From the NCBI GenBank assembly GCA_963669155.1, contig OZ022587.1, positions 4,236,121-4,300,120 on the forward strand: a stretch of 64,000 nucleotides of DNA, in the 5' to 3' direction. Under the pieces are notes generated by a model. It did no database searches and had not been told where the DNA came from. It was given only the letters and a program-made list of their open reading frames with translations. Position 1 is the stretch's first letter; each line of letters begins with the position of its first letter. Source of the DNA: Arbacia lixula (Eukaryota; Echinodermata; Echinoidea; Arbacioida; Arbaciidae). The position numbers and the translations under genes were made by a program. This document shows, in pieces, positions 1 through 64,000 of this stretch.

Positions 1-671
1 GACATTAATGGGGAGTGGTGGGTTCCCATGGCAATGTAATAAACACCATAGAAGTAGGTAGTGATGGGTTAACATGGCACAAAGGAGGTTTATTTAGACC
101 ATGGGCTAAACCAATGTTAATCCATGGTTTAAATTAATCTCCCTTGTGAATTTAACACACCGAAGCATCCTTGTAGAAGACTCATTTAAGAAGGTTGGGT
201 GCAAGACAATGGCCAGATTCTTAATGGTGATAGGTAGCAATAAGTTACCATGGCACAAAGGAGGTTTATGTAGACCATGGACTAAACCATGGTTAATGCA
301 AGGTTAATCCATGGTTTAAACAAAATAAACCTCCTTTGATACTTCAGGTCTTAAACCCAAAGTAGAAGGCTCTAGAAGACTCATGGAAGGAGGTTTTGGG
401 CCCAGACAATGGCCAGGTTTTTTATGTAATGAGGGGTGAGGTATTACCATGACAATGTAATACACTATAACACATAATAGTTAATCCATAGTTTAAATAA
501 ACCCCCAACGTGAATTTGGATCTGTAAGACAATAGCCTCGTAGAAGACTCACCTAAGGAGATTAAGGGCCCAGACAATGGCATGGTTCTTGATTTTCATG
601 GGGGTTGGGGGAAGGGTGTGATGGGTTACCATGGCAATGTAATGCACTATAACACAACATAGAAAACTCAC
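1..671 (-). repeat. Tandem array of exon 12 donor-edge copies
   Basis: In gene orientation, three degenerate copies of the exon 12 end plus first intron bases follow the real exon, at about 553-600, 385-430 and 187-232. They read approximately IKNHAIVWALNLL, KNLAIVWAQNLL and IKNLAIVLHPTFL against the real IKNLAIVWAPNLL. Each is followed by TGAGTCTTCTA-like sequence; the nearest copy keeps an intact GTGAGT donor, the farther two have AT in place of GT. Spacings are about 120, 170 and 200 bp, the rest of each unit being CCATGG/AAACCATGG-containing intron sequence. The array continues to the window edge. Confidence 0.9.
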
Positions 672-859
672 CTGAGTAGGTTAGGAGCCCAGACGATGGC
701 AAGGTTCTTGATGTTCATGCTGGTCTCCCCGCTGAAGGAGGAGAGGTTGGACAGGTGTCGGATGAGGAACTGCAGGGTGCGGTAGTGGGGAGGGGGAAGC
801 TGCTGGACGGTGTCGTGCATCTTCACCAGACGGTTCTCCTCACCAGACATCGCCGCTTC
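672..859 (-). CDS. ARHGAP32: Exon 12: RhoGAP domain, helix with invariant APN
   Basis: Residues 486-547 plus two bases. VQQLPPPHYRTLQFLIRHL and KNLAIVWAPNLL match the vertebrate family almost residue for residue. N545 of the APN motif corresponds to the invariant asparagine that stabilises the switch regions. Acceptor is GTGTTTGCAG and donor CTCAG|GTGAGT, phase 2. The expected continuation (SKQIE...) is left of the window. The last ~45 bp plus donor recur three times in the downstream intron (553-600, 385-430, 187-232), and the acceptor once upstream (937-980). Confidence 0.97.
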
Positions 860-1285
860 CTGCAAACACAATCAAGGAGACAAACAACATTGATATTGTC
901 ACTTTCATCTTCTTTTTCATTGGCATTGTCACTATCATAGCCGCCTCCTATGAACACAACCAAGGAGAGAGACGGACAACGGTTACATACCATAGCTAAC
1001 ACCACGCTCCACATTGCAAATGGTGTCTGAACATCCTTTTAAGGGTTTTCTTTTTAATATAAGGCCCTTGTTCAATTTTCTAGTGTTTACGGTGAAGGGT
1101 TCTGATTTGGGTGCATGCGTGGACCAGGGGCCTACAATTTTGTGTTTCCCCATTTACACATTCCTGAAGTCAGTGTCATTGTCATTGTCATTGGCATTGT
1201 CGCGGTAATTGTCATTGTCATTGGCATTGTCGCGGTAATTGTCACTGTCATTGTCATTGGCATTGTCATTGTCACTATCACAAAC
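860..1285 (-). repeat. Intron 11: GACAAT-type minisatellite and copy of exon 12 acceptor edge
   Basis: The 426-bp intron is largely a hexamer-based repeat (ATTGTC/GACAAT) at 1168-1282 that begins within a few bases of the exon 11 donor, with related blocks at 890-943. At 937-980 a second copy of the exon 12 acceptor region occurs (GTTCATAG followed by GAGGCGGCTATG, against the real GTTTGCAG-GAAGCGGCGATG), including the flanking TTGGTTGTG sequence. Confidence 0.8.
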
Positions 1286-1527
1286 CTCAAACTTGGTGTA
1301 GAGCTGATAGGTAAGGAGTGGGTTTGGCAGCTCCCTGAAGTACAGCTTACAGACAGACGACACACAGTGAATGTCCTTGATGTACTCCTCTAGGTTAGGC
1401 GTGTTCTCACTATCAAACTGGTCTCTAAGGTACTGCACGTTCGATGCCACGCCCGACAACCGGTAGATGCCGTCGCAGATGCCATGCTGCTCAATGAACT
1501 GGCAGCATTGGTGGACGACAGATGGAA
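1286..1527 (-). CDS. ARHGAP32: Exon 11: RhoGAP domain with arginine finger
   Basis: Codon 405 to 485. HGICDGIYRLSGVASNVQYL carries the catalytic arginine finger (R427) inserted into the GTPase active site, and VCKLYFRELPNPLLTYQLY carries the conserved lysine (K465) and the LYFRELPNPL signature. Both motifs are intact, so the GAP is predicted active. Acceptor is CTTCCCACAG and donor TTTGAG|GTTTGTGA, a weaker donor than its neighbours. The exon frame stays open for about 130 nt into the intron through a GACAAT-type repeat, so intron retention would add an acidic Asp/Asn tail. Confidence 0.97.
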
Positions 1528-1774
1528 CTGTGGGAAGAGGGGAAAAGTCTTGATATTTAATTTGAAATCATTAAATGAAAGACTAAATAAAACAAAACAT
1601 ATACCTTGATAAAAAAAAAAAAGTTGTGAGATTTTAAGTTCAATCATTAAGTGGAAAAAAAGAGATGACAAAACATAAAATACCTTAAGAAGAGAAACAG
1701 TTTTAATCGGTTTAGGAAGGGGTCTGACCCATTGCAGTCTCCAGACTTTATTGTTGGAAGTAAGTTAGAGTTAA

Positions 1775-2575
1775 CCCTAATACTCCAGGGGTATTTCAAA
1801 GCTTGTTATTACCGGGGAAGGGGGGGGGGGGCATTATGGCCCCCCCCCCCCTGAGATATCAGCCATGGGTCGCCCGATTGCCTCAAAATTTTGCACAAGG
1901 GTAAAGAATTATGTAATCTACAAAGTTGTATAGCTAAATTTACGAAAGTCCTTTTATTTTTTTTTCAACTAATTAATTTATGCTAATTTATGCGAGAAAT
2001 CATAGATTTTGGTATTTCTCACTAAATAAAGCTTCAGGAATAGCAATTTTTGGTACAAATGTCTTTCATAGCTCCCTCATCATTTCTTGAATGAAAAAGA
2101 TAGGTTGTGGTAATTATTTCGTATGTATTTTATTGTTTTTCAATTTTCTTATGTATTTCTCTGTTTTTCGTCAAGATTCAGATGCGTATGCATGGGTGTG
2201 GGTGTGTGTGAATGTGGGTGTGTGTGTGGGTGTGTGTGTGTGTGGTAATTATTTACACTATTTGAAACAATGATAACACTTATTAGAAAAGTATTTACAT
2301 AAATTGGAAAAGCTCCTGATTTTATCCATAGGGTTATACACAGTCACATAGAGAAATAGCGAAATTTCAGTGACATGTGTTCAGTAAACGTAATCTGACA
2401 CCCGCATGGTAGGTCCAATCGCCATAAATTTGGTATCAAAATGTGCGGGAAGGATCAGAGAAAAAAGTCAAGAAATTTCGTTTCGAAATATTGAGGCGTT
2501 AGGAAGAACCGACAAAACTTCGACAGGGGGGGGGGGCATAATGGCCCCCCCCCCCCCCCACCGGGAGTATTAGGG
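1775..2575. mobile_element. piggyBac-like MITE 1 with G/C-run hairpins
   Basis: Flanked by TTAA on both sides (1771-1774 and 2576-2579), with 12-bp perfect terminal inverted repeats CCCTAATACTCC. TTAA target duplication plus a CCCT terminus is the signature of the piggyBac superfamily; no transposase is present, so this is a nonautonomous copy of about 800 bp. Just inside each end is a hairpin made of a G run, the spacer CAT(T/A)ATGG and a C run (1817-1852, 2526-2559). A (TG)n-like tract lies at 2193-2243. The rest is AT-rich. Confidence 0.72.
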
Positions 2576-2704
2576 TTAAAGCCTTGCTCACAGGATATAG
2601 AGAGGTACCATGCACACAAATACAGCATGTGCACCATCTTCACTGCCTGGGGAGTATTCCTTGCCCGCTGCATGATATTGGCATTGTGTTTAGATCATTC
2701 ACAT

Positions 2705-2830
2705 AATCGTCCACCTCCTACCAGGTACCCATTCATAATCCTGTGTGGAGAGCAGCAATGTGGAGAAAGTGTCTTGCTGAAGGACACACGGTGTCATGGG
2801 TGGGGTTGAACAGTGGGACCTTGAGATCTT
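2705..2830 (+). repeat. SINE-type fragment (tRNA-derived 3' module)
   Basis: The sequence has CCACCTCC, AGGTACCCATTCATAATCCT, GTGGAGAG, then GTCTTGCTGAAGGACACACG and a GGGGTTGAAC remnant. This is a module I recognise as common in invertebrate tRNA-derived SINEs and LINE tails (GGTACCCATT..., CTTGCTCAAGGACAC, GGGGTTCGAACC). The pol III B-box equivalent is eroded. It is old and truncated. Confidence 0.5.
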
Positions 2831-3396
2831 CAGTCACACCTCACACCCTCTGAAGAGTACCCAAGTGTGATATCATATAAGCATGTTACCAAGACAAATG
2901 GTTCTAAAGCTATGTGGATAGAGCAAGCAGTGGTGATCAAAGCAGGAACTCTCAATAGGAGTGCAGGGGACTAGCCCACTTGACAATGTCAGACCAGTAC
3001 ATCTCTCTCTTGAGGGATGTTGTTTAGAACCAGAGACCTGCATATCAATGAATATGACGACACCACTTCACAACCTCTACACCATGACAGATGACTGATG
3101 AGAAATACCAGTCACTGAGAGCCGTCTCTGGAGAGCAGCCAAGTTACAGGGAGTGAGACTTGGACGTGATCCACTCACCGCAGTGTGATACAATGATGCA
3201 AATTCACAACAGCTGGGCGGTGGAGAGTACCACTTTGTCCTGATCTGGCCAGCTATAGTATTGGGCCAGAGGTTCTGAGTAACACGGTTTGCAATAACCC
3301 AATATTCAACACTAGCAGTGCATTTCCTTGAAGATTGCGATGGGGAAGGATCCTACCCCCAAGGCTTTTTCAGAACTATAACTTATAGAACCTTAA
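2831..3396. other. Intronic stretch without recognised feature
   Basis: Unique-looking intron between the SINE fragment and MITE 2. I see no exon, splice-flanked open frame or repeat in it. Confidence 0.5.
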
Positions 3397-4113
3397 CCCT
3401 AAAACGGCCGGGGGGGGGGGGGGGGGGGGGTTGAATCAACCCCCCCCCCCTGGACGTTTCGCGCAATAATGCCGCAACACAAGAACGACTCATCGCGACA
3501 CTTCTTGACTTTTTTCTTTCAAGTCTTGCGCATCTTTTGAGACCAAATTCGCGACATCCACGCATACCATTACGGAGCCACGCTCATTTTCGTAACGCAT
3601 GTCCTATGGAAAACACTGCTCGTTCATAAAACGCAAAAAAGCCTAATTATTTTTCAATTTGATAATTTTGATTGATTAATTTGATGCTAATCATGGCTGA
3701 AAAGTGGTCACTGACAATTTTCAATAAAAAAAAAAAGAAAAACAAAGAAATACATAAGAAATTCCAAAAACAATAAAATACATAAGAATTAAAATGAATT
3801 TTCAAAGTTTTTTTGATGGCCAATTGTTAAACATATTATTACAGATATACAAACCAAATATTAGACTCTATATTTAAATGTTTGTTATGTACTGTTTTAT
3901 ATAATTGTGGGCTAAATTTGCATAATTAATTAATTAAAATTAGCAATTAACAATTTTGAAAAATATAACAAAATAATCTTGTAGATTATGACACAGGTAT
4001 CGTGCATGCCAAATTTTGTCGCAATTGCGCGACCGATGGCCGAGATCTCAAGGGGGAGTTGAATCAACCCCCCCTGGCCACAGAACAATCCAAAAAGCCC
4101 GGCCTGATTAGGG
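3397..4113. mobile_element. piggyBac-like MITE 2 with G/C-run hairpins
   Basis: TTAA flanks (3393-3396, 4114-4117) and roughly 16-bp imperfect TIRs CCCTAAAACGGCCGGG / CCCTAATCAGGCCGGG. As in MITE 1, a G-run, short palindromic spacer (TTGAATCAA) and C-run hairpin sits near each end (3408-3451 and 4052-4075). The central part is AT-rich and noncoding. It shares architecture and terminus with the element at 1775-2575 but a different subterminal sequence, so it is a related but distinct family. Confidence 0.72.
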
Positions 4114-4189
4114 TTAATATCAATGGCATCATCTGGACTTGTGATGGGGTTTGTTATAACCTAGGTCCTACTTAATAGGGTTATGCAAC

Positions 4190-4265
4190 TGATTGCAACT
4201 TTATATAAATCTTAACTCAGTAGATTAGAGATAGGGGATTGGTCACAACTCTTTATAAGTCAAGG
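4190..4265. repeat. Interspersed repeat copy (GATAGGGGATT...CACAACTNTTTATAAG)
   Basis: Shares TAGAGATAGGGGATT and TCACAACTCTTTATAAG with copies at 39060-39167/40999-41090 (split by the LINE) and 44430-44590. Probably a small MITE; ends not defined. Confidence 0.45.
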
Positions 4266-4269
4266 CCCT

Positions 4270-4800
4270 AGTCTCAAGACTTGTTACTGTCGGTGCCAGT
4301 GTTCAGAAGGTGTTCTCTCACGTCACAGCCAAATACGCTCTCCTTGAGGATCGCACCCTCCAACCAGCCTGTGTAAGAGTTACTCAAGCTATAAAAAATA
4401 TTACTCATAGAATCCTACCACCAGTACTATCATTGAGAGTTAACTTGAAGACACGATACTAACAGAACTCTACCATCAGGGCCAGTGTTGAGAAGGTGTT
4501 TACCCAGGTCGCAGCCAAAGACCCTCTTTTTGAGGTTCGCGATGGGGATAAATTTAACCACAGACTGCTCCCTCCTCCCCCTTCTCCTTTTTCTCTCCCC
4601 GTCCCCCCCCCTTTCCACAGCCTTTTCATGGTTAACCAACTTAGAGCCTGGTTAACCCTGAAAAAGCTGAGGGGGGGGGGGGGGGGTAGCAGGGGATAAA
4701 CCTATCCCCATCATGACGCCCCCTCCCCCCTCAGCCTTTTCAGGGTAAACCAGGCTTAAATAACTATTACTGATAGACCATACCATCAGCACCAGTGGTA
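4270..4800 (-). repeat. Degenerate copies of exon 10 donor edge
   Basis: In gene orientation, copies at about 4474-4550 (LKKRVFGCDLGKHLLNTGPD then G|GTAGAG) and 4281-4365 (GAILKESVFGCDVREHLLNT, followed by GTAACA) repeat the 3' half of exon 10. Shorter donor-like remnants with the following TTCTATNAGTAATA sequence lie near 4390-4430 and 4780-4800. The first two keep the frame open through the exon-like part and keep a GT at the equivalent site; neither has a clear acceptor matching exon 10. A small TTAA MITE (4657-4745) is inserted among them. Confidence 0.85.
4657..4745. mobile_element. Very short TTAA-type foldback element
   Basis: Starts after TTAA (4653-4656) with CCCTGAAAAAGCTGAGGGGG and ends with CCTCAGCCTTTTCAGGG followed by TAAA. 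The arms are inverted repeats that enclose G and C runs, repeating on a small scale the design of the larger piggyBac-like elements nearby. A further half-copy in the opposite orientation precedes it (4606-4640). Confidence 0.5.
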
Positions 4801-4831
4801 GGGTTCATTATAAAGAATCATTACTAATGCC

Positions 4832-5376
4832 CTGTTCTCACTAGGTTTTCTTAGCCCCATACTATCCTTAGCCCCGTACTATTTTTTGAAGCTTTTCACA
4901 CTGGCATTTCTTAGCCCCGTACTATTTCTTAAGCCCGACTAGCTGTTCTCACTCAAAATCGTTAGCCCTGGACTTTCTCGACAAAGTGAATATTTATGAG
5001 TGTACGTCTTGCACATCTGCTCTTTACCACTCCGCATCAAGGTCACTCGCCGTTGGGCATTATCTGATTGATCTCGGCGTTTCGGCCTTGAGAGCTGACA
5101 CCGCATTTCCTTAGCCCCGTACTATTTTTCGTTTCTGTTCTCACTTGTGCTCTTAGCCCCGGACTATTTGGCTTGGCCCTGCAATTGCCGGGTTAGCCCT
5201 GCTTTTTTGCAGGGCCAAGTAATCCTGGATTATTGGTGGGGCTAGCCCACTTTGGTAAAAACAAGTGAGAACAGAAAGTGGTCTAAGCTTAGCCCCGTAC
5301 TATAGGTGGGGCTAAGGCCCCCCCTTAGCCCCACCTATAGTACAGGGCTAAGGAAATTTTTGCCAGTGTGAAAAGC
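4832..5376. mobile_element. Compound foldback element next to exon 10 donor
   Basis: Repeated TTAGCCCCGTACTAT motifs occur in both orientations. The outer inverted arms are GCTTTTCACACTGGCA (about 4889) and TGCCAGTGTGAAAAGC (ending 5376), with inner arms TGTTCTCACTTG and CAAGTGAGAACA (about 5137 and 5260). At 5286-5350 a near-perfect hairpin has 29-bp arms (CTTAGCCCCGTACTATAGG and its complement) around GCCCCC. No coding potential. The motif TTAGCCCCATATTATGG in the array at 27030-27760 is similar. Confidence 0.65.
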
Positions 5377-5393
5377 ATATAATAGAACCTTAC

Positions 5394-5543
5394 CCTCTGT
5401 GCCTGTGTTGAGGAGGTGTTCCCCCAGGTCACAGCCAAAGACCCTCTCCTTGAGGATACCGCTCTGCTTCAGACGTCGCCTCGTCGGTCTCTCCAGGATG
5501 AAGGAACGCAGGAATGTGATCAGCTTGCCGTGCTTTCTCAGCA
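5394..5543 (-). CDS. ARHGAP32: Exon 10: linker and start of RhoGAP domain
   Basis: Completes codon 355 and encodes 356-404: RKHGKLITFLRSFILERPT, then ILKERVFGCDLGEHLLNTG, the exact start of the RhoGAP domain in ARHGAP30/31/32/33 relatives. Acceptor is TATGTCCAG and donor GAGG|GTAAGG, phase 1. The 3' part of this exon, with its donor, recurs in degenerate form in the downstream intron around 4281-4365, 4474-4550 and weakly near 4410-4430 and 4785. A 29-bp-arm hairpin lies about 45 nt into the intron. Confidence 0.97.
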
Positions 5544-5644
5544 CTGGACATAGAGGGAGACATATATCCTGGTTATTACATCGTCCACTAAAAACTCTTT
5601 ATGAGCCACATGTGAATTCATTATTTCTTTTAGAAAAATATGAT

Positions 5645-5844
5645 CAAATATGCTTGATCTTTCCTCAATCTGCTTAGTTCAGGCTTGTTCATTCTATTAA
5701 GAAGAGAGCTTTCAAACCCATTGATTTGCACAAAATACGAAGCAAATATGCTTGATCTTTCCTCAATCTGCTTAGTTCAGGCTTGTTCATTCTATTGAGA
5801 AGAGAAATAGCTTTCAAACCCATTGATTTGCACAAAATACGAAT
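5645..5844. repeat. 98-bp tandem duplication
   Basis: Two nearly identical copies beginning CAAATATGCTTGATCTTTCC; the second has a 4-5 bp difference after GAAGAGA. Recent local duplication in the intron. Confidence 0.85.
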
Positions 5845-6198
5845 CAGAAAAACATATATTGTAGTGGGTAGAATTATGATCTTTATTCATTGTTTTGTGT
5901 GTTTGATTTTGTGGAAAGAGGTGAAAAGAAGATTCTTCAGATAAAAAAAGACATAAACACAAAGATTGCCAAAAGTTTGAAAAATACTAAGAAAAGAGGA
6001 GGAGGACATAAAGTGACTAGTCTTATGAATACTAGACTCTAATTTTCAGTTTGGATTAGAAATGTCCCGCAGCCTGGGATCAAGGTTAGCGTCGCCCCAT
6101 TATCTATTGTTATTTCATTATATGTGTTTTGCTAGATTGCTGTATGAAGATTCCTGTGGCATGTGCTGACAGGCTCACCATATCACAATGATTACATA

Positions 6199-6494
6199 GG
6201 CCTGCATTAACGACAGTGGCATAACTTAAAATGTGAACTGAACTAGACTAACTTTATGGGGTGCAAAATAAAATCATCTAATGCTGTCACAAAATCACTG
6301 GTCATCCTAGAATACCAAGTGGGTGATTTCAATTATTCACTGTAATCATTATGTGGGCAAACCCAATATACCATAGTGATTCTGAAGACAAAATCAATTT
6401 TAGTGGTTTATTTTGATTAAGATTTATTTGGTGTCCCATAAAGTTAGTCCTGTTTAAGTACATTATTTGCGATAAACCTTCAGAACACAGGCCA
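6199..6494. mobile_element. MITE, GACTAACTTTATGGG family, copy 1
   Basis: Inverted GACTAACTTTATGGG (6246) and CCCATAAAGTTAGTCC (to 6450) enclose AT-rich sequence; weaker pairing extends outward to about 6199 and 6494. Related copies are at 9400-9631 and a one-ended copy at 57115-57160. Exact termini uncertain. Confidence 0.55.
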
Positions 6495-6667
6495 TACTGT
6501 AGAACGTTAACCATAAGATGAAGTACTCTCATAACAATCCAACTACATGTACAGTAAGGAGGGACTAGAAAGTGATGTACTAGCGATATATGGATGGATC
6601 ATGATCATGGAATGTTAGGCAAACTCCAGAAGAATGAGGCAATAAAGTATACACAAGTGGATGAACA

Positions 6668-6913
6668 TTGAAAGAGGAGAAAGAGAAGGAGGAAGTGAAG
6701 GAGAAAGACAGGGAAAAAGAGAGGGAGAAAGGGAACGAAAAGAGAAGGAGAAAGAGTAGAAGAGGACGGGGAAAAGGAAGGGGGGAGATGGAAGGGGGAG
6801 AAGATGGAGTTGGGAGGGAGAAGAATGAGGAGGAGGAGGACAAGGAGCAGGATGAGGAGGAGGAGGAGAAGGAAAAGAATGAGAAGGATGAGAAGGAAAA
6901 GGAGGACATGTAG
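6668..6913. repeat. Purine-rich (GA/GGA) tract
   Basis: About 245 nt of almost uninterrupted purines on the + strand (AGAAGGAGGAAG-like), with a matching pyrimidine strand. It produces long open frames on both strands (Lys/Glu-rich and Ser/Phe/Pro-rich) that are artefacts of composition. In the pre-mRNA it is a CU-rich run. Confidence 0.9.
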
Positions 6914-6938
6914 AAGAACAAGGCATTAGCAATATTGT

Positions 6939-8053
6939 GTCTCGCCCACTTGCGAAAATAACCAGAAATATCGCGATCTCCGTTGCTACGCAAAAGAATT
7001 GTATCCCTGGCTGATTGTGAAATATCTGCCATAGAATGTAACATTCCATAAATGAGAAGGGCTATTTCACGCAATACTACTTCCTCTATCTACTCCCCCT
7101 CCCCCACCTTCCCCCTTCTTTGAGATGGAATAAAAAGCCTCCACCAAGTTCTATTAGATTAGACAAAGACAAAACAGGATGATAATCAGTTGCACAATAG
7201 AGGAGGTACCCCCAGTGCATCTATGACCCAAGTTAGGTTGTAATCCAAGCAACCTATGTGAAGTTATTTGTCAAAAGAGAGTCTTGCAGGTAAACTTTAA
7301 CGTATGACCTCAAATGACCTTTGACCTTATCCTGTGACCTCCAACGGCACCATAACATGAAGGTACCCCCAGTGCATCTATGACCCAAGTTAGGTTGTAA
7401 TCCAAGCACCCTATGTGAAGTTATTTGTCAAAAGAGAGTCTTGCAGGTAAACTTTAACATATGACCTCAAATGACCTTTGACCTTATCCTGTGACCTCCA
7501 ACAGCACCATAACATGAAGGTACCCCCAGTGCATCTGTGACCCAAGTTAGGTTGTAATCCAAGCAACCTATGTGAAGTTATTTGTCAAAAGAGAGTCTTG
7601 CAGGTAAACTTTAACGTATGACCTCAAATGACCTTTGACCTTATGCTGTGACCTCCAACGGTACCATAACATGAAGGTACCCCCAGTGCATCTATGACCC
7701 AAGTTAGGTTGTAATCCAAGCAATCCATGTGAAGTTATTTGTCAAAAGAGAGTCTTGCAGGTAAACTTTAACGTATGACCTCAAATGACCTTTGACCTTA
7801 TCCTGTGACCTCCAACGGTACCATAACATGAAGGTACCCCTAGTGCATCTATGACCCAAGTTAGGTTGTAATCCAAGCAACCTATGTGAAGTTATTTGTC
7901 AAAAGAGAGTCTTGCAGGTAAACTTTAACATTTGTGACGGACGACGGACGACGGACGACGGACGACGGACGGACGACGGACGGACGACGGACGGACGACG
8001 GACGGACGCCATTTGGATCCCTTAGTCTCGCCTTCACCTCCGGTGGGCGAGAC
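6939..8053. mobile_element. Nonautonomous element with GTCTCGCCCAC ends and internal 157-bp array
   Basis: Left end GTCTCGCCCACTTGCG and right end CGGTGGGCGAGAC are inverted. Inside, 7205-7930 holds about 4.6 tandem copies of a 157-bp unit (GGTACCCCCAGTGCATCTAT ... ATGACCTTTGACCTTATCCT), nearly identical. This is followed by a GACGGAC microsatellite (7934-8007) and a terminal hairpin TCTCGCC...GGCGAGA (8026-8053). A cousin with GTCTTGCCTGA ends is at 17763-18226. No transposase seen. The left boundary, beyond the array, is less certain than the right. Confidence 0.6.
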
Positions 8054-8609
8054 AATAAAAAAGTAAAGGAGAAAGTGAAGGAGAAGGTGGAGATGGAGAA
8101 GGAGAACACCAAAAATAAAAAGAACAGAAAAAGAATAGAGAAAAAGAATAACAATATAAAGAAGTTCTGAAAAGATTTCAAAACTCCTACAATGTAGTAC
8201 ATATAGTAGCACTCTTATAATTGGGGAGAAACAGTACAACAGACTATTGCAAGTCATAACTTCCACTATCTATCAAACTGGGCAAGGCATGAGGTATGAA
8301 AAAAAAATGTTGTGTCAAAATTGTTCCTGATGTACATGTAAGTAAAAACTCATAAAGTGTTACACGGCCTTTGCTGAAACCATGGGAACAAAGCCAAGTT
8401 AAATGATATAATACACATAAAATGGAAGGCAAATAATAATAAAGTGGGAAAGTAGTAAAGTTGAAAAGGATGCTCTTATGACAAGAGGAAATGGGAAATG
8501 CTTTTGACTCAACCTACATAACGTTAACATAATAACAGATGAGGTACACTCTCCTGACTGTACAACTCATTATGGATCAAAGGCAAAGCCTACCAGGGAG
8601 AAAAATACA
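8054..8609. other. Intronic stretch without recognised feature
   Basis: AG-rich at its start (8060-8150), then ordinary AT-rich intron. No supported gene or repeat. Confidence 0.5.
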
Positions 8610-9300
8610 CAGGGGCTTGGGCAATTTCGCCCCCAAATGCTTAAAGATTGTCCGTCCCTTTTGCAAGCTTAAAATTTGAAATCGTCTATCACGATCGTAA
8701 ATTGAAGAGAGTGTGATTCAAGACCATTTCTAAGAATATAGCATGTTGAAGCTTTCTGTATATGTAAAAAATTTCAGCCGTTAAATTTCAAACCGACTTT
8801 TTTCGTACTACGAAAAAAGTATTAGTCTTTGTTACAGTATCTATGTGGTTATTATGCATTGTGAAATCCTAATTTTATGAGTAACTACCAAACTTTGGAG
8901 ATGATTCCTTCCATATAACAATTTTTTTCATAATGCGTTTTTTAATTTAATAAACAGATTGATCAATAAAGCAGATATTTCAACAAAAACTGCTAAGAGC
9001 CTGAGGTAAAGACTATTAAACAGACGTTGTTTACGTGCATTATTTGAATTTTACACTACGTATCAGTTTCAAATTGTGAATATAGAGCTTGCTAACACTT
9101 CTCTATATGTTTTGCCAATGTTTCGATGGTTTTGTGGTGATCTGAAAAAGGGACTAGCTGTCTTTAAAAGAGCTCCCCAAATTCCCATAGACACAATGTA
9201 GAATTGTAGCTAAATGGCCAATGTACTTAAAAAGAAGCCCCCCAACATTTTGAATTTTGACAAAATTGATTCCTTTCCCTGGAGTCTACAGTGAACAAAA
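8610..9300. repeat. Interspersed repeat interrupted by ~500-bp insert
   Basis: Ends match the compact copy at 29610-29790 (GGGGCTNGGGCAATTTC, then TTAAAAGAGCNCCCNAAATTC and CTTAAAAAGAAGCCCC). In this copy the two halves are separated at about 8645 and 9155 by unrelated AT-rich DNA, so either this copy carries an insertion or the other a deletion. Confidence 0.55.
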
Positions 9301-9399
9301 GCTACAGGATTTGAAAAATCAGCCTGAGACCAACTTTCAAATGCTGACTGCAATCGATTTGCAATCAAATCCAGTGAGCTTGTGTGTCTGTGAACATTA

Positions 9400-9631
9400 G
9401 CCCGTATTCACAACAATGGTTTATCTTAAACCACCTACTAAATGTAGACTAACTTTATGGGGAGCGCAAATCTTATGTTGTGATTCTATGTGATTCTGAG
9501 GATAAAATCAATTATATTGAGTCAATAATAATATTTTTGTTCTTTTATTTGGTGTCCCATACAGTTAGTCCAGGTATAGTACACATATTAAATTAAACCA
9601 CTGGTGTGCATATATGGGCTATTGCTTACAA
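9400..9631. mobile_element. MITE, GACTAACTTTATGGG family, copy 2
   Basis: Outer ends AGCCCGTATTCACAACAATG and CATATATGGGCT are partly inverted; inner inverted blocks AGACTAACTTTATGGGG (9446) and CCCATACAGTTAGTCC (to 9571) match copy 1. Confidence 0.55.
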
Positions 9632-10095
9632 TGACTGGCTGCACGAAATTGCAATCAAGTACAGCTTGGTGGTAAGTTAATCAAAGGCTCCACTGCATAT
9701 ATATATATATATATATGAATCTCATATGAGATTAAATTGAGCAAAAATAATCAACAAGCAGCTGTATGGAGCCAACGATACCTCAAACATTGATAATTAT
9801 AATTTGATATACATGTATATAATAATTGAGTTAATCTGATGCAGAGTTTAATGCACGAGTTACACTGCAAAAACAACGAGAGCTAAGAATAAATACCGCT
9901 ACCCAATCGTAAGCTGAAAAGACGCAGCTGCCTTCAGCTCAGCAACACAAAACAGAAGCATTATCAGAATAATACATGTACACACATCAAACAACATGAT
10001 TCATGCAGACAGGGAACCTCTAGACATTCACGCAATTCATAATCAAATATACAATTTACCATTGAAATACATGATAACAACAATGAATAATAATC
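9632..10095. other. Intronic stretch with (TA)n
   Basis: AT-rich intron; a (TA) dinucleotide run of about 11 units at 9697-9717. Nothing else supported. Confidence 0.6.
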
Positions 10096-10302
10096 GGTTA
10101 CAGTTCGATATTCTGAAGGTTTGTTTATTCAGAAGGTTCGTTATTCCAAAGGTTCGTACTTCCGAAGGTTCTTAATTCCGAAACACATAAATTTCCTCTA
10201 CCTCGATGCTCGTTAGTCCGAAAACGAAAAAGGGTTCGTTAATCCGAGCATTTGCCGCGTAACGTTCGGAATAGCGAACCTTCGGAATAACGAGTGCTTC
10301 CC
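10096..10302. repeat. TTCCGAAGGTTCGTTA minisatellite with inverted end
   Basis: Four to five degenerate head-to-tail copies of an ~18-bp unit GGTTCGTTATTCCGAA (10108-10180) are followed by unrelated sequence. The end, GTTCGGAATAGCGAACCTTCGGAATAACG as two adjacent blocks, is the unit in inverted orientation. The whole can fold back and is probably a MITE with satellite-like termini. Confidence 0.65.
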
Positions 10303-11150
10303 TAATAATCACCAAGTTTTGCAATGCGCATAATACATAGGCAAAATCTCTTTGCGCTTACGAAAGGAATAAATGAACAAAACGTAAGTTTTCATATTAC
10401 TTGTGAACTTTTTGTACGTTTTTAACTTTTTGAGGTAATACTGCAAATTATTCCATAAAATAATGGCTATATGTGTTAAAATTTTCAAGACATAGAACAA
10501 TGATTTTGAAGTAGAATAAAAAGCTTTTTTTCTGGTTTGCACTGTCTTCACAATTCAGTGAGATATGATTTAGCAAACTGAAGTGTTCCCTTATCCTTTT
10601 AAATGAAGTTTCTTTTTTTTTTATTGAGCCCTAGTCCTAAATTTTAGGTCTTGAGAGTTCTAATTTGGGCACCCATGAACCTGCTGGTATTGAGCACTGC
10701 TGAAACCCATATATCTTTCACAATCACACTAGAGGAAGAAAAAAGACAGACTTACAGACAAACAGACAAACAAAGAAAGGCACAAATAATCAAAATTGCC
10801 TTTGGAAATTAGGAGCTCACACTTTGAAGGGAAAGCATTTCATTTTTTTTAAAATTCAACTTGATTTCTCTGCAGTACCACCTTGTGTCCAATAAATATA
10901 AACTACTGTTGAGCCTATCAACATCCCATCTGACTACGACTGATTGCAATTTATTGCAATCAGTCACTGCATGAATGCATGGAGATGTATTTGACAACAA
11001 TTAATTGCAATCACCATAGGGAGTTGATCAACAGCTCCACTGTAGATGAAAGAAGAAATCTGCTCACACTTTCATTGAATCATGGTCAAACAGTTCACAC
11101 TGCAAGCTAATTATCTTCAGACATTTAGTTGTTCCACTTTTCCCAAGAGG
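10303..11150. other. Intron with decayed repeat pieces
   Basis: 10309-10560 is related to the inverted-repeat element at 18720-19130 (TGAGGTAAT followed by a GCAANTNATTCC block). 10920-11040 contains ATTGCAATCA motifs like the array at 31440-32260. No gene seen. Confidence 0.4.
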
Positions 11151-11250
11151 CTATATTCACTCAACCTAACTAGCCTGGTTAGATTCTGAAAATACAGACA
11201 GCAGAATGCATTTTTATAAGCTAGGCTTTGAGGTGTCATGAATATAGCCC
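11151..11250. mobile_element. 100-bp MITE
   Basis: GGCTATATTCACTCAACCTA at the left and GTGTCATGAATATAGCC at the right are inverted, with a second pairing AACTAGCCT / AGCTAGGCTT inside. Resembles the ends of the palindrome at 34930-35437. Confidence 0.55.
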
Positions 11251-11252
11251 AT

Positions 11253-11407
11253 GGGCAATGTAAGCATAGAGGTTTTCAATTATCAAAACTTACCATGAAT
11301 TGCAACTACCATGGCAACATGTGCAATACTGAGTGCTCATTGGCTGTTGCCATGGTAGTTACCATTGATGGTACGTTACAATAACTGAACACCTATATGC
11401 AACATAG
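11253..11407. mobile_element. Foldback MITE with ~65-bp arms
   Basis: The central arms AACTACCATGGCAACA / TGTTGCCATGGTAGTT are perfect. Outward the pairing weakens but continues to GCAATGTAAGCATAGAGG / CACCTATATGCAACA. Noncoding. Confidence 0.7.
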
Positions 11408-11888
11408 CCCTGTTCTCCTAAATGCAGTTTACGAATTAGGACTTATCAAACTATTCCGCTGAAGTCGGCACTGAAAATAAAAAAATGATCAGATTAGAAG
11501 TTTGGTTATAGTTGTTAGGTGATGATGCGACTGAATGCAGTGGTTTAACTAAAAACTCAAGCAAAGGAGGTAGATGGCAGGCAAACAACCTCATTCATGC
11601 AAAAAGAAAAGAAAGAAAAAATGCAACATTACTACCATAAAACTATAAGAAATTATTCTAAAGAAAAGTTGCGAGAGGCGATGTAAAAGCAGAGAGAATG
11701 TGAAAGCGGTTATTTTTACTGCTAGTTTGTGTGGCGGCGCCCCCACTCGGTGAACAAGAGCCAGGCGTCTCCGACGGCATCACCTCTATGGAAAGAAATG
11801 GACAGGGTGCACCAGGTTGGTCGAGGGAGAGGTGGAGAGAGAGAACAGAAACATCAACTCTGTGTTAAGAGGAGAAACGAGCATGGGG
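11408..11888. other. Intronic stretch without recognised feature
   Basis: No supported gene or repeat. 11700-11880 is slightly GC-richer, with a short open frame on the + strand but no family match or splice context. Confidence 0.5.
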
Positions 11889-12130
11889 AATGTTTGATGT
11901 GGCTTATTTTGTAGTGGTAGTGGCTTATTTTGTTGTGGTGGTAGCTTATTTTGTAGTGAAAGTGGCTTATTTTGTTGTGGTTGTGTCTTATTTTGTTGAA
12001 GTGGTGGCTTATTTTGATGTGATGGTGGCTTACTTTATTGTTGTGGTAATGGCTTATTTTGTTCAGGTGGTGGCTTACTTTGTTGTAATGGTAGCTTGTT
12101 TTGTTGAGATGGGAGCTCATGTTCATGTGG
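11889..12130. repeat. Minisatellite, GTGGCTTATTTTGTTGTGGTG unit family
   Basis: About nine to ten tandem copies of a 24-30-bp unit containing GGCTTATTTTGTTGTGGT. Both strands are open (VAYFVVV- and HNKISHYH-like), a by-product of the repeat, not a gene. Confidence 0.9.
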
Positions 12131-12334
12131 TGGTCATTTCAAGCAATGGCTTGTCAACAAAGTAGGTCAGTATGACAAAATGTCTGATAATATCAGTAAA
12201 TTGTTAGTACCGGGAATAACAGAACAGCAGATATCAAACATTCCTGAATAACTGAACAGATTAATAATAACAAGTTACATGTATTTCTCATTGTCACTAA
12301 ACAAATGCAATGCTGACTTCTAAACTGCAATGTA

Positions 12335-13185
12335 TACTAGAAGCCCACCGCAATACATATTCTTAATTGTATAAGCCCAACATAACCCAATGCCATATGC
12401 CCCCGCTGTGAAAAAATAAGCCCAATGTAAACCATCGTCTTGTGCAACATATGTGAAATAAGCCTGGTGTTAGCTATTGTTATGTGCAACCTATGTAAAA
12501 TGAACCAGATATAATCCATTATCATATGAAACCTATATGAAACATATATGAAATTATCCTCAAGTAGCCCATTATATATGATTATATATATATATTATTA
12601 TATATGATATAAGCAAGATGAAGCCCATCATTATCATATAAAACCTATATGAAGAATGCAATGTAGCCCGTCATATGGAACATATATTAAGTAAGCCCAC
12701 TCCGACCTAATATCACATGAAATATGAAATTTACATGAAATATGTCCCATGTACCCCATCACCATATGAAACCTATATGAAATACGCCCAATATAACCTT
12801 TCATATGAAACCTACATTTACATGTGCAGTAAGCCTAATATAAGCAATTGTCATATGAAACCTATAGCACAACTTTGCCCAGTATTATGTGAAAACCTAT
12901 ATTAAGTTGGCCCCAATGAGCCCACTATTTGAAACCTATAGAAGTATCCCAATATATTCCACCATATGAACACCAGGTAATAATCCCCATTTCCCATCAT
13001 CAAATTAAATCTATACAAAGTAAGCCCAATGGAGCCCATCATTATATGAAACCTTTATGAAGAAGGCTCATTGTGACCCAGCACCACATGAAACCTATAT
13101 GAAATAAGCCCAATGTAGCCAATCATCATAGAAAATCACATGAAATAAGCCTAATATATCATATCATCAGGTGAAATGTAGATAA
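12335..13185. repeat. Long degenerate minisatellite, ATATGAAACCTATATGAAAT family
   Basis: About twenty degenerate copies of a 40-45-bp unit approximated by AAGCCCAATGTAGCCCATCA plus TATGAAACCTATATGAAAT. An AT-only patch lies at 12570-12610. Spacing is irregular and units diverge, so it is an old array. Starts about 200 bp after the preceding minisatellite. Confidence 0.88.
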
Positions 13186-13859
13186 TTATTTATCTGATAA
13201 TATGCATAGACTGTAGATCAAAGTACGCAATCACTGCACTGATGTATATTGTGTTATGCAAATGACAATGAAAAGCCAAGAACTCTTTCCTGCTTGCATA
13301 TTTTTCCTTTTCTAACTTCTAAACTTAAATGACCTACAACTATAAGGTTCGTACAGCACCTATAAAAATCTCGCTCAAAATGTGATGTTAGTAAAGCATG
13401 ATTCAGCAAAAAATAATTGCATTGTATTAGAAAATATGATGAGAACAGAAATTATGATGGATATTAAAGATTTGATGTAATGAGAGAACTATGAGGGAGC
13501 AAAAAAGCCCAGCTGCACGAAGTCTATGGCTGGATACCTAAGAAGCACGCAATAAAAACAATCAAATTCTCATCATTTTAAACTTGTATTCAACACCAGC
13601 CTGGTCAAAACACTGACCTGATATACAGGCAAGGAACTCATCCTTCTAAATGACATATTCAGGTCACTTAAGTAATTTGATGGTCAAAGAGATGATTCTG
13701 TTTCCATTCTGAATAATTAATAATGCAACAGATTTGTAGATGCAAGCTTTCATCCAATCCATGCCCGCCCCACCCCTCCACCTATCACATCTCTGGCTGA
13801 CAAATATCAACAAGTAAATTTTAGGCTGTCACAAACATGCTGAGCCCCAAAGACAAAGT
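13186..13859. other. Intronic stretch without recognised feature
   Basis: AT-rich intron, no supported feature. A short repeat of GGCACCAAAATGACATATA lies just beyond, at 13880-13975. Confidence 0.5.
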
Positions 13860-14141
13860 TCCATGCCCGTACTTCCCAGAGGCACCAAAATGACATATAC
13901 GCACCATGCCTGTACTTCCCACAGGCATCAAAATGACATATATAGGCACCAAAATGACATATATGCATACCAACTTCATCTTCCAAAACAATCTCCCCAT
14001 TTTCTGTAAGAAGAGCCCTCCTGATCTTACATCCAATCTTTCTCTGCCTCACCCTGCCACACCACTGCCTCCCCCCCCCCACCCCCTCTAGCTAGGAAAA
14101 AGGGATTTACAACATAAAATGTGAGGTTGCTTCAACACATT

Positions 14142-14369
14142 GGCCCGAATTCACAAATACATTATAGATTTATACCACAATTGAAGCATCTTTCATCGTA
14201 TAAGCAGATAAGGACACTTAATTTAGCGCATACCCTTCAAAAATGTTCAATAACGAATACGCACATTCCATATTGTGTGCTAAATTCACACTAGTTACTA
14301 TGGTAAAGACCACGGTTTATTTTAATCAATTTCCAATATAAATCTCAAACTCCTTAGTGAATGAGGGTC
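14142..14369. mobile_element. MITE, GGCCCAAATTCACAAAGGA family, copy 1
   Basis: Left end GGCCCGAATTCACAAA, right end CTCCTTAGTGAATGAGGGTC, inverted. Internal TTAGATTTA/GACCACGG blocks match the copies at 16531-16895 and (right half) 28460-28625. Ends 41 bp from the exon 9 donor. Confidence 0.65.
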
Positions 14370-14410
14370 ATTGAGACCCCATTTTCCTGAAGAAGAAACA
14401 CCACGCTCAC

Positions 14411-14579
14411 CTGGTTTGGGTCCTTTAGGTACCCTCTCAGCTACAGCCTGAGGCAGCTTGTCACTGATGATCTCCACACACTGTCTGGGGAAGAAGCCTA
14501 CGTCGAACTTGTTCTTGCCTCGCCACCACGACGTGTCTTCTGGGGGCGGCATGTCGATCACCGAGATCATGTCGCCAAC
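14411..14579 (-). CDS. ARHGAP32: Exon 9: rest of SH3 domain
   Basis: Residues 299-354 plus one base. VGDMISVIDMPPPEDTSWWR contains the paired tryptophans (W316, W317) of the SH3 ligand groove, followed by GFFPRQCVEII, the conserved proline (P329) strand of SH3 domains. SH3 modules bind PxxP peptides; in vertebrate relatives the domain contributes to partner and membrane recruitment. The basic tail RVPKGPKP leads to the RhoGAP linker. Acceptor is TGTCTCTAG and donor CCAG|GTGAGC, phase 1 end. A complete MITE (14142-14369) ends 41 bp below the donor. Confidence 0.96.
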
Positions 14580-15189
14580 CTAGAGACACAGAAGGAAACT
14601 TTTACATCAGTTTGTCCATTCAAAGCATGGTTGCATTTAGAAGATTTCAGACACACTATTTAATTTTCTAAGAGCATTTATAAGATTTTTTTTCTCGCTA
14701 GAAACACATTTTTTGAAGATATAATTTGAAACACAGATTTTACACAGAAAAAAAATCTTATGATTTTAAACAGTCTTTCTCAAATCTTATAAACACAACT
14801 ATGTTTTGAAATACTGTTAATATGACGTCACACTGCTTTGCATATACTCACAGAACATTACAGTGTCCTGAACAGATAATGATTAATCACAAACACATTG
14901 ATATCCACTCAGAAAGCTCCAATATTCAACCCACTTTGAAATCCTGATTATAGTCCACAACAAACTGTCTCCACACATGTAGTTAAATCCTTTTCTCAGT
15001 TGTTAATTATTCAATTTGTTTTTTTCCTTTGTTGGTTTCAGGTCAGTGGTTGGAGTCTTCAGCACACATAAAACGCATTCCTTTGGATGTTTACGAGACC
15101 TCGTCAAATGACCACGTCTACCTGAGCATTCAGCAAATGTAAACTGCAGCCAAGCTACTTGGCAATTCAGCAAATCCTTACAGAACAGC
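14580..15189. other. Intronic stretch without recognised feature
   Basis: Contains T-rich sequence upstream (in gene sense) of the exon 9 acceptor. No repeat or gene recognised. Confidence 0.5.
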
Positions 15190-16130
15190 TAATAAATATG
15201 TGTGAGTATTCAGATTCAAGTCAGCTCCTGATGAGATCCATGGTAATGTCACAATGGTTTTGAGCTTTCAACATCATTGATCATCCATGACAGCGCTCAA
15301 TCAGACAAGAAAACAAGAAGGAGAACAACTTACAGTCATGTTGATCACAAAGATCATATTCCAACCTTAAGACAAGGCAGACACTAACTGTTCAGCCATT
15401 TCAATCATAGAGCATTCAATTTAAGTGAGATCTTGATGCAGTGTCCTGTCAGCATAAGTACAATAACTAACTTTGTGCTAGCATTCAGATTCAAGTCAGA
15501 TCCTGATGTATTTCCACAATGATGTCACAATGGTTTTAAGCTTTCACCATCAAAGATCGTCCACAGCAGTGCCCAGTTGGAGCAAGAAAAGAATAATGAA
15601 CTCTTCATCAGCATTCATAATGAAGTCAGAATCAATGATGTCACAATGGTTTGGGGCTTTCGACATCAGAGATCGTCCACAACAATGCCCAATCAGAACA
15701 AGAAAACAACAACTAGCTGAGCATCAGGATTCAGATTCAAGACAGCCCATGGTGTATTTCCACAATGATGTCACAATGGTTTTGAGCTTTCACCATGAGA
15801 GATCCTTCACAGCAGTGCTCAGTTCGAGCAAGAAAAGAATAATGAACTCCACGTCAGCATTCAGAATCAAATCAGCCCTGATGAATTTCTACAATGATGT
15901 CACAATGGTTTTGAGCTTTCAACATCAGAGATCATCCATGACAGCGCCCAATCAGGACAAGAAAACAGCAAGCACAAAACTACCTGCCAAGAAATGTATG
16001 TGAGCATTCAGATTCAATCAACTCCTGATGTGATCCCACAGTCAACCCCTGATGTATTTCCACAATGATGTCACAATGGTTTTGAGCTTTCAACATCAGC
16101 AATCATCCACGGCAGCACCCAGGAATGAAC
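15190..16130. repeat. Tandem array, GATGTCACAATGGTTTTGAG units
   Basis: Six degenerate copies anchored by CAATGATGTCACAATGGTTT at about 15243, 15520, 15634, 15763, 15894 and 16065, each followed by CTTTCANCATC, AGATC-TCCA and AAGAAAA blocks. Unit about 115-170 bp with one missing or decayed interval. The 165-codon open frame at 15506-16003 is repeat read-through, not a gene. Confidence 0.85.
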
Positions 16131-16530
16131 TGTAATCAGAGAAAGGTTCCAACACTCACAAGGCCGACCTACAGGTGGTCGATGTGGTTGACTCCGTCAT
16201 CAGACGGGGTCTGACTAATACGGGCGTAGGAGTATCAAATCTACATCTTTTGGCACTCACAAAAACTCTGAACTTTCTATGGCGATACTGGGTTTATACT
16301 TAATTTGGGGGAGTTGCCACAAAAACACACCACCCCACATAAAAGTTATGCTTTTCATCATTTGTACAACGGATCCTGCGAGGCGTCTTTCTCATAAAAA
16401 GAGTTGAACAGCCACAACAACTCCAAATAAAGGTCATTCCTCAACTCGTGGACAACCACTGGAGTATTTTTGTACTAGGACTGCAAAAAAGAGCTATATT
16501 AATAGAGTCACATTCTCTTTGGGACATCGT

Positions 16531-16895
16531 GGTCCAAATTCACAAAGGACTTTTAGATTTAGACCACGGGTTCAGCAAACGTTGCGGTGTATAATCACAA
16601 AAATGTGCTTGATTTAGCAAGTACACTTCAAAAAGGTCATATAAAATGCATATTTTTTGCATAGAGTGTAAAATTCACCCTAGTCACTATGGTTTAATGA
16701 AATAAATCTAACTAAACCTTGGTCTAAACCATATTTACTTCAGCACCCTAGCCAAAACACATGCTTTTATTATTGAACCAGACCTTTTTTAAATGTACTG
16801 TATCTGCTAGATCAAGCGCACTAACTTGCATATAAAGCCACAAAACCTGCTTAAATTGTGGTCTAAATTCTCAAACTCCTTTATGAATTTGGGCC
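16531..16895. mobile_element. MITE, GGCCCAAATTCACAAAGGA family, copy 2
   Basis: GGTCCAAATTCACAAAGGAC at the left and CTCCTTTATGAATTTGGGCC at the right are inverted, with inner GATTTAGACCACGG / TTGTGGTCTAAATTC pairing. About 365 bp, noncoding. Confidence 0.75.
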
Positions 16896-16954
16896 AAGGG
16901 CTTAAAGGCAAACTACCAGGAGCAAACAAGACAGCAACTTTACCATACCTTTAA

Positions 16955-17419
16955 AGGAATAGTTCACCTTGAAATTATTTTGGTTTCAATGAAAGGAGAC
17001 ACATGAACGAAACATGTTAGTGGAGGTTTGATCAAAATCAGTCAAAGGAAAAGAAAGTTATTTGAGGTGCTCTCCCATATGTTGTGTACTACTTTTTCCA
17101 TAAACTGTTTTTTTTTCCGTGCATTGAGGAAGAAAAACATTTATTTTAAAAGAGATGTATGTGTAAAAACATGTGTCTAATGATATATCAAATGCACAGG
17201 CGTAATGATAACTATTTTTTTGAGAAAATGGACATTTTTCAAAAAAATGTACACAACATATGGGAGAGCACCTTGCACGTGACATCACAAATTCAAAATT
17301 TTAAATGAAATAACTTTCTTTTCCTTTGACCGACTTTTGTCAAACCTTTACTATTATGTTTCTTTTTAATGTGTCTCCCTTTTATTGAATCCAAAATAAT
17401 TTCAGGGTGAACAATCCCT
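16955..17419. mobile_element. TTAA-flanked MITE (AGGGATNGTTCACC ends)
   Basis: TTAA at 16951-16954 and 17420-17423 flank inverted ends AGGAATAGTTCACCTTGAAA and TTTCAGGGTGAACAATCCCT. Further inverted blocks (GTCAAAGGAAAAGAAAGTTA, CATATGTTGTGTAC) pair along most of its length. TTAA target with AGGG ends would fit a Kolobok-type or piggyBac-type element; the superfamily is not settled. Half copies are at 38424-38470 and 61740-61855. It ends 46 bp before exon 8. Confidence 0.7.
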
Positions 17420-17465
17420 TTAAGCTCCATGAAGATGGAGCTGTTCATGTGGTATGGTATCTTAC

Positions 17466-17588
17466 CTCTAGGGAGATCTCATCTGGGGCTTGCGCTGTGT
17501 AGCGCTTGATGACGTGTGCTGCCGCCACCGCGGGAATGTTGATGGCCGACTCTTCACTGGCTACAACGTGGTTACCATGGTTATCAAG
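17466..17588 (-). CDS. ARHGAP32: Exon 8: PX-SH3 linker and start of SH3
   Basis: Residues 258-298. LDNHGNHVVASEESAINIPA matches the vertebrate linker (DNKGNHLLVHEESSINTPA), and HVIKRYTAQAPDEISLE starts the SH3 fold in place of the usual ALYDY motif, as it does in ARHGAP32/33. Acceptor is ATGACAACAG and donor CTAGAG|GTAAGA; phase 0-0. The exon lies 46 bp downstream (+ strand) of a TTAA-flanked MITE ending at 17419. Confidence 0.96.
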
Positions 17589-17762
17589 CTGTTGTCATGG
17601 AGACAAAATAAAGAAATGGATTCAAGTATCTGAAGGTGTGTGAGACATTTGAAGTTGTATTAATGTGATGATTGAGAATAATGTTCCTTTGTCTCCCTTC
17701 ACCACAGCATTTTGCCATGCCTGTTTATTGTTTAATGGTACAAGGTGGTTCGCGAACCACGA

Positions 17763-18226
17763 GTCTTGCCTGATTTTGCAATCGATAAACAGTGCTAAAG
17801 TTTTTTTTTCAAATATTTTTTTTCAAACCTTTTGACCCCTAGATGACCTTTGACTCCATCAGCCTCATGAAGAGACACATGTGGTATTACCCAAGGATCG
17901 TTTGTCCTAAGTTTGATCACAATTGATGCAGAAATAAAGAAATGAGAGCAAGTCAAACAGAATTTTTTTAGAAAAATAATGCATATGGCCTCAAAGATGT
18001 ATCATTTGACTTTTTGATGCCTAGATGACCTTTGTCCCCATCATCCTCATGAAGACACATGTGGTATTACCCAAGGATCATTTGTACCAAGTTTGATCAC
18101 AATTGATGCAGAAATAAAGAAATGACAATAACAATAACTTAAACATTTTTGTAACACACCAACGGACCAACAGACTAACAGGAAAAGTGATCACTAGGTC
18201 TCTACCGAACTTCGTTCAGGCAAGAC
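17763..18226. mobile_element. Element with GTCTTGCCTGA ends
   Basis: Perfect 11-bp inverted ends GTCTTGCCTGA / TCAGGCAAGAC. Internally two copies of a ~178-bp unit (ATGACCTTTG ... TGATCACAATTGATGCAGAA). A 16-bp palindrome GTGGTTCGCGAACCAC abuts the left end (17746-17761). The right half recurs at 38480-38636. Cousin of the element at 6939-8053. Confidence 0.68.
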
Positions 18227-18719
18227 AGAAAGGCTTCATAAGAAAACTTACCCACCATGAAAAAATTAAACTACAGCAACGTTAGTGAACCTCTTAACAG
18301 TATGATGCAAACTTACAAATAAGCAGTGGAATAAAATGCATTTTTAATGTAGTGATCAGCTAAAATTAGGCAAATTAAGGTAACTACTCTGGGTTTTCCC
18401 CTACTTCCAACACCTTTTCATATTGTTGATTATGTAATCGTCAGACTTCACACCAATCCATCTCTGATCCATGATCTCGATATCAATACCTGAGATTCCT
18501 TCTCATTGTGACTCATCAATATTGAACAATCTGCTGCTATGGAAAAGTCTACATTTTGTCAGTTACTGGAAAGAAGCCAAATCTATACAATTTCAACAAG
18601 AGCTCCGAGAAACCTTCTCACCACAAATCAGCCCATTTGGCCATGCATGGTAATGAGTCAGAATTTAGAAACACTCAGGTATTTGATTCCAGATCAAAAA
18701 GACTTTACCACTATTTAAC

Positions 18720-19130
18720 AGAATAACTTCCTGAATTACCTCAGAAACTTACAAAAAGTTCAGAAATCATTTCTATGCCTTATGTATTCTGTTCTATTAA
18801 GCACATAGACACATTCTCTTAAAATATACAAACACAATTACTGTGACTCTTTTGTAAACATTGTAATTCTGATTGGATCATTAAGAAAACAATCTTAAGA
18901 AAAGGATTAAAAGAAAAATAAAGTACAACAAGGCCTCTAATTCCTTCTAAAAAACAAGTGAACACATTTTAATACAATGTTGACTACTACAACCACATTT
19001 TTGTATAGAGCATAACACATAGGCATAGTTACATGTTTCTATGCACTTACAGAAATGTTTTCAAATTAGTTCCTAACTTTCTGTATATTTCTAAGTTTCT
19101 GAGGTAATGTGGCAAGTCATTCCGTTGAAC
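18720..19130. mobile_element. Probable MITE with short inverted arms
   Basis: ATTACCTCAGAAACTTA (18736) and TAAGTTTCTGAGGTAAT (to about 19108) form an 17-bp inverted pair around AT-rich DNA. Related sequence at 10309-10560. Ends not defined. Confidence 0.45.
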
Positions 19131-19429
19131 AGTGGTTGCATATGAGCATGACCTTTCCTGTAAAATTTTGTAACAATTTGCGGGACATAATATAATGACT
19201 ATACTAGTGCATGTACATGTACCATACCCTAGAATATTGTTGGATGACAAAGTTTGGAGGTTCCTATTTCTAGCCATGTATCCATATTGGTAACAATGAC
19301 TAAGTCACAGCAACGTCTTCCGTTCGGGTCTTAGTCAACCCCCCCCCCCCCATGACCCCATCAGCCCTCGTCAGTGCACCAGTCTTCAGTGCACCAGTCT
19401 GTACCACACACAGCTATAATAGCTATGTA

Positions 19430-20072
19430 GACTGGTAGCCTACTGGATTAACCTTCTTAGTCCCATAGGCGATAAATTGTGTTGCAACTGACTTGGGACT
19501 TTCATTTGTTAGGACTGAGAAGTTTAAGTACCATTACTTTACATTTTCCCCTCAACTCTTTTATGCATTAATGGTGCATAAAGAGTTAATTCCTTCTGGC
19601 TTGTAAAACTTCCCCTCAATGGGATTTGTGTGTATGGCGTCTGCAAAAACACGTCAATGGCGCAGAAAGAGTTAACTCCATCTCTGCTAAACAAACTGCT
19701 GTTCTATGGGATTTGTGTGTACATGTATTTCTCATCCCCAAAAACCGATCAATGGTGCATAAGGATTGAACTCCTTCTGTGCCAGACCAACTTCCCCTCT
19801 ATGGGAACTTCCCCTCTGTGTGTCTTATTTGTGCAAAAACCCATCAATAGTACATTAGGAGTTAACTCCTTCTGTATCAGACAAACTGCACCTCTATTGG
19901 ATTTATGTGTATTACTCCTGCAAAAACTCTTCTATGGCGCATATAGAATAAAGACTTATAAGACGTCTTCTATATAATGTACAGTCATGTTGCTCCTGCA
20001 AAAACTCTTCTATGGCGCATATAGAATAAAGACTTATAAGACGTCTTCTATATAATGTACAGTCATGTTGCT
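19430..20072. repeat. Tandem array, GAGTTAACTCCTTCTG units, with perfect 78-bp duplication
   Basis: Five or so copies of a 75-100-bp unit (GAGTTAACTCCTTCTG, CAGACAAACT, CTATGGGATTTGTGTGTAT, CTGCAAAAA). At the end, 19915-20072 is an essentially exact duplication with a 78-bp period. The same unit occurs upstream of exon 1 at 57985-58260. Confidence 0.85.
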
Positions 20073-20339
20073 GCATAACCAGAACCAGATTGAAGAGTTG
20101 GTTGAAGGAAATGACAAATGCAGTATTTTGACACCCTAGCCCTCAAACAGCAGTTCTGCTATCTCCATACATACTATATATGTACATGGAGATGTTAAGG
20201 ATCACTTCATATACTGTACAAGTATGGTGAATGAGCGTTAAAACAGCAATACATGTGTAGCAGTGTCTGTATGTTGGAGATGAAAATATCATTAATTTTG
20301 GAAGTAAATTGAATATTTTTAGCAGCATCTAAGTAATTC

Positions 20340-20640
20340 CATGTTTCAGAGATGAAAATACTTATTTCTGAAATAAATTTAATGTTTATTTCTCTTCATC
20401 TTTTCCTTCTAATTTTTTTCTACTTAATTTCCTCCTTGGGTTGCTCTTCATCTCCACTTCTGGATTTTCTTCAATTCATTATTTCTCCTGCTTTCTTTCT
20501 TCTATTAATTCTCTTCTCTCCTTTTTCTTGTTCTTGTTGTATCTTTCTCCTTGCTTTCCACCTCGTTATTATCTTGCTATTTCCCCCTCCTTATCCTCCT
20601 CTTCCTTCCCACAAATCAATTTCCTGTTTCACTGGAAATT
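20340..20640. repeat. Pyrimidine-rich (TTC/TCT) stretch
   Basis: CT-rich low-complexity DNA giving overlapping Leu/Phe/Ser/Pro-rich open frames without gene features. Confidence 0.75.
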
Positions 20641-20819
20641 TCAGTTGATATGAAGTGAGTAATGACCTTCCTACAGCAATTTCAATCAAGTAAAATATAG
20701 ATTTTTCAATTAAATGAGGGTGCTTTTACCTCTTTTACCTTTTACCCTTAGTTTATAAATAAAATGTTCCAATATTTTCTTCCCACCTCACCTTAATGTA
20801 GGATGAATAAACTAGGAGA

Positions 20820-21380
20820 TTATGTTGATACTTGCATCAGTACAAGGAAATCATTAATTTACAAAACACAAATTGTGTTTACTACAATTAATACTAACAT
20901 GATAGAGTTAAAACCTCTGTCCACTGTGGACATGTTCTCTATATTTTCTTCATGAATAAGTTTTGAATATATAAAGTTTTGTTCTCATTTCTAAAAAAGA
21001 AAGAAAAAAAAGTTAACTGGAAAACACAAGTTCCTTCTAAATACTTATTCAATATGAACATATAAAAAAAGACCCCTGCCCTCTATGGAAAACTTGTATT
21101 TTTTGTGTATTCTATATATGTTCTCAATTAATAAGTTCTGAATAACCATTTGCAAAACACAAGTTGTGTTTCATACTTATAATAACCTAATAGAAACAAG
21201 ACCGCTCTCTGCTATGGAAAACTTTTATGGTCTGTGAGTCTTCTATACTTGTTCATAAGTTCTGAACATATACCGGTAAAGTTATGTTTTCAATCGATCA
21301 TTCCTGATCATACAAAGTTCTCATTTCAATCAATCATTTCTAAATATATAAGGTTGTGTTTCTGGTTCAAAAAATGAATT
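20820..21380. repeat. Degenerate tandem array, CTATGGAAAACTTGTATT units
   Basis: Three to four copies of a ~130-160-bp unit with AAAACACAAGTTGTGTTT, CTATGGAAAACTT, GTTCTCAATNAATAAGTTCTG blocks. Confidence 0.7.
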
Positions 21381-21659
21381 TAAACTTCATCACCTTTTCT
21401 TTCTGCATATCTTGTGTTTGTGTATGCTTCCTCATACTGGTTGCAGTTACTGCTGTACACACAACATGAACACATACATGTACCACAAGAGGATTGGTTG
21501 AGCCCACAGTGTGCAGTTAGGTGCATCAACCAAATGGTACTCACAGTAATAAAGTGTGAACACGGCATTAAGACTACACTGACAATGACTGGGTCAACAA
21601 AAGCACTGTTCACATTGTGAAGACACATGGAAATCATATTCATAAAACAATATTACTTA

Positions 21660-21835
21660 TACTCTACAGGATAAATCAAAATTGATTTTCACTGGTGTTA
21701 TGAATGGTTGAATTAGTATAACTTTTACAAAACTGAAAATCAAAACAGCAATTTTCAAAATGGATTTTCACCGCTGTTATGAATGATTGAATAAGTAGAT
21801 ATTTTGCAACACTGACAATCATTTTTACTTTTGTT
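21660..21835. repeat. Two-copy tandem duplication
   Basis: ATTGATTTTCACTGGTGTTA and ATGGATTTTCACCGCTGTTA start two ~93-bp copies, both continuing TGAATGNTTGAAT. Confidence 0.75.
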
Positions 21836-21949
21836 TCAGCAAAATCAACAAAAACTTGGGGCCACTCCACATTCGATTTGTGAAATAAAAGAATTGCTTC
21901 AAAGCTGTACATCACTGCACATGACAGCACATCTAACAATAGAAACTTT

Positions 21950-22213
21950 CGCTAGTGATAATTGTTTGTCTCGCAATGTATGGTCAACAATTAGTCTGAA
22001 AAGATCACGATGTTTGCATGCACCATCGCAACACTTCGTCAGGTGTGATACAAAATTGTAGTGAGTAGGGGTTTGACCAAAGGGTATTTAAACCCCTAAT
22101 CACTACAATTTTGAATCACACCTGATGAAGTGTTGCAGCGGCGCATGAAATGTTGTGATCTTTTCAGATACCTTGTTGATCATACATTGCAAGACAAATG
22201 ATTATCACTAGCG
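21950..22213. mobile_element. Long foldback MITE, ~115-bp arms
   Basis: CGCTAGTGATAATTGTTTGT at the left pairs with ACAAATGATTATCACTAGCG at the right; pairing continues through TGATCN..., GCAACACTTCGTCAGGTGTG / CACACCTGATGAAGTGTTGC and AAAATTGTAGTGA to a short centre near 22080. Noncoding. Confidence 0.8.
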
Positions 22214-22819
22214 ATTATATCCGCAATCATGAGTAACATATTTAGCATTAATGGAGACTTTCTTTCACAACAATCCAAGGATGATAAACAATTCCACAAT
22301 TACAGGACTGCCATTACATACTTCACAAGTGAGAATATTTATTTTGGGGGGAGTATATTCCATTCAGATTGATGTAGAAACACTTGAAACAAATTAGAAA
22401 TAATAAACTGCAGAGCAAAATGGTAAATGTTTAACCAAGATCCTGATGAGATTTACAAAAAAAAATATAAGAACATTTTTCAGTAAAATTATTGTACAAA
22501 AAGAAAAATAGCAGCTAATGTCAAAGGAAGAAACATCACAAAATGATTGCAGGAATCTCTTCAGATTGTCTAGGAGGGGGACCACTAGAATGATAGAGAG
22601 AGACAGCAGGAGAGTGAGAGTAGTCCAGTCAAAGGCTCACAATACTGTACATAAATTATGCTTTCTGGATGAATTCACCAGATTTCAGAGATTAAAATAT
22701 GCCACTGTGACAGCATAATAGAAACATTTACACCCTAATAACTTGCTAGGAGCAACTGGTAAATGCAAAAAAAACAACTTGTCTCTGACTCGACTTCTCT
22801 TACTCTCCTGCAAAAGAAC
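22214..22819. other. Intronic stretch without recognised feature
   Basis: No supported gene or repeat. Confidence 0.45.
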
Positions 22820-23460
22820 AAAGATGTTGTGCAATACAACATGTCACAGATTAAGGAGAGTGGTGTTGGAGGGAGTGGGGTGGTATGGTGCTATGGCGAC
22901 TGCCACCAACAACAGGGCAAAAGTGTTGTTCAACATAACATTAACTAAGGAGAGGGAGGGGGTGGAGCAGCCGGGGAGGGGGGGGGGGGGGGGGAGTGGG
23001 CACATGGATGGCTAGCAATATGTCTTGGATTCAAGAGGGAAGGTGGGGGTACTTGAATGACAAACCACTATTCAACAACAAAACAAAGGTGTTGTGCAAC
23101 ATCCTGACATGGATTAACAAGAGTATGGAAGGGGTGGGATGGTGGGATACTTGGATTAAAGAGAGAGAGGGTGGGGGTAATGCGATGATGACGAGACTAT
23201 TATGGAGGTGTTGTGTGCATCATCACCACATGGATTAAGCAGAGTGGGGAAGGAGGTGGGTGGGAGAGGTATGTGGATTACATCATGTATCACGGATTAT
23301 ACTGATAGGACATGAATGCTGCATGATGCCTGATTGGCATGCAATGCATGATGGGGAGGGTGTGGTCATTGTGGCTCATGCATTATTCATGAATGTACAC
23401 AGAGGGTGTGGTCAATATGCTTCATGCATTATTCATGAAACACACTCACTCAGGCAAGCA
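22820..23460. repeat. G-rich degenerate array and ATGCATTATTCATGAA repeats
   Basis: 22820-23250 has three to four copies of a ~100-bp GTGTTGTNCAACAT...GGATTAANNAGAG unit with a run of about 17 G at 22979-22995. 23330-23440 repeats GGGTGTGGTCANTNTGCTT and CATGCATTATTCATGAA twice. Confidence 0.65.
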
Positions 23461-23464
23461 TGAC

Positions 23465-24590
23465 ACTAATGAATATGCAGGAGTAACAAACAATACAAGG
23501 ACATGGACATGAAGAACACAAAACAATGTTAAACAACAATGCATGTTGACAACTCAAAATGACTTTGAATGATTCTTTCTATACACAAAGCAGTAAAACA
23601 GATGAAGTAGTACAACAAGGAAGAACTACTGAGTGTATTGTTTAAACAATAGATGTCAAAATAGGATTCTATTGTTTAATTCGTAGAATAAATTTCAAGA
23701 ATGGGCACAGCACAGAGAAGACTAGAACAACGCATAAATGTACGTAATTTGATAATAAGCTACCCTGTTTTAATTTTCGGGCCAAATTTTAAAACATTGC
23801 TTTTCTTCAAATAGTAACAACTGTTCTTGACAAAAGAACATTTTTGGCTTTAACTGTCACAAAATTTGGCTAAATTGACACTTATACCTTCAATGAAGAC
23901 AGATAAAAAAAAGGACCTTTCCAAATAGGACAAGAACAATGACAAGCCTACGTGATGTCATACCTGTGCCAGTACTAGAACCTGCCAAATACCCTTGACT
24001 TTTTCCACAAAGGTATGACAAAGTGTTTGACATGTCTGTGCCAAAATGATTTTTGTGTAATGTGTAACATAGTAAGTGTGTAAGCAATACCTCAAATATC
24101 AGTTGTTGTGTTTTCCCAAATCTTCTGCATACTGCCTTTCACTTGAGCACCCCTTCATAATAACTATTCATTCTAAAACCAAAATAATTGCCGAGTCTTT
24201 GACAATGCACATCGCTGGACCATTTCCATTTACAGCGCACAAAGCTCTGCAAATGAAGATCAAATTCATCTTAAAGCTTTCCTTCTTTTGGAATTTGCAC
24301 ACCCAGCTGTAAACTATCTCCTCATAACGCTTTCTTTTTACGCAAGACTGCAAATATGCAACCAGAAACTTACTTAAAAATCGCATCTGATAGTGCGCAG
24401 CTCACTAAATAGTTCCTCAATGTAATATCCCACAAGAAAACATCCAATGCTCACACAAAAAACAAATCCTGTAACCGTGAGTATTTTTCCCGTAAAGTCC
24501 AAGTAACGTCGCAGTATAATCCCACATCAGTTATCAGTTGAAAATAGTTAGCAGCACTAGATTTTATTCGCACCACACGCTAATTTGCTG
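23465..24590. other. Intronic stretch without recognised feature
   Basis: Ordinary intron; one small palindrome ATTGTTTAAACAAT near 23638. No supported gene. Confidence 0.5.
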
Positions 24591-24887
24591 CAATCCTGAT
24601 TTTAAATTCCAATTGGACGTGGCCAGTGTCCAGCGCTTTGACATTGACTGAGAAGGAAACGTAGAGTGCCAGAGAGCGTCCCATGTATGATAACTCACAC
24701 TGTCACTGCATCGAGCTCTATGCACCCAGCCTCAAATATTAATCATAAACTTTTTAGATTCAGGAAAGGGGTCCCTTTCCTTTGGGCTCGCTAGGGCTCA
24801 AACAGCGCAGCCCTCATCCAACCAACGTGGCACAGGTAGTCGGTGATTAATTGCCGCTATTGCTTCTAATGCCCCGTCTTCAGCTCT

Positions 24888-24903
24888 GCTGCCCTCTAGT
24901 GGC
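24888..24903 (-). promoter_or_regulatory. CTCF-like binding motif
   Basis: The minus strand reads GCCACTAGAGGGCAGC, which fits the bilaterian CTCF core consensus (CCASYAGRKGGCR) with no mismatch that I can see. It lies in a relatively GC-rich, repeat-poor part (24600-24920) of the largest mid-gene intron, which could also host an alternative promoter. One motif match by eye does not prove occupancy. Confidence 0.35.
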
Positions 24904-24919
24904 AAAAGGAGTTAGGTGG

Positions 24920-27029
24920 CATTTTACTGATATGAGAGTAATAGTCTGTCAGTTGAAAGAATGTCAATATAACACAGTATACATTTGTGTATCAGCGGGC
25001 AATGTAGCCTTATTGGCCAGTAATTTCTTGTTATAATTTTGATAAAGCGATATCTAAAAGTTGAAGGAGCAAATAGTATTGATTGGTTTGGGTGAAATGG
25101 CCTTGCTCGTTTACTACAAACGGGATATTTTCCCCAAATAGGAGTTGGACAGACTATTCGAGTTCATTTTTGGATTATTGCTTGAAATCAACTGAAGAGC
25201 ATTCCATAAATCTTGTGTTAGATCCCAATGTTTCATGTAGAAATATTGAATGAATATGTGAACGTCCTGGTTAAAAATTTCTTTTTTGGAGAAAAATTAA
25301 TATACCCCCCTCCCTGAAAATGTACTTTACTCCCTATTTGTAACTAACCAGAAAATACATTTCAAATAGCTAAAATTTGGAACAAAATATATCGTGCTCA
25401 TTCATACATCTGTGAATGATACATGTTTGATATTGTTGTGTCTTGTCAGGGAGTGAGAAGCACCCTATTTACAAATTCTTAATCTTGATCACTTGCGACC
25501 TTCTTGCAGGGAGTGTGTGCTGAGGGGTAGGTAAGAGATCAAGATGGGTGTAACTATTGGGCAGCTAATCCCCAGGGGGGTATTACTGTGTCCGACTAAC
25601 CCTCGCATGACTGAGAGCGAACCCATGGGCATGATGGGAAGGGGGCAGAGGCTCATGGCAAGGGCGCTAATCCGCAGGGAAGGGCTAGAGACGACCCCCC
25701 TCTCTCACTCTCTATGTTCCTCCTACGATATGTCTCAGCTAAACAGCTGTGCATCACAACATTAATGTAATTTAAGTTTTGGAAAATCAATGAAATGATT
25801 CCCAAATGCCTGATACTTATTCATCATTACACATTTATATTGTATTATCATTTATTTTGTCTTATCTAGTAATTATATGTATCTATGTTTCATATGTCCC
25901 TTTGTACTTATACCTATGGTAAGTAAAACTTTCTTTCCAAATAATATTTTCATTTCCCTCAAGCCTGTGCCTTTTTAGGAAAAAATACACGGTCCTTTTT
26001 CTTTCTACATATTGTTTAACATGGACATTTTATTGAATAAATAACCAATTGAAATGAATTTAATTCTTAAATTTCACAGAATTAAATTTGCCATAACACT
26101 GAAGGCAAACAAGGTGTTAAACATTAATAACTCCACACACATCACACTGAACATGATAGGCCATGCAGTGGGGGGGCGTTACACATAACATGGAACGGCA
26201 AGGGGGAGGGGTAGGGAGGGGAAATGGGGGTCGGAGGTTGGGTGCAGTGACTACTGAGGACAACAGTAAATCATATCCATGAGACAAACAAAGAAAAACA
26301 ATCACACAAACACTGATATGAATGATGCCATAACAAACAGAGCTACAAAAATTTTGATGGGGGGGGGGGGGGGGGAATGTACATATGAGACAATGCTAAC
26401 TTCTGCACTTGCTAGTTTGGAAACCTTCACATTATTGTATCAAAAGTAATACCACGCTTACCGGTATTACTTTTCAATCAAAAACATCTATAACAACTGC
26501 AGTTTTGTGAGGCTCAATATTAATGGGGTACCAAGTTATTGTTTAGTTTCTTCATCAGGAATAAGCCCTTTTAAAGCTTTCATGTGTACTTGCTTGTCAT
26601 TCTTTATGAAATCAAGTACATTGCACAGTACTCTTCACAGCATGCTATCCGTCATAATGAATCAATTATTTCAATCATGTACTGAGGGGTTCTGTAGAGT
26701 GATAAATATCATTGTAGTAGTTTATGGTAGAAGTAAAATAATGATCAGTTTTGCTCTAAAAAGGCCCTCGTCCCGATTGAGTTAACAGCGGAGAGGTAAA
26801 GCCTAGCTCACAAGATTTTCCCTTTAAGCCACACTCATCTACTGCGGTTGTTCCCACAATTAAATTTACTTTACATACACACATAAGCGCAACAAAAACT
26901 TGGCAACTGGAGTCAAGACATGAGAAAAGGGGGATTTCTGGTCAACGCACTTTGGGGTTTTATCTTGAGATATCTTTATAGTTTGATCCTATTTCAGGCA
27001 TTCATGTTCCTGTGCCAAGAAGCTGTTGA
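24920..27029. other. Intronic stretch, few features
   Basis: A GC-richer block at 25500-25710 has a 74-codon open frame on the + strand (25544-25765) without family match or clear splice sites. A G run of about 17 lies at 26360-26376. Otherwise nothing supported. Confidence 0.45.
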
Positions 27030-27760
27030 TGCTGATTGGTACAATCAGTCTGAACCACTTCACAAGCAACCTACAAGCCTTCCACATTTAAAAGGGTGAT
27101 AAAATGTTGAGGAATTATCCATGCAATATGCCTATAACCTCTTTACATTGGGTTATCTTAGCCCCATATTATGGTTAGCCCCTTAGCATTATTAACTATT
27201 TCAGAAGCAACCTACAAGCTTGTACATTTAACAGAGTAATAAAATGTTTAGGAATTATCCATGCAATAGGCCTATACCCTCTTTACATTGGGTTATCTTA
27301 GCCCCATATTATGGTTAGCCCCTTAGCATTATTAACTAATTCAGAAGCAACCTACAAGCTTGTACATTTAACAGAGTAATAAAATGTTTAGGAATTATCC
27401 ATGCAATAGGCCTATACCCTCTTTACATTGGGTTATCTTAGCCCCATATTATGGTTAGCCCCTTAGCATTATTAACTATTTCACAAGCAACCTACAAGCC
27501 TTGTACATTTAACAGGGTAATAAAATATTTAGGGAATTGTCCACGCAATAGGCCTATACCCTCTTTACATTGGGTTATCTTAGCCCCATATTACAGGAAC
27601 TGTTGGCCCCTTAACATTAATACAATCACGGTCTTACCTACTTTACAAGCAACCTACATGCCTTCCACATTTAACAGGCTGATACAATGTTTGAAGAATT
27701 ATTAATGCAACAGGCCTATACCATTTTTACAATGCGTTTCCTCATAGGGCACAGTTAAGT
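27030..27760. repeat. Tandem array, 140-bp units
   Basis: Five copies anchored by AGCAACCTACAAG at 27065, 27205, 27345, 27485 and 27647. Each contains GGAATTATCCATGCAATAGG, CTCTTTACATTGGGTTATCT and TTAGCCCCATATTATGG. The middle copies are nearly identical. Confidence 0.92.
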
Positions 27761-28459
27761 TATACACCTCTAGTTACTGCATTTCCATGGCAACCTTTGA
27801 CATCCTAAGTGGACCATGGTTCACAAAGCCCCCAAATCTAACCATGAGCAACAAGTATATAACAGCATAACCTTTTTAATATCACATACAGGCATAAGTG
27901 AATGGTTTAATATAGTTTGGTGAAAAATCAACTAGAATGTAGATATCCCGTTTTGCAGCTAACTCTTCTTGTACCAGTCATGATATTGAGTCTTGATTTA
28001 GTCATGATCCTAATATAGTCTAGCTGAGAGAATATAGGCCAACTTGTCTGGGGAGTAGGGGTGATAATTTTCTTCCCAAACATTGATAAGTGATTGCTCT
28101 TAAAGGGGAGATGACGTTATGCAGACATCATGTATCAACATCAGGTTTCTGACGTCAAGTACCACTTATGAAGTTAGTATTAACTTGGTGTGGGAAAATA
28201 AAACACAACTACATTTGATGCAGCACATTTCTGAGAATATAAAAGAACATTCAAGTTATTTCCTTGGACCTTAAAAATACAACCCAAAAGTATAAATGCA
28301 TGGCAAATACACTGCAAAAAGCTTTAAGAATACGTACCTAGTTCTCAACGCAATGCTTGATAGATGATTATATCAAGGGAACCCACCCCCCCCCCCCTCA
28401 AGATCTACCTTAATTCATTCAAAACATCTAGCCTAAATATGATTTATATATCGTTTGAT
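27761..28459. other. Intronic stretch, C run only
   Basis: A C run at 28387-28398; otherwise no recognised feature. Confidence 0.45.
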
Positions 28460-28625
28460 TTTAGACTGCGGTCTGAGGCATAGTAATAAACGTGAATATA
28501 GCACTCGATGCAAAACGTGCGCATTCATCTTTGGACCAAATCAAGCGCACTTATTTGCTTACCAGTATGCCCACAAAATTTGCCTTTACCAGTCTAAATC
28601 TACAGCTCCTGTGTGAATTTGGGCC
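28460..28625. mobile_element. Right half of GGCCCAAATTCAC MITE
   Basis: Ends with GTGTGAATTTGGGCC and contains AATCAAGCGCACTNATTTGC and AGTCTAAATCTACAGCTCCT, matching the right half of the copy at 16531-16895. Left half missing or unrecognisable. Confidence 0.55.
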
Positions 28626-29604
28626 AACCAATACCTTTAAAACCTCTTGTGGTATGATATTACTCATTAATTTGCATCGTGGGTGTTGTTTGATTGTAAA
28701 GGTTTAAAACAGGGTTGTATCTTTAATAAGGAGGAGGGGAAACGGCGCTGTAGGCTTGGGCTAAATAGAGAGAGATGGGGAGGAAATGAGAAGTTCCTCT
28801 GACTGGCCCATCAGCCGCCACATATGACACTTCCCCAGGAGCTCTTCCTCAAGATACCAAACAATCATTAGTCTACCTTATCTTCAGGCGTGTTTACATC
28901 ACATGCATACATGTTACACTTGTTACACTCTCACCAAGAGCATTTCCTTGTAATAATAACAATGTTCTTCAAGTGCTTTTCATCTTTTTTGTTCTGAAAG
29001 CAGCCCAAGTGGGCGCATTACACAGACTGACAATATGCCTATATCACACATAAATACATACATACACCACAGTTTTGATGAGATAACATCTCAAATGTTC
29101 TGATGAAATGCTCCAAGAAAATTTTTACCTGACTTTTAGTTTGAATTCACAAGCAGAGAGCTTCACTTTATATTTTCAATGATGCATTTGCCTATTAGAG
29201 CTTATACATAAACTAATATATACCAGTATATATATAATAATACAGCATATAACACATATCACGTAGGCATAACTGCATGTCTCCATGCATCCCAGTGATA
29301 AGTAATGGTCTATTGAAAAGGAGGCAGTCAGGATAAGATTACTTAAACGGAATCAAGTTAGAGAATGATTGAGAGAGAAAGATAAATAATGATATATAGC
29401 TTTTAATTAGAGCAACACCAAACCTGTAGCATTGTAATACATATATACCAAGCGTTCTATATCATTTCAATACGTACTGTGCATGGAGTGCACCTGAACA
29501 GTATCCATTCTCTGCTCTCACCATAGTGTAGAACATTCATAGTAGGCTGGTTCACAGCGCTATGACTCAGCATGGCTTATGGAGCTAGCCAGGCCTATTC
29601 ACTC
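28626..29604. other. Intronic stretch without recognised feature
   Basis: A decayed LINE/SINE tail may be present at 28940-29030 (AATAATAACAATG, then GTGCTTTTC, GGGCGCATTACA); the rest shows nothing supported. Confidence 0.4.
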
Positions 29605-29790
29605 CCAGTTGAAAAAAAAATGCATGGGGGCTCGGGCAATTTCACTCCCTGAAATACTTAAAAGAGCCCTGGAAAATCATAAAAGAGCCCCCGAAATTCC
29701 CATGGACACAATGTAAAATTGAAGCCAAATCGGCAATTTGCTTAAAAAGAAGCCCCAAAAAATTTTGAATCATTTTTTCCCTGGTACAAT
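29605..29790. repeat. Interspersed repeat, compact copy
   Basis: GGGGGCTCGGGCAATTTCAC ... CTTAAAAAGAAGCCCC; same family as the interrupted copy at 8610-9300. Confidence 0.55.
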
Positions 29791-30289
29791 TTCTAATACA
29801 TGTTTAAGTGCCGCATGGTCCTCTTTTTCTTAGCATAATCAAACAGAAAAAAAAAAGATGCGCGCTTGCAATAAAATGCAATGGCTGAAATAATCAACTT
29901 TAACAGATCTCTCTGAACTGCTTTGCGTATAGAATGCACGCCCATATTTAAATATAGATAAATATGTACTTGTAGGTATATATAGCTAAATATAGCTAGC
30001 ACAACTAAATATACAAATTGTTTGTGTAATTGAGTCAATAATGATGAATCCCACTATAATGCATTATTTTGTAGCAAAAATAACCATCTTTTGTAGGAGT
30101 GCAGAAGTAAGCAAGTAGAATTTCTTTCTCTTTTCTGTTTTGCAGGATATTGAAGGGATGTTGCAAACTTAAAATGCAAACAGAGTCAAAACAAATGTAG
30201 CTGATCTTTACCTCGATATGACAACCAATGTTATCAATCTGCAACAGGCAAAACAAGGGGTACACCGTGACAGGCAGGCATAGACATGG

Positions 30290-30600
30290 GGTGCAGATGG
30301 GGGGGGGGGTACAAGTAGGGGCAAGGAGGGGGGTTATGGGTTAGGGGAAGGGGGAAGGGGGAAGGGGAGGGGGTTAAGGGAAAAGGGGAGGAGGGGTTAA
30401 GGGGAAGGGGGAAGAGGAGGTTAGGACAAGGGGGAGGAGGGGGTTAGTCGAAGGGGGAAAAGGGGATTAGGAGAAGGGGTCAACATTGAGACATCAAAAC
30501 AGTGAGATATGGGTGTACCAAGATAGCGGATAGCATAGACACAGTGGGTGGGTGGAGGAATGGGGGGGGGGGGGGGGGGGGGTAGGGGAGCAACTCACAG
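30290..30600. repeat. G-rich low-complexity block
   Basis: GGGGGAAGGGG/GGGTTAGGGG-like units and a G run of about 22 at 30561-30582. Strong quadruplex potential on the + strand, which is the non-transcribed-sequence strand of the host pre-mRNA. Confidence 0.8.
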
Positions 30601-31439
30601 ACAAATTACAGTGACATAATGGTATGTAGAACAGGATACATACATTTAAACAAAAATATGTTTGAAAGGGGATGGTGAGGATAAAGAGTTTCTTAAGAGG
30701 AATTAAATCACCATGGAATTAATGGGTAGGGTACACGTAAGACACAAGAAACACAAAGTAGACAGACAGTAAGAATGACAGAAGAGTGGTTTGGATGAGC
30801 ATGTAGAATGAGAAAGGGGGAGGAGAGATATGAAGAAATACAAGAAGAATTCATCATTTACTCATGAAAGATGATGTAACATTTGAACAAATATGAATCA
30901 AAATCTGTTTTTTTTTTTGGTTATTTCCTGAGTGGGCTTCTAAATACAAACCAGAGAATATTAGCAATCTGATCCACACATGAGCCAGAAATGAACTTTC
31001 CAGTGATTACATTGATTGATTTGCAATCGAATTAAATGACTGACTAGTAATGACTAGAAATAATGAAGCGTTACTAACAAATAATTGTTTAATTTAAAAA
31101 ACTCAAAAAACAATTTTGCAGCGGTTACTTTTCAAGTATGAACCATGAAACTAGTCTAATTACTATTAAAAGCTATGAAAATGTTCTATTTATACAATCA
31201 AGAGATTTATCTGGTGTATAGGTAAATTTAGGTTTGATAACCTAATTCATGTTTTTCATCCTATCCAATGATTTTGTCTTTTTTTACAGAGAGTCTACCC
31301 ATGAGGCAAATCTCATTTTACCCTCGATTTGACTCCAGCACATTATTGACCCAGACACACTCCTAGCAGTCTGGACTATATGGGAGACATGGCTCAACAC
31401 TCTATCATGCAGAGGTTGAAGTACAGATGAGCCTGGCAT
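30601..31439. other. Intronic stretch without recognised feature
   Basis: AT-rich intron; nothing supported. Confidence 0.45.
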
Positions 31440-32260
31440 CAACTTCCAGTCATTGCAATCTCTGACTGCGATTGATTGCAGCTAACACAATCAGCTCGGT
31501 GTGTTTGAACACATTGATTGTAATCACTAACTGCAATCAAATATAATCTGCGTGGTATTTCACCAAGCTGTTCATAAGTTAGGAACGACTTTACGAACAA
31601 CTGGTGATCCCCTCTTGTGCTAAGTCAGATTATCAGTGAACAGAGTGTGGTATCACATTTAGCACAAGAAGGGATCACCAGTCGTTCGTAAAGTCATTCC
31701 TAACTTACGAACAGCTTGGTGAAACACCCCACAGGTCCATGTGTTTGTACACATTTGTTGGAATCACAGAATGAAATTGATTCGATCACATGTAATCAGT
31801 TCTATGCATTGGATATGTTGATTGTAATCATTGGCTGTGTTTGATTGCAATCAAATGTGATCAGCTCCATGCACTTATATACACTGATCATAAACAGTGA
31901 CTGCAATCAATTGCAAGCACATGACATGAGCTCTATGCAGTGTAAAACTTGATTGTAATTCCTGACTGGGATTGATTGCAATCAAATTCAATCAGCTCCT
32001 TGCATTTGTTGTACATGTACACATTGGTTGACATCACTGACTCCTACCCCGAGAAGGGGGTCGATAGAGTTTTAAAAATCTGATCTTAATCTGACTGCAT
32101 TTGCTTGCGATCACTTACTGCTATCGGTTGAAATTAAATGCAGTCAGCTCCATGCAATGGATATATCAATTGTAATCAATGACTATATCTGATTACAATC
32201 ACTGGCTACACCTGATTGCAATCAGCTGAGAAGCTGATCCCAGACTCCACTGTATCGTTA
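31440..32260. repeat. Degenerate array, ATTGCAATCAAATNNNATCAGCTCCATGCA units
   Basis: Eight or so copies of a 75-90-bp unit containing TGATTGCAATCAA, ATCAGCTCCATGCA and TTGATTGTAATCA. The unit is itself partly palindromic. Interrupted by a MITE at 31551-31733. Confidence 0.75.
31551..31733. mobile_element. MITE with ~70-bp inverted repeats
   Basis: GGTATTTCACCAAGCTGTTC at the left is inverted at the right as GAACAGCTTGGTGAAACACC; the arms extend through TAAGTTAGGAACGACTTTAC and CTGGTGATCCC to TTGTGCTAA, around a ~35-bp centre. Few mismatches, so young. Inserted in the array around it. Confidence 0.85.
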
Positions 32261-32322
32261 ATGAAGCTGGACTGTACTGATGAGTGAGTGGGTGGAGACT
32301 AGGTGTGTGATTGTTTGTTTAC

Positions 32323-32415
32323 CTCAAGCCAGTTGAGCACGGGTCCACAGTTGATCATGTCGCCTGCAATCTGGCAGAAACGGGTCACATAGTGGGTCAG
32401 CATCGCCTTCACAGC
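32323..32415 (-). CDS. ARHGAP32: Exon 7: end of the PX domain
   Basis: Residues 227-257, including FCQIAGDMINCGPVLNWLE, which matches the vertebrate block INCGPALTWME at the PX C-terminus. Acceptor is CCCTGCAG and donor CTTGAG|GTAAAC, phase 0-0. The acceptor's upstream intron is a long purine microsatellite on the + strand (32420-32600), so in the transcript it reads as an unusually long CT-rich polypyrimidine tract directly at the splice site. Confidence 0.95.
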
Positions 32416-32419
32416 CTGC

Positions 32420-32600
<181 letters not shown>

Positions 32601-32689
32601 GTTGACAAATACCTAAACACTAAAAGCATGTTTCAACCACTACTAAAACAATAATATTTTTGCATATTCCCTAAAAGCCTTTCCTCATT

Positions 32690-33507
32690 CCAGGAAGGGT
32701 GTTCCTACCTCTTTTCTACTAATAGCATTCCTTTTAGACTGATCAAAGACAATCACTATTACAACTTTCAACAAAACGAAACACAACATGAACTCTGAGT
32801 GTTTTGTGTAGGGCACGAAAGTTGTTTATTCCACATTAACAGTCTCCATTCTAAAATTGGAATCTCCCACTACTACCAGGAGGTGTGTCTCTAAGTTTAT
32901 GCTGCCTGTGAGGGTGTTGTGTAGGACAATCCCAAGAAATACAAGCATGTGTAAATTTTAACCTCCTGCTTAAAAATTTGATAAATCCACACATTATCAT
33001 AGTCTCCTATCTAACATTGGAATCTACCACTTCTAGCAGGAGGTGTTTTCCTACCCCTCTGCTTCTAGTGAGGGTTTTGTGTAGGGCAATCCCAAGAAAT
33101 ATATGTATACCCCTGCTAAGAAAGTTGATAAATCCACATTATCATAGTCTCCTATCTAGCAGTAGAGTCTACCACTACTACCAGAAGAGGTGTTTCTACA
33201 TGTACCTCTATGCTTCTAGTGAGGGTTTTGTGTAGGGCAATCCCAAGAAATATAAGTATACCCCTGCTAAGAAAGTTGATAAATCCACATTATCATAGTC
33301 TCCTATCTAGCAGTAGAGTCTACCACTACTACCAGAAGAGGTGTTTCTACCTCTATGCTTCTAGTGAGGGTTTTGTGTCGTGCAATCCCAAGAAATATAA
33401 GTATTTGTAAATATAACCCCCTGTTAAGAAAGTTGATTATTCCACATTATCATCATCTCCTATCTAACGCTGGAATGTACCACTTCTACCAGGAGGGGTG
33501 TTCCTAC
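32690..33507 (-). repeat. Tandem array of exon 6 donor-edge copies
   Basis: In gene orientation, units of about 145-185 bp repeat ACAAAACCCTCACTAGAAGC, ATAGAG and GTAGAAACACC, equivalent to the real exon 6 end GAGACCCTCACTGGTAGC, AGAGAG|GTAGGAACACC. Copies at about 33350-33395, 33205-33250, 33056-33100 and 32886-32935, with a remnant near 32700. Three or more copies keep GT at the donor position. Intron part of the unit is TAGATAGGAGACTATGATAA-like. Confidence 0.9.
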
Positions 33508-33753
33508 CTCTCTGCTACCAGTGAGGGTCTCCCCCTTGGGAAGCTCCACCAGCTGGCTGAAGCGGCGGTCATAGATGCATTTGTGCAGCTGCTTGTCCAG
33601 GACGCGGAAGTCTTCGTAGGACCGCTTGAGGAGCCAGGCCTTGCCCTGGCCCTGCATCCTGAGGGTGAAGGGGCACTCCATCAGGTCTATGTCGCCCTGG
33701 GATTGGTCTAGGACTAGACTAGTTCGGTCCTCCCCTTCTTCGTGCATGGTGAT
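33508..33753 (-). CDS. ARHGAP32: Exon 6: core of the PX domain
   Basis: Encodes residues 145-226. The PX signature KRSYEDFRVLDKQLHKCIYD begins at about residue 187; the KRSYEDF part is the conserved phosphoinositide-binding strand-turn of PX domains, and YDRRFSQLVELP follows as in ARHGAP32. PX domains bind phosphatidylinositol phosphates on membranes, though in this family binding can be weak. Acceptor is CACACTCTAG and donor GAGAG|GTAGGAAC, phase 0 at both ends, so the exon could be skipped without a frameshift. Both edges of this exon recur as degenerate tandem copies in the introns on either side (32690-33400 and 33790-34370), some retaining splice-site dinucleotides. Confidence 0.96.
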
Positions 33754-33759
33754 CTAGAG

Positions 33760-34376
33760 TGTGAGAGAGATGAGAAGCACAATATATCATCAATGAGTCT
33801 AGTCTAGGACTAGGCTAGTCCAGTCCTCCCCTTCCTCATGCATCTAGGTTTGTGAGAGAGATGAGAAGTACAATATATCAGCATCGAGTCTGGTCTAAAT
33901 AGACTAATGATTATGGGTGTATTATATGTTCTTAAATCTGGTCTAGAAGACTAGTTATCTAGGGTGTGAGAGAGATGATAAGCACAGTATATCATCACTA
34001 AGTCTGGTCTAGGACTAGACTACTCCGGTCCTCCCATTCTCCATGCAAAGTGATCGAGAGTGTGAGAGAGATGAGAAGCATAAGATGTTATTATTGAGTC
34101 TGGTCTAGTAGACTAATGATCTGGGGTGTGAGAGAAGAGCAGCACAATATATCATCACTAAGTCTGGTCTAGTAGACTAGTTACCTAGGCTCTGAGAAAG
34201 ATGATGAGCACAATATATCATAATTGAATCTGGTCTGGTAGACTTATGATTAAAGGTGTGAGAGATTACATGCACAATGTATTAAGATTGATTCTGGTCT
34301 AATAGACGAGTGATCTAAGGTGTGAGAGAGATGATACACACAATATATCGTCATTGAGTCTGGTCGAGCCTACAAG
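33760..34376 (-). repeat. Tandem array of exon 6 acceptor-edge copies
   Basis: In gene orientation the closest copy (33797-33865) reads CTCACAAACCTAG then ATGCATGAGGAAGGGGAGGA, coding MHEEGEDWTSLVLD against the real MHEEGEDRTSLVLD. A second (34001-34080) keeps the exon-like part but not a clean acceptor. At least five further units (TCTGGTCTAGTAGACT...GTGTGAGAGAGATGA) have lost the exon-like middle. Period about 65-110 bp. Confidence 0.92.
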
Positions 34377-34521
34377 ATATATTGACTTATTCATGAACTC
34401 AATATTGTCAACATCACATCAACGTGATATTATCAGAAAATCCTGCAGCACTAAAAAAATTAATCATTAATCATCATCAGCAGTAATATCTACACAGCAC
34501 ATCCATGAGAAACACACAAAC

Positions 34522-34606
34522 CTGTATACTCCCCAGCTCCACATGGTCGTAATGAAAGTGAGCACAGTCATTGAGTTTAGGGAAAAGACTGGACCCATCA
34601 TGGCAT
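34522..34606 (-). CDS. ARHGAP32: Exon 5: start of PX domain
   Basis: The first base completes codon 116, followed by residues 117-144 with FPKLNDCAHFHYDHVELGSI. This matches the vertebrate ARHGAP32 block I recall as FPKMAECAHFHYENVEFGSI, which immediately precedes and begins the PX fold. Acceptor is CCTTCCTAG and donor TACAG|GTTTGTGTG. It joins exon 6 in phase 0. Confidence 0.93.
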
Positions 34607-35093
34607 CTAGGAAGGAATCAAAAGAGATCAGCCAATGGTTAACATCACCCATGATGCAGTACTTACTTTACAACCACACTACACTGAAAAAATACTAATC
34701 TAAGCCCACAAAACAGGAATCGTCATTTTCATCATCATAATCTGTATAGCACTTTTAATGCTTGTTTAATACCGTCTATAAGCTAAAAAGCCTTCTGGGT
34801 TGAAACACAAGAGGTTGGCTCACCCGTTTTCCAGTACAGGCTTTCTGGCGACTCCACCGTGTTTTCACCCTGCTCTTAATAGAGAAGTGAAGTGGGTTCT
34901 TTAACGTGCATAGAGTGTGCCTCTTCTATAAACCAGGGGCCATATTCATGAAATCTTACTAAGCCTAGTCATTTTAGTGAAAGGGCTTTCTGGTGTAATT
35001 TCAATTTGCAAAGAAATTTTAGGCATATATCCAGTAATAAGGATAGCATGCTCCATCCTGTAAATGAACGAAAAACAAGTCAGACAAAAATCT

Positions 35094-35150
35094 TGGAACC
35101 AGACGGGATTTGAACCTGCAGTCTACTGCTTACCGGGCAGACTCTTTCGG
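35094..35150 (-). pseudogene. tRNA 3'-part-like sequence, inverted partner
   Basis: Minus strand: CTGCCCGGTAAGCAG stem-loop, then GGTTCAAATCC and GTCTGGTTCCA. Mirrors 35185-35261; lacks an acceptor 5' strand. Confidence 0.45.
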
Positions 35151-35184
35151 GTATTTGTTTCCATGTTGTTGTGTCTTGACCCGT

Positions 35185-35261
35185 GAACTAGAAAAAGCTT
35201 GCGTGGTTAAGTCACTGCCCGGTAAGCAAGAGACTGCAGGTTCAAATCCTGTCTGGTTCCA
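35185..35261 (+). tRNA. tRNA-like sequence (pseudogene, loop CCGGTAA)
   Basis: 77 nt that fold partly like a tRNA. The 7-bp acceptor stem GAACTAG / CTGGTTC pairs throughout (with G-T), and there is a T arm GCAGG-TTCAAAT-CCTGT and an anticodon-type loop CCGGTAA, whose middle triplet GGT would be Thr. The D arm is displaced by about four bases and the anticodon stem is mispaired, so a functional tRNA is unlikely. It forms part of the right arm of the palindromic MITE; the left arm carries the inverted 3' two-thirds (35094-35150). Confidence 0.4.
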
Positions 35262-35667
35262 AGATTTTTGTCTGACTTGTTTTTTGTTCACTTACAGGAT
35301 GGAGCACGCTATCCTTATTACTGGATGTATGACTAAAATTTCTTTGCAAATTAAGTCTAGTCAGTTGCTAAAGTGCATTCAGCTACATGCATCTTTGGTA
35401 ACTACCTAGGCTAGTAAGGTTTCATGAATATGGCCCCAGAGCTCCAATTAGCGTCCTATCTGAGGGACAGAGTGTTTTCCCACAAAAAGGGGTGGAACGA
35501 AAACACAACAAAACTGGCTTTTTTGCAGGGATTTGTGTGGGACTCGAACCTATGGCGTTGCCATTGAAAGGGAACACCTATGACCTTGCCATTGAAAGAG
35601 AACGAGTCAAGCTGCTCTTCCTTTTAGGTGGGGTTTATCTAAGTGAATAGATAATGAAGTATCTTAC

Positions 35668-35753
35668 GAGGACATCTTCTTGATCCTCACGCTGGCCTGT
35701 CTTCTGAAGTTGAAGTCGCCATTGTCCTCCACAGCCAAGGGGGTCAACGGCAC
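35668..35753 (-). CDS. ARHGAP32: Exon 4: pre-PX linker
   Basis: Residues 88-115 plus two bases, starting VPLTPLAVEDNGDFNF and ending IKKMSS across the junction with exon 5. Acceptor is GTGGTTCCAG and donor TCCTC|GTAAGATA. The RRQASVRIKK stretch is a possible basic phosphosite region. Codon use is GC-richer than the flanking introns, as in the other exons of the gene. It sits 3' of nested SINE/MITE material (34725-35630), separated from it by about 40 bp. Confidence 0.85.
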
Positions 35754-36128
35754 CTGGAACCACGAAAGACAAGAAACAAGTCATCAACAGTAGTCTAAAG
35801 TCAAAGAAATATTACAAGAAAAATGAAGACCTTAGACAGCAGTGCTAAAGACTACAAGAGCTGTAACCATGGCAGCAGTAATCTGCCTTAGGAACAGGTT
35901 TTATCCCTGTTTGATAGCAGATCACAGGAAGTTAACTATCAGTGGACTGTGAAATGGCAAAGACCCTCTACACCATGTAGTCATCTCAAAATAAAAACAG
36001 TAAAACAATAACAAAAACAATAAAAACATCTCAAAATAAAAACAATAAAAAACAAATGAAAACAATAAAAACAATGAAATCAAATTCAGTCTGACCAGAT
36101 CGGATCAGATCAGATCCGTACCAGATCT

Positions 36129-36287
36129 GGGCCCCCTTACATAAAGGTTTGCAATCAATCGCAAAATGGCAATGGCCAATCAACAGCATTGTTACATGCG
36201 CTCTTTGTTCAAAAGACAGACCAGTAACCAATCAGAATTTATCTTTCAAATTTGCGATTGATCGCAAGCCTTTAGGTTACGGGGCCC
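36129..36287. mobile_element. MITE, GGGCCCCCTTACATAAAGG ends
   Basis: GGGCCCCCTTACATAAAGG and CCTTTAGGTTACGGGGCCC are inverted, continued by TTTGCAATCAATCGCAAA / TTTGCGATTGATCGCAAG. Flanked on both sides by GATCTG, a possible target duplication. Confidence 0.75.
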
Positions 36288-36759
36288 TGATCTGATCAGC
36301 CCTGGTAAGATGACTGATGGTTTTGTTATTACAGGTATAATTCTTAACCATAACTATCCCCTCTCTTGGGCGTAAAACTAAAAGGGTGATCCCCCTTTAC
36401 CTCATGAAATACACCTGTCATATTCATATTCCTTGTCTAATTCTGGACGAGAAGTGCATTCTTCCTATACCCACAACCCTGCAACAACTACAGTAGTACT
36501 GACCTGTTAAATACAGAATAGGCTATTCATCTCACATAAACACAAATTCCTTGGCAGGTCAAATGAAATAAGACAGCCGGAATAATTAATTTCATACAAT
36601 TTCCTTCAAACAGCTTTATAAATCGTCAGGGCAACATGCCTCAGCCTTCAATTCTGAAAGAAAAGGGGGTAACTTGATCACGATATGTGGCACGTTGGAA
36701 AGCCTGACCTTTCCGTCGCACCACCATGCCAAATAAGATTTCCTGATGAACAAGAATAA

Positions 36760-37430
36760 CATGGCAACTACTCCTGAATTCCTTTCAATTGAGGCCTAAA
36801 TGGGGCCCTATTCACACGCAGCTATGGCAGTGTTCATACTACAGCAACTAACCCTGCGTCCACACACATGCACACACACGCGTCCACGCACAATTCATTG
36901 TGTAGCTATAACGAAGCAGTACTGCTGTGTATGATATATATTCTTCATATTATCTTAGCCCTTCCTACAACTGGACTGAAGTCATCATGAACATTGAACT
37001 ACTCCTGAATTATTTTCAATTGAGGCCTAAATGGGGCCCTATTCACACGTAGCAATGGCAGTGTTCATACTACAGCAACTAGCCCTGCGTCCACACATGC
37101 ATAATTCATTGTATAGCTACTTTTTACCAAAGCAGTACTGCTATGTATAATATATATTCTTAATATTATCTTAGCACTTCCTGCAACTGGACTGAAGTCA
37201 TCATGAATTATTGAACTATTCCTGAATTATTTTCAATTGAGGCCTAAATGGAGGCCTGTTCACATGTACAGTGTAGCTAGAGGCTGTACAGCACTGTTCA
37301 TACTGTTCTTGTAAGCCTAATGCCAAGGGAGTTGTGTACAGTGAGTCTCCGCAAAAAGAAAACAGGAATGAAAGATTATTTGAACATTACCATAGCCCCT
37401 CTCAAAACTAGACTGAGGTTATTATGATGA
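36760..37430. repeat. Tandem array, 217-231-bp units
   Basis: Three copies starting at CTCCTGAATTNNTTTCAATT (36771, 37002, 37218), each with GAGGCCTAAATGGGGCCCTA, CAGTGTTCATACTACAGC and GCAACTGGACTGAAGTCATC. Confidence 0.88.
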
Positions 37431-37439
37431 TATGGCCTT

Positions 37440-38423
37440 ATGAATATTTGCAATCAAGACTTTGATTCAAGTGTTGAATTCCAGACCTGGAACTCCATCA
37501 AACCTTCACTAATGTGTTGCTTTACTTATTCTGCTAACATTAAAACCAATCAAACTTCAGGGTGGTCTCTCCCTTTTACAGCATCATGAGCCAGTGGTTA
37601 AAAGTGGAGGACTTGCCCAGACTGTGCTCTGTATCGACTTGAGACTCAGCTAAACTGCGGAATAGTCAGAGTTCTCTTGTACTGTACACTACAGTACGAA
37701 CTACCACAACTACAACTACGCACAGGAAATGCCTTAAGTTGTGACAGCTCTTTGAAGCCACCATAGCCTCCCCTCCCTACCCCCTCCTCAAAATAAAAAT
37801 CCTTTTCAATGCAACTGGGGAGGGGGGTTATGGGATGAGGGGGAGGGGGGGGGGGGAATCATCAATACTGCTCCTCTATTTATAGGCTATGTGAGTAATG
37901 AGTATTATGTCTGTGGTCTCCAAAAAAACATGGAGTGCTTGAATTCCGCAGCCGACTTGCTCGCAGGCAAGCAGTCATGTTTGTGAGAATGTTAATCCTC
38001 CCGTCTCACAAACATTGTACAGTCATGTACACACCTCTAGTCAAAGGGAAGCACATACCTTCCTCGGCTAGACAGAAGTTCAATATGTACATGTGTGTGC
38101 TTCTACTATATGATATAATATTGTAAAGCATGAAGAGATGATACGGTTTAATATCAAGTGCTATATAAAATTTGTGTATCATTATTAGTTACTACTAATT
38201 ATTATGTAGAGGTGATGTTCTGTTTGAACTTTGGAAAATATTATACGAGATGATTTACTGTTTCTTTCAAATAAAACTCGGTTTGTGGATGCTTGCTCAT
38301 GGTATGATGTGATCAATACTAAATCACTCAGAATTTTTCTCTTAGCCAGTATTACTCTCTACATAAAGATCAGACATTGTGAATGTACTGTGTAATGTAT
38401 TTATGATCTTGTTTAATCATTTT
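37440..38423. other. Intronic stretch, G run only
   Basis: A G run interrupted once at 37836-37857; no gene or recognised element. Confidence 0.45.
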
Positions 38424-38636
38424 AAGGGGAAGTCCACCCCGAAGTAAAATTGGTTTCAATTACAGCAGGAAAATAAATCATGACACATATGGTATAACCC
38501 AAGGATCATTTGTACCAAGTTTGATCACAATTGATGCAGAAATAAAGAAATGAGAGCAAGTTTTGTAACAGACCAACAGACTAACAGGAAAAGTGATCAC
38601 TAGGTCTCTACCGAACTTCGTTCAGGCGAGACAAAA
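38424..38636. repeat. Two joined MITE halves
   Basis: 38424-38470 (TTAAGGGGAAGTCCACCCC) is one end of the 16955-17419 family. 38480-38636 is the right half of the 17763-18226 family ending TTCAGGCGAGAC. Confidence 0.6.
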
Positions 38637-39059
38637 ATTATTCCTTAGCAATGTAGAAATATATTTAGGATCTCAAACTTGTATTGTATGTTCATTTTAT
38701 ATATCTTTGATATAAGAGATTTAAATTTTTGCCCAGTGGTACCCTTTGAGTATGACCCTTGCTGTAGTTTCATCAAAGGGGTAATATCCAGGATCACATT
38801 ATATGCCTACAGCTATTTCTTCTTGAAATCAATACTTACAAAGGCTCATTAGCCCTAACTGAATCTCCTGGCTGACGTTCAAAAGTCTTACTGTTCACAA
38901 TCCTATGTATGTCTCTAATCTACAGGGGCCCCTACTGCATAACAATACATTGGCACACTTCCCACAATCAACATAACATTTAACCTTAAATGTTTACATG
39001 AATTTGTTTTATCCTGTGCAAAAGACGCAAGAAGCAAGGTAGAAAACAAAGAACTGGAA

Positions 39060-39167
39060 CCTGTCTTATAAAGAATTGTCATTGATCGCACAATGACTTG
39101 CGATTGATTGATCAATTGTAACTCTGAACATTAGAGATAGGAAATTTGTTCTTGTGATCGATTTGAA
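39060..39167. repeat. Left half of interspersed repeat split by LINE
   Basis: CTTATAAAGAATTGTCATTG and TTAGAGATAGGAAATTTG match 44430-44510; the repeat resumes after the LINE at 40999-41090 (ATCACAACTATTTATAAGAT, GGTAACTGCTGGTAATA). Confidence 0.6.
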
Positions 39168-40998
39168 TTAATAATAATAATAATAATAATAAATGTTTCT
39201 TATATAGCGCATTTCAAAACCGATGGAATTCTCAATGCGCTTTACATGGAGGGACTTAGATTTACATTTTACATCTACTTGTTTATCTACATACCATGTA
39301 CATCATACAATACAATTTGATTGAACAGAGATCAAGGTACATCTCAAATTACAGAAATAAATGATTAATTAACATTTGCATCTTAAATTACAGAAATAAC
39401 CGACTAATTAACATTTGCATGATTGACTAATCAAGATACAGAAAAGAAAAGAAGATTATGAAAAATGCAGCTGCAGGCTTGACACAATTCATAATCACAC
39501 ATACATGTATGCCTCTTTGAATAGATGGGTTTTAAGTTGTTTCTTAAAGATATTGGGGTTACATTGTGAGCGAATTTCATACGGGAGCAAGTTCCAGAGA
39601 GTTGGGCCGATAAAAGAGAATGAGCGTTCACCATAATGTTTAGTTTTTTGAGGTGGTACATGAAGAAGCTGCTGATTGGATGATCGAAGGGATCTTGCTG
39701 GGGTATGGATAGACAATAGATCAGACAGATAGCTCGGTGCAAGACCATGGAGAGCGTTGAAGACATGAATGAGAATTTTGAAACGGATGCGAAATTTGAC
39801 TGGAAGCCAGTGAAGGTCTTGAAGAATTGGTGTGATGTGTTCTTTTCTAGAGGATTTGGAGACAAGTCTTGCTGCTGAGTTTTGTATTCTTTGCAGCTTT
39901 GTTACTTGTCTTTCCGGAAGGCCTACTAAAAGACTGTTACAATTATCAAGTAGAGACGAGACAAAGGCATGGACAAGAACTTCAGTGCTGGACTTATCAA
40001 GGTACGGACGAATACTACCAAGTTTCCTAAGTGCTAGGGAGGCATTCCGACAAAGTTTATTAACATGAGTTTGCATATTCAAATGCTTGTCTAGAACAAC
40101 ACCAAGATCTCGCACTGAGTTGGAAGGGGGGACCTGATCATTGCCTGATGTAATTGGGGGGAATTCCTGATAGTGTCTAAACTTTGATGACAGATGAAGA
40201 ACCTCCATCTTGTTGTCGTTGAGCACAAGATAGTTGTTCACCATCCAGTTCCGAACTTCCCGTAGACAGCGTTCTAACCGCTCGATTACGATTTCTCTGC
40301 TCGAGTTGATGGACACATACAATTGCGTATCGTCGGCATACAACATTGTTGAGAAACCATGTGAGTTGATTATATCTTGTATAGGGGATGTGTAAACAAT
40401 GAAGAGGACTGGGCCTAATACCGACCCTTGAGGGACACCCCATTGGAGTGAAGAGGGCTCTGATGAGGCTCCCATGACGTTGACCACTTGCACCCTCTCT
40501 GAAAGATACGAGGAAATCCACTGAAGAGCTACCCCTGTCACTCCAAACCGTTCCGTTAATCGCGAGAGAAGCAAACGGTGTTCTACGGTGTCGAAAGCAG
40601 CAGTTAGGTCCAGTAAGATCAGCACGGCTTCATTACCACTGTCGAGCGTTATCAGGAGATCATTGAATACCCTCAGAAGAGCTGTCTCGACGCCATGATG
40701 CTGCCTGTAGGCTGACTGCCTGGATGGCAAGAGTTGGTTTTCTGAGAAGTATGTCATCAACTGCTGACAAATGACACGCTCTGTGACTTTTGCGAGAAAT
40801 GGTAGATTTGAAATTGGACGGAAGTTCTTTAGGTTGTCAGGATCAAGACTGGGCTTTTTTAGTATAGGAGTTACTAATGCTGACTTCAGTGAGGCAGGCA
40901 GAGTGCCCAGCTCAAGAGACTGGTTCACAATGTCGGTGATGGCAGGAAGGAGAGTGTCCATACATTTACTGAAGACAGCAGCCGGGATGGGATCTACT
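39168..40998 (-). mobile_element. L2/CR1-type LINE, 5'-truncated
   Basis: The 3' end carries the L2 hallmark in minus orientation: GTAAAGCGCATTGAGAATTC, GCGCTATATAAG and a short-repeat tail (ATT)n at 39191-39168. The 5' end stops abruptly at 40998, inside the RT N-terminal region (DPIPAAVFSKCMD), so endonuclease, ORF1 and promoter are missing, as is usual for target-primed insertions. The RT frame shows no stop, which argues for a recent insertion. It sits in intron 3 in the same orientation as the host gene and splits an older repeat. Confidence 0.93.
39495..40961 (-). CDS. LINE reverse transcriptase (L2/CR1 clade), 5' incomplete
   Basis: 488 codons from the first Met, with the frame open to the truncation at 40998. 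Motifs in order: NLKNFRPISNLPFLAKVTE, then LLDLTAAFDTVEH (first catalytic Asp), GVPQGSVLGPVLF, YADDTQLY (the catalytic YADD), and RDLGVVLD. The C-terminal block HITPILQDLHWLPVKFRI, GLAPSYLSDLL and YGERSFSFIGPTLWNLLP is characteristic of L2/CR1-like LINEs. It would copy LINE RNA at a nicked target, but here lacks its endonuclease and N-terminus, so it is not autonomous. No relation to the host gene function. Confidence 0.93.
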   Translation of the reverse strand: MDTLLPAITDIVNQSLELGTLPASLKSALVTPILKKPSLDPDNLKNFRPISNLPFLAKVTERVICQQLMTYFSENQLLPSRQSAYRQHHGVETALLRVFNDLLITLDSGNEAVLILLDLTAAFDTVEHRLLLSRLTERFGVTGVALQWISSYLSERVQVVNVMGASSEPSSLQWGVPQGSVLGPVLFIVYTSPIQDIINSHGFSTMLYADDTQLYVSINSSREIVIERLERCLREVRNWMVNNYLVLNDNKMEVLHLSSKFRHYQEFPPITSGNDQVPPSNSVRDLGVVLDKHLNMQTHVNKLCRNASLALRKLGSIRPYLDKSSTEVLVHAFVSSLLDNCNSLLVGLPERQVTKLQRIQNSAARLVSKSSRKEHITPILQDLHWLPVKFRIRFKILIHVFNALHGLAPSYLSDLLSIHTPARSLRSSNQQLLHVPPQKTKHYGERSFSFIGPTLWNLLPYEIRSQCNPNIFKKQLKTHLFKEAYMYV

Positions 40999-41090
40999 AA
41001 TCACAACTATTTATAAGATGGGGTAACTGCTGGTAATAACCAACACAAATTTCTGATATCTAAAACAAAACCAAAAGCAGAAAAATGCAT
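40999..41090. repeat. Right half of interspersed repeat split by LINE
   Basis: ATCACAACTATTTATAAGAT and GGTAACTGCTGGTAATAACC align with 44495-44590. Confidence 0.6.
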
Positions 41091-41153
41091 TAGATCAATT
41101 GCAAATCTTTAAGACAGGTTCCTGGATTCCCAAACATATTGTAACTCATTTAC

Positions 41154-41256
41154 CTTTTTATAGATCTGGCTGCCCCCTGAATCAGACCTCACAGATGATC
41201 CAGACAATCGCTCTGCTGATCTGTCCGTCTCGGAATATTTGCGAAGCCGTTTCCCT
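41154..41256 (-). CDS. ARHGAP32: Exon 3: basic/serine-rich linker before PX
   Basis: This exon encodes residues 54-87, beginning GKRLRKYSETDRSAERLSGS and ending in QIYKK. Acceptor is TTTCAACAG and donor AAAAG|GTAAAT. The sequence is rich in Arg, Ser and Asp and is probably disordered, with several Ser/Thr residues in basic surroundings that would suit phosphorylation. No domain is recognised. It lies about 150 bp from the 5' end of the truncated LINE (40998), separated from it by half of an interspersed repeat. The phase-0 end joins exon 4. Confidence 0.8.
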
Positions 41257-42909
41257 CTGTTGAAACACACACATATCACAGACGTGAAAGAATTACACTG
41301 TTGCTCAGGGCCAAACAAATTAACAAAAGAGCTCTTTTCAAACATGTCTTTTTATCTGGAAAGGAACGAAGTATAGTTCAAGCAGTTTGTTTCATCATGT
41401 CAGGCTTCACATGACCCCCAGTCCCTCCCCATAAAAGAAATAGATATCACATATACTTGCTTTCATTATCAATGTTTTGGATATTTCTGTCAGTCTGCAA
41501 AGGGTGCCTCCTACATATAACTTCTCAAGCCTTGTGCTTTTCTCTAGAGGAAACCCTCATAATTTGATTTGATTTCAATATGAATGTTGTTTATTTCTGT
41601 TTTTACACTTGAACTAAAACTTGAACTAGTTCTCCGGAATTACTGTAACCCCATGATGAATGGGGGGTACTGATTAACATTAATAAATATGGAAATTCCT
41701 CTACTAATACTTGTAATGTGAGTCTTCCATCAGTTGAATCAATAACAAAATCAGCTAATATCATGCAGAAATTGTTTTAATTAATGTGTCTTTGGATCAT
41801 TTAATTTCGACATGTTTTTTTCATTTTCAGACAATTCCCTGACATGATCATAGTCAATAGACGTAGCACTGACAGAAACTCTATTTCTGGTCCAAACTAG
41901 GACTGCCTGACATATAAAACTAATCCCGTTTCAAACCTTGAACTAGAATCAAAGGCTCAGAATGAGGTTAAATTTAGTTTGCAGCGAGAGCCATGGGTAT
42001 TTGCGTTAATTCCTGAACACATTACATGAGATTGCCTGTAATGTAACAAGCAATGCTGTCAGTAAAAAGACCCCTATCAAGGCACAATGCAGCAACATGT
42101 GTGCTGATTCCAGAAATTATCACTTCCTGTTATTGTGACAACTGTGAATTTTTAGCAGAAATCAATATTTACGATTGGTACAGATTGGTACTTCATAAAA
42201 ATGAGGGCTCCACATGACACATTCAATCAATCCTGCACTAAATTAGTCGCACTTCCGTTTTAACGGCTAGGACGTCAATCTATAGCTTGTACACTGTTCT
42301 GATGCATCATGAACGATGTAAACACAATAGGGGAAATCACACAAACCAAAATTAGTGAGATTTAAACATCAATGTTTAGACCTTGGCAGAAATCTCACCA
42401 AATTTTTGTGTGTCACTGAAAAGTTTCTCACTAATAGTGCGATTCTTTTGTGAAGAGCCGCAATTTTTAAAGGAATGCGGGCATAACGATCGCAGTGCTT
42501 TATAGCTAGTGTGAATGCGTACATATTTTCGTGTTTTAAATTGCACGTAAGTTGCTCAGAGCGTGCTTGCAAGTGAGATTTTTACAAGCAGAGTAGTCTC
42601 ATTGCAAAATTACAAAAAGAATTCCTGCCCCAACTTTGGAATATATACCCCAGAGGAAAGTTGCTTGCTATTGAAACAAAGATATCTTACTTCTGCTTGC
42701 TGTCAGGCACTAGTCAACATCTCCCTTGTTAAAAGTTTGTGTTTTTGACAGAATCACTGTTCAAACTTGTAGATTTGACAAACCTTGTAGGCAAACTTCA
42801 TCAACATTATGCAAACTCAAGAATGTTTGATGGTCTTACGTATTACTTCAATACTACACAGAATGCTGAATTATGAAATTTAGAACAAAATAAGACGTGA
42901 CTAACATAC
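41257..42909. other. Intron 2 without recognised feature
   Basis: AT-rich intron between exons 3 and 2; no repeat family or extra exon recognised. Confidence 0.5.
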
Positions 42910-42936
42910 CTTAAGGCAGCCAGCGATGCGACAGAA
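42910..42936 (-). CDS. ARHGAP32: Exon 2: 27-nt microexon
   Basis: Acceptor TTTATCACTAG and donor TTAAG|GTATG bound 27 nt that complete codon 44 and encode SVASLAAL, ending two bases into codon 53. Start and end phases match exon 1 (ends +2) and exon 3 (starts with the third codon base), and 27 nt is frame-neutral, so it could be skipped or included. The small size is typical of regulated microexons, but no neural UGC-type enhancer was identified with confidence. The basic-serine peptide continues naturally into GKRLRKYSETD of exon 3. Confidence 0.55.
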
Positions 42937-45349
42937 CTAGTGATAAAGAACAAAAGAGAGAAAAAATGGTTTAATCACAAAAATATATATCAAGTCACTA
43001 GCATTACAGGTAATGATACCACATACTTGATACAATGCATGATTATCAATATCATATAACAATAACCACATCAATAAATCACAAAACAAAGTAATCAATA
43101 TGAAGTTTTTTCTTTTCATCAAAGTTAAACCATGTAGTCCACAGAGATGTTGACATTTGTATCTTGCAAAGTATGTTTAATTTGCGGACTATACTCGATT
43201 AGCACTTGTGCTTTTTTATGGCCCTTATTAGCAATGCCTAAATCATTTTTTAACAAAATAATGTATCAATATTGTGGTACAAATACTCATGTTGTTAACA
43301 AAACCATCATGTCATCTCACAACTGCAGTCCCGATTCCAACATAAATGGATGTTTTTAACAACATTAAACAATAACTTCTGAGAGTTTATGACCCTATCC
43401 TGCCTGTAACTTCACTTCCGTTAGAAGTCAGACAGGTCATATCCCTGAACTTGCCTGAAGAAGGGTGAAGGATTTGGCCGAAAATCATTTTTACCTAAAT
43501 TATGCAATTAGATCATAAGTTTAAATCTTGAGATCAAACAATAACCTTTCATAACAAATTGACAATCAAGCATTGATAATGGCAAATATATGACATTACC
43601 TAGTACAAATGGAAAGCATTATTACGGCATGGTAGTCCATACAAATAAGTGAGCAAAATATGTTTTTTTTTAATTGTGTTTCTAAGGATAGGAAGTGTAC
43701 TTGGTCTTAAAAAGAGGATACAGTTTGATAATTTGGTATTATGTTGATGTTATACACATTTCAATGGTATATAGGTAGATGTTTCAATGTAGGTTTAATT
43801 GTACATATCAATAAAATGAAATCAATACATAAATTTAAGAGAAACTCTTTGAGTACAGACACTCATTTCTTTCCACATCATACACAAACCATAATATTCA
43901 CAGTATGAATTCAATATATCGCTGAAGAATCACCTCAAAATAGCTGGCCTTGTAAATGCAGATCTATCCTGATGATATATTTAGAAATGCAAGGACCTCG
44001 CAAGAAGTCTGCATCAACTCAAACTGTCACTTTAGATAGTAGGAGACTGAATCAGCGACATCCACATTCATGTGAAGAAATGCAAAAATGAAGAACTGTC
44101 TTCCCTTCCTCCCTCTCCCACTCCTGACTAAACTCTATCATCACTTGGAGTAATCCTTTAATGTATTTCAATATATGATACTGTCTGGCTGGTCACGTGT
44201 GTGACATTTTGGGTCTTCCTTCAAGATGTCATACATGTAAATTGTCTTGCATGGAGGAAATACCAGTATGTGCAGACATGGTAGTAAATGTGCAATGGAA
44301 ACCTGATACTAAGCAAGATCTTTCTTATGCAACTGCACTTGTTAACCTATCAAACATTTTTGAGCATGAACATAAATAAAAAAAGAATTAAAGTCTAATA
44401 CAGATTTGTGACCGATTGTGACTTAAGTTCGAAATCATTTCTAGCTCTGTAAATCAGGGATAGGGGATTTGCAATCAATCCATATCAATCACAACTTTTT
44501 ATAAGAAAGGACCCCAGTATCAACTAGACGTAATGTGTAACTGCTGGTAATAGCCCATTTTCTGACATCTGATTTTGAAAACAAAAACAGAAGAAGAAAA
44601 GTGATCTAACTTGTTAATGTGTCATCCTTTGCATTATTCTTTTCATGTACAAACATACCTCTTTAATTATGATTATGTTATGTGTGAATCATTATGTTTA
44701 TAGATCTTCTTCTTCCAGTAAAGTGCTGCTTCATTCCTGAAGATTGTGCACTGTGTGTGCATATGCGAGCACCATATGTGTGTGCTATAGCCAGATTCAT
44801 TGAATAAAAATAAGTGCACATTATGTACAAATCGTGCTAATAAAAAGACTCCCATTCATATGTCTATGCTAAGCATTTTGTTTATGCGATGCATAACTTG
44901 ATCACAAACACATTGACACATTGAATACATTCATGAAATATTAAAATAAGTCAAACTGTCATATTAGATAGACCACTAAACTTGACTGCAGAGCAAACAA
45001 ATATAACGCAATAGCACATGAGCTATTACCACACATGTACATGAATGTATTGGGAAGGAGTCTATGGTATAATGAATTCACATGATCAGTTCACAAGTGG
45101 GGCGGTTTGCCCTTGCTAGACGTCATCACTTTTTCTGGCTGCGCCCTTAACTCAACCCCCTTTCTAACTGATCTCCTTAACACCCAAAGCCTCTAGTCTC
45201 CTCACAGCTGTTTGCAAGCTATGCAGGGAGAGTGCAGGCTGGCCCACAGCCCTTGGCTGTTCTTTCATTGCCAGAGTTCTGAGAAAAATGCAGTCAGGCA
45301 AATCCACACATGGGTTCATTAGTTTAACCAGTCATTTATTGGGCCCGGG
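42937..45349. other. Intronic stretch, one repeat copy
   Basis: 44430-44590 is an intact copy of the repeat split by the LINE. 43390-43500 has a short inverted ACAGG/CCTGTCTGAC fragment. Nothing else supported. Confidence 0.45.
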
Positions 45350-45534
45350 CGCCGCAGTTTTAACCCACGGTATATTTTGTCCAGTTCAGCATGAAACATG
45401 ATGTTTTGTTAGCCTAAAATGCATCATGTTTCATGCTGAACTGGACAAAATATACCACGGTTCAAAACTGTGGCTCCATCCCTTTCTTCCCTTTCCCTTT
45501 CCCTATGCCATTTCCTTTGAGCTGGAGTGTATAT
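45350..45534. mobile_element. Foldback MITE family F, copy 1 (left end missing)
   Basis: GCCGCAGTTTTAAC, then GTATATTTTGTCCAGTTCAG and CATGAAACATGATG; inverted as CATCATGTTTCATGCTGAAC, GGACAAAATATACCACGG, TTCAAAACTGTGGC. The right end adds CCCTTTCCCTTTCCC and CCTTTGAGCTGGAGTGTA. Related copies at 49408-49624 and 61427-61658. Confidence 0.82.
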
Positions 45535-46599
45535 GTGGGCTGGCTTTTCTCCATTCAGATAGTGAGCAAAGTGTATGAACAATGTTTTAAGAAGTTTGCT
45601 GAAAACTTGCTACAATGTAACTGTGTGACCATTCACACTGGACAGATACGTATCACGCTCCACAGTGGGATATTCATGTATTTACACGTACACGCATTGT
45701 CAACACGCTACTCCATTAAAGCAGGGATGTACACGTAGGCTCACATGAAATACAAGTCGCCTGTAGTATGTAAACTGTCTTCCCAGCTCTCTCACAAAAA
45801 AATACCACCCAAATCCATGTCCAATATTCAATGTTCATTTTTTATTTATTGTGAAATGGTTAAAAAAATCTTTGACCCCAAGCACTCTAACACCGTTTTC
45901 ATCGGGTATGTTAATGATCAATCCATTCCCATGTTCACGATATATAATCCAAACGGGACCTTATCTGTGATTTCTCAGTGCATGCACATCATTACGGTTC
46001 AACCTTTACCATTTCACATCCTCCTTTTTTAATCGACTTACCCAATAAACCTCCGGGTGCAGTATCTTCGCTTCACGATCACCCGCCTTTGAACAAATCT
46101 GCTCGTAGGTGCCATAATGCTTATTCAAGAGGTTTTCCTATTTTCTCACGCTGCGTTTTCACAAAATCATATCACTGAAAGTCAATATTGGCTGAATTTT
46201 TAGAGTAATCATCAATCAGCGCTGCACCAAGGATTCCGCTAGTCAGTACTGCTCTCTCTTTATTTCATGATTTTCCTCATCAATCTGAGAAGTTATTAGC
46301 ACAAAGATACATATTAAATCAAGCACAGCATTGAAATGCAATGAAAGTCACTGGAAATTTAGTACAAGATCGCAAAGCACATTCCAAACGTGTACCAATA
46401 CACGTTTCATCCGTGATGGGCCATCTCTGAGGTTGTGCAGGTCATCACACCAGAGTGACCACAGGTCTAGAGTCACGTTAAGACTCTTTTCAGAGGTTAA
46501 TAAAAGTAAAAGAAATAATGATTTTGTAACAGAATTGCATTCTTTTCCACTTCCTCTTCATAACCATGAATGCTACTGTATGTCCTGTGGATGTTGAAT
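45535..46599. other. Intronic stretch without recognised feature
   Basis: Several short open frames, none with family match or splice support. Confidence 0.45.
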
Positions 46600-47120
46600 A
46601 CCGTTACATACATGCATATGGCACATTGCCGATTGCAGCATACAGTATCGCAATCAGAAGAACAGTTCACATGTAATCAATGGTGAAATTCCAAAAGTGA
46701 ACATTGTAGACTCCAAATTTGAAGGCACACTGCTGGTTACGGTTTGCAGTATTGCATATCAGAGGGACAGTTCAAATGTCAACAATGTCAAAATGTAGAA
46801 TCCAAATCTTGAGGTAAACTTGACTATCCAACAATGTAGAAGACAGTGCTCCTACACAATAATAGTCATGTCAAATTGGTTGATATCAGAAGGCAAGCTC
46901 AAATATAATCAGTGATGAAAATCCAACAGCTAAAATGTAAAATCCAAAGCTAAAGGCACACCTCTGATTTCAGCATGCAGTATCACAATCAAAAGGAAAG
47001 TTGAAAAGTACTCAGCAATGAAAATCCGACAGTAAAAATGTAAATCCAAATCAGAAGACATATGATGCCCTGGTAAACTTAATTCCATCCAACAATGCAG
47101 AAGACACTGCACAGTGACCT
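46600..47120. repeat. Degenerate tandem array, ~105-125-bp units
   Basis: Four to five copies anchored by TATCAGAAGGNNAGTTCAAATGTAATCA and AATGGTGAAAATCCAA-like blocks (46650, 46752, 46878, 46983). Confidence 0.75.
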
Positions 47121-47569
47121 ACAAATACACGTAATCATGCACCACCAATCCACATTATCAATCCGCCGCATTTCAAAAGGCAATTTTCATACACAAACAA
47201 TCCATTCCCTTATCTCAAGTATCACATCTGTGATAGGAAGTAAGCACTATACATGCCAAACGGGCTAATATTTCCGTGAATTGTTTCCTTTTCCTAGACT
47301 TGCTCGTTAATGCAAAGTTTGGCAGAAGTCCCCGGTAAATGGATACATATGCAATTCTGTCCAGTATCGACCACTTTGAGTTTCAGTACTCATGACGACA
47401 TCAAACTGCAAACAACTTTGGCTCCATTGATGTACTTGGTCACACGGCAGAAGAAGTACTTGCTGTCTATGACAATTAGCAAAGGAAATCTTCAAGACAT
47501 TTTGTTGACTTTATGCCCCTAAAGTGATCGGATAATGCTCCAAGTAAGATATTGTGTCACAACCCCCTC

Positions 47570-48540
47570 GTGGCTCACCGATAGTAGTAAAAGCTTATAA
47601 GCACTGTAAGAGATACTGTTCAGCAGACACAGTTTGACATGAATTCAGTAAATCAAAATCACAAGCATGGTCACTGGTAGTTTGAAACACACATTGTTCA
47701 TATCAAAGATTCAAGCGGTCATCTCCTTTCAAGAACAACTGTGAACCATGTTTTGTTCCTCCAGTTGCCTGTATCAAACAGAGCCATGAAATCAAAGTTA
47801 CAAACCACAAACATGTAGGCAAATCCCACATTGCTTATAATTAAGATTTCAATCAGCCATATCCGTTCAAGAAAAACTGTGAACAATATTTGCTTCCTCC
47901 TGTTGCCTGAATCAAATAGATCATGCTACGACCACTAACTGCATGCCTATATCCTCTATAAGACTCCACCGGAAAGCGAAGAACACAGACGAAGATAAAA
48001 CACAGTCCGCACAGATCCTGTCTGGTTTTCTTCACAAGATTTGACAGACTGTGAGGAGCCTTTGCAAGGCAACTGGTCCAATCACTGCCCAATGAAGAAG
48101 CGTTTAGCCATAGAAGCTTTCTAGCATCCCTGAACACTACATGTAACAGCTTTCCTTTCTGCATAAGCCCCAAGCTCGAGAGAGATTCACAGGACAAACA
48201 CATCGAATTTAGTCATTTTGTTTGCAGGAGTCTGTGAACTATGAGGACCCCTTGTACAACAGTCTGGTCCAACCACCTAAAGAAGCGTTAAGCCACAAAG
48301 GCATCTTGGCATCCCTGAACACTAACCAACAGCTTGCTTATCTGAGCCCCAAGCACGAGAGAGATTCACAGTGAACAGATACACCAAATCCGGTCGTTTC
48401 TTTGTTGCATGAGTCCATGAACTATCTTTGCAAGGCAATCTGGACCCACCACCTCGCGAGGGAAGCATTAAGCCAAGAAGGCTTCTCTCAGCATCCCTGA
48501 ACACTAACTAACAGCTTGCCTCTCTGAGCCCCAAACATGT
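47570..48540. repeat. Two adjoining arrays, ~150- and ~180-bp units
   Basis: 47640-47920: two copies with TCNTTTCAAGAACAACTGTGAA and CCTGTTGCCTGNATCAAA. 48050-48530: three copies with GAAGCGTTAAGCC at 48098, 48283 and 48463, plus GCATCCCTGAACACTAAC and GAGCCCCAAGC blocks. Confidence 0.75.
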
Positions 48541-49407
48541 GTGAAATCCGCAGAGGGGACAATCTTTGGCAATAAGAAAGGAATCCTTACGAAGGGTAAT
48601 TCCGCCGCCTCTCATGAAAGTGATCTTGTCTTGATCGCTTAATAGGACTACCGAGGCTTTAATCCAACACTCCGGTTTGTCCTCCTTGGAGGGTTGCCTG
48701 ACTTTGCGGAGGAAGCTTCCCCCAACAGTTCTCCCGATGACAGACAGACAGTAGAGATGACACAGAATAAGCACGAATCCAAGCCAATCGGGTGAACTCT
48801 CTCACTGTTATCTGTCGCCCTCAGATTAAACATGACGGTAATGAGATATACCGGGATGTTCCGCCATGAAAGCCCAATTTTTGTAATTCATTCCTGGCAT
48901 GAATTTGCAACTTGAGGTGTAAACAAGAATTATCCAGTAATAATCTGTGAAATATTTGCCACTCTCGCATCAGGAACAGAGACCAGAGAGGGACTGAGGC
49001 TGATGTTGAATGAGTGCACTTGAGATTAATGGATCTTCATCTTAAATTTTGCAGGCAGACAGAATCCTATGAATAGAGTGCATCAATAAGAAATGACAAA
49101 GTCTGTCTGGGTAATGAAATATGAGGGGTAGCCTTTTTAGCCTTTTTTAAAAACCACGGAAAATTAAAGAAAATACTGTTTTAGAACTTCCCTCACAATA
49201 TTTGAGAAGGAACATGACCTTGAGGGAACGATATTGATCTTTACATTTCAAGTAGGTGTTGGACGAGTGCGTACTATGTGTCCAAAACCTCCCGGCTATT
49301 TGTTAGCCTCAAGACCGGAGGCCGCTGTCAGGTGTGGTGTCCGATGCGGTTTGCACCACAGTGTATGCGTTCAACACTGCCCAACGCATAGTGCGCTGAC
49401 AGGGGCA
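48541..49407. other. Intronic stretch, possible coding-like block
   Basis: 48648-48770 has GC-richer sequence open on the minus strand (GELLGEASSAKSGNPPRRT) with a weak GT afterwards; no family recognised, so not called as an exon. Confidence 0.35.
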
Positions 49408-49624
49408 ATAGGAATTGGCATCTAGGGAAAGGGAAAGGAAAGGAGCCGCAGTTTTAACGACAGTATATTTCGTCCAGTTCAGCATGAAACTTGATGCTTT
49501 AGCCTAAAAAACATCATGATTCATACTGAACTGGACAAAATATATCACGGTTTACAACTGCGGCTCCTTCCCTTTCTTCCCTTTCCCTTTCCCTCTGCCA
49601 ATTCCTTTGAGCTGGAGTGTACAA
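49408..49624. mobile_element. Foldback MITE family F, copy 2
   Basis: Left AGGAATTGGCATCTAGGGAA and AAAGGAGCCGCAGTTTTAAC; centre GTCCAGTTCAGCATGAAAC; right inverted ACTGAACTGGACAAAATAT, ACAACTGCGGCTCC, TGCCAATTCCTTTGAGCTGG. Nearly complete. Confidence 0.82.
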
Positions 49625-50533
49625 GCAACATGGCCCAGCTAGGACCCATAATAATTGGGTTGCCGTATTGCTATAAGATGGGTCCCTTTCTCGCTTGATT
49701 TCAGGACACCGGGAAGAAATCACCTAAAAGTGATAAAATTGTTGAAATTAAATGAAATCTGGTTGTGCAATGATTTCGGCCCATACAATCATTACAGCTT
49801 GCTTTTAATACATCAAACTGATGGGGTTGTCTATAGAACAGGCAGCATGTCATTTGTACACAGATGCTATCATTGCATAGTGCCTACGCTTAGTCAACTT
49901 CATGGGTGTGTTCAGTAGAATACTACTTTGCCTGCAAAAATCGCTGAGTGCCACTTGATTAAAGAAAGCATACGTCTAGACCTTGATAGTGAAAACAGAC
50001 TGGATTGTTGATACACGTATCAAGGAAACTGTGTGTCAAGCTAAACTTGGTGATGAACACACATCCTCTACTGAAGTAGGTCATGCTGGTGTTGGGACGA
50101 AGCATGGGTATGGCCTAGGTTCAAGGCTGTGCCACTTTTCTAATCCTGGATTTTGGAAGGGGAAAAGACCTGACTGGACCCGCACTGGAAATATGTCAAA
50201 ATTTTGTCCGGTACCTGGATCAGATCGGAGACCGGACCAAGAACACACAGAAAAAAAATAAAGAAAAGGCATCCTATCATATGACTCTACCTATCATATA
50301 TTCAACCCATGTGACATTGTGTTTCAAAGGGTGTGATTAATACATGTATCATGCAAAAAGAAAAAAGAAGACACAATCTTATCTGTGATAAGTTCTTCTT
50401 CCAAATTTTTACTGTATATTTTATTTGGTAACCACACTGGAAGTGGACCAGAACCAATACTGGAAGATTTCCGGTCACAAGAAGAGGAGAACCAAATCAG
50501 AACACATTTGTGTCTTGTAAGCTCAGAATACAG

Positions 50534-50535
<2 letters not shown>

Positions 50536-50569
<34 letters not shown>

Positions 50570-50606
50570 CAGAGACAGGCAGAGAGAGAGAGAGAGACAG
50601 AGAAAG
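50536..50606. repeat. (GA)n microsatellite
   Basis: GAGA with occasional CAGA interruptions. Overlapping Ser/Leu- and Arg/Glu-rich frames are artefacts. Confidence 0.92.
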
Positions 50607-53600
50607 ATACTCAAATAGTAGGTGATAGAGCGTACTTGAGATGGAAGAAGGGAAAAAGAAGAAGAAGAGATGGTGTACAAAACACTTAAAACTCACCCTG
50701 GTGCACTCCAAGACATGCATCTCTGTCTCTCAAAGCCTCCTCCAACGTGCAACTTCTTCATCATTGAGCGTTGCGCCATGGTTAAACAGCACGTCGCAAG
50801 TCCCTATAGACACTGTCCGAGTATTTAGCATGTAAACTGCGAAGTAACTCAATCACACTCCCAGAATGGAACACTGATGTAATCCAGCTATGTGCAGCAC
50901 ATTATCGTTGGCTGCTTTCCAGTACATGAGCGCATCCACACATGACGATGATTCTTGCAAAATTTGTTGGATTATCATCTCATTGTAGTCAATATTTCGA
51001 CTGGATACAGTTCCAAATTTCCTTTGGGGGAATGTTAGGTGATCCCAGCTATTTATCCACTCATTTCCACAGCACAGTACTTGGAATAGCAAAGTATCAG
51101 AGAGTTCCATGGCATCAACGATATGCCAACAAATAGTAGACGCATTATGTATTCTCTTAAAAGATAAGATTTCTGATACTAACTAACCATTGCAGACAAA
51201 CACATTATCTACAGTCTAATCCACAAGTAACAAATTCAAAGCAATAATATTACACCATTCCTTTTTTCCAAGATATCATCAAGAAAAGTAACATCCTGTA
51301 TGCACAGAAGAAGCACATATAATATTAGATTCCAAAGTCTTTACACAAAATCTCTCACAAACGAAGACATGTCATTGAATGACATCCTGCGGTAAAACTA
51401 ACTCTGTTTACCGCTATTCCAAATGCTGTGAACACTCTAGACCTCCACACATATATAGATAATGTCCATTCTTCTGCTGTCCAGTTGGCATAATTAATTG
51501 CATTACCAATTCCTCCAATGCTGAATAAATCCCGCAGCAGTGTTAATTGGACTGGGTCCGTAGCAGAGTCTGTTACGCCACATGTCTTCTATAATTCATG
51601 AGGCGTAATAAGTGTCGTCCAACGAGTCTCCATGCTAAGCCATTAAGCCAATGGGATGCTGCACGGTGGCTATTAATCATATTCAGTTATTCACAGAATT
51701 TCACAAGACTTTTGCTTTAATTACTGGTCACTGACGGGGGCCCATAAAGGTTCTAACTTCGCTCCTTTCGATCTGAAATATGCCTCTATCCTTCTAGAAT
51801 TTCTTTGTCCTTCTATAATGTCCATGTAATTACACCACTTTAATTCATGCAATCAAAACATGATTTCAGTTTCAGTTCTAGAAATCTACATAAACATCTT
51901 CATTGTAGCACACAAACAGCTCCAAATTTGCTCACATGACCATGATTCATACAATAGCAGAAACCGTCTTGAGATCTCCTTCAGAGTGTGTATAATCGTC
52001 TTAGAAGCTGGTCATGCTTTGAGGTATGGGCCTTCCTGTAGCTGTGTTTTCTCTGGAAGCACCATTGGCTTGTTTCCCCCCGTTTCTCTGAACAGTCCTA
52101 AGCATGGCATGAACTCTGCCAATATTTGTAATGAATACGATCTTATCAGCTGGGGGCTCAATGTCACCTGACATTAGCATCCTTTGTCAGAGATAAACCA
52201 GAGAGTGGGTTATGGTATACATTGTCCAGGATACAGGACAAACATTAGAACATGCTTCTGAACATTGGCCACACCAAATTATGTCCTTGTCAGCCCCTCC
52301 TTGAAGAGAAGATGTGTATTTGTGCGCTTCGCCTCTTGTAAATGTCTTGAGAAGCAGCTAACAGTACATTTGAGAGATGAAGATTCCCTTAAATTAAGTC
52401 CTTGTCAAACCCTGCTTTGTGTGTAGAAAATGGGTCCACATATGTGTTTGAGTGCTTCTCTTGCACGTCCATTGAGAAGCGGCTCGTAATATAGATTAGA
52501 GATGAACTCCTCATTTGCTGGGTGCATGAAAGCTACCATAACATCATTATGTAACACAACAATGTGGACCACATCAATCTGTCGACATAAAGTAATCAGG
52601 AATCCATTAAAGCACACACATCTATCTTTCAGAGAATGTTACATGACATATTTTGTACACAAAAAATATGCTCACACTCTATCCAAAAAACATGTATAAA
52701 GTGGTACTGATAAGTCAACAATTAGTTTTGGTTAGTTCAGTAACACTCATTACATAAGTGCACATTTCAAAACTCAAAACTCTATTTTGACTCAAATATT
52801 AACTCCATACCCAAGAAGGACTGCTTTAGGTTTCAAGATTATATGTCCAGCTTTAGTTTCACTGATGATCCCTCGATTACAGAGTTTTCAAAATGTCCTT
52901 ATATGGTATATGTCCTTATATGGCATAGAATGCAACATCCTTCAGGCTGATAGTCACATGGTCAGGTCCTTTTAATATGCATCACAGAATAGTCCATCTC
53001 ACGCTCATCATAGATTTCTTGATTAAATGTAGACAAAAGGAAACAGTCAACAAACTGTTTTGAGCAACACAAAAACCTGATGATTCTCCATGGCAACTGA
53101 TCCTTGAAGTATACAGGAACACAGTGTAAGATATTAGGTACCAGACTGTTTTGAGCAACACAAAAACCCAATAATTGTCCCTGGCTACTGATCTTTTCAG
53201 TGTAAGTTTTCAAGAACCAGCCTTCTGTTTTTGATCAGTGCTTACACAAAACTGAAACAGTCCAGATTGGCGATTATCTGGCACTGATCACAACAACAAT
53301 TAACTGGCTGATGCTGATACAAGTGAAGTCTGTATGAATGGGGCCTATAATCTACACAGTCAGTGCATTCATGGAAAGCTCACTGTGCAATGGGCATCGA
53401 GCTGCTTATATTTCAGCAGCAGAATCTGATTAATATCTCTCGGAAGTCCGTCGGTCCGTGATGGTGTGAAAGTTTGACTCAAATTATAATTCAGGCTAAC
53501 AGGAAATCCTATGTCCATGACGTTTCCTCTGCAGAGAGCCAGTCCAAGGAAACAGATTTGAAATCACTCAGAACCTACAGCCGCGGCATACGCGTAGGGG

Positions 53601-53785
53601 CCTCACAGCGCCAATGAGGACTGAATTCATGCTCTATCCGAGTCCATCACAAGTACAGTGTGCATCTCTTAATCCCTTCAGTACCAAACAGCCATAGTCC
53701 CATACATGAATCAATTCCAACACAGTTTATTGCCTATGGGACTGACAGGGTTAATTAGAACAAGAAGTCAATACCGACGTCTTAC
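50607..53785. other. Intron with two small duplications
   Basis: 52250-52510: two ~135-bp degenerate copies (GTCCTTGTCANNCCCTNCTT, GAGAAGCNGCT). 53040-53200: two copies of ACTGTTTTGAGCAACACAAA with CATGGCAACTGATCCTT, the latter also near 54340. No exon recognised. Confidence 0.5.
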
Positions 53786-53834
53786 CAGCTACATCCGGTG
53801 CGATGAAATCTGTCTTCTCTTGTTTCACATCATA
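53786..53834 (-). CDS. Candidate 49-nt alternative or poison exon
   Basis: The segment is bounded by a good acceptor (pyrimidine-rich TTGTGTTTCAG) and a consensus donor CTG|GTAAGACG. Read from its first base it gives YDVKQEKTDFIAPDVAG, but it is 49 nt long, so it is not frame-neutral. Placed between exon 1 (phase 2) and exon 2 it meets a stop within four codons. Its own open frame also runs into a stop in exon 2. It is therefore either part of another isoform with further unseen exons, a 5'-untranslated exon of an alternative promoter, a poison exon, or chance splice-like sequence. The peptide loosely resembles an acidic DFVPE stretch that I recall near the N-terminus of the vertebrate protein; that is weak support. 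Confidence 0.35.
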
Positions 53835-54598
53835 CTGAAACACAATACAAGAAGCGTGTGAACCTAGATGCAGCTAACTCCCTACTGCCAAGTTCACTGA
53901 CATTGTACGCAATTGAAGCCAGGCCTTAGCTTTCAGCTTGGTAGCAAATTCTACACTGTATGAACCATCTGTAAAGAACTAAAGATGGATTAAAAGTTGC
54001 TCTTCATATCTTTTGATGATGTTCATGAATGTAAAACAAATTACATTCTATGTGATCATCATTCTATGTGAATATAATACATTTGATGCTTATGAATTAG
54101 TCATTCACTGTGTGTAGGTCCCCATGGATGAAATATATTCCTTTCATGTCAGTCTTCAAATGTTCTCTGATGAAAATGACCATCAAATTTCACATATGAA
54201 GATGATATTCACTGCAGTGAGAACAAGTTTTATCCAGTGACTCCAAAAGCTGGTCTATTAATGGCTGTGCTGCACGTAATGGAAGATGTTCGTCAAAGTG
54301 TTCTCCAATTATCCATCCAGCTCTCTTGATGATTGTCAGTGGCAACAGATCCTTCAAGTACAGCTATACAGTGTCAGGAATCCTAGGCTACATCTAGGCA
54401 TGTTCAATGTACACGAGAAGCAAGTGTGCTAGGTAATGCTCCCTTGAGGTACAATAAATCCATAGAGATTTTTTAACTATTAACCCATTCTTTAATAACT
54501 AATCCTGAATATTTGCCGGCTTACTTTACTCAACTCAGATATTGAGCTCAGTGTGACTCCTGCGTAATCTGCTTGATGTACAATAGACTATAGGATAT
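53835..54598. other. Intronic stretch without recognised feature
   Basis: Ordinary intron 5' (in gene sense) of the candidate 49-nt exon; apart from the GGCAACAGATCCTTCAAGTA fragment shared with 53090, nothing supported. Confidence 0.45.
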
Positions 54599-54999
54599 GA
54601 ATTCTCCCTATCGCATATAGCCGATATCAAGCGATATCACCTCACGATACCGATATCTGATCGATTGCTCTTGGGATGTATACTTCCGGTAAGAGCTGGT
54701 TGTCGGCAGAAAGTGACCAAGAAATCACTTTTTTTTATGAATTAAGCAGTGAAAATTTTGTGTAGGGTTGTGTTTAGGGTCAGGGTTAGGTTTAGAATAA
54801 GGTTTAGGGTTAGTGTTAAGGTTAGGGTTAAGTTTAGGGTTAATATTCATAAAATTAGTTGGATATACCCTGGTCCCTTATTGTACGGGATTGCCGAATG
54901 TTTGTGGACCGGAAGTTCATATCCCAAGAATTAAAGGTAAAAAAATTAGAGCGCCACACACGTTCAGATTCGGAGAGCTATATGCGATAGGGAGAATTA
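54599..54999. mobile_element. MITE enclosing a telomere-like array
   Basis: 22-bp inverted ends GAATTCTCCCTATCGCATAT / ATATGCGATAGGGAGAATT, and a second inner pair TCTTGGGATGTATACTTCCG / CGGAAGTTCATATCCCAAGA. The centre (54762-54843) is a degenerate GGGTTA/TTTAGGG array of about twelve units. No transposase. Confidence 0.78.
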
Positions 55000-55009
55000 A
55001 CCCCAAATT

Positions 55010-55162
55010 GTCCTTATAGAGTGTTCCCAGGAGCAGCCATATTGGAGGACAAACAATAAAAAGCTGTGCATCAGACCATGAAAAGTCATTGTTTTAATGG
55101 TCTGACAGGTTTTTATTGTTTTGTCCTCCAATATGGCTGCTCCTAGGAACGCTCTATAGGAC
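55010..55162. mobile_element. Foldback MITE adjoining the previous one
   Basis: GTCCTTATAGAGTGTTCCCA pairs with AGGAACGCTCTATAGGAC; GAGCAGCCATATTGGAGGAC pairs with GTCCTCCAATATGGCTGCTC; inner AACAATAAAAA/TTTTTATTGTT and CAGACCAT/ATGGTCTG. Arms ~65 bp, small centre. Starts 10 bp after the end of the telomere-like MITE. Confidence 0.85.
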
Positions 55163-55439
55163 ACAAGTAAGAAACACCCGTTTGGTTACTGCAGTTCCAT
55201 TATTTTGACATCCTTACTGGATCCGTGTCTCGAAGCCTGTATCTAACCATGGGCAACAGGCTAATAGCATGGCTTGTTAATGACACAGAGCTCCTTAGCA
55301 TACATGTACGTGCTAGTAGAGCAAACAAATTTGATTCATCATCCTCAAGAACATGCAATCATGTCTCATTGATTAAAACCACAGGAACATTAACTGCCGT
55401 ATTCAATACCTATGTTAAACACAATTTATTATGCAGAAC

Positions 55440-55925
55440 TAATCTACGACATCCTGACATTTAGCATCGTCGAAGCTCCTGGAAGAAAAAGTCAAACATA
55501 CGCTGTTTAAGCCTTCGACGTCAATCATTTTCAGACAAATGGCATCATTTTCATATCCTGTTTGTTGGCAAGAACAAAATGGATTAGTTCCCATTCGATA
55601 AAAACAGCAACAAGCTTCTGAAGGTCCAAGGTACATTCTTTTGGCCTTCAACATTTATCATTCTCCAACTTTGCATCCAAATGGCATCATTTTCACATCC
55701 TGTTTCTTCGCAAAAGTAAACTACATTAGTTCCCACTTAAAGTAAACAGCAACAAGTGTATGGCGGTCCAAAGAACATTCAAACATACGCTATTTTAGCC
55801 TTCAACAGTAATCATTCTCCAGGTTTGCATCGAAATACCATCATTTTCACATCCTGTTTGTTTGAAACAACAAAATACATTTTAGTTCCCACTCGATGTA
55901 AAGAGTAAAAAGTTTGCGATGGTCC
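55440..55925. repeat. Tandem array, ~140-155-bp units
   Basis: Three copies anchored by AAATGGCATCATTTTCACAT (55537, 55679, 55832), each with ACATACGCTNTTTTAGCCTT, TTAGTTCCCACTCGAT and AACAGCAACAAGNNT blocks. Confidence 0.88.
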
Positions 55926-56188
55926 GGGCGCTAACATGCACCATCATGTACGTACAGGTACACAATGCATGCACGTGTGACTATGATCAACACAGCCGTA
56001 GGCATCGGTATTGACAAAACAAGGCTTGTTGGTGCAAATTAAATAATCCGGAGTATCCACATGGTGTGCTAGCTGCAGCATGGCTGCAAAAGCTGCGATC
56101 ACTCTCAAGTTGGCTTCAGGTTCTTCCATTAAGGGCAGGAAACGTGTTGAAATGTATTCCAACCACTCAGGATCATGCGGTTCACTAT

Positions 56189-56640
56189 AGCCCCGTTCAT
56201 ACACACCACCTATCCGCAAAATAATGCCACATTTGCGGCAATTTTGCTGATGCATTACCAATGGCTATATGAATGGGAATCACTCAAATAATGCAATATT
56301 TGCTTCCTCCTTTTACCCCTTTTGCTGCGACTATTTTGCGGATCGAGACCTAGTAATAATACCGCAATATTGCAGTAAGCCAATCTTATAAACTAAGTCC
56401 GTAAAATAGTCGTAAATGTTGCGCCTTGCGCAACGCGCTCTGGCTAATCGCACCCCTCGTATGGCTGTTAGCGGAACATGGCAGGGTCTGGAGAAAGTCC
56501 AGCTGTTCAAAACACCGCAACATTACAGCTTTTTTGGTGTAATACGAATAGTGTTTTATGAGGCTCCCTGGAAACTCCCTTACCGACGTGCATCGGTAAT
56601 AATAGCGGTATTATCAAGATTAGGTATATGAACGGGGTTC
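56189..56640. mobile_element. MITE, GCCCCGTTCATA ends
   Basis: AGCCCCGTTCATACACACC and GGTATATGAACGGGGTT are inverted, with scattered inner pairing of AATAATNCCNCA / CGGTATTATC. The minus-strand open frame 55944-56261 runs from unique sequence into this element and is not supported as a gene. GGTATGAACGG-like ends recur near 60880 and 61240. Confidence 0.6.
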
Positions 56641-57114
56641 TTGTGTGACACCAGGGGTGCTAGCTGGCTGTGCCACCTGGAACACACAGAGAGGTCTGCC
56701 TCGTTGGATGGTGCCCATACTGTATCCCATCCACTCATTGTGCTGTTCAGGTATAAAGCACTCATAGGGTATCCCACTTGCAAAAGTCATGAAACGAGGC
56801 AGTAATGAGCAATATACCCTAATGAAAACCTGTATCAAATTTTATTTAAACTGCAAAAAGGCTACCTTGTTTTAAACCCTCTTGTTTCTATAGGTATGCA
56901 TGTGTGTTGTGTAGCACATCAATGTAGTTTTCATGGCTTGGTACAGAGAGGATTAAATGGAATTGCAATAAAAGCAGGCAAATACAGTAGGGAAATTGGC
57001 ATTTGAGCTGGAGGAAAATTGAAGTCAGAAAATAAAATGTTATGATAAACATTTACTTTGTTACAAATCACAATGAATTCACAAAGAATCAATATAATGT
57101 TTCATGTTGATTTA

Positions 57115-57160
57115 TTTGGTGTCCCATGAAGTTAGTCAAGGTTTAATACACGGTTTGCGT
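57115..57160. repeat. One end of the GACTAACTTTATGGG MITE family
   Basis: TTTATTTGGTGTCCCATGAA and GTTAGTCAAGG match the right inner block of the copies at 6199-6494 and 9400-9631. Confidence 0.5.
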
Positions 57161-57519
57161 TAATTGTCTGCTTACGTAAAGCAACTTCCACAAAGAACTG
57201 AACATTTTGTATTTCACTGGTGCACAAACCAACAAACTCCAACCAGTGTGCGGGACACTGTTGGGAACAGCTAAGCTGCCTGGAACATCATATGTTACCC
57301 CTTTATGAGTACCGGCCCATGCACTCCACCCCGAGTTCAAGCGCTATAGCTTTCACATGGAACGCACCACGAGTTTTCCAGATGTTGTAAAATAAGAAGA
57401 GGTGAGCGGAGGGGGGTAGAACAGGGTCAGACCCTATCATGCTGCCTTCATGAACAGCTACAATAACTTTTTAGGACAGCGAGATTATAATTGAGAGCAT
57501 AAACATGAGAAGAACTAGT

Positions 57520-57606
57520 GGTAGTTAATGAAGTAGAAGTGGTGGTAGTAGAAGTAGTAGAAGTAGTAGTAGAAGTAGTAGTAGTAGTTGTAGTAGTAGT
57601 AGTAGC

Positions 57607-57638
<32 letters not shown>

Positions 57639-57690
57639 CTGTAAAAGTAGTAGTAGAAGAAGTAGTAGCAATATTAGTAGTAGTTATCGT
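57520..57690. repeat. (TAG)n trinucleotide microsatellite
   Basis: GTAGTAGTAG with AGAAG interruptions, 67 bp from exon 1. Val-rich and Thr-rich frames are artefacts. Confidence 0.93.
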
Positions 57691-57756
57691 ATTAAGCACT
57701 ACTTCTAATCCTACTATATCTTCTTCAGAATGAAGACAACCGATCAGGGAACTTAC

Positions 57757-57887
57757 CATGTGAGTGACCTGCCCCTTTGGAAAGGCCTTGCCTCAAGTTC
57801 ACGCCGCTCTTTGGCCAGCGCCCTCAACCGCTGCATACGAATATCGTCATCTTCCCCGCCGCACGTATTGCTCCTCCAGCGAAACAT
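57757..57887 (-). CDS. ARHGAP32: Exon 1 (visible): N-terminal coding exon
   Basis: This is an open frame from ATG (57887-57885) to a consensus donor CATG|GTAAGT at 57756. It encodes residues 1-43 plus two bases, a charged segment containing GGEDDDIRMQRLRALAKERR that may form a short coiled helix. The phase-2 end joins exactly to the 27-nt exon at 42936, giving SLTC-SVASLAALRG. The same frame stays open 42 nt upstream to a possible acceptor CAG at 57931-57930 (exon then 57757-57929), and an in-frame TGA lies just before that. So this may be either the start exon or an internal exon. The upstream edge is repeated at 58081-58135. I do not recognise a domain here. The case rests on codon continuity, the donor and phase agreement, not on homology. 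Confidence 0.62.
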
Positions 57888-57916
57888 TGTATCCAGGTTC
57901 CCAGCACCAGAACTTA

Positions 57917-58260
57917 ATCCAACAAGAAACTGATTCCAAAGGTTTCATAAGAGTCAGTCCACCCTCACGCAGGACGTAATCCAGCCATTAATCCTTTGTG
58001 TTCGATCAACTTCTGCTCTATGGATTTATGTGCATTTTTTTAAACTAAAATTCAGCATTGGTGGATGAAGAGTTAATCGATGCAATCCAGCAAGAAACCG
58101 TTCAAAAGCTTTTGTGACAGTCCGCCCTCACACAGCGTCAGCGCAATCCAGCCATGAACGATTTGTACCAGATAAACTGCTGCTATATGGGATTTATGTG
58201 TATCACTCTTGCAAAAAATGCAGCAGCAATGGTCGATAAACAGTTAACCAATGCTTAAAT
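57917..58260. repeat. Array 5' of exon 1, including possible exon-edge copy
   Basis: CCAACAAGAAACTGATTCCA at 57919, at the possible exon 1 acceptor, recurs as CCAGCAAGAAACCGTTCAAA at 58087. Both are followed by GTCAGTCCACCCTCACNCAG-like sequence and then the CTATGGGATTTATGTGTAT unit of the 19430-20072 array. Confidence 0.65.
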
Positions 58261-58999
58261 CACAGGATGAACGCTCACGGTTCCTGGTTGACAGATTGTC
58301 GGATTAGTACTAACTGCTCAACGACCATGGATCCCATCAAATCTTACCTGGCAGATAGCTACGCACTTTCACAAAGCATTCGACATATATGGCTGTCTAA
58401 GTGTTTATCACAGGATGTCAGTGTTACGCAAAATCCGCCTGCAAGAGATACATGTAATTGTTACCACTTCAATGCTGTGTACAGTCAGTCAAAGGATTTC
58501 TAGGAGTCACTGGTATAGTACACAACTAATCCAGGGCACAATGCCAATAGTTCTGTCATTTACCGCTTAGACAAATTACTTTATATATTGAAGTCCTTAA
58601 CCCTGACTTCTTCATGATCCGTAATGGCAGGCAAAAGAGATCTGACTCACACAGACAGAGCCCCCTCCAGCTTTAAGATTACAAAAAGAATAAAAAGGTT
58701 GCTATTATCAGATTCTGCAGCTACACATAAATACAAGCTTGCCTGACCATGCAGCTCACAACCGAGTACAAACTTTCCTTGTGATCAGTCTTTCATAATC
58801 CTTTCCTCATGATCATGATGTAGTACCAAAGAGGAGATGGTATGCTTTCCAATTATGTATTTACACCATATCTGAAAAAACCCAGTTTTATTCAGCTTTA
58901 TATCAGTTATTCATGAAAACATGGGTTTCCCAGAATGCTTCATGGACACGCTGAAAGAATTAATTTGATTCTTGATCACCACATCTCCATGCATATCCA
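58261..58999. other. Upstream stretch without recognised feature
   Basis: A 78-codon + strand open frame (58267-58503) has no recognised family or splice context; not called. Confidence 0.45.
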
Positions 59000-60060
59000 G
59001 GAAATGGGAAACAAGCACATGTTTTCAGTAGCTAGCTGAGACCATCACTGCTATCCAATCCTCAATGTGGTGTGGTAAACTTGTACCATGTACTAAACTC
59101 TGAAGTGATCCCGAATACCACAATGTCTTCCAGGGTAGAAATGCACTGTACAAGTTTCTCGATACTCAGAAGATGCGCAACAAAAATATATCTCCAGTAG
59201 CTACATGTAGCTGACACTTTCACTGCTAGCCAATCCTCAATGTGGTGTGGCAGTCTTCCAGAAACACATCCATGTACAAATGTACCATGCTCTGAAGTGA
59301 TCTGGATAATGACTCCCAGGGTATGTATGCACTGTCCAAGTACCGGTACATCAAGGAAGAATCATTTGCCCCAATGAAGATCCAGGCTCACTCAATCAAC
59401 AGACAGACAGCTCCAAGTATCACTTCCTCTTTATATGCCCTATAGAGCTGTAGTAGTTTGATACATTGCAGGTGATCCTCTCTCTGTCTCCACCAAACAC
59501 GTAATACAACGTTAATGATTCACACAATGCATAATGTATGGAAAAGTTTAACACCACCTGGCCAAAACACAGTCTACATCAAAGTCCATAAGTTTTCAAG
59601 TCCAGTATGAACCATCGCCATGTCTCTAACAAACGTGCAATACAACAGTAAGTCCTTGTGTGTCAAGCATGAATTTTGTCACCAATTGAGCAGCATTTAT
59701 TAAGTATAGGAAGAGTTTATGATCCACATGGTAACATGCAGAATGTTCAACACCACCTGGCCAAAACACAGTCTACATGGATATAAATGTACACCAAGTC
59801 CAAGTTTTCAGGTCCAATATGAAGCTCACCATGTCTCCACCATATATGAAAATACGATGTTAAGTCTTTGAATGCTAGATGACTGTTTTGTCACCAATAC
59901 TGCATTTAAAATCCCATTTAGCCGCATTCATCTGGTACAGAAAGGGGTTATGATCCACACGGTAACACGCAGAAAGTTCAAGCACACCTGGCCAAAACAC
60001 AGGCTACGCCAAAGTCCAAGTTTTCAGGAACTGTATGACCTCCCTCATGTGCGATGATGA
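59000..60060. repeat. Two tandem arrays
   Basis: 59040-59330: two copies with CANTCACTGCTANCCAATCC, TCAATGTGGTGTGG, CTCTGAAGTGATC. 59520-60030: three copies anchored by CACCTGGCCAAAACACAG at 59554, 59752 and 59984, with GTCCAAGTTTTCAGG and TATGATCCACANGGTAAC blocks; unit about 200-230 bp. Confidence 0.82.
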
Positions 60061-60659
60061 CTGATAATCCCTCGCAGTATCAGTGAAATGTGATAAAAAG
60101 AGATTCCCACACTTTGTACTGTCATGCGTGTGAACATGTAACATTACTTTTGGCTATGTGATAAAAAACGCTCCAGCTCTGAAACATCTGCTACCAATAC
60201 GGCAGACTTCTAGATGTAACAAACTCTTGGTCCCGTCCAGAATCTCCTGCTGCGTCACTGTCACATTACCCAGCAGCTTCCTCTCTGTCCAGCAGTGGTC
60301 AGTTAATGTTGGTCAGGAGGTCAAGCATGTCCAGCCTGGCCTGGGGAGCTCAGCCAGTCTGGGAGGTATAAAAGTGACCTCACAACCACCACGAACTCAT
60401 TACAGCCGACTATCAATTAACAGCTAGGGAGAGTTTATCACCCACAGGCCTGACAGCTATTGCGCTTTCCTGGACAGTTTCCTTTTCTCTAGAACCCTGT
60501 TAATAGTGGCTGGCTTTCCCCAAATTAAGAGCCAATTTTATAGCAAGTTTGCAGATCTATGCACTTCTGATATTTCTCAATATATGAGCAGAAGTCTCTC
60601 ACATAATGAGGAATACACCTCCTCATTTTTTCCTGCAATTTAACAACTATTTAATGGAT

Positions 60660-61300
60660 TTAAACCTCGGAAACAAGATGCAATATTGTGGATGACAAAT
60701 CTTTTCAACTGTATTCACAAAATAGTTGCAAATGTGGCAGCTTGTGCGTCAAGACACGAATGTGCTGTAGGGTGTAATTTGCTTGTTGCAATGCTCTATT
60801 GTTTACCAAAATTAGGTCAGTGTGCATGAGTGGTGTTTTTATTATTGCAGGAATAAGTGCATGGGCAATTTTGTGGTATGAACGGCGCCCAGGAGGTTCA
60901 CAAGAACAAACATAAAACCTTGCACTGCTCGTATTTCTTTTTTTAATGTATTCACAAGTTCCCCGTAACTGTATAGTACCATTTGATTTCATTCCCCTGT
61001 ATTTACCCATTCAGAATCAATGGGTGGAATATGCACACTGAATCTATCAGTTGTTGCTAGCTTTGGGGCTACCAAAATTAACATATTTTTCGAAAGACGT
61101 GTCTAAAATGTGCATACATACCCGGTATTCTATTCACAGACACCGTTCATAAACTGTAAGCACCAAATCTAATATTATGGAAAAATTAGCGGTGTTTTGT
61201 ATCCCGAGAAAAGTGCTTACCAAATTGCATCTGTAATATTAAGGTATGAATGGGGCCTAGGAGGTTCATGAAAACAAACATCAAACCTTGCACATGGTGA
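60660..61300. repeat. Duplicated GGTATGAANGGNGCC segment
   Basis: 60880-60927 and 61240-61292 share GGTATGAANGG, CNAGGAGGTTCA and AACAAACATNAAACCTTGCAC. Outer relation not resolved; may be two decayed MITE ends. Confidence 0.5.
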
Positions 61301-61426
61301 GTGCTTTAAACATATATGTACATCCCTTTTCCTCAATTACAAAGCTGCACACGTACAACACGTACTGTGTATGCAGCTCAGAGGAGAATCTCACCTGCCC
61401 AAAATAGAATGTTCAAGCACATACAA

Positions 61427-61658
61427 GTACACTACAGCTCAAAGGAATTGGAATAGGGAAAGGGAAAGGGGAAAAAAGGAATATATTTATAAAAACAATA
61501 TATTTTCTCCAGTTCAACATTAAACATGAGACTTTTTAGGCTAAAGCATCGTGTTTCATGCTGAACTGAAAAAAAATAAACCGCGGTTCAAAACTGCGGC
61601 TCCTTCCCTTTTTTCCCTTTCCCTTTCCCTATGCCAATTCCTTTGAGCTGTTGTGTAC
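61427..61658. mobile_element. Foldback MITE family F, copy 3 (complete)
   Basis: Left GTACACTACAGCTCAAAGGA, AATTGGAATAGGGAAAGGG; right CCCTTTCCCTATGCCAATTC, CTTTGAGCTGTTGTGTAC; centre GTTCAACATTAAACATGA / TCGTGTTTCATGCTGAAC. Ends are preserved on both sides; internal left arm somewhat eroded. Confidence 0.85.
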
Positions 61659-61739
61659 ATACATGTAGATAGCCGTGTTTATAGCAACTTATAGCACGGG
61701 AGCTCATTACTGACACCACAAAATAAAGAATTTAAAAGT

Positions 61740-61855
61740 TCATAACTTCTGTTATCCTTTGATGGATTTTTGTCAAACCATCACTTATTAGTTTCTTTCA
61801 TGTTTCCGCTTTTATCAAAACCAACTCAACTTCAGAGTGGGCTTGTCCCTTTAAA
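61740..61855. repeat. Right half of the TTAA MITE family
   Basis: CATAACTTCTGTTATCCTTT, TTTGTCAAACC and GGGCTTGTCCCTTTAA match the right part of 16955-17419. Confidence 0.5.
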
Positions 61856-61859
61856 CATG

Positions 61860-62850
61860 GAGCAGTTGTTCCTTGCTACTCCGCCTTGTTACATCTCTCA
61901 CATCAGTGTGCCTCTCTTTCAGTCTTGTACCAAGATTTGCAGGAAATTTCTCGACCACATTGCGCTGTATTTTCCAACTTTTCTCAAAATAATTAATCAT
62001 ATTACCCGTGCATTATATCATTAATCATGTTTTTATGCACACACCTTTTCTGAAAAGGATGTATTCCTTCATCAAAAAAGCAATCAATGGAATCAAAGAG
62101 TATTGGTAATGCTCCCTGAATCCACCGCAGCCTCGATAGCGTGTGAGGCGAGTTTAGTTCCAAGATTTGGGGAAGATTTCTCGGCCACACAGCGCTCTAT
62201 TTTCCCACTTTAGGTTGACGAAATCTACCCTTTCTGAGAGTGAGACAGAGACTGTGTCCTTAATGACTCACACCTTGATGTCCACTGGAAGCAGGCATGA
62301 GATCACTTCCCTAAATTCGCTGCATTCACACAACGGTGCGCCACCTATTGTTTGCAATGGACAGGCCTAAATCAGCAATGCCTCATGGGAAATGGTCGAC
62401 ATTGAAATATAAGGCCATGGAGTGCGCAAGGCTTAGTAGTGACCATGTACTGCATGTGCTTACATGTAGCTACTCTACCTGGACATTAAATTATAGTAAA
62501 CAATATAAGCCATGATCTGTTACAAAGTTTTTTAGTTCGTCGACCTGCATTCGGTGAATGATGGGCAGTATGGACAATTAGGTCCGCCATTTTTAAAATC
62601 TATGTACCATGTCAGTAGCCTATTTTGGTGCTCGGCAGTGTTATACAGTTCACACATGTCTAAAGTTCAGTGGTGTTAGGCTGTGATGTCGAACCTGAAG
62701 TTGGACATTTGCCTATCTGCTTCAACTGATAGGTGGTGCATCGTATTGTGAGTCCACTTTATTGGAGATTATATTCCACATACTAAGAATGTTGCTATAT
62801 GATTGGTCAAGAGTTGATCAAGTGATGAAGCGTAGTTTTTCTCATCTGAT
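61860..62850. other. Upstream stretch without recognised feature
   Basis: No supported gene or repeat. 61940 and 62172 share TTNCTCGNCCACANNGCGCT-like sequence, suggesting an old duplication. Confidence 0.45.
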
Positions 62851-62864
62851 CACCTGAGCAGAAA

Positions 62865-62940
62865 AGTTCGTTACACTGTAGGTGATAGTACTTTTTTTGA
62901 GAAGGAAAGTTCGTTACACTCTAGGTGATAGTACTTTTTG
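62865..62940. repeat. 49-bp tandem duplication
   Basis: AAAGTTCGTTACACTNTAGG and TGATAGTACTTTTT repeated twice. Confidence 0.85.
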
Positions 62941-62984
62941 GTTTCGCTGATCTCTTCACTCCTCACAGTCCTAACGAGTGATCA

Positions 62985-63115
62985 ATATTTTGAGTACGCG
63001 CGAAATAAAAGTGTGTAGCTCGGACTATCGGCGCAGACGACACCGCGGTGCGCGCGCGGAAATTAAAATTTTTGGTTATAGCGCGCTGCGCCACGCGCGT
63101 ACGTACAAAGCAATG
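62985..63115. promoter_or_regulatory. CpG-rich block, possible promoter
   Basis: Dense CpG (GTACGCGCGAAAT, GGTGCGCGCGCGGAAAT, GCGCTGCGCCACGCGCGTAC) stands out from the CpG-poor surroundings, as at unmethylated promoters. It precedes a possible + strand first exon and lies 5 kb upstream of exon 1 of the RhoGAP gene, so it could serve either. No TATA or initiator is asserted. Confidence 0.3.
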
Positions 63116-63226
63116 CAAGCCTTCCATTTCCCCCACACAGTATTTCACCAAAGCAAGTGTGCAATTCTCTACCACCTCGTACCAAAATTGACCTAGAATT
63201 TCACTTGCCTGTAATTTATTACAATT

Positions 63227-63273
63227 ATGAAGAGTATTCTTGGAGGATCTATGTTCTCACCGATACCGCACAG
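63227..63273 (+). CDS. Possible first coding exon of a neighbouring gene
   Basis: ATG at 63227 opens a 15-codon frame (MKSILGGSMFSPIPH plus two bases) ending at a consensus donor CACAG|GTAAGAG, about 115 bp after the CpG-rich block. No family can be recognised from so short a peptide and no second exon is seen before the window ends. It is included only because of the donor and context. Confidence 0.2.
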
Positions 63274-63526
63274 GTAAGAGAATTTCGATTACTTCTTGCT
63301 TTTCCGTCAAAATCTTACAAATTAGCATCACCATGTCATAGTGTTCGTTGGAATTTGTAGAGTCTATACGCGTGCACAAAGTCAATTTGCTTCCGGGTTT
63401 CGGAGCGTCGCGTGAATATGTAGCCGCACCGACACAAATGCTTTTGTACGTTAAATTGTCATTTATTTTATAGATTGTTGGTATCAGATGTGGAATATAA
63501 AGCAAATAATCAACTTTTGGTTTCAG

Positions 63527-63655
63527 GCAATGAGACGAACTATCACTTCCTCGGCAATCTGAATGTATAGGCTATCTTTCCTCAGCTAAAAGCTTCGGAA
63601 AGATAGCTACATCCAGATCGCCTTGGAAGTGATATTTCGTCCCATTACCTTCACC
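63527..63655. mobile_element. Foldback MITE, ~52-bp arms
   Basis: AATGAGACGAACTATCACTT and AAGTGATATTTCGTCCCATT are inverted, continued by CCTCGGCAATCTG / CAGATCGCCTTGG and GGCTATCTTTCC / GGAAAGATAGCT around a ~12-bp loop. Confidence 0.8.
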
Positions 63656-64000
63656 GACGTTGATTATTTGCTCACTACCAGGCAGTTTGGTCACAGCCAG
63701 TGTCAGTTTTGGGTCAGGTGGCTGAGTGGCGTGTATATTACACCTCTCTGAACTCACTTAAACTCAATATGTGTAAACCGATCAGACAGAAAAATGAAAA
63801 CAAACTCTATGTAAAATGTAGGCCTATATACATACTGTACATTGAAACATTTTGATTAAGAGTGTGACTGATATTCACAGAGAAAAATGAAGTTCCTGTC
63901 TTATCAATTGTGTTTTCAACAGCACAGGAAGAAGAAACAGATAACACTCTGCAGCCTTGAATCTAGGCTACTGCAAAGAACTACAATATACATTGTTGAA
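63656..64000. other. Right end, no recognised feature
   Basis: Unremarkable AT-rich sequence to the window edge. Confidence 0.45.

Follow-up and report, generated by a model that had tools for sequence, protein, structure and literature searches.

Why do short pieces of exons, together with their own splice sites, recur in the introns that flank them, and are exon-intron junctions favored places for such copies to arise? We assessed this in a window, here the whole analyzed stretch of 64,000 nucleotides from the echinoderm Arbacia lixula, whose minus strand carries an ARHGAP32/33-type RhoGAP gene according to the gene model and to domain and structure searches. The gene product matched the Pfam domains RhoGAP (3.5e-45), SH3 (1.8e-9) and PX (9.5e-5), and its nearest solved structure was RICS (3iug, 7.4e-74). 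The exons numbered 5 to 12 in a first-pass annotation were recovered as eight exons on the minus strand, in one open frame and with agreeing phases (Table 1). The exon 6 acceptor was placed between ctctag and ATCACC on the basis of phase, the pyrimidine tract and a vertebrate homolog. Mobile-element sequence was also recognized by eye in the window, including a reverse-transcriptase frame at 39495-41000.

Table 1 Exons of the RhoGAP gene and copies of their edges, in window coordinates.
Feature	Position	Strand	Remarks
Exon 5	34522..34606	-	Without edge copy
Exon 6 (PX part)	33508..33753	-	Open frame, phase 0 on both sides; arrays enclose both edges
Exon 7	32323..32415	-	Without edge copy
Exon 8	17466..17588	-	Without edge copy
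Exon 9 (SH3)	14411..14579	-	Without edge copy
Exon 10 (RhoGAP domain start)	5394..5543	-	Donor edge copied
Exon 11	1286..1527	-	Without edge copy; short-period repeat starts a few nt beyond donor
Exon 12 (RhoGAP domain)	672..859	-	Both edges copied close by
Exon 6 acceptor array	33704..34368	-	Self-BLAST (E down to 1e-58), multiple alignment, TRF
Exon 6 donor array, five copies	32690..33528	-	TRF, BLAST, alignment
Exon 10 donor copy 1	4460..4535	-	82.9%, E 8e-18 (blastn); GT kept
Exon 10 donor copy 2	4284..4351	-	83.8%, E 4e-16 (blastn); GT kept
Exon 12 donor copy 1	541..600	-	85%, E 2e-14 (blastn); TAG/GTGAGT kept
Exon 12 donor copy 2	373..427	-	76%, E 3e-6 (blastn); GT lost
Exon 12 donor copy 3	185..240	-	Alignment only, 39/63 over exon part; GT lost
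Exon 12 acceptor copy	936..968	-	81.8% over 33 nt, E 1e-4; weakest of all copies

Copies of exon edges in the RhoGAP gene

At a blastn threshold of E 1e-3, five exon edges had local copies, namely the acceptor and donor of exon 6, the donor of exon 10 and the acceptor and donor of exon 12, whereas in local first-order Markov sequence no position among the 2 × 1432 sampled reached the same level. The central claim of the first-pass annotation, that exon-edge pieces with splice sites were copied into introns, therefore holds at five edges above matched random sequence, and chance similarity, which it had raised as an alternative, does not explain them. For exon 1, where copies had been suspected, neither edge of a candidate exon at 57757-57887, whose start is provisional, had a copy. 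Within the window, none of the five edge units had a blastn match outside its own neighborhood, and a search of papers for five repeat motifs of the window found none.

At the exon 6 acceptor, units of 65 and ~91 bp contain a polypyrimidine tract and AG, and two of them include ~50 nt of exon. Blastn recovered six copies (two with exon sequence, the other four of lesser length), and the multiple alignment alone revealed a fifth short unit, in line with the two exon-bearing copies and several further units first described. AG was retained in 5 of the 7 copies, and the pyrimidine tracts resemble real ones. The donor unit of ~151 bp combines the final 20-24 nt of the exon with ~127 nt of intron, and its four to five expected copies were counted as five by blastn at the same threshold: three of ~150 nt at 75-83%, one of 101 nt at 78% and one of 30 nt at 90%, with GT retained in four. 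Two inner donor units, c1 and c2, were nearly identical (143/144 aligned sites), the identity of the exon-bearing unit to c1-c3 was 0.84-0.86, and that of c4 to the others was 0.75-0.81, in a matrix that omits c5 (<10 bases aligned). In the alignment of the donor array, the exon part takes in ~9 nt from outside the array.

Copies at exons 6 and 12 are arranged head to tail, whereas those of exon 10 lie 920 nt (copy 1, ~62 exon nt and 14 intron nt) and 1106 nt (copy 2, ~64 exon nt and 4 intron nt) downstream of the real donor. Given these distances and the little intron sequence included, the exon 10 copies do not form a clean tandem array, and other sequence must have intervened. The two copies called clear at this donor stood (83-84% over 68-76 nt); the two weak ones were absent from the blastn results and appeared in the alignment only. 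Similarly, two of the three copies proposed at the exon 12 donor were detected with exon sequence by blastn and the third in the alignment alone, its row being left out of the blastn-stage comparison because of a wrong anchor. A degenerate fourth copy just beyond the window (L033) was seen by eye only, and in that stretch blastn matched 30 nt in the intron part of the unit. The one copy reported at the exon 12 acceptor was found (82% over 33 nt) and continues into a (GACAAT)-like repeat that resembles the start of intron 11.

Several copies had been said to keep GT or AG, and GT was indeed present in 9 of 12 donor copies, alongside the AG retention at exon 6. Each copy holds only ~12-64 nt of exons that are 150-246 nt long, at one edge, and no edge copy comprised a full exon with both splice sites, as whole-exon tandem duplication would produce.

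Local copies at edges and in introns

Five copied edges in a single gene look striking, and the first-pass annotation suggested arrays seeded repeatedly on junctions. Under this explanation, junctions would be especially prone to breakage or replication slippage, with co-transcriptional R-loops as one conceivable route, which we consider unlikely in light of how often intronic positions have local copies too. With short-period repeats masked (by a hand list in this gene and window, and by TRF in the other stretches), 5 of 18 edges, a count that excludes those of the candidate exon at 57757-57887, had a local copy compared to 17.1% of 4741 intronic positions in this gene, and five or more edges were reached in 19.2% of circular shifts. 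Stricter scores gave 4 of 18 edges, which 22-30% of shifts matched or exceeded. When BLAST coverage of 10 bp on each side was used instead, 4 of 20 edges were covered compared to 20.6% of intronic positions; requiring 15 or 20 bp left just the acceptor and donor edges of exon 6. The result does depend on the reference: the background in the rest of the window was only 7.4%, against which 5 of 18 would be an excess in favor of junction breakage, but in our view the proper reference is the introns of the gene itself, and over these there was no significant excess. Of the 41 local-copy blocks in positions 1-36000, five touched an exon edge, and none of 74 sampled exon-interior positions had a copy.

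We also assessed other RhoGAP exons in 20 further stretches, using the 38 of 53 RhoGAP matches that lay inside the fetched stretches. Local copies occurred at 6 of 50 edges, which were called by rule and kept above score cut-offs such that some may be misplaced, and at 894 of 7055 intronic positions (12.7%), which may include unannotated exons. The pooled odds ratio was 1.14 (P = 0.73, 68 edges) in a test that treats neighboring positions as independent, and because the sample comprises only 68 edges, it allows moderate enrichment of up to ~twofold pooled and threefold in this gene. The background ranged from 0.3% to 50% across the 20 stretches. With no significant excess in the gene or in the other stretches, we rejected repeated seeding at junctions; the frequency at edges was similar to the intronic background, and exon junctions were not detectably preferred for local copies.

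The distribution around exons was less uniform. Local-copy density was 8% beyond 3 kb from exons and 14-27% nearer, with 19% rather than the highest value in the nearest 100 nt. The lower density beyond 3 kb might mean that duplication is more frequent close to exons, and the higher fraction within 600 nt of an exon compared to beyond 3 kb is a point in favor of junction breakage. However, detectability alone favors edges: in simulations, frozen-edge copies with 20-30% divergence were picked up at 1.7 to 16 times the rate of copies lying wholly within intron. Six copies at other loci were checked by eye. At one extreme was a 63-bp array containing 38 further full units (95.7-100%), and at the other were single copies whose match was limited to -31..+7 and -42..+7 of the edge. 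Among these other loci, repeat units also span the intron/exon boundary at L010, L012 and L021.

Origin of the copies

Taken together, the copies are very probably 'mirages', that is, ordinary local tandem duplications that chanced to include an exon-intron boundary. Local duplication is frequent in the introns of this genome, with a copy within 1.5 kb at 12.7% of positions in the 20 stretches and at 17% in this gene, with wide variation. Where a duplicated segment takes in an exon edge, one copy of the edge would stay the splice site and the others would turn into intron. Later rounds may expand or homogenize an array, as shown at the exon 6 donor by the two inner units with a single difference in 144 aligned sites. 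The non-coding copies would then decay within the intron. Since selection freezes the coding copy and the splice consensus, old copies would stay recognizable by their exon part even once their intron part has become indistinct. Junctions may thus seem preferred targets in a sample that shows no preference, as suggested by the simulation and by copies that match little beyond the exon side. The first-pass interpretation was therefore partly supported: the data support its proposal that tandem duplication is locally frequent and that selection spares those copies which land in introns.

It is very unlikely that the copies persist for a role as decoy splice sites, whether in tuning splicing or in triggering nonsense-mediated decay. 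The retained GT and AG dinucleotides and the realistic pyrimidine tracts would fit such a role, as would the in-frame stops that each of the 15 intact candidate sites checked would add, but retention is about what divergence would be expected to leave, and stops are expected in any intron. Amphioxus RT-PCR, as described in PMC3087553, suggested regular splicing. In the exon 10 copies, only one of 12 private changes falls at codon position 2, with six and five at positions 1 and 3, respectively, which is in the direction of constraint, but 12 changes are too few to show it. Coding constraint on these copies was set aside for this reason.

Although the window contains mobile-element sequence such as the reverse-transcriptase frame, the arrays are almost certainly not an interspersed or transposable repeat family adjoining exons by chance, given that conserved coding sequence for RhoGAP is part of the copies at exons 10 and 12 and that the edge units lack matches elsewhere in the window. 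Moreover, in a search of the 607-Mb genome (at the sensitivity of a search that skipped common words and scored only the best candidates), the two exon 6 units, donor and acceptor, had no match beyond their own arrays, which largely rules out such a family for them.

Amphioxus mirages and wider significance

The first-pass annotation regarded these arrays as an undescribed class, but two papers already report mirages from amphioxus as minisatellite-like tandem duplications across intron/exon boundaries (PMC3087553, PMC3902484). They occur in Adh3 and the globins BflGb6 and BflGb9, as well as PGBD5 and troponin C (PMC3902484), at 5′ or 3′ edges with units of 10-72 or 150-160 bp, keep AG/GT in many but not all units, and have homogenized inner and diverged boundary units (PMC3087553, PMC3902484). 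The Arbacia copies are similar in that the unit spans the boundary at the exon 6 acceptor, exon 6 donor and exon 12 donor, both 5′ and 3′ boundaries are duplicated (exons 6 and 12), and GT or AG is present in many units and missing from some. Likewise, in the exon 6 donor array, the sole array examined in this respect, inner units are homogenized and boundary units diverged. In contrast to the amphioxus cases, several edges of one gene are hit, and the exon 10 copies are dispersed rather than head to tail. The host also differs, being an echinoderm rather than a cephalochordate like the hosts of the published cases considered here, which is a matter of range and not of structure. Its mitochondrial code points to an echinoderm as well: in COX1, AAA aligned with Asn at 2 of 2 codons and ATA with Ile at 6 of 9, which fits the table 9 code of echinoderms and flatworms. 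On one strand, the mitochondrial genes follow the order large rRNA, COX1, tRNA-Arg, ND4L, COX2 and tRNA-Lys (ND4L and COX2 identified by eye), an order known from sea urchins and sea cucumbers rather than starfish. Further traits of the amphioxus mirages, drawn from haplotype and RNA evidence, are array lengths that vary between haplotypes and splicing that stays regular, whereas our copies come from the sequence of one assembly.

Two other systems are related. In amphioxus VCBP3, introns harbor whole exons or parts of exons that share extensive identity with their neighbors, and canonical splice sites are present in some of them (PMC2632668); this is stated in one sentence with data not shown, and array anatomy is absent from the surrounding passages. 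In the Rogers model of intron gain by tandem genomic duplication (reviewed in PMC3443670), a duplicated segment with a splice-like AGGT likewise yields extra splice sites, but there duplicated exonic sequence gives a new intron, whereas here existing introns are enlarged.

What is new is the range of mirages: because the host is an echinoderm, they are not confined to cephalochordates. We tentatively propose, at somewhat less than even confidence, that both an echinoderm and amphioxus, and perhaps early-branching deuterostomes generally, have exon-edge mirages as a genome-wide trait. About one edge in six to eight would then have a local copy with splice signals, and introns would be constantly resupplied with decoy sites and with the substrate from which exon boundaries could shift and new introns form. 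Conserved exons would serve as fixed references for dating old tandem duplications. Mirages would no longer be an oddity known from a handful of amphioxus genes but a common consequence of local duplication, apparently in another phylum. The results also offer a null model, in which duplication reaches edges about as often as the background predicts and old hits stay visible because the exons are frozen, such that the role of duplications in splice-site turnover and intron gain would become measurable genome-wide.

Exon-boundary copies in the RhoGAP gene

An ARHGAP32/33-type RhoGAP gene is represented by eight exons, which join with consistent phases into a single open frame; its product contains PX, SH3 and RhoGAP domains (Pfam) and has 3iug (RICS) as its best solved relative. 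Placement of the exon 6 start also draws on the vertebrate sequence.

Positions of features in the window and, where a stretch or contig is named, elsewhere in the assembly
Feature	Position	Strand	Basis or remark
Eight RhoGAP-gene exons	1-34606	minus	
Exon 6 start	ctctag/ATCACC	minus	phase and pyrimidine tract
Exon 4 (candidate)	35668-35753	minus	open frame and splice signals only
Reverse-transcriptase frame	39495-41000	minus	501 aa, upstream of exon 4; non-LTR type by eye
Intron 11	936-1285 (part of the intron)		(GACAAT)n-like repeat at its beginning
Intronic array, no exon edge	7204-7929		157-bp unit, 97%
Intronic array, no exon edge	27059-27593		140-bp unit, 95%
63-bp minisatellite	L010:1661-4173		38 full further units, 95.7-100%
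RhoGAP pieces (three)	C29:271396-273388; C3:16618718-16620438		nearly equal E-values; C29 a small contig

The first-pass annotation had reported copies of exon edges in the introns of this gene, and that observation was correct and well described. Upstream of exon 6, 65-bp and ~91-bp units each repeat the polypyrimidine tract and AG of the acceptor; alignment gave seven copies, two retaining ~50 nt of exon and five having mostly lost it, and blastn recovered six of the seven. The exon 6 donor is repeated in five copies of a ~151-bp unit starting 20-24 nt within the exon, with copies 4 and 5 shortened to 101 nt and 30 nt. At the exon 10 donor the two clear copies stood (68-76 nt, 83-84% identity, largely exon sequence, at distances of 920 and 1106 nt), while the two described as weak align but miss E 1e-3 in blastn. 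All three exon 12 donor copies in the window were found, the third by alignment only, and a possible fourth was seen by eye just outside it. In the donor copies of exons 10 and 12 the exonic portion matches conserved RhoGAP sequence, so copying there ran from exon to intron. The single exon 12 acceptor copy was also found, as a weak match; it continues directly into sequence resembling the repeat at the start of intron 11, and so looks like a chimera of both intron ends. The two intronic arrays lacking exon edges have units of a similar kind.

Nine of the 12 donor copies retain an intact GT, and five of the seven exon 6 acceptor copies retain AG. Use of any intact decoy (nine donors, five exon 6 acceptors and the exon 12 acceptor) is predicted to introduce in-frame stops, as most intron sequence would.

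Exon edges against local background

The best reading, held with good confidence, is that these copies arose incidentally through local tandem duplication. The score threshold was reached at 0 of 2 x 1432 sampled positions of local first-order Markov sequence. Preferential initiation of arrays at exon-intron junctions is improbable: it gains from the low frequency of local copies (within 1.5 kb) in the remainder of the window (7.4%), but 5 of 18 edges had a copy against 17% of the gene's own intronic positions, and circular shifts (mean 3.0) gave at least five in 19.2% of cases. Stricter scores left 4 of 18 edges, equalled or exceeded in 30% and 22% of shifts. By BLAST coverage, 4 of 20 edges compared with a background of 20.6%, and 2 of 20 with 19-20% when 15 or 20 bp were demanded on each side. 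Positions 1-36000 hold 41 local-copy blocks, of which five touched an edge; sampling 74 positions in exon interiors gave no local copy.

The 607-Mb assembly contains 53 RhoGAP exon matches, of which 38, in 20 stretches, were sampled with edges called by rule. Local copies occurred at 6 of 50 edges (donors 4/22, acceptors 2/28) and at 894 of 7055 background positions (0.3% to 50% per stretch). By eye all six were exon-edge copies; in two of them the match covers just the end of the exon plus 7 intron bases. Pooling gave a copy at 11 of 68 edges where 9.4 would be expected, no significant excess at junctions (odds ratio of 1.14 with p = 0.73). The minisatellite in L010, one of these stretches, is among the six; it begins 12 nt within a RhoGAP exon, repeats its donor and may continue past the compared stretch. 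Exon 6 units had no match outside their own arrays in a genome search. The pieces on contigs C29 and C3 are perhaps an unmerged haplotype copy.

Under local tandem duplication, junctions could still look special. Relative to a conserved exon, changes accrue in the copy alone; relative to neutral intron they accrue in both sequences. In simulations at 20, 25 and 30% divergence, 88, 58 and 27% of edge copies were detected versus 53, 13 and 2% of intronic copies. Because the frozen exon side eases detection, old copies should retain little besides exon and donor consensus, a pattern present at exon 10, L010 and L020 (another sampled stretch). The array at the exon 6 donor departs from this pattern: its intron part is as similar as its exon part, probably through homogenisation.

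Relation to amphioxus mirages

The class had been proposed as undescribed, yet tandem duplications spanning intron/exon boundaries are already published as amphioxus "mirages", in globin and Adh3 genes (PMC3087553, citing Canestro et al. 2002); PMC3902484 adds PGBD5 and reports troponin C. According to PMC2632668, introns of VCBP3 contain partial exons that have splice sites, and PMC3443670 reviews intron gain through tandem duplication.

COX1 on contig C590 closely matches mammalian COX1 and contains 12 in-frame TGA codons. By eye, both AAA codons align with mammalian Asn; among the nine ATA codons, six line up with Ile but not one with Met; the three AGA codons fall opposite Ser, Ala and Lys. 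This is the genetic code of table 9, shared by echinoderms and flatworms; in amphioxus mitochondria AAA encodes Lys. The closeness to mammalian COX1, together with the mitochondrial gene order, favours an echinoderm, and the gene order points to a sea urchin or sea cucumber.

The literature matches listed, with most subscription journals outside coverage, included no echinoderm report of exon-edge arrays. Mirage-like edge copies apparently occur genome-wide here, and apparently in a phylum new for mirages.
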